Source of the DNA: a virus
Reading direction: 5' to 3' (one strand)
IMG/VR virus record: IMGVR_UViG_3300049740_002256
Coordinates: 1-28,745 of that record
Length of the DNA stretch: 28,745 bases
How positions within the stretch are numbered: position 1 is the first letter of the stretch; the number at the start of each line of letters is the position of its first letter. Shown piece by piece: positions 1 through 28,745 of the stretch. The notes under the pieces are model-generated. The model made no database searches and was not told the DNA's origin. It was given only the letters and a program-made list of their open reading frames with translations. The translations under genes were made by a program, and so were the position numbers.

Positions 1-392
1 AACTCATCTCCTAATACGTTGTGTGAGAACTGTTCTTGTAGTTCATAATAGGTTAAAGCTTTCTTTCCTTTACAAAATCTAAGTATTTCTAACTTTAGTG
101 TATCGTTTATCTCTCCCCTCGGTTTTTCTTGTAGTGCCAACTCGTTTGAATGAAACCAAAGTTGTACTGAAGCATTTGATGAACGATAATCCAACCACTT
201 AGATTCTTTTACTACTTTTCTTTTTCGTTTATAACCTTTTAATGGTGGTAATGTTCTATGTGAATATAGAGATTTTTTCCCAATATAATATTGACCAGTT
301 TCTCCATTGGTTATTTTGTATATGAATCCGATAGTACCTTCTGGCATATCTGATATCTCTGTTATACATTTTCCTTTATATGTCCATCCCAT
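1..392 (-). CDS. GIY-YIG-like phage protein (3' end outside window)
   Basis: The frame is open from an ATG at 392 to the window edge, giving 130 residues with no stop. Near the N-terminus it has GFIYKITN (residues 22-29) followed by YYIGKKS (35-41). This spacing resembles the GIY...YIG core of GIY-YIG nucleases and of a conserved T4-like phage protein family with the same N-terminal fold. The basic stretch around KGYKRKRK follows. The catalytic Arg and Glu of true GIY-YIG nucleases could not be placed with confidence, so nuclease activity is not claimed. The start overlaps the end of the upstream sulfotransferase gene by 17 nt in another frame, which suggests translational coupling. The gene is probably the last one read from the late promoter near 1165. 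Confidence 0.7.
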   Translation of the reverse strand, partial: MGWTYKGKCITEISDMPEGTIGFIYKITNGETGQYYIGKKSLYSHRTLPPLKGYKRKRKVVKESKWLDYRSSNASVQLWFHSNELALQEKPRGEINDTLKLEILRFCKGKKALTYYELQEQFSHNVLGDE

Positions 393-945
393 AGTTAAAA
401 ATCTTGAAATCATTATAATACCTCTCTCGTACCCAATCCTTCATCCACTCTTTTTCATAAAAAAATTTGTAATAATTTTCTTGTTTTAAATTTGGATGTT
501 TTTCGTAAATAGAATTCTTATTTAAATGAGGAATTTTTTTATTTATTTCTAGTTTATTAAATAATACAGAAGTATCATGTTGTAGTGTTTCATACTTTCC
601 GAGAAAAGATAATTGAACGTCTTTAGTTCCTGAATCTAAAAAGTAGTTTTGAGGAAGCATCCACAATTCATTTACGTTAGTAGTTTTTAAGAAATCTCCA
701 AAAGATATTTCTTCATTATACTTTCTCTTATTATGAAAGTAGGCCGAAACAGTTCTTGTAAAAGGATTCCTTACAAATGCAAATGTAAAGTAATCTTTTA
801 AATGAGAAATATACCTAATGGTTTCGTGGCTAACTAAATTTTTCGTGCTTGGGTACTGGTTAAGTACATAACTAATAGATGTGCCAGCTGTTTTAGGTAC
901 ATGAATAAATGCCCATTTATTTTGGTGATTTACAAGTAAAGACAA
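376..945 (-). CDS. Sulfotransferase family protein
   Basis: A 189-residue protein with both PAPS-binding signatures of sulfotransferases: PKTAGTS at residues 17-23 (5'-phosphosulfate loop) and RNPFTRTVSAYF at 59-70 (3'-phosphate binding). This fits the Sulfotransfer_2-type family, which moves sulfate from PAPS to a hydroxyl on a sugar or other small acceptor. The acceptor here is unknown. The only plausible start is TTG at 945: the frame is open further upstream but offers no ATG, and no clear Shine-Dalgarno precedes it. The gene follows a 60-residue ORF by 11 nt and overlaps the next gene, so it is probably expressed late with the structural genes. A second, divergent sulfotransferase-like gene lies at 25945-26505. 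Confidence 0.82.
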   Translation of the reverse strand: MSLLVNHQNKWAFIHVPKTAGTSISYVLNQYPSTKNLVSHETIRYISHLKDYFTFAFVRNPFTRTVSAYFHNKRKYNEEISFGDFLKTTNVNELWMLPQNYFLDSGTKDVQLSFLGKYETLQHDTSVLFNKLEINKKIPHLNKNSIYEKHPNLKQENYYKFFYEKEWMKDWVRERYYNDFKIFNYGMDI

Positions 946-956
946 GATGTTTCGTA

Positions 957-1139
957 TTAACGAGATACTGAATCTGAGTATTTTTTCTCGTTTAATTTTC
1001 CACCTCTAGCTTTAGCTAGATTTTCTTCATTTCTCAAATCTTTTCCACCATCAAGTTCGATAGGTGTTTTATCCTTATCTTTTCCTTGAGGATATTTTGC
1101 GAATTCTGATTTGTTGTATAGTTCTTCTATTGATGCCAT
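957..1139 (-). CDS. Small hydrophilic hypothetical protein
   Basis: A 60-residue, highly charged protein (Lys, Glu and Asp rich) with no cysteine and no membrane segment. Function not recognised. The ATG at 1139 is chosen over a longer in-frame start near 1193 because a strong AAAGGAG ribosome-binding site lies just upstream of it. The longer start would also run through the late promoter motif at 1161-1170 and the end of the preceding gene. The gene is first in its own transcript, directly downstream of that motif, so late expression, perhaps as a minor virion protein, is plausible but inferred. Confidence 0.7.
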   Translation of the reverse strand: MASIEELYNKSEFAKYPQGKDKDKTPIELDGGKDLRNEENLAKARGGKLNEKKYSDSVSR

Positions 1140-1160
1140 AATTAGTATCTCCTTTGTATT

Positions 1161-1170
1161 ATATAAATAT
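1161..1170 (-). promoter_or_regulatory. Candidate late promoter, copy 1
   Basis: The minus strand reads ATATTTATAT, preceded by T and followed by A, 21 nt before the ATG at 1139. It is one of six identical 10-mers, all intergenic and upstream of minus-strand genes. Alone among the six, this copy also has a TTG 19 nt upstream of TATATTTA. Confidence 0.6.
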
Positions 1171-1173
1171 AGA

Positions 1174-2310
1174 TTAAGTATCGAAACGAACAATAAAGTT
1201 CATATCATAGTCTGGTAAATTCTTTATTGGTGTTGGTAGTTTTGCAACTGCAACCATATCACCAGCATCATCATATAATCCAATAGTACTTATGTAAGTT
1301 GTTATATAAGAACCTGTTGGGTCAATTGATGCTGAATCATAGTAATCATTCCAAGACCCACTAACACTAGTATCATATGAGCCTGAAAAAAATGGTGTTC
1401 TTTTTATATCATCCACTAATTTAATTTTTCGTACACCTGCTGGAAAAGCATTTCTTCTTTTAGTGATTGGATGATTTATTACTTTTCCTACTTTTACATC
1501 AACTGCAGATGGATTTTGTGAATAATTAAATTCACCAGCTTTTGATGTAACTAATATTTCGTTTTCATATATGGTTTTAGTACTTCTAAAACTCATTTCA
1601 TATTGAGTCATCGAAGGTATATTGTTAAAAACAACAAGTCCATCTCCATAGAAAATATTTCCATATTTTTGTATATCAATTTGAATGCCATCAAAATCTA
1701 ACTCAACAGGAAATGTTATTTGACCGGTTTCCAAATTTATTTGAGTTACAACAACCGAATCGGTATCAGTACCAAATGTTAGAATAGCTATTCCTGTTTC
1801 TAAATCAATTGAAGTAATTGTTCCAACGAATACATCTCCTTCATTATCTGTTATTGTTATAGTAGAAAGTTCTAAATTAATATCAGTAATTCCATATAAC
1901 GGAACATTAGATACTATATTACTTTTTCCATCATCTGAATATATAACTCCAGTATCTTTATCAGTAAAGAGTAAACTTTGTTTTTTTATACCCTCACCAT
2001 ACTTTGATTGAGGTAAACTTACTATTTGTAATGAACCACTCTCTCTTCTTTCAGTAGCTATATTAGCAAAGTTATCTATTGAACCAAATATTGTAAATGG
2101 ATTTGCGTTTTGATTATAATATTTAGATTTTATGGATTTGAAGAGGGTATGTGTGTAAATACCATTCTGTGTATTAAATGAAGCTGTATCAAAAAATCCT
2201 GATTCGTCTGAAGCAGATATTATTGGATAACTATCATTATCTACCGTCCATTCCTTGTAAACCTGAAATGGTCTTTTTGTTACACTTGCTTTAGGTATAT
2301 TCTTTAACAT
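1174..2310 (-). CDS. Virion structural protein, paralog of the 2390-3619 product
   Basis: A 378-residue protein starting at the ATG at 2310, which has a GAGGAGAAA ribosome-binding site. A longer in-frame start at 2358 is rejected because it falls inside the terminator hairpin. The C-terminal part matches that of the neighbouring 2390-3619 protein in order. Both have a GLVV/GLVI-N segment, an EFN[YF]S.NP motif, and near the end a [TY].[IS]T[IV]GL[YF][ND]DA..M[IV]AVAK motif followed by a charged beta-like tail. The middle is rich in Ile, Thr and Asp and looks beta-structured. No enzyme motif is seen. A tail or baseplate-associated structural role is inferred from the paralogy and the late-operon position. 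Confidence 0.75.
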   Translation of the reverse strand: MLKNIPKASVTKRPFQVYKEWTVDNDSYPIISASDESGFFDTASFNTQNGIYTHTLFKSIKSKYYNQNANPFTIFGSIDNFANIATERRESGSLQIVSLPQSKYGEGIKKQSLLFTDKDTGVIYSDDGKSNIVSNVPLYGITDINLELSTITITDNEGDVFVGTITSIDLETGIAILTFGTDTDSVVVTQINLETGQITFPVELDFDGIQIDIQKYGNIFYGDGLVVFNNIPSMTQYEMSFRSTKTIYENEILVTSKAGEFNYSQNPSAVDVKVGKVINHPITKRRNAFPAGVRKIKLVDDIKRTPFFSGSYDTSVSGSWNDYYDSASIDPTGSYITTYISTIGLYDDAGDMVAVAKLPTPIKNLPDYDMNFIVRFDT

Positions 2311-2328
2311 ATATAGCTTTTCTCCTCT

Positions 2329-2338
2329 ATATAAATAT
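2329..2338 (-). promoter_or_regulatory. Candidate late promoter, copy 2
   Basis: The minus strand reads ATATTTATAT 18 nt before the ATG at 2310. It lies just downstream of the terminator at 2347-2368, so the gene at 1174-2310 appears to be re-initiated after upstream transcription stops. This is the only copy preceded by C instead of T. Confidence 0.6.
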
Positions 2339-2346
2339 GTGGAAAC

Positions 2347-2368
2347 AAAAAACCCCACCGAAGTGGGG
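2347..2368 (-). terminator. Rho-independent terminator
   Basis: Read on the minus strand: CCCCAC, loop TTCG, GTGGGG, then six T. The 6-bp GC-rich stem closed by a stable UUCG-type tetraloop followed by a U-run is a textbook intrinsic terminator. It lies 21 nt after the stop of the 2390-3619 gene and closes the main structural block. Confidence 0.92.
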
Positions 2369-2389
2369 CTGTTTATAGATTAAGTTCTA

Positions 2390-3619
2390 TTAGAAATCAA
2401 GTTTTACTTTGATTAAGATTTCCTTATCAAATGATTTAGCAACTGGTTGAGATGTTTTAGCCACTGCAATCATTTCGTTTGCATCGTTAAATAAACCAAC
2501 AGTTGTAATAAATGTTCTAGGGTCTTTTTCAAAAGAAGGTTCTGTAAAACTTCCATCTGTTAAATTTGAAAAAGTTGGATTGTTAGAGAAGTTAAATTCT
2601 CTATTTGTTGCTCTTATAAAGTAATGTGAAGTAGAAACATTTTCTGTTCTTCTTGCTTCAAAATCTCCACCACCTGCGATAGCATTATGTAGTAAGAATT
2701 GATTTTTACCTTCATAAGCAACACCACTATAAAGTGATGAACCATCAACAGATGCACTATTTGCTGATGTTCCTATTAAGTTATGAAGTGCTACAGGGTT
2801 AAGAATTACTAAACCTTGGTCAGGATAAAATAATCCAAATCCTTGTCCGTTTGAAGCAGTTAATGAGTTAACTGTTGCTTCTGATTCAGTTCCTAAGTTT
2901 AATGAACCACTACACACATTAAATACTCTACCAGCTTTACCAACTGTATCTGAGAATTTCTTTCCACTATCATCAATCAACGTAGAGATTCCATTAGAAC
3001 CACTAATCTTCAATGACCAGTTTCCTGCATCCATTTTCTCTTTGTATCTGGCACGTGATACATTGATTACATAGATATCATCGGAATCATGTGTTCCAGC
3101 TTCAGAAGATGAATAGAAAGTAAACTTAGAATCATCTTGGTCTAATAATATAGATTTATACTGAGCATATGTTGCTTTTGTTGCTAATGTAGAAGAATCT
3201 GAGTTAGAAAGTGATACAGAACCACTAGCCAATCTATGACCATATGAAACAGCATATTGTACAGCTGAAGTTGAATCAGTTGCTGGGTCTGTATTATATA
3301 CATTTAGGTAGTAGTTTGAACTAGCTGCTGTTGCCTGTGTAGATGATGTAAAGAAAGTTGATAAACTTCCAGTATCTCCACTCCACAATCCAGTAGTTAC
3401 AACTTCAACCTTACCTGTAATTTGGTCGAATTCTCCAAATCTTTTGTAGATGCCTCTGGCGATTCCTCCACCAGTTGCTCCTAACTTATCACCACCAGTT
3501 AAATACTGATTGATAATTTTTGCTAAATCTTCAGAAGCTATGTTACCAGTTGCACTAGATAAATAATTACCCAATTCGGTGGTTAAATTACTTCCTGCTT
3601 GTCCGTCTATTTGTGCCAT
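2390..3619 (-). CDS. Virion structural protein (tail/fibre-associated)
   Basis: A 409-residue protein rich in Ser, Thr, Asn and Gly, a composition usual for phage tail appendage proteins. The N-terminal region (about residues 1-60) starts MAQIDGQAGSN and is followed by a long beta-like body. The C-terminal third is paralogous to the 1174-2310 product, sharing the EFNFSNNP motif and the T[VI]GL[FY]NDA..MIAVAK motif about 30 residues from the end. The ATG at 3619 has an AGGAT-type ribosome-binding site and lies 20 nt after the preceding stop, so the two genes are co-transcribed. The terminator at 2347-2368 follows. No catalytic motif is visible; the exact virion location is unknown. Confidence 0.75.
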   Translation of the reverse strand: MAQIDGQAGSNLTTELGNYLSSATGNIASEDLAKIINQYLTGGDKLGATGGGIARGIYKRFGEFDQITGKVEVVTTGLWSGDTGSLSTFFTSSTQATAASSNYYLNVYNTDPATDSTSAVQYAVSYGHRLASGSVSLSNSDSSTLATKATYAQYKSILLDQDDSKFTFYSSSEAGTHDSDDIYVINVSRARYKEKMDAGNWSLKISGSNGISTLIDDSGKKFSDTVGKAGRVFNVCSGSLNLGTESEATVNSLTASNGQGFGLFYPDQGLVILNPVALHNLIGTSANSASVDGSSLYSGVAYEGKNQFLLHNAIAGGGDFEARRTENVSTSHYFIRATNREFNFSNNPTFSNLTDGSFTEPSFEKDPRTFITTVGLFNDANEMIAVAKTSQPVAKSFDKEILIKVKLDF

Positions 3620-3638
3620 TTTTTATTTATCCTATGTT

Positions 3639-4262
3639 TTATGTTGGTTGTATATAAGTTACTGTTACTGGAATAGTTTGTGAACCTCCTGTTTCGTTAC
3701 CATATACAGTTATCGTTGTTGAAATATTTGATGTAATTTGTGGATTTGGTATAAATACAAAATCTTGTCCTGTTTCAATAGCTGCAGTTGTTGTAATCTC
3801 TTCTCCTAAGAAAGATGGAACAGCTGCTCTTCTAGCTCCTCTACCTACAATAGTACCTGCATTCTTATTAGAAAGAATAATAGTATATCCAGACCTTAAA
3901 TTACCACTTGGTGAAGTAGTTGGTGATAACTGTACTTTACCTGAGTTTTGGTTTACACTTATTGAAGGGATACCAAACTCTACTTTAGGAATTCTTGTAG
4001 TATTCTTTGGTAAAGTTACCAATTTATATCTCAATACTTGAGTTTCATCTGGTGAAGCTTCAGTAATTGGAATAGCTTTGATAGCGGCATCATAATATGC
4101 ACTTCCTTTTGGATGTGCTGGTTCGTAAAGGGTATAATCTATTTCATCATCACCCAAAGCGAACTTTGTGATGTTTAAACCATCACCAGCTGCTAACTTC
4201 TCTCTACCCTTCTTTGTAAGAATTGCATCTACTGTGATTTCTGTGTTATCTAAATAAGCCAT
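3639..4262 (-). CDS. Conserved phage virion protein
   Basis: A 207-residue protein. Its N-terminus reads MAYLDNTEITVDAILTKKGR, then a LAAGDGLNITKFALGDDEIDY-like stretch (written in part). This 'diverse LTKKGRE.LA.G.....FALGDDEIDY' type of N-terminus is familiar from structural proteins of T4-like marine phages, recalled and not searched. The rest is Thr, Ser and Pro rich and beta-like. The ATG at 4262 has an AAGGAA ribosome-binding site and is the first gene after the late promoter motif at 4293-4302. It probably shares a transcript with 2390-3619. A baseplate or tail role is inferred from position only. Confidence 0.72.
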   Translation of the reverse strand: MAYLDNTEITVDAILTKKGREKLAAGDGLNITKFALGDDEIDYTLYEPAHPKGSAYYDAAIKAIPITEASPDETQVLRYKLVTLPKNTTRIPKVEFGIPSISVNQNSGKVQLSPTTSPSGNLRSGYTIILSNKNAGTIVGRGARRAAVPSFLGEEITTTAAIETGQDFVFIPNPQITSNISTTITVYGNETGGSQTIPVTVTYIQPT

Positions 4263-4292
4263 AATTTAAATTCCTTGTTAATGTTATTCAAT

Positions 4293-4302
4293 ATATAAAT
4301 AT
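4293..4302 (-). promoter_or_regulatory. Candidate late promoter, copy 3
   Basis: The minus strand reads ATATTTATAT 30 nt before the ATG at 4262, in the 82-bp gap after the giant tail gene. No TTG is found at the -33 position. Confidence 0.6.
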
Positions 4303-4344
4303 AAGCATTTCGTAAAATTAAATAATTAAATCAATTTTATAAAA

Positions 4345-7300
4345 TTAATCAACCTCCAATATAGGTTCTCCACTACCTCTTCCTGTATCAGAAACTCTAA
4401 GAGTATTCGGATTAGTACTAAATGTTTGAATAGGTGATGTTCCATCTAAAGTAGTTGATGCTGTTTGTTTTGAGCCTTTAAAGAACGAATTCTCCATACC
4501 ACTTGTCAAATCCCCAGTGTTTCTATAATGTGATGGGAAGTATCCATTTAGTGGAGTAGCTGAAACTATATTAGTTCCACTTGGTGCTGATGTTTCATTT
4601 CCATCTGAACCAGTGAATGGTAATATAGTAACTTTGTTTTTATAAAAAGTTTGAGATACAAATTCTCTTCCTCTTGAAGAATCATTTGAATCTATATTTT
4701 GAGGTATATCTTGTGTATAAGATTCCTTTACTAAAAATACTTTTACTCTTTCTTGTACTATGTTATTATTTTTATCCAACTTAGTTCGTACAGAATTACC
4801 ATTATCTGCATACAAACCAACTCCCATTATAGAAATAGAATCAGGGTCACTTCCTACTTGTTCAAAAGCACCTGCTTTATATGAACCTTCTAAGGCTCCT
4901 GTAAATTCACAATCAATAGAAAGTTCTAATCCAGAAGCTTCACCAATTAAATTTAATTTAGTATCGGTATCAATTCTACCTACATATCCAATATTACTAC
5001 CTATTAGTTGTGTACTTTCTTGATTATCTATATTAGCTTCAAATCTTGCACTTTCACCAGTTAGTATAGTATCATTGGATGCTGTTAAGATTCCAAGATA
5101 TTGGTCATTAGTTGAGTTTACTCCCAACTCAACATTTATTTTAGATTCATAATCTTTCTTAAATGCAGTTGATGGTTTCCATTTTGTTTTACTTCTTTCC
5201 AACATATGTGGTTGGATTAACAATCCACTTGAAACTTTAGCTCTTGCTGGAACTAATGATTCTAATACATCAAATAATGATTTATCAATATATCTTACAA
5301 GTTGAATGTATTCGTAAATATTTAAAGAATATCTATCAAAATAATAATTTCTTAAAGTTTTTAGTTCACCATATTCATCAGAAAACTCATCAGATGGGTC
5401 ACCTATATAATTATCAACATTAAACCCACCAAGAGATTTTATTATATCCATGTTAATCTCTTTAACAGGTGAGAAAAACAATCCTAGTTTATCAGAATCA
5501 AGAGGAGCATTATCAAATGATTTTTTAGTTGCTCTAGTTCTATATGATAATTCAGTTATTTTTTCTTGGGTTTCAAATCGTATTTTATTACCCAATCCAT
5601 TACCAGTAGATGGTACATCTGCAGTTACAGTTCTATCATACGATGTGTAATTATATGGATATGAAATAATAGATTCAAAATTTGTTGCTTCTGAACCTGT
5701 ACAATATGTTGTTATCAATGCAACATTTTTAATATCAGTATCAAGTCCTCTGTTCTTAGGATATTCGAAATCATGTCTTAAAATCAAATCAGTAGTTGAT
5801 GCTGATATATGATTACCATCTATAGCATCAGGTAATAAAGTGTGATTATCTATTCTTGATTCAGATAAAGGAGTTCTCCATAATCGAACTTCATCAATTG
5901 ATGCTGTTAAAGTACTTCCACCAATTTTTAATTCACTACCACTAGTCCATCCACTTATACCAGGAACAATTAAACTTGAACTTACATTTGTTCGTAATCT
6001 TTCATTAAATCCTTCTTTAGCATAAACAGTAAATACATCATTTCCACCAGTAGATTCTTTTTGAACAACTATCTGAGAATATTCTTCATTATAGAAAGAG
6101 CCACTATCAGTTGATGATGTGTATAAATTTCCACTACCACTTACTCTAAGTTCAACATAAGCAAGAGAGCCAGTATCTTTGATTAAATGAAGTGACCACT
6201 CAGAACCACTAATAAGTTCTTGGTCTTGTCTTTGGTCTGTATTTACTCTTAATTCAATACAATTTGGATAATCTGTACTATGTGTATTTGAAAATTGTTT
6301 CCATGGTACATCAATCGATGAAGAACCACTTATGTTTATAGATGCCGTTCTATCTTCAAATGTAAATTTAGTTGTACCACTTTGTGTTGGGTCTTTAGGA
6401 CCACCAAATTCCATTACAGTTAATAATGAAGCAGGAATACCATAACAACTTAATGCTGCTGATATTGCTCTTTTTGTACCTTTATGTTTATTTAGATATG
6501 GTAAGTTATTTAATAATCTCCTCCAAACTTCATTCTGTCTATCTTTACCACTCATTGATGATACCTCAGTACCATCCGAATGTTTACCAAATGCATATTC
6601 CCAAAGGAATTGAGATTTAACTCCCATATCAGCATTCCAACCAAGAGATTCCAACATATGATAAACTAAATCATTTGCAATACCAATATCTTTTCTGTGT
6701 TCAAGTTTTTTAGTTTTTTCTAAACCTCTAATATGAGCCCAAATAGTATCAAAGTGTTGACCTACCATATCAAAGAATAAAATAAACTCAGAATTACTTA
6801 CATCATCCATTACATGAGCTGGTAAGTTTGATGATAAACGTGAGGTATTGTTTGAGTCAAATTCTTGAGCAGAATAAACAATTCCATTGAACCATTGAGT
6901 TACAGTAGAATCAGTTGAAGATGATAATTCATTCAACCCAGCACCTGGATAAGTATCTCCACTTAAAGATGATGAAGTATATAAGAATTTTTCAAATGCA
7001 TCAAAACCATTTTTAACTTCAGTACTTTTTAGTAATTGTTTATTAGCCTCATTTAATACAGAAACAGAACCAGTCCATTCGGTTGTTCCACTTCCAGATG
7101 TTAATAAAGTATATTTGTTATCATAAGCTTCTACAAGTTGTACTTTATAGAAAAAGTTTCTAACTCTTTCTTCAGCTGATGAATGTCTAATAAATTCTGG
7201 CCAATTATATTCGGTTATACCTGATTTCTCAAGATATCCACCCGTACCACTTTCTTTAACAACAGATGATTGAGTTATAAACTCTATATCTAAGTTATTT

Positions 7301-9183
7301 AAAGATAGATTACTTGCTGATACAAATTCGTTGATAATATCAGTAGAGGTAGCTGAACCACTTGATACCAAATCATCTAATATTTGATACCCAATATCAT
7401 CATTTACTTCTAAATCAAAATTTGGTAATAGAGGAGTACATGCATTGATAACATCATCAACAATAACGATTTGGTCAATTAATGGTACAGATTGTAGTTT
7501 AGAAATCCAAACCTTATCGTTTGGTGATAATGTTCTTGGAAGAGGTTCGTATAATTTTAATACGATAGATTTTTCAACATTTTTTCTAATTCTTCTATTT
7601 GTTTCGCTATCAATAAATTCATCAGATAAAGTGGTATCATCAATACCCCATGTACCTATAAGTTTATTATCAGCATCACCAAGATGTAAGTAGTGAGTTA
7701 GGAATGGTGAAGTAAATTCATCAAATCCTCTTCTATCCAATTGTTTTGCAAATACTTTTCTAACATCACTTATAACGTTAGCTCTTCTTAATTTTAAATC
7801 TCCCTTATCAAACGTAATTGTAATTCGTTCTTTTTTACCATCAGTTACAACATCACCTTCTGTATTGTAAGGTACAAGTATAAGTTTTAAAGCTGTTATA
7901 TCTCTATTCTCATCTAAGTTGCCACGAGATTTTTTAATAATATCTCTAACATTAAATTGAGCACTACCAGCATTTGAATATTTTCCTAAGTATGTTTCAT
8001 TACTTACCTTACCAGCATATATGTAAACATAGTTTGTGTTGATAGATTGCCAAGATATATTAAAGGGTACATTGAATCCTGTAAAATCTTTCCCTTTAAT
8101 ATTCTGAGGATAGTTGATATGTGTGATATCTGGACCAGGTATGTATGCTTTACTATTAACAGTAATAACAACCTTTTCTAAATCACCACTTCCACCTCTC
8201 TTAGAAACTGGTTGGAAATAAGCAGTGTATTGTCCTAATCCTGCATCAAAATCTTGTTGAGTCAAAGTTACAGTACCACTAGTTGGCAATGTTCTTTTTG
8301 TTTTACCTAAACTATATACAACAGAATCCGAGTATCTTGATGTGTAGTTTAATTTTATTGGTTGAGGGTTTGATATATTAAATACAGCTGAATCAATATC
8401 TACTTTTAATGTAGGAGTGGTAGCCTCTATTTTAATTTCATTCTTTTCAGCAACTACTACAATATCATTTTGACCTGGTAATAAATCAAATCTATTATTT
8501 GTTCCTTTTTTTCTATTAGTTCCTGCAGTTGATTTTAAATCATAGACAACCTCATATGTAAAATCATTTACATTACCTTTACCAAAAAACTCTATATAAG
8601 GTGTTGGGTCTGTTTCTTGTTTATCTAATTCAAAAACTACAATATCATCATCATCTAGTACAAATCCTGTTTGTCCAAAGTTAGTTCTCCAAGCTATAGA
8701 ATTATCACTAGGTACATCACCAATTATTCTTACTTTATAAAATTCAGGTGGTTCGGGGTCTTCTACTGCAATATCTTCTAAATTAAAACCTAAATTAAAT
8801 GATATTAATTTTGTTTGTATTGCACTTAAGTCTGATAACGTTCTGTTACCTCGTTTTGAAAGATTATCCGATGGACTTTCTACCCACTTACCATCAACCT
8901 TTCGTTCTATCTTAAGGTCATAATACTTGGTAGTTAAATTTCCAATTGGAGCAATTAAATCTTTGGTAGGTTTTATATCACCTTTAGTTCCACCAAAAGG
9001 TGGTATTGGACTTTCTCCAAGTGATGGTTTACGGATTGGTATAAAATCACTCCTACCGCCACCGCCACCTCTAGGATTCCTACTAGGCAAGAATCTCCCG
9101 TCTTCAGCGAAATCATCTTGGAATCTTCCATCGTTATCACCGAACTCATCAAAAAATAAATCATCTGGTCTTCTTCTTGCCAT
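4345..9183 (-). CDS. Giant tail/baseplate protein with LamG-like domain
   Basis: A 1612-residue protein and the largest product in the window. It starts MARRRPDD, with an Asp/Phe-rich segment and a five-Gly linker near residues 38-45. Residues about 80-480 look like stacked beta-sandwich domains. Around 880-925 is a stretch with WRRLLNNLPYL, then KGTKRAI and a CYGIP motif, a pattern seen in tail proteins of the P2 gpI / phage tail-I type. Residues about 945-1145 resemble a concanavalin A/LamG-type lectin fold, ending with the typical IDEVRLWRTPLSE segment. The C-terminal 450 residues include LVPARAKVSSG and a Ser/Thr-rich tail. A structural and carbohydrate-contacting role at the tail tip is inferred. 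The start ATG at 9183 lies 25 nt after the preceding gene. Confidence 0.8.
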   Translation of the reverse strand: MARRRPDDLFFDEFGDNDGRFQDDFAEDGRFLPSRNPRGGGGGRSDFIPIRKPSLGESPIPPFGGTKGDIKPTKDLIAPIGNLTTKYYDLKIERKVDGKWVESPSDNLSKRGNRTLSDLSAIQTKLISFNLGFNLEDIAVEDPEPPEFYKVRIIGDVPSDNSIAWRTNFGQTGFVLDDDDIVVFELDKQETDPTPYIEFFGKGNVNDFTYEVVYDLKSTAGTNRKKGTNNRFDLLPGQNDIVVVAEKNEIKIEATTPTLKVDIDSAVFNISNPQPIKLNYTSRYSDSVVYSLGKTKRTLPTSGTVTLTQQDFDAGLGQYTAYFQPVSKRGGSGDLEKVVITVNSKAYIPGPDITHINYPQNIKGKDFTGFNVPFNISWQSINTNYVYIYAGKVSNETYLGKYSNAGSAQFNVRDIIKKSRGNLDENRDITALKLILVPYNTEGDVVTDGKKERITITFDKGDLKLRRANVISDVRKVFAKQLDRRGFDEFTSPFLTHYLHLGDADNKLIGTWGIDDTTLSDEFIDSETNRRIRKNVEKSIVLKLYEPLPRTLSPNDKVWISKLQSVPLIDQIVIVDDVINACTPLLPNFDLEVNDDIGYQILDDLVSSGSATSTDIINEFVSASNLSLNNLDIEFITQSSVVKESGTGGYLEKSGITEYNWPEFIRHSSAEERVRNFFYKVQLVEAYDNKYTLLTSGSGTTEWTGSVSVLNEANKQLLKSTEVKNGFDAFEKFLYTSSSLSGDTYPGAGLNELSSSTDSTVTQWFNGIVYSAQEFDSNNTSRLSSNLPAHVMDDVSNSEFILFFDMVGQHFDTIWAHIRGLEKTKKLEHRKDIGIANDLVYHMLESLGWNADMGVKSQFLWEYAFGKHSDGTEVSSMSGKDRQNEVWRRLLNNLPYLNKHKGTKRAISAALSCYGIPASLLTVMEFGGPKDPTQSGTTKFTFEDRTASINISGSSSIDVPWKQFSNTHSTDYPNCIELRVNTDQRQDQELISGSEWSLHLIKDTGSLAYVELRVSGSGNLYTSSTDSGSFYNEEYSQIVVQKESTGGNDVFTVYAKEGFNERLRTNVSSSLIVPGISGWTSGSELKIGGSTLTASIDEVRLWRTPLSESRIDNHTLLPDAIDGNHISASTTDLILRHDFEYPKNRGLDTDIKNVALITTYCTGSEATNFESIISYPYNYTSYDRTVTADVPSTGNGLGNKIRFETQEKITELSYRTRATKKSFDNAPLDSDKLGLFFSPVKEINMDIIKSLGGFNVDNYIGDPSDEFSDEYGELKTLRNYYFDRYSLNIYEYIQLVRYIDKSLFDVLESLVPARAKVSSGLLIQPHMLERSKTKWKPSTAFKKDYESKINVELGVNSTNDQYLGILTASNDTILTGESARFEANIDNQESTQLIGSNIGYVGRIDTDTKLNLIGEASGLELSIDCEFTGALEGSYKAGAFEQVGSDPDSISIMGVGLYADNGNSVRTKLDKNNNIVQERVKVFLVKESYTQDIPQNIDSNDSSRGREFVSQTFYKNKVTILPFTGSDGNETSAPSGTNIVSATPLNGYFPSHYRNTGDLTSGMENSFFKGSKQTASTTLDGTSPIQTFSTNPNTLRVSDTGRGSGEPILEVD

Positions 9184-9208
9184 TTATATTATCCTAGTTT
9201 AACTCTTA

Positions 9209-10129
9209 TTAAAACATATTAAAATTTTGTCTATCTCTATCTGAGAATCCACCATCATTGTTTCCGTATCCACCAAATCTACTATCTCTATTTAAATCAT
9301 CAAAATCATTAACCGATTCTCCTCGGCCTCCACCTCCGCCACCTCGTGAACCTCCTCCAGCTGGTCGGAATCCTCCACCTCGTGAACCCCCTCCACCTCG
9401 TGGTGGTATTGGGTCTGGTTTAACTTCTATTGGTGGTGTAGGGTCTGGTAGTGGAATAAAGTTATCTTTTATTACATCCGATATTGGTTTAATTTCAGTT
9501 GTTAATGTTCTCTGAACTGTACTAATTCTATATTCTTCTAACACCGTATAACCAGCCTTCTTTACTGTAATTATTTTTGGAGTAAGTAATTCTTTTTCTG
9601 TAAAATTTAAAACACCAGGTGTGTTTCCATTTTCAACACCATTTACAAGAATAGAAGCTGGGTTATTATTAACTCCACTTCCTACTAACCTTACGTTTAC
9701 CTTTACTGGTGCATTATAATCATTAACAACAGGTACTGGTGTTGGTGCAGGATATCTACACTTACCATTATCAAATGTTGCTTTTGGATTAAAGTTCAAA
9801 GCCGTCCTATCCATACATCCACCAACGATTGGTTGAATTGTTGGACCTTCTTCGATAGGCTTTGGTGGATTTAATTCCTCAATTATTGGGTCAGGAAGTA
9901 TTGGGTCAGGCTTAGGAATTATTGGGTCTGGTGGTGGTGGTATCGGTCTTGGTGGTGGTGGTGGATTTAGAGTTCCTCCTCCGCCTCCTCCGCCTCCGCC
10001 TCGTATGAAAACCTCCATACCATCTTCATTATTTCCATAAGGCGAATCTTGATAACCACCGAAGTTATCTTCGTACTGGTCATGTCTACTTCTTCCGTCA
10101 TCAAATGAAAAATCTTGTCTTCTAGCCAT
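9209..10129 (-). CDS. Gly/Pro-rich tail protein with PEGA-like domain and one Cys repeat
   Basis: A 306-residue mosaic. Residues 1-40 are Asp/Phe/Tyr rich after a MARR start, as in the giant protein downstream. A nine-Gly run and a proline-rich linker with repeated PDPI units follow. Residues 104-126 hold a GCMDRTALNFN...C repeat. About 140-215 is PEGA-like: it includes ASILVNGVENGNTPG and later VKKAGY. The C-terminal 70 residues are Gly/Arg rich (RGGG units). PEGA domains are small surface-exposed beta domains; the Cys repeat is typical of flavobacterial surface proteins. It is the first gene after the late promoter motif at 10144-10153. A role as a flexible tail or surface-exposed component is inferred. 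Confidence 0.72.
   Translation of the reverse strand: MARRQDFSFDDGRSRHDQYEDNFGGYQDSPYGNNEDGMEVFIRGGGGGGGGGTLNPPPPPRPIPPPPDPIIPKPDPILPDPIIEELNPPKPIEEGPTIQPIVGGCMDRTALNFNPKATFDNGKCRYPAPTPVPVVNDYNAPVKVNVRLVGSGVNNNPASILVNGVENGNTPGVLNFTEKELLTPKIITVKKAGYTVLEEYRISTVQRTLTTEIKPISDVIKDNFIPLPDPTPPIEVKPDPIPPRGGGGSRGGGFRPAGGGSRGGGGGGRGESVNDFDDLNRDSRFGGYGNNDGGFSDRDRQNFNMF
9752..9820 (-). repeat. GCxDxxAxN[YF]N...C repeat, unit 4
   Basis: Residues 104-126 of the 9209-10129 product: GCMDRTALNFN, then PKATFDNGKCRY. The same 23-residue pattern occurs three times in the neighbouring 10170-12371 product. Confidence 0.85.
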
Positions 10130-10143
10130 TGTTAATATCCTTT

Positions 10144-10153
10144 ATATAAATAT
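10144..10153 (-). promoter_or_regulatory. Candidate late promoter, copy 4
   Basis: The minus strand reads ATATTTATAT only 14 nt before the ATG at 10129, with AAAGGA immediately downstream as the ribosome-binding site. Such a short leader puts the predicted transcript start almost at the ribosome-binding site. Confidence 0.6.
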
Positions 10154-10169
10154 ACTCGTTTATAAAACA

Positions 10170-12371
10170 TTATCTAAATCGAGTATTACCAAAATCCACT
10201 GTAAATACAGCTGGTGGTTGACTGTATGGTGAATTGTTTCCTCCTCCAAATTCTAACATTCCCATTCCACCAAATCCATCACCATAAATCCCTTCATCAA
10301 ATCCACCATATCCACCGCTGGATATACCTCCACCCGATGAAACTCCTGTCGTTGGGGGTAATACTGTTGGGATTATTGGTGGTATTTCAACAATAGGAAG
10401 TGGTTGTACAATTACATCAGGTATTATTGGGTCTGGTATAATTGGGTCTGGTTTTGGAGGTGGTGGCGGTGTTATTTTGATAACTCTGTAAGTACATGAA
10501 TTATCATCTATCTGTGCCAACCTATTATAGTTCTCAGCCGTTGGGTCTGTACATCCTCTTATCTTTGGTGGTGGTGGTGGTGTTTTTATAACTGGTAAAC
10601 CAACTTCCCCACAATTACCTAACTTAGTAACCTTTATACCAGGTATAGTTTGGATTGTGTTTTCTTGAGCACATACCAATGTACGTTCACCTACTCCAAG
10701 TGTTGCACTTGTTTTTATTTTACCAACTACATCATTATATGTGAAAGATAAATTACTTCCTTTGATTAATCCTCTATATTGTAAATCATCTATTTCAGGA
10801 TTATCAAGATGTCTATATCTTCCATCTGGTGGAATTCCTCCTGTTCTAAAATAGGGTTCTTTTTGTATTGGTTTTGGATATGTTCTTATATTAGAACTAC
10901 GAGTGTTTGTTAAGTTCTCAACCATATAAGCATATACTTTTGGTGGTATTACTTTTATTTTAGGAACTTCTCTAACATCTCCTGTGAAAGAGATAGGGCC
11001 ATCTTTTAAACAAGTTATTTCAAATTTATCATATTCCTTACCACTAACAACTAGTTTACGGCCGTTTCTATCAGTATAGTTAATTTTACCATACTTAGAC
11101 CACACATAAAGTGTTTTATCTTCTACTTGAATCGGTGGTGGTGGTGGTGGAAGTATTTCTTCTTCTGTATCAACTTCTATTGGAGTTGGTATAACTTTAC
11201 TTTTATACTTACAACTATTATCACTCTTTGTTGCGTATTTATTATAATTTAATGCTGTTTTATCCATACAACCTTCTACAACGATAGCTTCTACTATGTT
11301 TCCAGAATATGTACAACTACCATCGTTTTCTTTAGCCATTGGATTGTAGTTCATAGCATTTTTATCAGTACAACCTCGCACAACACCTTCTACTTCATCA
11401 GGTATAGTTGATTTTACTTTTATTTTAGATGAAGCACTTTTTAGTATCTGTTTTACTCTATCAAATGTTACTTGTTGATTTTTACTTAACTCATTTGTTT
11501 CTTGTATATCTCTAGCTGGTAAAAACTTATTTACTGCATTTAAGAAACAACTATCAGCTGTTCTTAAAATTTTAGTTACACTTAATTCAACTGGTTCATT
11601 TGGAAGAGCTCTACCATAAGTACTTTTTCTAACATCCCATTCTCTATCCGAAATAAAATATTTCATAGAGTTTATAAATTCTTTTCGTATTTTGGTTAAG
11701 AAGTTTTCAAAATCTATTCCAAATTCTTTTTCAATTAATCGTTTATAGTCTTGACCACTTTTTATATTTCCTTTGAGTTTTAAAAAATCCTCCAACAATC
11801 TCTGTACATCAATACTTTCAATAAAACGATTTGCATAATATATTGTATCATCTCTAAAATCACCACCCTCTGTAAATAAATTATATCTCTTTATTAAATC
11901 TTTTGGAGATTGGTTTTTTATCGGTAGTAATCTAACTTCAGTTCGTGATGGCGATATTTCATGAATCCATAATTTATCACTCGCAACTTCATCTGAACCT
12001 ACTCTTCTATTTAAGAGTGTTACTTGTGTTTTGAATATACCATTAGAATATCCAGCATCTTGAATCAGTCTTTCTAAATCAATTAAAAATTCAGGAGCTT
12101 CATTTGTTCTAGCTCTTGCTGGATTTTCATCTGATTTTATAAAATATTCACTAAAATTAGCATCACTAATATGAATATATCTTACAAGTTTAGCATCTTC
12201 ACCTTGAGGCAATTGGTTATCATTTGAATCATATAAAACGAATTCAATCATATCCGAATTACCCATTCCAAAATTAGATTTTGTAATTTCCTTTTCGAAA
12301 ATTTGTCTATCTTCTTTTGTTACAAGATAACCCCGTCTATCTACTACTTCTTTAAATTTATCTATAGCCAT
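10170..12371 (-). CDS. Tail protein with three Cys/Asp/Asn repeats and proline linkers
   Basis: A 733-residue protein. Residues 1-300 form a charged, apparently globular domain, including DMIEFVLYDSNDNQLPQGED and a KLWIHEISPSRTEVRLLPI-type segment; this part resembles nothing I can name but looks like a phage baseplate-attached domain. Three 23-residue GCxDxxAxNYN...C repeats lie at 333-355, 367-389 and 606-628. They are separated by a domain at about 420-590 and flanked by runs of five or six Pro and PDPIIP units. The C-terminal 70 residues are Gly-rich. The gene starts 6 nt after the stop of 12378-13736. It is part of the operon that begins at 20108 or 17850. An extended, surface-displayed tail component is inferred. 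Confidence 0.72.
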   Translation of the reverse strand: MAIDKFKEVVDRRGYLVTKEDRQIFEKEITKSNFGMGNSDMIEFVLYDSNDNQLPQGEDAKLVRYIHISDANFSEYFIKSDENPARARTNEAPEFLIDLERLIQDAGYSNGIFKTQVTLLNRRVGSDEVASDKLWIHEISPSRTEVRLLPIKNQSPKDLIKRYNLFTEGGDFRDDTIYYANRFIESIDVQRLLEDFLKLKGNIKSGQDYKRLIEKEFGIDFENFLTKIRKEFINSMKYFISDREWDVRKSTYGRALPNEPVELSVTKILRTADSCFLNAVNKFLPARDIQETNELSKNQQVTFDRVKQILKSASSKIKVKSTIPDEVEGVVRGCTDKNAMNYNPMAKENDGSCTYSGNIVEAIVVEGCMDKTALNYNKYATKSDNSCKYKSKVIPTPIEVDTEEEILPPPPPPIQVEDKTLYVWSKYGKINYTDRNGRKLVVSGKEYDKFEITCLKDGPISFTGDVREVPKIKVIPPKVYAYMVENLTNTRSSNIRTYPKPIQKEPYFRTGGIPPDGRYRHLDNPEIDDLQYRGLIKGSNLSFTYNDVVGKIKTSATLGVGERTLVCAQENTIQTIPGIKVTKLGNCGEVGLPVIKTPPPPPKIRGCTDPTAENYNRLAQIDDNSCTYRVIKITPPPPPKPDPIIPDPIIPDVIVQPLPIVEIPPIIPTVLPPTTGVSSGGGISSGGYGGFDEGIYGDGFGGMGMLEFGGGNNSPYSQPPAVFTVDFGNTRFR
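10488..10556 (-). repeat. GCxDxxAxN[YF]N...C repeat, unit 3
   Basis: Residues 606-628 of the 10170-12371 product: GCTDPTAENYN, then RLAQIDDNSCTY. It is bracketed by proline runs on both sides. Confidence 0.85.
11205..11273 (-). repeat. GCxDxxAxN[YF]N...C repeat, unit 2
   Basis: Residues 367-389 of the 10170-12371 product: GCMDKTALNYN, then KYATKSDNSCKY. It is separated from unit 1 by 11 residues. Confidence 0.85.
11307..11375 (-). repeat. GCxDxxAxN[YF]N...C repeat, unit 1
   Basis: Residues 333-355 of the 10170-12371 product: GCTDKNAMNYN, then PMAKENDGSCTY. It is the first of the tandem pair in the middle of the protein. Confidence 0.85.
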
Positions 12372-12377
12372 AATATA

Positions 12378-13736
12378 TTAGGTTTTTCTTCTCCTTCTAG
12401 CCTGCCAGTATCTTGTTCTGATAACAAATTGTTCAGCTGTGTTTGGATTTGTAAATTTAATATTTGTTTGATATGTTCCTTTACGAGTACTACCTCTACT
12501 TAGTATCATTTGTTTTTTACCAGGAGTTATACCACCATCTGGACTAGCTGGTATTATAACTTTACTAGGTACACCATTTAACCATTTACCTTTTTTAACT
12601 ACTTCCTCATTTACGTTTAGTGTAACAGATTCATCTGAAAGGTTAAACCACTCATACTTCATACCAGATAAAATTCCTCTTGGTTTTTTTCTTCTATCAT
12701 CCCACTTAACTTCGAAGTTTTTATCTCTAGTTTTATTACTCTCATATCCTGCCCAAGCTACAAGACCTTTTATTTGTTTCTGTTGTCTAGTACCTATTAG
12801 ATTTTCTAAACTAGTTCTTTTTGTTGCTTCTACTTGAGCATCCGCTTGTTCTTGTATGGCCTCTTGTTGTTGTTCAGCAACTTGTTGTTGTATCTCTTGT
12901 TGATTTTGTAATGATTTTACAATATCTTGATTTGTTGATAGTTGAGCTTGTAGAGTTTCTTTCTGTGCCTGTAATCCTTTTACTTGTGCTGTTAATGATA
13001 CTCTCTCAATACCTTCCTTAGTTCCTTTTATAACAGAGTTTTGATAATCTTCTAGTAATTTATCATATCTAGCTAAAGCAGCTTGTAACTCAGTATCTCG
13101 TTCTTGAACAATTGATTGAGCACTTGCTACTTCTCCTCTCATAGAATCAACTTGTGCTTGTAGAGATGCCTCAGAACTTTTTAAACGATTAAGGTCATTA
13201 GCTAATCTTGCATTATTTTGATTTAAAGAATCAAATTGAGCTTTTAATCTATCATGAATAGATTGTTTAACAAACTTACCTTTTTGTGGTTTTTTTGGTT
13301 TTATTAACTCATCAACCTTTAAATCTTTAGCTTTTTGTAATTCTGCCTCATCATATACAGGCCTCTCTATTCTACCAGATGTTTCTCCTGAGAATGATTC
13401 TTGATTCTCATACCCTGCCAGTTCTTCTGCAGTTGGTATATATTCCGAAGCTGCTAAATCTTCTTTTGTTCGTGGTGTTTTTGTAGGAGCTTTTATTGGA
13501 ACACTTCCAAATGGCATTTCAAGTTTTTTTCTATCTTTTCTTTTTAACCTTGGTACGTTTGGTTTCTTCAACTTACGTCTTTGTATCCATTCATAAGATT
13601 CATCTCTAGGCAAATCAGGAGGTAGTGGTCTTCCATTACTTTTTCGCACAACGATTCGTTTAGCCTCATCTCGTGGAATAGCCTTTTCACCTCTCTTTAC
13701 GAGTTCATCAATTCTGAATCTATCTTTTAAACTCAT
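12378..13736 (-). CDS. Coiled-coil virion protein
   Basis: A 452-residue protein. Residues 1-160 are basic and proline-rich with likely disordered linkers. Residues about 160-315 are a long Gln/Glu/Leu-rich coiled coil (for example QVKGLQAQKETLQAQL). The C-terminal 135 residues look globular and beta-rich with many Trp and Arg, ending in RRRRKT. No enzyme motif is visible. The ATG at 13736 follows the preceding stop by a single base, so translation is probably coupled. The coil suggests a trimeric or fibrous tail component, such as a fibre or whisker-like spacer; this is inference from architecture and from its place between baseplate and tail genes. Confidence 0.7.
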   Translation of the reverse strand: MSLKDRFRIDELVKRGEKAIPRDEAKRIVVRKSNGRPLPPDLPRDESYEWIQRRKLKKPNVPRLKRKDRKKLEMPFGSVPIKAPTKTPRTKEDLAASEYIPTAEELAGYENQESFSGETSGRIERPVYDEAELQKAKDLKVDELIKPKKPQKGKFVKQSIHDRLKAQFDSLNQNNARLANDLNRLKSSEASLQAQVDSMRGEVASAQSIVQERDTELQAALARYDKLLEDYQNSVIKGTKEGIERVSLTAQVKGLQAQKETLQAQLSTNQDIVKSLQNQQEIQQQVAEQQQEAIQEQADAQVEATKRTSLENLIGTRQQKQIKGLVAWAGYESNKTRDKNFEVKWDDRRKKPRGILSGMKYEWFNLSDESVTLNVNEEVVKKGKWLNGVPSKVIIPASPDGGITPGKKQMILSRGSTRKGTYQTNIKFTNPNTAEQFVIRTRYWQARRRRKT

Positions 13737-13737
13737 T

Positions 13738-14796
13738 CTATACCTCTACTGTAAAAGTTAAATCTTTCTCACCAAAATACTCAATAACTCCATCCCTTAC
13801 TGTTTTAATTTCTATATAGTAATCTCTGTTGGATTCAAAGTTAGTTAAGTTTAATTTAAAATAATTACCATTTGCATCACAACTAACCTTAGTGAAATCA
13901 TCATTAAATGGTACTACTACTTCTTCTGTTATAATATCTTTTATTTGATAGTAAGTAGTTGGTGGTAAATATTTAACATCAGTATAAGCATATGTGTTTG
14001 AATATGTTTTTAAAGGATATTTTTCCCTACCAAATACTCGTATCGTTGGAATGTTTCCTAACTTATATCTCGCTTTTAATCTTTTAAACGTTACATGAAT
14101 ATCATCAGCGGTAAGTTCTGTTAAAGAACCAGTAGAGAATGAAGAATCATCCCAACCAATTCTTAATTTAGGTTGATATATTGTATTTGTTTCTTTACCA
14201 AAAAACTTTAATTGTCCGTAATCTGTTGTATCGTTTTCTTTAGAAGAAGCGTGTTTTATAATCCAACCTTCGTTTGGAAGTGAACCATTAATCCAACTAT
14301 TTATCGAATCAATTACATCCATTTCAATATCAGATGTTTGATATGAAAATGATTGAGATGCAGAAGAACCTGTGTACCAAGTTCCACCACTTCCGTTAAA
14401 CGAACCAGTAGTTCCACTTGAATACTCACCAACTAACCACTTACTTGTTGTTTTGTTATTCCAAGAAACACCATCCGATGAAATCTCATCAAATCGTGTA
14501 CCGATTCCCATATCCCATGATTGTGAAACAGGATATGCGTAAATTGTATAATCAATTGGTATTTCTGATGATTCATATTCCTTTAGTATTAAATCAGCAG
14601 AACTCATTGTAACTTCTCCACTAGCAATAGATTGTGAAAGTGGTGTAGTTTCAAACTTTATTAATGTTCTTGCGGTATCTTTTAGATTTCCGTAGAAAAT
14701 CTTAGACACTTCAAGAGCCTCATCTAAACCAGTATTTTGAGTTGGCTGTTGTAAGTAAATTGATGAATCTTTAGATGATGTTAAAAAGTAATACAT
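13738..14796 (-). CDS. Structural protein with DNRLRE-like beta domain
   Basis: A 352-residue protein. The first 220 residues resemble DNRLRE-type carbohydrate-binding beta-sandwiches of extracellular proteins. They have a short N-terminal strand with SSKDSSIYLQQ, then a LIKFETTPL strand, SADLILKEYE, a YPVSQSWDMGIGTRFD loop, an INSWINGSLPNEGW segment and a final PKLRIGW. The remaining 130 residues look like a second beta domain. The start ATG overlaps the stop of the gp6-like gene by one base (TAATG), so the two are tightly coupled. A baseplate-attached sugar-contacting or adaptor role is inferred. The domain assignment rests on strand pattern and needs a profile search. Confidence 0.65.
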   Translation of the reverse strand: MYYFLTSSKDSSIYLQQPTQNTGLDEALEVSKIFYGNLKDTARTLIKFETTPLSQSIASGEVTMSSADLILKEYESSEIPIDYTIYAYPVSQSWDMGIGTRFDEISSDGVSWNNKTTSKWLVGEYSSGTTGSFNGSGGTWYTGSSASQSFSYQTSDIEMDVIDSINSWINGSLPNEGWIIKHASSKENDTTDYGQLKFFGKETNTIYQPKLRIGWDDSSFSTGSLTELTADDIHVTFKRLKARYKLGNIPTIRVFGREKYPLKTYSNTYAYTDVKYLPPTTYYQIKDIITEEVVVPFNDDFTKVSCDANGNYFKLNLTNFESNRDYYIEIKTVRDGVIEYFGEKDLTFTVEV

Positions 14797-16814
14797 TATA
14801 CAACCCTCCCCTTTATATCTTTATTAGGAAACTTCAATTCAAATATAGAAGGGTCTACCGATGGATATACCATCTTACCCTTTGTTGCTCCATCAATATC
14901 ATATGAATTTGAAGAGTAGGTTCCTAAACACTTATTAGTTATTTGACACTTTGGTACAGATGATACACCCTCTATACCTGCTAATAATATTTCAACTTCC
15001 GAAATGTTGATTGGCATATTAAATGTCCAATTATCTATGTTAAAATATTCTTTTAATTCTGTAATACATTTTGTAATAACTTCTCTTTTATTATACCCAC
15101 CATAAACTCTTACTTCAAAATCAACTCCAATATTAATAATGAATCCATCTATAATATTAACACCATCTGTTAACATTCTATATTCACCTAGATATGTTTT
15201 TAAATTTTCCTTAACAGCTCTGTTTAATGTTGATAAATCTTTGTTAGAGTTATATCCCAATACATACAAGTTTATTGCAAATGGATTATTCTTTTCACCA
15301 GGATTATTTTTCTTTCCACTTAAAAAGTTTCGCAATCCATCTTTTATATCTTCCTCTGATAGATTTTTCTTATTCATATTCTGAACAAGTCCAGCAAATT
15401 CATTTAATGTATCTGGATTTTTCAAAATAGAAGAAGGAGAGTTATTATCTAATTCACCATCTGGTGCACAATATGCTTTTGCTATACCACCGAACTTAGG
15501 TGGTAATGATAATGCTCTTACTTGATAATCTTTTCTTGTTACAGCTCTGTTCTGTGAACCAAACATAGCTAATGAATTTTCTCTAATCTCATCGATAGTT
15601 TCTGCACCCCTACCTCCAGTTGCTGGTTCTTCATTATCAACCCCAACTGAAGCTTTCATTTGGTTATACAATCCTACATCGTTTTGAGAAAAAGTTTTAG
15701 TATCATCATCAAATTCAATTCTTCTAATTGAAGTTAATTCACCTTTAGATGTATTAGATTTAACACCACCTCCAACTAAATAACTTATGGTAAACTTACC
15801 AGTAGGTGCCTGACCATATGATTGTGTTTTTAAGAAATTAGATGGGTCAAATGATTCACTTAATCTATCTATTGATGAATTTAAACCTAGTCCTACATTT
15901 TTAAAATTAGGAACAAGTGTTTCATCATTAGTAGAAGTACCTCCACCAAATATAACTGATGTTGTATTATCCTCATTTATAGTAGTGGTAAATCTTCGTG
16001 ATGTTTTCTGTACTCGTAATATACTAGATACAGAATCTTTAAATTGTGCTAAATCTTTATCAGTTTGTTCTGATGTTGGGTAATCAACATAAACCATCTC
16101 TTGTGCAAGATAAGGAACTTGATACCATTTGTTTCCATTTGAATCTCTTACATCATAAACATCAATTACATTTTTATCAGCAAGTTGTACTTTTGAAAAA
16201 TTAACAGGAGTAGAACCAAAATCAAATGTTATGGTTTTTAATTCTGCAGATATAGCGTTTATATATTTTTTAATTAAGTATTGTGTTGGTTCGTTTGTAG
16301 ATTGATTTCTTTGGTAAACAGTAATTTCTCTATCAGCATCTTCATTAAAATCTAATAATTCAGTTGTTCTAAATTTAGTATTTGATTTCGATGATTCGAT
16401 TATCATACCTTCTTTGATTCTTAAGTAATAATCAGAATCTGGCTTCACATCAGCACCCATGCCTGTAGCAGGTACTAATTGATATACACTCATTTTAACG
16501 ATTGCTGGTGATGTTACCTTTGGTGTGTATCCTAGATATTTTGCAAGAGCTATTACGTTCTGTTTATCTTCAGCATACAACATTAGAGATTCTTTTAGGG
16601 AATCATCAATATAGTACGAAAGTATATCACCTACATAAGATGCCATTTCGATGAACATCATACCAGGAGATGATTCATTGAAATCAGAATAAGTCTTAGG
16701 AAAATAACTCTTAGAATATTCTATTAAATTTTTTCTGAAAGAGGCGAAGTCTTTACTTAGATACTTAACATCTCTTCCTTGATTTGATTTTCGTGTTACA
16801 CTATTTAACGCCAT
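14796..16814 (-). CDS. 6: Baseplate wedge protein, gp6-like (baseplate J family)
   Basis: A 672-residue protein, close to T4 gp6 (660). The N-terminus holds the family's hallmark: DFASFRKNLIEYSKSYFP followed by SPGMMFIEMASYVGDILSYY at about residues 24-68, then LAKYLGYTP. The middle contains the APTGKFTISYLVGGG-type segment, and the ETIDEIRENSLAMFGSQNRA and VTRKDYQVRAL segments (about 405-435) are typical of the baseplate J C-terminal part. gp6 dimers form the inner baseplate ring that joins wedges and relays the contraction signal. It lies 6 nt after the gp25-like gene, matching the conserved gp25-gp6 order of T4-like phages. Confidence 0.92.
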   Translation of the reverse strand: MALNSVTRKSNQGRDVKYLSKDFASFRKNLIEYSKSYFPKTYSDFNESSPGMMFIEMASYVGDILSYYIDDSLKESLMLYAEDKQNVIALAKYLGYTPKVTSPAIVKMSVYQLVPATGMGADVKPDSDYYLRIKEGMIIESSKSNTKFRTTELLDFNEDADREITVYQRNQSTNEPTQYLIKKYINAISAELKTITFDFGSTPVNFSKVQLADKNVIDVYDVRDSNGNKWYQVPYLAQEMVYVDYPTSEQTDKDLAQFKDSVSSILRVQKTSRRFTTTINEDNTTSVIFGGGTSTNDETLVPNFKNVGLGLNSSIDRLSESFDPSNFLKTQSYGQAPTGKFTISYLVGGGVKSNTSKGELTSIRRIEFDDDTKTFSQNDVGLYNQMKASVGVDNEEPATGGRGAETIDEIRENSLAMFGSQNRAVTRKDYQVRALSLPPKFGGIAKAYCAPDGELDNNSPSSILKNPDTLNEFAGLVQNMNKKNLSEEDIKDGLRNFLSGKKNNPGEKNNPFAINLYVLGYNSNKDLSTLNRAVKENLKTYLGEYRMLTDGVNIIDGFIINIGVDFEVRVYGGYNKREVITKCITELKEYFNIDNWTFNMPINISEVEILLAGIEGVSSVPKCQITNKCLGTYSSNSYDIDGATKGKMVYPSVDPSIFELKFPNKDIKGRVV

Positions 16815-16820
16815 CTTTTT

Positions 16821-17252
16821 TTATCCCTGTACTGTAAAAGTTACTTCTTGTAAATCAATCTGTTTACCAACTGTAAATTTGAGATGCAAGTTAACTTGAT
16901 TTTTATCTTTTAATTCATCCGTTATTTCAACTTCAATATCTTTTATGTTGATGTACGGCAACCAAAATCCTACATTCCTTGTTATGGTATCTTTTATTTT
17001 TTCTTCATATTGACCATCAATTGGTTCAAATAATAATCTTCGTAGTCCCGTACCAAACTCTGGTTGCATTATTCTCTCACCCTTTTTCGTGAGTAAAAGA
17101 TTTCTTAAATTAGCCTTAGCTTGGTCAAATGATGTAAATGTTTGAGCAAAAAATCCATTCTCCCCATTGGCCAATGGAAAATCTAATCCGTAAGCAAACG
17201 AATCAAAATCCTCAGTGTCCTTTACAACCTTTCTACCAACAACATAAGCCAT
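16821..17252 (-). CDS. 25: Baseplate wedge protein, gp25-like
   Basis: A 143-residue protein, similar in length to T4 gp25 (132), of the GPW/gp25 family. The central region LLLTKKGERIMQPEFGTGLR (about 52-71) followed by LLFEP is the family signature, and a later INIKDIEVEI strand also fits. gp25 is a small wedge protein that helps start sheath polymerisation. It starts at 17252 with ATG, 10 nt after the preceding stop, and is followed directly by the gp6-like gene. Confidence 0.93.
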   Translation of the reverse strand: MAYVVGRKVVKDTEDFDSFAYGLDFPLANGENGFFAQTFTSFDQAKANLRNLLLTKKGERIMQPEFGTGLRRLLFEPIDGQYEEKIKDTITRNVGFWLPYINIKDIEVEITDELKDKNQVNLHLKFTVGKQIDLQEVTFTVQG

Positions 17253-17262
17253 TTTTTATTTC

Positions 17263-17850
17263 CTATTTTTTAAACCTCTTTACAAGTTCAGAATTATCTC
17301 TGTTTAGTATTTTATCAAGACCAGGTAATCCTGTCTTAACTCCAAGACCTTGTTTACTCGGTCCTCTTGATACCTCACCATATCCCATTTTATGAGCCAT
17401 TTGAGTTCTTAATCCTCCAACTCCAGCTCCAGCTCCTTGAGAAGTAAACTCAACAGTTTTATCCATACTCTCTTGAATTGGTTGTTGTTGTGGTAGATTA
17501 TCTAATACTGATTTACCACCACCTGGTGTTCCTCCACTTGCTCTTTGTGCTTTTGTAAAAGGAGTTGTCATATTTAAAACCTCGTTTATAGATTTATTTT
17601 TAGAATATGTTTTCTTTGGTGTTGCTCGTTCTTGTTCCAATGCAAGTTCTACTTGTTCAAAAGGGTCTACCTCTTCACTAATGAATTGCGTTGAGGGAAC
17701 GGCTACACCCCCCTTCACCTCTGCTAATCTTTTATTTACTTCCTCTTCCAATATCTTTGGAAAAGTTTTAGATAAAAAACGTTCTTGTTGTTTGGCAGTT
17801 TCTACCTCAACAAGAGTCTTTATTACTTTTATTAATTGTTTGTTGTTCAT
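17263..17850 (-). CDS. Conserved phage hypothetical protein, virion-operon
   Basis: A 195-residue, hydrophilic protein. The N-terminal 45 residues are helical (MNNKQLIKVIKTLVEVETAK), and the middle is Gln/Pro/Gly rich and probably disordered. The C-terminus ends in a short basic helix (LVKRFKK). ATG at 17850 is preferred; an in-frame TTG two codons earlier is possible. It is the first gene after the late promoter motif at 17871-17880 and lies directly before gp25, where T4-like marine phages often have an uncharacterised gene of similar makeup. A chaperone, assembly or minor virion role is possible, but function is unknown. Confidence 0.7.
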   Translation of the reverse strand: MNNKQLIKVIKTLVEVETAKQQERFLSKTFPKILEEEVNKRLAEVKGGVAVPSTQFISEEVDPFEQVELALEQERATPKKTYSKNKSINEVLNMTTPFTKAQRASGGTPGGGKSVLDNLPQQQPIQESMDKTVEFTSQGAGAGVGGLRTQMAHKMGYGEVSRGPSKQGLGVKTGLPGLDKILNRDNSELVKRFKK

Positions 17851-17870
17851 TTTCAATTCTGTTTATCTTA

Positions 17871-17880
17871 ATATAAATAT
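17871..17880 (-). promoter_or_regulatory. Candidate late promoter, copy 5
   Basis: The minus strand reads ATATTTATAT 20 nt before the ATG at 17850, inside the 52-bp gap after the 17903-18466 gene. No TTG lies near -33. Confidence 0.6.
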
Positions 17881-17902
17881 ATCTTTGTTGATTTTATAGT
17901 TT

Positions 17903-18466
17903 CTAACCAGGAACCAACCATCCTTTCCATGGTCTTACACCAGGTGCAGGTGGTACTACTGGAAATCCAGGGTAGTTTGATATTGTATCGTAATTACCTT
18001 GAATCGATGGTAAATGTTTTTGAAACCCACCAACTAGTTTATTTAAAAAATCCATTGTATTAGTTGTTTGATTATCTGGTCCTGTTGGAATCCATTGACC
18101 TGGATTAGTAACATAAGCTGCGGTTGATGAAACATTTACTATTGCTCCTATCGCTGGTATAGGAGGTATTATTAATTGTAAGGTAGCACCCTGCCAATAC
18201 TTAATAGAAGCTTTACCAATTTCATCTACAAAGAAATGTAAACTTTCTTGTTTAGAAATATAACTTCTACAAACAGATACACAAGCTGATTCCATAGCTG
18301 CATTCTTTCCTACTGCAATTGGGCCCATATTACTTGTTTGTTTTCCTCGTTTAATAGCCTGGTCATACTCACTAGTTATTTTAGCTGACCAGTCTTCATA
18401 TGAACCTACTCCTGGTTGGTTGTTCATATACGAAAACATATTTGCTTTAAATAATGACCAAGACAT
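17903..18466 (-). CDS. Conserved virion-operon protein of unknown function
   Basis: A 187-residue protein. Residues 1-60 look helical and charged (MSWSLFKANMFSYMNN). The middle is hydrophobic and proline-rich (LQLIIPPIPAIGAIVNVS, about 95-112), and the C-terminus is a Pro/Gly-rich tail ending WKGWLVPG. It carries a Cys pair near 62-66 (CVSVC). The gene sits 3 nt downstream of the spike gene. A tail-tip or hub accessory function is plausible from position between the gp5-like and gp25-like genes. It is not identified further. Confidence 0.65.
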   Translation of the reverse strand: MSWSLFKANMFSYMNNQPGVGSYEDWSAKITSEYDQAIKRGKQTSNMGPIAVGKNAAMESACVSVCRSYISKQESLHFFVDEIGKASIKYWQGATLQLIIPPIPAIGAIVNVSSTAAYVTNPGQWIPTGPDNQTTNTMDFLNKLVGGFQKHLPSIQGNYDTISNYPGFPVVPPAPGVRPWKGWLVPG

Positions 18467-18469
18467 CTG

Positions 18470-19696
18470 TTACTCCGTAAAATTTAAAGTTGATAATATT
18501 GTATCTAATTTAGCTTTTATCGCATTGTAAGCTGGTGCGTTTACTGGTGGTGAAGATGGACCACATGGAGTTGGGTGAGTTTCTTTTGCTAACTCTGTTA
18601 AGATTTCTGCTAATATATCAATAAGAGTTTGTCCTCTACTTAATGGTTCAGCATTAGATTCTGTATTCAAATATATTTCACCACTACCACCTAAGAAATA
18701 CATATTATTATCATTAGTGGTTGTTCTATATTCTCCATTTAAATCTATTTCAGCACCAGCATTACCATTATCTATTGTAAGTTTACCATCCGAAATAAAT
18801 GAATAATCTCCTTTAGAAAAAAATATCATTTCCGAATCTTTAGAAGATATAATAATTCTACCACTATTAATTAGTATCTGGTCAGTTCCTTTTAATTCAT
18901 CAGGTGGAGTGTGATATACAGGCTCTGTATCGAATGGTTGGTCATCGGTACCTGGTGCGAAATCTAATTCATAATCTTCACTCGTTATTGCTATCGTTGA
19001 ACCATCCTCAACTACATCCTCTTCAGTAATCTCTAATTCTTTTAAATCTTCAATTGATTTTTCATTTTGTCTATTTCGTATAATAATAGTTGGTGAAAAT
19101 GAATTTTCATCATTATTGTATCCACTAAATCTAATTGATTGTCCAAATCTACTTTGAATTACCTTATCACCTTCATAGTATTTTAAAGGATTTATTTGTG
19201 TTGCTTCAAAGTATTCTCCAAATGTACCTGTTCTATCTCCATCACCATCCGAATTTGGTGTTCCTGTTTGAGATGTTTCTGAATAATCACCACCTCCTTG
19301 TTCTGTATTTTCTGTTGGGTATCCTTGTAATAAAGCATCTTCTTCAGAGTTACCTTTATTTATATCAGGATTGAAAATACGTTTGTAATGCATTTGACCA
19401 CCAAGGGGAAATAGTTGAACTACTTCTCCAATCAATGGAAGACCTTCCTCTATATCGTATGGTGGGTAACTTGGTATATCAGCTAAATCATAAGATGAAT
19501 CTTTTCGAGTAACAATTCTAGCAAAACCAAGTAAAAAATCTTTATCAGATAACTTATCTTCAGTTCCTTCTGGTAAGATAATAGTTTCAAATTCACTATC
19601 ATCAATATGGACATAAGATACTACACCTGTTAACGAAGGTGTTTTTGTTTTGTTATTTGAGAAAAACGCACTATTTGAAGTTTCTTTCCTACCCAT
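18470..19696 (-). CDS. 5: Baseplate hub/spike protein, gp5-like, without lysozyme domain
   Basis: A 408-residue protein. The N-terminal 120 residues look like an OB-fold, with FLLGFARIV and LPLIGEVVQLFPLGG. A Gly/Thr-rich linker follows, then a motif GDKVIQSRFGQSIRFSG (about 175-191) that is typical of spike beta-helix entry in the gp5/gpV family. The rest is repetitive beta structure (IIISSKDSEMIFFSKGDYSF), then a helical C-terminal segment. T4 gp5 is 575 residues with a lysozyme domain in the middle; no such domain is visible here. Host cell-wall digestion during entry must therefore lie elsewhere. The start overlaps the preceding gene by 8 nt. Confidence 0.8.
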   Translation of the reverse strand: MGRKETSNSAFFSNNKTKTPSLTGVVSYVHIDDSEFETIILPEGTEDKLSDKDFLLGFARIVTRKDSSYDLADIPSYPPYDIEEGLPLIGEVVQLFPLGGQMHYKRIFNPDINKGNSEEDALLQGYPTENTEQGGGDYSETSQTGTPNSDGDGDRTGTFGEYFEATQINPLKYYEGDKVIQSRFGQSIRFSGYNNDENSFSPTIIIRNRQNEKSIEDLKELEITEEDVVEDGSTIAITSEDYELDFAPGTDDQPFDTEPVYHTPPDELKGTDQILINSGRIIISSKDSEMIFFSKGDYSFISDGKLTIDNGNAGAEIDLNGEYRTTTNDNNMYFLGGSGEIYLNTESNAEPLSRGQTLIDILAEILTELAKETHPTPCGPSSPPVNAPAYNAIKAKLDTILSTLNFTE

Positions 19697-20108
19697 CTTT
19701 TGTACTTACTTTTTGTTTAAGTTCTTCGATTTCATTAGTGAGTTCATCAACCTTTACATCTTGTTCATCTGCTACTTGTGAAATGGTCTCATCTAATTGT
19801 TGTAGTAATTGCTCTTTTTCTTCATCAGAAAGAAATCCACTATCTCCCTCTGCTTTATGTTGAGCTCCTATAATTCTTTGTGCAATTGCTGCCATCTTGA
19901 TTAGTGAATCATCGTTCTTAACTGATGTATCTACTAAATCTTTTATGATTGGCCCAATTACTGCCATATCCCCAGCATGTCTAATTACCTTTTTCATTTC
20001 AGCAATTAGTTCTGAGATTCTTTGTTTCTTGTTTTGTTGATTATCATAGATATCTTTAAACAATCCACTAAGGTTCTTACCAGGAAATAATTCAAAATCT
20101 GTACTCAT
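19689..20108 (-). CDS. Conserved T4-like phage protein, baseplate operon head
   Basis: A 139-residue, acidic, mostly helical protein starting MSTDFELFPGKNLSGLFKDI. This type of N-terminus is familiar from an uncharacterised gene next to the spike gene in T4-like marine phages (recalled, not searched). The C-terminal 45 residues are a coiled coil rich in Glu, Gln and Leu. It is the first gene after the late promoter motif at 20129-20138 and overlaps the spike gene by 8 nt, so both are probably made together. A hub-assembly role is likely but unproven. Confidence 0.72.
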   Translation of the reverse strand: MSTDFELFPGKNLSGLFKDIYDNQQNKKQRISELIAEMKKVIRHAGDMAVIGPIIKDLVDTSVKNDDSLIKMAAIAQRIIGAQHKAEGDSGFLSDEEKEQLLQQLDETISQVADEQDVKVDELTNEIEELKQKVSTKDG

Positions 20109-20128
20109 GATTATACCATATTAGTTGT

Positions 20129-20138
20129 ATATAAATAT
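20129..20138 (-). promoter_or_regulatory. Candidate late promoter, copy 6
   Basis: The minus strand reads ATATTTATAT 20 nt before the ATG at 20108. It lies just downstream of a terminator (20147-20174), so the baseplate block seems to be transcribed independently of the holin-like gene. Confidence 0.6.
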
Positions 20139-20146
20139 AGTAAACG

Positions 20147-20174
20147 AAAAAACCTCACTTTTTAGGGTGAGGTT
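20147..20174 (-). terminator. Rho-independent terminator after the holin-like gene
   Basis: On the minus strand: AACCTCAC, an 8-nt loop, GTGAGGTT, then T-run (six T overlapping the stem end). It lies 36 nt after the stop of the 20211-20441 gene. Confidence 0.88.
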
Positions 20175-20210
20175 TAATCTTAAACGCGTTATTAGAATTA
20201 CTTCTAATTC

Positions 20211-20441
20211 TTACTTCTTAATAATGTGGTACAGTACAAAAGCCCCTACAAGTCCTAACAGACCTTCAGCACTTAAACTTCCTAGAATGCCCATGATGTT
20301 ATCAACTACTGATACTTCTGGCCAGAAAGGAATGTTTGTACCTTTGAAGAGTACTTCAAGTACAACTCCTAAGGCAATGATGCTAATACCAATTTTTGTT
20401 AATTCTTCAGCCCAAGAGCCTATTTTTTTCAAAAATTCCAT
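20211..20441 (-). CDS. Small two-helix membrane protein, putative holin
   Basis: A 76-residue protein with two predicted membrane segments, about residues 16-34 (IGISIIALGVVLEVLF) and 48-72 (IMGILGSLSAEGLLGLVGAF), and a Lys-Lys C-terminus. Size and topology match class II holins, which form inner-membrane lesions to release the endolysin. A similar small membrane protein is widespread in marine T4-like phages. The ATG at 20441 has a strong AAAGGAGAA ribosome-binding site. The gene stands alone, between a structured intergenic region and its own terminator. A holin role is inferred from topology; another membrane function is possible. Confidence 0.7.
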   Translation of the reverse strand: MEFLKKIGSWAEELTKIGISIIALGVVLEVLFKGTNIPFWPEVSVVDNIMGILGSLSAEGLLGLVGAFVLYHIIKK

Positions 20442-20531
20442 ATTGTTCTCCTTTTGTTTTAATTAAATGTGAATAACTTTTCCATCTTGCAAAACTAAGG
20501 GATATCCACAAATAACTATGGTATATATGAT

Positions 20532-20556
20532 AAAAAAAAGTTCAATATATATTGAA
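20532..20556 (-). terminator. AT-rich terminator-like hairpin
   Basis: On the minus strand: TTCAATATATATTGAA (perfect palindrome) then C and eight T. The stem is all A-T apart from one pair, so it is weak. The tract may end a short transcript starting near 20590, or be an operator instead. Confidence 0.4.
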
Positions 20557-20600
20557 ACCCCAATTAAAGAAGTTTATTGGGTGTTTATATATTTATGTAC

Positions 20601-20630
20601 AAAAAAACCCAACCGAAATTCGTTGGGTTT
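20601..20630 (-). terminator. Rho-independent terminator after carbamoyltransferase gene
   Basis: On the minus strand: AACCCAAC, an 8-nt loop, GTTGGGTT, then a run of seven T overlapping the stem end. It lies about 60 nt after the stop at 20692 and closes the sigma-carbamoyltransferase unit. Confidence 0.88.
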
Positions 20631-20691
20631 CTATTCCTAGCCACTTTATTATACGACAAGGGTTCTTTAGAATAAATAGTAAAATAATTAC

Positions 20692-22401
20692 TTAAAGTAT
20701 CTTTTTCTTAATAATATAATTGTGGATTACTAAAGTATCCATCTCACAATTTAGAAATGTTTGTATAGCTGATTTAGGGTCTAACACCATTGTTTGGTCT
20801 TTTAGATTAAATGAAGTATTTAGTACAATAGGGTATTCATTTATTCTATGTAATTCCGTAAGTAATTTATATACGTTAGGTTGTTGAATTCGTTTTAGTG
20901 ATTGTATCCTAGCAGAACCATCTACATGAGTAATAGCTGGTAAATTTTGTTGGTGTTCTTCTTTTACTTTAACCACATGATTCATATAAGGAACTTGATG
21001 TGGATATTCAAAATATTTAGATTGGTCTTCTAATTTAACAATAGGAGCAAATGGTCTAAACCCTTCTCTTTTTTTGATTACTCTATTTACCCTAGATTTC
21101 ATTTGAGGGTCTCTTGGGTTTGCAAATATAGAACGATTACCTAGTGCTCTTGCACCAAACTCCAATCTTCCTTGAAACCAACCAATAACATTTCCTTCTG
21201 AAATCTGTCTAGCTATAATTGGTATTAATTCGGAGTAATTACATTTTTGGTAATAAACATCCTTACTCATTTCTTCCAACACAGATTTAATTTGATTATC
21301 ATTGTAGTAAGGCCCTAAGAATGGATTTGAATTATCGATACGTTTGGAATCCTTGTTGTTACTATAATAATAATGTAAAGCACAACCAATTGCTGAACCC
21401 GCATCAGATGGAGCTGGTGGTATATAAACTTTTTTATAATTAGTTTTGTTTATGATTTTACCATTAGCTGTACCATTATAAGCACACCCTCCACTCAAAC
21501 AAAGATTATGAGTAGGTTTTTTAATATATAATTTATCAAGTATATGGAAAAGTATCTTTTCATAAGTTACTTGTAAACTAGCAGCAATATCTTTATGGTC
21601 TTGTGTTAGTTCATCTTCTGGTAATCTATTTGTAATTCCAAATAGTTCTCCTAGTTTTTCATTAAACATAAGTTCATCTGAATAATCGTATGTAAAATAA
21701 TCCATATTAATTTCAAATGAATCATTTGTTTTAGATACCAACTCAGTAAACTTATCTTCATATTTAGATGAATCACCATATGGTGCCAACCCCATTACCT
21801 TGTACTCCCCTTCATTTGGTTTGAATCCAAGAAATGCTGTTATCGTAGAATATAACATTCCTAATGAATGAGGAAAACTTACACTACCTATTTTTGTGAG
21901 ATTATTATCTTCACCATAATACATTGATGTGGTTTCCCACTCACCAACCCCATCTACTGAAAGTATTGTTGCTTTTTTAAATGGAGATGTATAATATGAA
22001 TAAGCTACATGAGAAAGGTGATGGTCACTAAAAACTACTTTAGTTTTTTCACCTGTTATAACATTTAATAATGTATCTAATTTTTTATATTCATTTTTAT
22101 TCCTAGAAATTATCTTTCTTCTGGTAAAATATTCCCAAATACCACCACGTTTAGTAGATGTTTCTATCCTATCTAGTTTTAAATCAGGTGTTTCATAAAA
22201 ACAAATAGCATCTACATCATCTTTGTTTACTTTAAATTGAGAATATAACCACTTTATACTTTCCAATGGAAAAGAAGAATCATGTTTTATACCTGTGAAT
22301 CTTTCTTCTTCAACTGCACCAAGAACTTTACCATCTTTGATTAAAGATGCTGCAGAATCATGATACCCACAACTAATTCCTAATATGTAACCTTTTGACA
22401 T
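20692..22401 (-). CDS. Carbamoyltransferase, NodU/CmcH family
   Basis: A 569-residue enzyme, full length for the family. The N-terminal (actin-like, YrdC-associated type) part has HDSAAS at 14-19, SDHHLSHVAYSYY at 125-137, SVDGVGEWE at 148-156 and GEYKVMGLAPYG at 198-209. The C-terminal domain has LSGGCAYN at 302-309, PSDAGSAIGCALHY at 331-344, GRLEFGARALGNRSI at 411-425 and NTSFN at 528-532. These enzymes use carbamoyl phosphate and ATP to carbamoylate a hydroxyl of a sugar or antibiotic; the histidines in HHLSH are typical metal/active-site residues. The acceptor here is unknown. It follows the gp55-like gene by 3 nt, so both probably share the host-type promoter at 24056. Relatives occur in some T4-like cyanophages. 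Confidence 0.92.
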   Translation of the reverse strand: MSKGYILGISCGYHDSAASLIKDGKVLGAVEEERFTGIKHDSSFPLESIKWLYSQFKVNKDDVDAICFYETPDLKLDRIETSTKRGGIWEYFTRRKIISRNKNEYKKLDTLLNVITGEKTKVVFSDHHLSHVAYSYYTSPFKKATILSVDGVGEWETTSMYYGEDNNLTKIGSVSFPHSLGMLYSTITAFLGFKPNEGEYKVMGLAPYGDSSKYEDKFTELVSKTNDSFEINMDYFTYDYSDELMFNEKLGELFGITNRLPEDELTQDHKDIAASLQVTYEKILFHILDKLYIKKPTHNLCLSGGCAYNGTANGKIINKTNYKKVYIPPAPSDAGSAIGCALHYYYSNNKDSKRIDNSNPFLGPYYNDNQIKSVLEEMSKDVYYQKCNYSELIPIIARQISEGNVIGWFQGRLEFGARALGNRSIFANPRDPQMKSRVNRVIKKREGFRPFAPIVKLEDQSKYFEYPHQVPYMNHVVKVKEEHQQNLPAITHVDGSARIQSLKRIQQPNVYKLLTELHRINEYPIVLNTSFNLKDQTMVLDPKSAIQTFLNCEMDTLVIHNYIIKKKIL

Positions 22402-22404
22402 TAT

Positions 22405-23133
22405 TTAATAATTTTCATTATCCCAAAACTCATCACGAGTATCATTGAATTGACCAGTTTCTAAATATTCATTTAACATTTTCTTTTGATGTACTTTCAT
22501 TACATTTACAACTTTAGTAATGTAGTGAGTTTTACAATCGGTCATTTCTCTTATGAGAAGATACAAATGTTTTTTATTAAAGTTTTCTATATGTTCACTT
22601 CTTCTAAACAATTCCAATACCGCATCTGCTATTTGTAAATCTCGTTTCTTTGTAAAAACAGAGTTTAAATGTTTATCCCAATAATCCAACATTATATCTT
22701 TGAATTCCTTGAACTCGTTATTCTCTTCATTCTTATAGAAATCATTTTCAGGATTCCAAGTTTCTGGCATCTCAGATATTAAAGCATTTTGTTTCCATCT
22801 TTTATAGTTACCATTATTCTTTAGAATTAAATGGTTCTTTGCAATAATAGTAAAGTAAGAAAAAGCTCTACCCTTGCCTTCTTTAAACATATGCATTTTT
22901 TCTACCATTGTAGAAACTACTTCGGTTTGAATATCCTTTTTAGGAACTTCAAAGTAAGTAAACTTAAATGTATTTAAAACATTTTCTGCAAGTTTTTCAA
23001 ATGGATACTTAATTCGTTCTTCATATATTTTAGACCTTTCTTCTGGGTCTGAAGATGCATTGTATTCTACTATAGCTTCTTGAGCAGGTGTACCAAAATA
23101 TATTTTGGATTTTTTTCTTCTTTTCTTTGGCAT
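22405..23133 (-). CDS. 55: Putative late-transcription sigma factor, gp55-like
   Basis: A 242-residue protein with a basic N-terminus (MPKKRRKKSK). Residues 11-60 hold YFGTPAQEAIVEYN and a KYPFEKLAENVLNTFKF helix. The segment 66-110 includes QTEVVSTMVEKMHMF and GRAFSYFTIIAKNHLI, matching the sigma region-2-like core of T4-type gp55 factors. T4 gp55 is 185 residues; this one has a longer C-terminus. gp55 binds host core RNA polymerase and redirects it to late promoters. It sits in a unit driven by a host-type promoter, as expected for a middle-time regulator, while virion genes carry a different promoter motif. Assignment rests on motif resemblance; a search would confirm it. Confidence 0.7.
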   Translation of the reverse strand: MPKKRRKKSKIYFGTPAQEAIVEYNASSDPEERSKIYEERIKYPFEKLAENVLNTFKFTYFEVPKKDIQTEVVSTMVEKMHMFKEGKGRAFSYFTIIAKNHLILKNNGNYKRWKQNALISEMPETWNPENDFYKNEENNEFKEFKDIMLDYWDKHLNSVFTKKRDLQIADAVLELFRRSEHIENFNKKHLYLLIREMTDCKTHYITKVVNVMKVHQKKMLNEYLETGQFNDTRDEFWDNENY

Positions 23134-23134
23134 A

Positions 23135-23410
23135 TTATAATTGGTTATTTAAATCTTCTACTATCTTTTTTAATGCTTCAAAAGTAACACCAACCTCATC
23201 ATCTTTTTCAAATGCTTGTTTAGTATCTAACTTTCTCATCTCAAGTACTGCTGATTCTACTTTATCTCGGATAGATTTAACTGTTCCTATTAATCTATCT
23301 TCAAGTTGTTCGTTTTGTTTTAATAGGTTTCGAACTCCTATTAGTAGTACAATGTTTATGACTACTGAAATTCCTATAACAATATTATAGGTAGTTAATA
23401 ATTCTATCAT
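23135..23410 (-). CDS. Small single-helix membrane protein
   Basis: A 91-residue protein with one N-terminal membrane segment (about residues 8-26, NIVIGISVVINIVLLIGV), then a charged helical region. It contains a FEKDDEVGVTFEALKKIVED stretch, a pattern familiar from an uncharacterised protein of T4-like marine phages. Its ATG overlaps the stop of the lytic enzyme by 4 nt (ATGA), so the two are translationally coupled. A lysis-accessory role is suggested by that coupling but there is no spanin signature. Function unknown. Confidence 0.7.
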   Translation of the reverse strand: MIELLTTYNIVIGISVVINIVLLIGVRNLLKQNEQLEDRLIGTVKSIRDKVESAVLEMRKLDTKQAFEKDDEVGVTFEALKKIVEDLNNQL

Positions 23411-24021
23411 GAATTTGGTTTTAATTTAATATCATAACCACTAAACTTATTCATATAAGAAGTGATTTTTGTTCCATTACCATCTCTAAAAACTTTTCCA
23501 TTTTTAAAGTATCGTTTTACAGAACCCTGTCCTCCAAGATGTGCTGCCGCTAATATTCCACTCTCAGTAACCAACATACCATTAATTGTTTTACCATCGA
23601 AGGTATCAATATAAAGTTGTAGTTTTTCTTTGTTGTGTAATAATAAAGCCATCATTGCTTCTTCTTGCAGTTGTGGGTTATTTAGGAATTCATTTTTTGA
23701 TACTTTGAATCCTAGTCCTTTCAGAGTTGATTTTCCAAATTGATACTTACCCATGTATCCCCATTTGTTTGTGATATCATATCTGTTACCACTTTCTCTG
23801 AACCCAATAGCATCTAAAAAGTTATCTAACTCTTGTTGATGATATTGTTCTATTCTAATTTTTTCTTCTTCGATTTTTAAGAGTTCTAATTCTCTTTCTT
23901 TTTCTTTTTGTAAATCAATTAATTCAGTTTGATTATTATTTAATTCCTTTGTTACTGCGGAATCAATCATTCCAAATGATAGTAACGAAACTACTATCGT
24001 AAATATAATTTGTTTTTTCAT
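23407..24021 (-). CDS. Signal-anchored lytic transglycosylase-like enzyme (putative endolysin)
   Basis: A 204-residue protein. Residues 4-20 form a hydrophobic signal or signal-anchor segment after MKK. A charged coiled coil spans about 26-65. The catalytic-looking domain runs 66-204: GFRESGNRYD around the likely catalytic Glu76, GYMGKYQF at 88-95, and AAAHLGGQGSV at 158-168. This resembles lysozyme-like (SLT/muramidase) folds that cleave the glycan strands of peptidoglycan. The signal segment suggests export by the host Sec system. It is the first gene downstream of the host-type promoter at 24056-24087 and has a GGGAG ribosome-binding site. It may be the lysis enzyme, or a virion/entry muramidase compensating for the spike's missing lysozyme domain. 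Confidence 0.78.
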   Translation of the reverse strand: MKKQIIFTIVVSLLSFGMIDSAVTKELNNNQTELIDLQKEKERELELLKIEEEKIRIEQYHQQELDNFLDAIGFRESGNRYDITNKWGYMGKYQFGKSTLKGLGFKVSKNEFLNNPQLQEEAMMALLLHNKEKLQLYIDTFDGKTINGMLVTESGILAAAHLGGQGSVKRYFKNGKVFRDGNGTKITSYMNKFSGYDIKLKPNS

Positions 24022-24055
24022 AAGGTCTCCCTTTTAATTAAACATACTTCTATAA

Positions 24056-24087
24056 CAAATATACGAAAAAATTTTCATATATCCAAA
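24056..24087 (-). promoter_or_regulatory. Bacteroidota-type housekeeping promoter
   Basis: The minus strand reads TTTG (24087-24084), 20 nt, TATATTTG (24063-24056). This matches the Bacteroidota consensus TTTG (or TTG) with a roughly 17-23 nt spacer and TAnnTTTG at -7. The predicted start lies about 28 nt before the ATG at 24021. It would drive the lytic enzyme, the membrane protein, the gp55-like factor and the carbamoyltransferase. Confidence 0.78.
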
Positions 24088-24103
24088 TAAAATGATAAAA
24101 AAT

Positions 24104-24355
24104 TTAAGCTTCACCATGTGGGCCGAAGTATAACCCACTCATAACTACATCATCTTCTATATTGGATGATTCTTGTTGTAGTGTACCGAGGACAGTTTCC
24201 ATGTCTTCAATATTTTCTTGTATTTTAGATTCTAACTCTTTCTCTGTAATCATACCATTCTCCAATATAACATCAATAAGTGTTTGCATGATAACGTTTT
24301 GTGTTAACAATCTCTCATTTAATTTTTTTATTGCTGCCTTTGATGTTAAGTTCAT
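24104..24355 (-). CDS. Small conserved phage protein ending in GPHGEA
   Basis: An 83-residue acidic, helical protein. The C-terminus reads GLYFGPHGEA; short phage proteins ending in FGP.GEA-like motifs recur in T4-like marine phages, function unknown. It overlaps the upstream gene by 41 nt in another frame. This start is supported by an AAAGGAATTATTAG ribosome-binding region before the ATG at 24355, so the long overlap seems real. There is no membrane segment. Confidence 0.68.
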   Translation of the reverse strand: MNLTSKAAIKKLNERLLTQNVIMQTLIDVILENGMITEKELESKIQENIEDMETVLGTLQQESSNIEDDVVMSGLYFGPHGEA

Positions 24356-24581
24356 CTAATAATTCCTTTATGGTATTTGGATTGTCATCTCCATAGATTA
24401 AATCACCAAACGATTTGGTGATTGATGTATTGTGGTACCCAATAGCCGATGCTAACCGAACACACATAACCTTGTATTCATGGATATCCATATCATCAGG
24501 TACATCTAATTCGATTTTACTTGCTTCTCTATTGATATCGATAAAGTCTTTTTCCGTATAGCTAAATATAAGTTTTCCCAT
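24315..24581 (-). CDS. Small conserved phage protein
   Basis: An 88-residue protein. It contains MDIHEYKVMCVRLASAIGYH followed by a TSITKSFGD segment; a '..F...C.RLA.A.GY...SI.K.FG' pattern is known from uncharacterised small proteins of T4-like phages. Function unknown. It starts at ATG 24581, 11 nt after the peptide deformylase stop, and overlaps the following gene by 41 nt. Confidence 0.68.
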   Translation of the reverse strand: MGKLIFSYTEKDFIDINREASKIELDVPDDMDIHEYKVMCVRLASAIGYHNTSITKSFGDLIYGDDNPNTIKELLDELNIKGSNKKIK

Positions 24582-24592
24582 TATTAAATAAA

Positions 24593-25204
24593 TTATAAGA
24601 TTTCACCACCAGCTGAAAGATATCTTTCTGCTTTTTTATATTTCATAAACTCAGTAGAACCATCAGATAATTTTACCATTACCCTTTCGTTTCTACCATA
24701 CTTTTTTCCTCGTGTGATTGTAGTAGTATATCTTCTATCAGAATCTGTTATAAGAATACCATCAAGATGGTCTATCTCGTGTTGAGCACATACACATTCT
24801 AACAATCCTTCATCATTAAAGAAATCATCAGAATTTTCCCATTCCTTCTTAGTTGGTGAAAATATAACGGTTCCTAAATTATCACATTCTACTGTAAATG
24901 ATTTATGTCTTACTGTTTTTACTGGTTTTCTCATTGTTTTATCTAATGATAAACATTGTTCCACATAAGCAACTGTATCTTTTGATACCTCAGTAACAAC
25001 AGGGTTTATTAAAACGAGTGGTTCTGATACGTTGATTACACAAGCACGAACATCTAAACCTATTTGGTTGGCTGATAATCCAATACCACCATGTCTTTTT
25101 AATTCGTGTAAAAGAGTTGTTGATACAAAATTAATTTCCTCTTGACTCATTGGCCTTCCCACCAATGGTACTTTTAGTTTACTTGGATTTTTAATTAGTT
25201 TCAT
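24593..25204 (-). CDS. def: Peptide deformylase
   Basis: A 203-residue metalloenzyme that removes the N-formyl group from nascent proteins. All three family motifs are present: GIGLSANQ at 40-47 (motif 1), EQCLS at 82-86 (motif 2, Cys84 as metal ligand), and QHEIDHLDG at 141-149 (motif 3, His142, Glu143 and His146). Two deviations stand out: Ser for Ala in motif 1 and Gln for Gly in motif 2. A C-terminal extension of about 35 residues (from RGKKYGRNERV) follows the core. Marine phages often carry deformylases, thought to help make photosystem or other phage proteins. It overlaps the upstream gene by 14 nt. Confidence 0.93.
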   Translation of the reverse strand: MKLIKNPSKLKVPLVGRPMSQEEINFVSTTLLHELKRHGGIGLSANQIGLDVRACVINVSEPLVLINPVVTEVSKDTVAYVEQCLSLDKTMRKPVKTVRHKSFTVECDNLGTVIFSPTKKEWENSDDFFNDEGLLECVCAQHEIDHLDGILITDSDRRYTTTITRGKKYGRNERVMVKLSDGSTEFMKYKKAERYLSAGGEIL

Positions 25205-25430
25205 TAAATAAATTTAATTGGTTTGTTGATAATTTTCTACTTGAAGTAGGTTGTCCCCATCCTCTAACATATATTGTTCTACCACCATCTGGTGATTCGA
25301 ATATTTTTGCATCTTTCATTTTTTCAGAAAGATTATGTTGGAATTTTCTTGCCTCAAGATATAGTTCTCTTACTTTTTTTCCAAGTTCCATATCATTAGG
25401 ATAATCGTTTACTAATTGTTCTATATTCAT
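25191..25430 (-). CDS. Small conserved phage protein
   Basis: A 79-residue hydrophilic protein. It contains AKIFESPDGGRTIYVRGWGQ (about residues 41-60), a pattern recalled from small uncharacterised genes of T4-like phages. The start at ATG 25430 shares one base with the stop of the nucleotidyltransferase (TAATG), which is typical translational coupling; a longer start at 25466 is rejected. Function unknown. Confidence 0.7.
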   Translation of the reverse strand: MNIEQLVNDYPNDMELGKKVRELYLEARKFQHNLSEKMKDAKIFESPDGGRTIYVRGWGQPTSSRKLSTNQLNLFNETN

Positions 25431-25903
25431 TATTCTGCTATGTTTAAATATTTTTCTAATAACCAAGATGATGATTGTACTTTTTCACCCAATCCCCATA
25501 CTGATTCTATTCCGTATGAATTACATACATCGTTTTCTGGTGTGGTTGTTTCGGTTCTATCTCCTCCATTACCAAAAGCCATTTTACCTTTTATATCATC
25601 ACTATATGTAGTATGCCATTTATGTTTTGCATGGTCAATGAAATCAATTGCTGTATCATCTCCATGTATAAGTGGATTCATTACATAAACATAATCCACA
25701 TCTCTTAATGATTCCATTATAAACTTTCGTTCTCCTTCTTTCATAAAAGATTTACCTTTTTTTCTTCTTAACCAACTATCGTTATTTAATCCTATCCAAA
25801 CTTCATCTGCTAACTTCTTAGCATTTTGGATACACTCGATATGGCCTCTATGAACAGGGTCAAATCCTCCACTAATTAATATTACTTTGTATTTTTTTGC
25901 CAT
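25430..25903 (-). CDS. Cytidylyltransferase-like nucleotidyltransferase
   Basis: A 157-residue enzyme of the HxGH nucleotidyltransferase superfamily (RfaE-C/TagD type). GGFDPVHRGH (12-21) contains the HxGH motif. RRKKGKSFMKEGERKFIMES follows at 46-65, then GNGGDRT at 111-117. SSSWLLEK at 144-151 is the equivalent of the ISSTxxR motif. These enzymes activate a sugar or polyol phosphate, or an alcohol phosphate, as its CDP or ADP derivative. The substrate cannot be told from sequence. The gene is first after the host-type promoter at 25922-25952, and the gene after it is coupled by TAATG. Confidence 0.85.
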   Translation of the reverse strand: MAKKYKVILISGGFDPVHRGHIECIQNAKKLADEVWIGLNNDSWLRRKKGKSFMKEGERKFIMESLRDVDYVYVMNPLIHGDDTAIDFIDHAKHKWHTTYSDDIKGKMAFGNGGDRTETTTPENDVCNSYGIESVWGLGEKVQSSSWLLEKYLNIAE

Positions 25904-25921
25904 TATAAACTATTTGTTATA

Positions 25922-25952
25922 CAAATATACGAAATATTTCTGAATTATACAA
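25922..25952 (-). promoter_or_regulatory. Bacteroidota-type housekeeping promoter
   Basis: The minus strand reads TTG (25952-25950), 20 nt, TATATTTG (25929-25922). The spacing and the TTTCG before the -7 box are the same as in the promoter at 24056. The -33 box lies within the 3' end of the sulfotransferase-like gene. It would drive the nucleotidyltransferase, deformylase and small-gene unit. Confidence 0.74.
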
Positions 25953-26505
25953 GTCTTTCTTTATTTATTTGTTTTAATTTATTAGAAGAATCTAAAAAAG
26001 ATAAATCTAATTTATAATTTTTAAGTTTTTTATCTTTAAATATATCTTCATAATAATTTATTTCTAAATTCAAATCAGCTGATAATCTATCGATAACTTC
26101 ATTTGTTTTGGAAAGATATTCTTCAAGAAAATAATAAGAATCATCTTTATTAATTTTCTCATGTCCCCATTTTCTATCTACCCTACCCATATTGTATTTA
26201 TGCATAACATAGTAAGATTCCAATTGTTCTATAAAGTTTTTTCTTTTTAATAAAATTATATTGTTAAATTCTTTTATCTTTTCTAATAACAAATGATATC
26301 TAAACGAGTTTGGATTCAATACATGAGTTTGCCAAAAAGGTATAATCTTAACAACATCATTATAACTAAACTTAGGATATTGATTTATTAAATCAGGTTC
26401 AAATGAAAAATTCTTACCATAACTACTTGCTAAACTTTTCATAAGAGCTGTACTACCACATCTTGGAGCACTTACAATAAGAATACCTGTTTGTTTTATT
26501 TCCAT
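25945..26505 (-). CDS. Sulfotransferase-like protein
   Basis: A 186-residue protein with a SAPRCGSTALMKSL segment (12-25), resembling the PAPS 5'-phosphosulfate loop of sulfotransferases. ILLKRKNFIEQLESYYVM (84-101) is comparable to the 3'-phosphate motif (Arg...Ser), with Arg88 and Ser97 as candidates. The C-terminal half is short and helical, so the protein is smaller than a typical sulfotransferase (about 250-300). It overlaps the metK-like gene by 10 nt. The acceptor is unknown. It differs clearly from the other sulfotransferase at 376-945. Confidence 0.75.
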   Translation of the reverse strand: MEIKQTGILIVSAPRCGSTALMKSLASSYGKNFSFEPDLINQYPKFSYNDVVKIIPFWQTHVLNPNSFRYHLLLEKIKEFNNIILLKRKNFIEQLESYYVMHKYNMGRVDRKWGHEKINKDDSYYFLEEYLSKTNEVIDRLSADLNLEINYYEDIFKDKKLKNYKLDLSFLDSSNKLKQINKERLV

Positions 26506-27461
26506 GTGAATCTTGCACCCATATGTCCGAACGCTGCTGAATCACCAAATATTGGTTTTCTGAGTTCTAAGAAATCAATAATTCCTTTTGGTGATAAATC
26601 ATATCCTTTGATAAATTCGTGTTCTCCATCAACGATAGCAGTTGCTTGAAGTGGTTGGTCATATCCAATTGCATAAGCAAGTTGAACCATTACTTCTTGT
26701 ACCTCTGGTCTTTCTTCTAAGATATCTACCGCGATTCTTCTTCCCATATATGCCGCACTTCTATCTACCTTTGTAGCATCCTTCCCACTAAACGCTCCTC
26801 CACCTATTGGAACTCTTGGGCCGTAATTATCTACTGCTAACTTTCTACCAGTTAATCCAGCATCAGCAGTAAACCCACCAATGTTCCAATCACCTGCAGG
26901 ATTACAATGCAGTGATTCAATATGGTATTGTGGATATCTACTAAAGAATCCTCCAACCAAACCTTCTAACATTTCAGTTGGTGCGTTTTGGAATGAACAA
27001 ACAACTCTAAGTGAGTTACCATTCATAGTAACTTGTGTCTTACCATCATATGGATATTTATCAAATACAAATTTATTTAATTCTCTTGATAGATAATATT
27101 CTTGTGGTAAGAAGTCTTCATTATCTCTACAAGCATAACCAATCATAATTCCTTGGTCACCTGCTCCACCAGTATCAACTCCATTTGCAATCTCTGGTGA
27201 TTGTGAGTTGATGTTAATGATAACATTAATTGTATCATCGGTAGTTACATCATGAACTACCTTTACAATGTTTTCTCTTGTTACTACGGCATTTGAAGTA
27301 ACTTCTCCTGTGATATAAACTTCTCCCATACCACCACAAGTTTCAATTGCACATCGTGAGTTTGGGTCTTGTTCTAGGTGTAAATCTAAAAGTGTGTCTG
27401 ATATTCTATCACACATCTTATCTGGGTGCATCGGTGATACACATTCTGCTGTTCTAATCAT
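26496..27461 (-). CDS. metK: S-adenosylmethionine synthetase
   Basis: A 321-residue enzyme that makes S-adenosylmethionine from methionine and ATP. HPDK (12-15), GGAGDQGIMIGYA (98-110), GGFTADAGLTGRK (195-207) and GGGAFSGKDATKVDRSAAY (220-238) are the classic signatures. It is about 60 residues shorter than the usual bacterial protein (roughly 380-400), mainly in the segment after GYA and before the second signature. The catalytic motifs remain. The N-terminus lacks the longer ESVxEGHPDK lead, reading ECVSPMHPDK. The gene is tightly packed (8-nt overlap with the upstream small ORF). It may feed a methyltransferase outside the window. Confidence 0.95.
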   Translation of the reverse strand: MIRTAECVSPMHPDKMCDRISDTLLDLHLEQDPNSRCAIETCGGMGEVYITGEVTSNAVVTRENIVKVVHDVTTDDTINVIININSQSPEIANGVDTGGAGDQGIMIGYACRDNEDFLPQEYYLSRELNKFVFDKYPYDGKTQVTMNGNSLRVVCSFQNAPTEMLEGLVGGFFSRYPQYHIESLHCNPAGDWNIGGFTADAGLTGRKLAVDNYGPRVPIGGGAFSGKDATKVDRSAAYMGRRIAVDILEERPEVQEVMVQLAYAIGYDQPLQATAIVDGEHEFIKGYDLSPKGIIDFLELRKPIFGDSAAFGHMGARFTWK

Positions 27462-27567
27462 TGTTTAGTTTTTGTTGTAACTTTTGGATTTCTAATTTAA
27501 TTTTTTGGGTCTGTGGTTTTACTAACTTTAGTTCCACTATTCTTTCTATAATTTCTTTCTTATCCAT
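27454..27567 (-). CDS. Tiny coiled-coil ORF (37 aa)
   Basis: A 37-residue, Lys/Glu/Ile-rich ORF (MDKKEIIERIVELKLV...). It would form a short helix or coil. Its ATG overlaps the stop of the preceding small ORF by 8 nt, and its own end overlaps the metK ATG by 8 nt, so it fits the compact chain of genes. There is no clear ribosome-binding site of its own. Function unknown. Confidence 0.5.
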   Translation of the reverse strand: MDKKEIIERIVELKLVKPQTQKIKLEIQKLQQKLNND

Positions 27568-27730
27568 TTGTTATTTGTTTTTTTAAATCTTTGTACTTTT
27601 TATTCCACTTAGAAATTTCTTCCTTATAACCTTCTTTAATTAATTCTTGTTTTTCAAGTTTTAATTTAAGTTCTTTATTTTCTTTTTCGAGTTGTTGAAT
27701 CTTAATCTCGTATAATCTTTTATGTTCCAT
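27560..27730 (-). CDS. Small coiled-coil ORF (56 aa)
   Basis: A 56-residue Lys/Glu/Leu-rich ORF with heptad-like spacing (IQQLEKENKELKLKLEKQEL), a probable coiled coil. ATG at 27730, 3 nt after the thyA stop. The end overlaps the next small ORF by 8 nt. No strong ribosome-binding site. The phase-preserving chain of overlaps is the main evidence that it is translated. Function unknown. Confidence 0.55.
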   Translation of the reverse strand: MEHKRLYEIKIQQLEKENKELKLKLEKQELIKEGYKEEISKWNKKYKDLKKQITNG

Positions 27731-27733
27731 AAT

Positions 27734-28621
27734 TTAATTAGATAGTGGTGCTTTTATTGTTGGGTGATATTTGTATCCTTCTATTTCATAATCCCATTCT
27801 CCTTTTAAAATATCTACGTTAGAAAATTTTATTGTTGGTAATGTAAAAGAACCTCGTAATCTTTGTTCTTCTGCTTGTTCAATATGATTTTTATATAAAT
27901 GAGTATCACCTAAGTTCCCAATCAGTTCACCTGGTTCTAAATTTGTTTCTTCACATAATAAGAGTAATAGAGTACCATAAGATGCAATATTAAATGGTAA
28001 CCCTAAGAATGTATCTACTGAACGTTGATTCCACATTAGAGATAACTTACCATCGTTTACATAACATTGGAATCCATAATGACAAGGAGGAAGAACTACT
28101 AGAGGTAGTTCACCTACGTTCCAAGCTGATACCATCAATCTTCTACTATCAGGATTCTCTTTTATATTTTTAATTAATTCTTTGATTTGGTCTTTACCAC
28201 CTTTGTTTATCTCACCTGCAACTGGTGACCATTCTCTCCATTGTTTACCATATATTGGTCCAAGTTCTCCATAGTTTCTTGCAAACTCCCAATCTGATTT
28301 TATTTTTTGTATAAACTCTTTTTGAGTAAGTTCATCTTTATGTGGATATGCTTTATATGCATCACCATCCCAAATATGACAATTGTTATCAACTAAGTAT
28401 TTGATGTTAGTATCTCCTTTTAGAAACCACTTCAATTCAGTCATCATAGTTTTAACTGCCATCTTCTTTGTGGTTAGTAAAGGAAACCCTTCACTCATAT
28501 CATGTCTGATTTGTTTACCAAATACAGATATAGTACCTGTACCAGTTCTATCACCCTTTTCCTTTCCTTCTAACAAGATATCTTGCAATATCTTTTGGTA
28601 TCGTAAATCTAAACTATTCAT
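27734..28621 (-). CDS. thyA: Thymidylate synthase
   Basis: A 295-residue ThyA-type enzyme that makes dTMP from dUMP using methylene-tetrahydrofolate. GDRTGTGT (23-30) with the phosphate-binding Arg25, NPDSRRLMVSAWN (156-168, the dimer-mate arginines), the catalytic Cys180 in LPPCHYGFQCYV, and QRSVDTFLGLPFNIASY (199-215) are all visible, as is HLYKNH (241-246). Length is normal (E. coli 264). Phages carry it to secure dTTP for replication. Start ATG at 28621 lies 1 nt after the upstream gene's stop. Confidence 0.97.
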   Translation of the reverse strand: MNSLDLRYQKILQDILLEGKEKGDRTGTGTISVFGKQIRHDMSEGFPLLTTKKMAVKTMMTELKWFLKGDTNIKYLVDNNCHIWDGDAYKAYPHKDELTQKEFIQKIKSDWEFARNYGELGPIYGKQWREWSPVAGEINKGGKDQIKELIKNIKENPDSRRLMVSAWNVGELPLVVLPPCHYGFQCYVNDGKLSLMWNQRSVDTFLGLPFNIASYGTLLLLLCEETNLEPGELIGNLGDTHLYKNHIEQAEEQRLRGSFTLPTIKFSNVDILKGEWDYEIEGYKYHPTIKAPLSN

Positions 28622-28622
28622 A

Positions 28623-28745
28623 TTATAAATTATGTAATCTTTCTATTTCTTCTTTTATTTTTATATTCCAAGGTCCCCATGTGATATTATCTATCATCCA
28701 TTTTCTATAATAAGGAGGAATTGATGCAACAGGTTTACCTTTATA
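28623..28745 (-). CDS. C-terminal end of an unidentified gene
   Basis: The last 40 residues of a gene that begins beyond the right edge. It has YKGKPVASIPPYYRKWMIDN; this resembles the KGK...IP..Y..W end of DUF3820-like domains, which also occur at the end of some phage nucleases and helicases. No further call is possible from this fragment. Confidence 0.6.
   Translation of the reverse strand, partial: YKGKPVASIPPYYRKWMIDNITWGPWNIKIKEEIERLHNL

Follow-up and report, generated by a model that had tools for sequence, protein, structure and literature searches.

The window, the whole stretch of 28,745 nucleotides analysed here, carries on its minus strand a short repeated box that very probably marks a T4-type late promoter class, made up of a minus-10 box only and read by a gp55-like factor on a Bacteroidota RNA polymerase. 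Six exact copies of the 10-mer ATATTTATAT are found on the minus strand at positions 1161, 2329, 4293, 10144, 17871, and 20129, and the plus strand of the window holds none. Dinucleotide shuffles of the window predict 0.69 copies, and none of 100 shuffles contained six or more. All six boxes are intergenic, and the ATG follows the 10-mer after 14, 18, 20, 20, 21, and 30 nt. The preceding base is T in five of the six and the following base is A in five of the six. Five lack a TTG at −33; the exception, the box at 1161, has its TTG at 1193 within the upstream coding sequence, where it is a chance occurrence. A preliminary description of this DNA had reported the same six sites 14–30 nt before start codons, as well as the flanking bases and the missing TTG, and our recount confirmed each of these observations. 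When one mismatch is allowed, the window holds 17 sites against 17.5 expected. Such a scan of the window by itself was uninformative, and the signal in the window thus resides in the exact box.

A well-supported assignment of a box to virion genes is the one at 17871–17880 (minus strand, predicted start around 17867–17869), which would serve as the head of a baseplate operon. The operon behind it runs from gene 17263–17850 through a gp25-like baseplate wedge protein (16821–17252, minus strand; phrog_261, E = 6e-21) and a gp6-like baseplate wedge protein (14796–16814, minus strand; phrog_219, E = 4e-21), on to 10170. The gp6-like product, encoded by a T4-like virion gene, shares 37% with the baseplate wedge protein of immuto, an isolated Flavobacterium phage. 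The remaining five putative promoters also lie on the minus strand. The box at 1161–1170, with its core TATTTATA at 1162–1169 and a predicted start around 1157–1159, precedes gene 957–1139. The box at 2329–2338 (predicted start around 2325–2327) immediately follows a terminator-like hairpin and T run (2347–2368) and precedes gene 1174–2310, which is tail-fibre-like with a weak phrog_381 match. Genes 3639–4262 and 2390–3619 lie behind the box at 4293–4302 (predicted start around 4289–4291), and the first of them is, judged by gene order and similarity, the counterpart of immuto gp107 and of box-bearing genes of the related contigs G002–G005. The box at 10144–10153 (predicted start around 10140–10142) is followed by genes 9209–10129 and 4345–9183, and the box at 20129–20138 (predicted start around 20125–20127), which comes after another terminator-like hairpin and T run (around 20146–20173), is followed by gene 19689–20108 and the genes downstream. 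The earlier label of virion operons therefore stands for some sites, such as that at 17871, and for the others it is a likely assignment drawn from neighbouring genes or weak homology.

Related phages show the same placement on a larger scale. Across 48 dereplicated related contigs (710 kb, 94% of it genes) there are 114 TATATTTATA sites; 99 of them closely precede a gene on the same strand, eight lie inside genes, and only one is upstream of an opposite-strand gene alone. The upstream enrichment reaches p values of 1e-6 to 1e-30 per genome, so that the enrichment before genes and the scarcity within them proposed in the preliminary description are borne out. A de novo motif search returned TATATTTATA in the window and in the five long related contigs G001–G005, and in immuto and Mel-JY01 both ATATTTAT and TATTTATA rank with the most strongly enriched 8-mers. 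A single substitution at most box positions abolishes the upstream enrichment. In non-redundant orthologous regions, ATATTTATA is present in 39/40 upstream of the gene behind the 17871 box and in 28/28 upstream of the gene behind the 20129 box; the flanks diverge and the box is kept. Three comparison genes that lack a box in the window have one in 0/41, 0/29, and 0/18 orthologous upstream regions, and the gene at 20692 has one in 11/44. Reversing the box yields the box itself, displaced by one, so a reversed-pattern control carried no information.

The distance from the first T to the ATG has a smallest common value of 11–12 nt, and longer distances vary freely, which fits a −10 element and not a ribosome-binding signal. 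We consider it highly improbable that the box acts in the RNA or as an operator, for instance in transcript processing, stability, or repression. Such a role would accommodate the partial dyad symmetry of ATATNNATAT; however, a symmetric operator is ruled out by the strong strand bias and a ribosome-binding element by the variable spacing to the ATG, and no Rfam family matches. Furthermore, several boxes directly follow a terminator-like hairpin, where a new transcript should begin.

The late promoter reading gains further support from a second promoter class in the same genomes. Early and replication genes, with timing assigned from gene content, carry TATATTTG or TATATTTA with a TTG at a fixed distance of 23 nt upstream, which corresponds to an ordinary Bacteroidota promoter. 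This TTG at −23 is found at 3/71 late boxes versus 41/60 early sites (Fisher 1e-15). Variants with G at the last box position make up the early class, and the late box has A there by definition. The sequence logo of the window clade shows no strong upstream column besides residual homology. In the window, putative host-type early promoters are located on the minus strand at 24056–24088 (TTTG-N20-TATATTTG, before the lysozyme-like gene 23407–24021) and at 25922–25952 (TTG-N20-TATATTTG, before the nucleotidyltransferase-like gene 25430–25903). Early promoters precede primase and phosphohydrolase genes, and late boxes precede baseplate, tail, portal-adjacent, and terminase-region genes. The same early/late split exists in immuto, which agrees with the earlier proposal of a T4-like phage of a Bacteroidota host. 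When its site lists were sorted by hand, the virion blocks contained 16 of the late sites and 0 of the early ones, with 8 late and 20 early sites lying outside them (Fisher 2.7e-6). Speaking against the split, a minority of boxes, 8 of the 24 in immuto, precede genes that are not obviously late, though an endolysin/holin cassette follows one of these and a lectin-domain gene another. Taken at the level of sequence, the enrichment, strand bias, virion-gene placement, and TTG counts favor the late promoter class without a −33 element that had been proposed.

These two classes also bear on the question of whether the host primary sigma factor could read the boxes as −33-less variants of its own TAnnTTTG element, with no phage factor needed. 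In Flavobacterium johnsoniae, the sigma-A promoter is TTTG / TAnnTTTG, with a weak −33 element and a dominant −7 box (PMC6847099), and TATATTTA matches TAnnTTT in the window clade, whose TATATTT is shared with this promoter; host-type copies also lie before the early genes of these phages. On the other hand, the late boxes lack the TTG, which a separate class in the same genomes carries. Host promoters almost always have G at −5 (PMC6847099), whereas the box has A in this last position, with a conserved TA behind it. Most sites of the immuto group have lost the TA at −12/−11 and kept TATTTATA. Moreover, the AT-rich Tenacibaculum phage pT24, which also has a Bacteroidota host, contains TATATTTG but no late box in the 100 kb scanned. 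We regard reading by the host sigma factor as quite improbable. The preliminary description had called the box a T-to-A variant of TAnnTTTG; the base that differs is in fact the last one, A in place of G (TATATTTA). Descent from the host −7 box is itself probably not the case, since the 5′ TA is usually replaced in the immuto group (by TCTATTTATA or ACTATTTATA) and TATTTATA is closer to the T4 element TATAAATA.

The core common to all groups is [A/C]TATTTATA. The preceding base in the immuto group is C in 129, A in 50, T in 3, and G in 2 cases, and because this A/C preference is mixed within single genomes, it is unusable for covariation with the factor. For this group, a crude gene caller left many sites in unassigned or opposite-strand positions. 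An EM search that started from A-rich 8-mers in immuto and Mel-JY01 ended up at poly-A-like leaders and was discarded, and a viral contig scan seeded with Mel-JY01 returned no relatives.

We compared the boxes with known late promoters. The T4 late promoter TATAAATA, described for T4 and KVP40, works with gp55, gp33, and gp45 (PMC7892883, PMC2984593). Both systems have a −10-type octamer without a conserved −35 element before T4-like virion genes and encode a gp55-family sigma-2 protein. They differ in the host RNA polymerase, which is that of Bacteroidota for the window group, and in the core, TATTTATA in the window group against TATAAATA in T4, where AA stands in place of the central TT. Upstream regions in the window clade show no enrichment of TATAAATA, with TATAAATA:TATTTATA counts of 0:6, 2:31, 3:17, 3:18, 2:11, and 1:11; in the T4 control the counts are 12 versus 5, and in Pelagibacter phage Mosig 3 versus 0. 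The cyanophages S-PM2 and Syn9 use NATAAATA (PMC2984593), likewise a short late octamer before structural genes of marine T4-like phages with gp55. In contrast to the window group, where TTTA is found, a central AAA is conserved there, the hosts are cyanobacterial, and homologues of g33 and g45 are present.

The candidate reader of the boxes is encoded in the window itself at 22405–23133 on the minus strand, in line with the gp55-like factor that had been suggested. Its product has a predicted sigma region 2 fold (residues ~7–110) and an extra C-terminal helical domain (~139–226). Its homology to gp55 is remote: hhalign matches it to the T4 gp55 family at 90.5% (E 1.3e-6) over the N-terminal ~110 residues only, and Pfam Sigma70_r2 matches 21/40 family members with a best E of 0.006. 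In immuto, the sole match to phrog_234 (late sigma) is the gp55-like gene, gp118. An initial structure model built on 24 close homologues reached a low pLDDT of 65 and was replaced using a more diverse alignment. The resulting model, of moderate confidence (pLDDT 76), resembles T4 gp55 (7d7c_F, prob 0.96) and phage sigma-like factors (prob 1.0), with weak PDB Foldseek E-values (~1).

The gp55-like gene accompanies the box in all groups showing it, among loci that were collected through that gene. The motif and the factor are linked by co-occurrence, and most genes in these phages are unannotated, so the boxes might be read by some other factor, such as an activator, another phage sigma factor, or a divergent phage RNA polymerase, the gp55-like gene being incidental. 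We judge this very improbable: a search for a T7-type polymerase, run without a positive control, found none, and neither did one for additional Pfam sigma region 2 proteins, which missed even the gp55-like ones. Although the 484-kb relative LR756508 encodes a similar factor, no box occurs in the 100 kb of it that were scanned.

With the gp55-like factor as the reader, early and replication genes would be transcribed in an earlier phase by unmodified host sigma-A from promoters of the TTTG-N20-TATATTTG type, the TTG/TATATTTAG promoters being the presumed early-firing class. The phage factor would then join the host Bacteroidota RNA polymerase and open the DNA at [A/C]TATTTATA without a −33 element, the six boxes acting as −10-type elements. 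Transcripts would begin ~10–12 nt past the first T of TATTTATA and cross the baseplate, tail, and head operons.

This promoter class of Bacteroidota T4-like phages seems previously undescribed; in the literature covered, to which most subscription journals and preprints do not belong, we found neither a late promoter of this kind nor this gp55. It would provide a testable promoter grammar (host-type early, TATTTATA late) for an abundant and mostly uncultured group of phages. Late operons in metagenomic contigs could be annotated with the help of the box, which together with the early class could also aid host assignment. Both the primary sigma factor and the promoter of the Bacteroidota RNA polymerase are unusual, so the class would illustrate how T4-type late transcription may have been adapted to another polymerase.

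T4 gp55 lacks the extra C-terminal domain of the window protein, which could stand in place of gp33. The gp45 sliding clamp is not recognised here by Pfam (PF02916, 0/8 records), but this search passed over Mel-JY01 as well, even though clamp-loader genes are present there. On a tentative and rather unlikely reading, the factor would work as a late sigma on its own: its C-terminal domain would bind the flap in place of gp33 or sigma region 4, and late transcription would run from a −10-only box with neither gp33 nor a gp45 clamp; if true, this would be a design of late transcription not described for T4-like phages. The analysis flags an unannotated late sigma candidate throughout the group, immuto included, where the gp55-like gene is annotated as 'hypothetical protein'.

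The 28,745-base contig, a complete IMG/VR fragment, carries six copies of ATATTTATAT (positions 1161, 2329, 4293, 10144, 17871 and 20129) against 0.69 expected. All six lie on the minus strand, which is the coding strand of nearly all plausible genes in the window. As the preliminary description had reported, every copy is located outside genes and is followed, read on the minus strand, by an ATG 14-30 nt downstream. The window includes T4-like baseplate genes of the gp6 (E=4e-21) and gp25 (E=6e-21) kinds, as well as metabolic genes for a carbamoyltransferase, a peptide deformylase and a thymidylate synthase.

Related contigs (80) were retrieved through the gp55-like gene of the window (22405-23133, minus strand) and dereplicated to 48 loci including the window (710 kb, 94% genic). 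This set contains 114 TATATTTATA sites, compared with 18 altogether in one dinucleotide shuffle. In unannotated loci, sites were classified with a simple longest-ORF caller; 92 of the 114 have a same-strand gene downstream, 7 fall between divergent genes, 8 are intragenic, 1 precedes only an opposite-strand gene and 6 lie elsewhere. The box is thus enriched beyond the window and rare within genes, and significance was reached individually in the window and in each of seven relatives with long or complete sequences. Most single-base variants are no longer enriched upstream of genes, indicating a sharp motif; among the exceptions is the G variant of the early, host-type class. Motif discovery by EM in upstream regions recovered the box in the window and five long related contigs (G001-G005). 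In the isolated Flavobacterium phage immuto (NC_055915.1) and in Mel-JY01 (PP395634.1), A-rich seeds dominated and EM did not return the box, which simple 8-mer enrichment recovers in both.

Orthologous upstream regions, chosen irrespective of the motif and counted non-redundantly, retain ATATTTATA within diverged flanks before the gene at 17263, which heads the baseplate operon (39 of 40), and before the gene at 19689 (28/28). The box precedes 11 of 44 orthologues of the 20692 gene, and none of the orthologues of three box-less comparison genes (0/41, 0/29 and 0/18).

The base before TATTTAT is C in 129 cases, A in 50, T in 3 and G in 2 (80 immuto-like contigs), and the general box is therefore [A/C]TATTTATA. 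Only the two central bases distinguish it from the T4 late box TATAAATA; the cyanophage late box is NATAAATA (PMC2984593). T4 and Pelagibacter phage Mosig, used as controls, prefer TATAAATA over TATTTATA (12 to 5 and 3 to 0, respectively), the opposite of the preference in the window clade. Counted from the first T, the ATG lies at a smallest common distance of 11-12 nt, with larger distances variable, which would suit a -10 element with an inferred start 10-12 nt downstream and some near-leaderless transcripts.

TATATTT boxes upstream of genes were compared in immuto and G001-G005 and fall into two promoter classes. TTG occurs exactly 23 nt upstream in 41/60 boxes without the late ending but in only 3/71 TATATTTATA boxes, which bears out the claim that the late box lacks a -33 TTG. 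The TTG-bearing class is the known Bacteroidota promoter; in F. johnsoniae, T-12, A-11, T-8, T-7, T-6 and G-5 are near-invariant (PMC6847099). Both classes are present in the window, with host-type copies before 23407-24021 and 25430-25903. In G002-G005, early-type promoters precede the primase and phosphohydrolase genes, and late boxes precede baseplate, large tail, portal-adjacent and terminase-region genes. In the complete immuto genome, late boxes stand ahead of the genes for terminase, portal, sheath, tube, hub and tape measure and ahead of the lysis cassette. With sites assigned to genes by hand from listed positions and annotation, and block limits chosen from annotation, its virion blocks hold 16/24 late sites versus 0/20 early sites (p=2.7e-6), in agreement with the proposed placement of the boxes before virion genes. 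The early promoters of immuto end in TATATTTAGG, not TATATTTG.

Mel-JY01 (L089-L092) likewise has late boxes before portal, tail tube and other head and tail genes, and TTG exactly at -23 from TATATTT in 9/18 early promoters, the Bacteroidota type. Its recorded host is cyanobacterial (Microcystis phage); the phage may in fact infect a Bacteroidota bacterium within the Microcystis culture.

The AT-rich Tenacibaculum phage pT24 (L219-L221), which has a Bacteroidota host, carries the host-type TATATTTG, but within the scanned part of its sequence no TATTTATA late box was found ahead of genes; AT content and host phylum therefore do not account for the box. A late promoter of pT24, if any, is different from TATTTATA. 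The fold of one pT24 protein matches that of the gp55-like model. LR756508 (484 kb) codes for a relative of the gp55-like factor, but the late box was not found in the part examined.

Searched alone against PHROG and Pfam at the default threshold, 22405-23133 gave no match. Sigma70_r2 is the best Pfam match for 21 of 40 members of its family, and the sole immuto match to phrog_234 ('late sigma transcription factor') is the gene of this type (E=0.008). Alignment of the family with seven gp55 proteins by hhalign is collinear over the first ~110 residues (90.5%, E=1.3e-6). The predicted structure (pLDDT 76) resembles T4 gp55 (7d7c_F, prob 0.96, rmsd 4.3) and a sigma-like factor of a T4-like Klebsiella phage (prob 1.0); PDB E-values were weak. 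These profile and fold matches support the proposal that the window encodes a remote, putative gp55-like factor. An additional conserved helical domain (residues ~139-226) has no equivalent in T4 gp55, for which gp33 provides the flap contact (PMC7892883); we hypothesize that the additional domain takes the place of gp33 or sigma region 4. No Pfam region-4 match was seen among the 40 family members. In immuto, the late sigma candidate is gp118 (78174-78872), annotated 'hypothetical protein'.

Sequence evidence strongly supports a T4-type class of late promoters in Bacteroidota phages, one that would combine an altered octamer with a variant gp55-like factor, in line with what had been suggested for a T4-like phage of a Bacteroidota host.

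Several leaders in the window contain Shine-Dalgarno-like AAAGGAG or GAGGAG (1140-1160, 2311-2328, 10130-10143 and upstream of 20441), sequences normally absent from Bacteroidota mRNAs (PMC6847099). A strongly conserved leader of ~90 nt (20442-20560) precedes the small membrane protein gene 20211-20441 (21 dereplicated relatives), with the pattern CATAGTTATT ... GGATATCC / GGACATGTCC / GGACAGTCC ... GTTTTGnaAnATGGAAAAGTTATT ... AAAGGAG. Its dyads vary on both arms among relatives and it has no Rfam match; it is possibly an RNA element or an operator.
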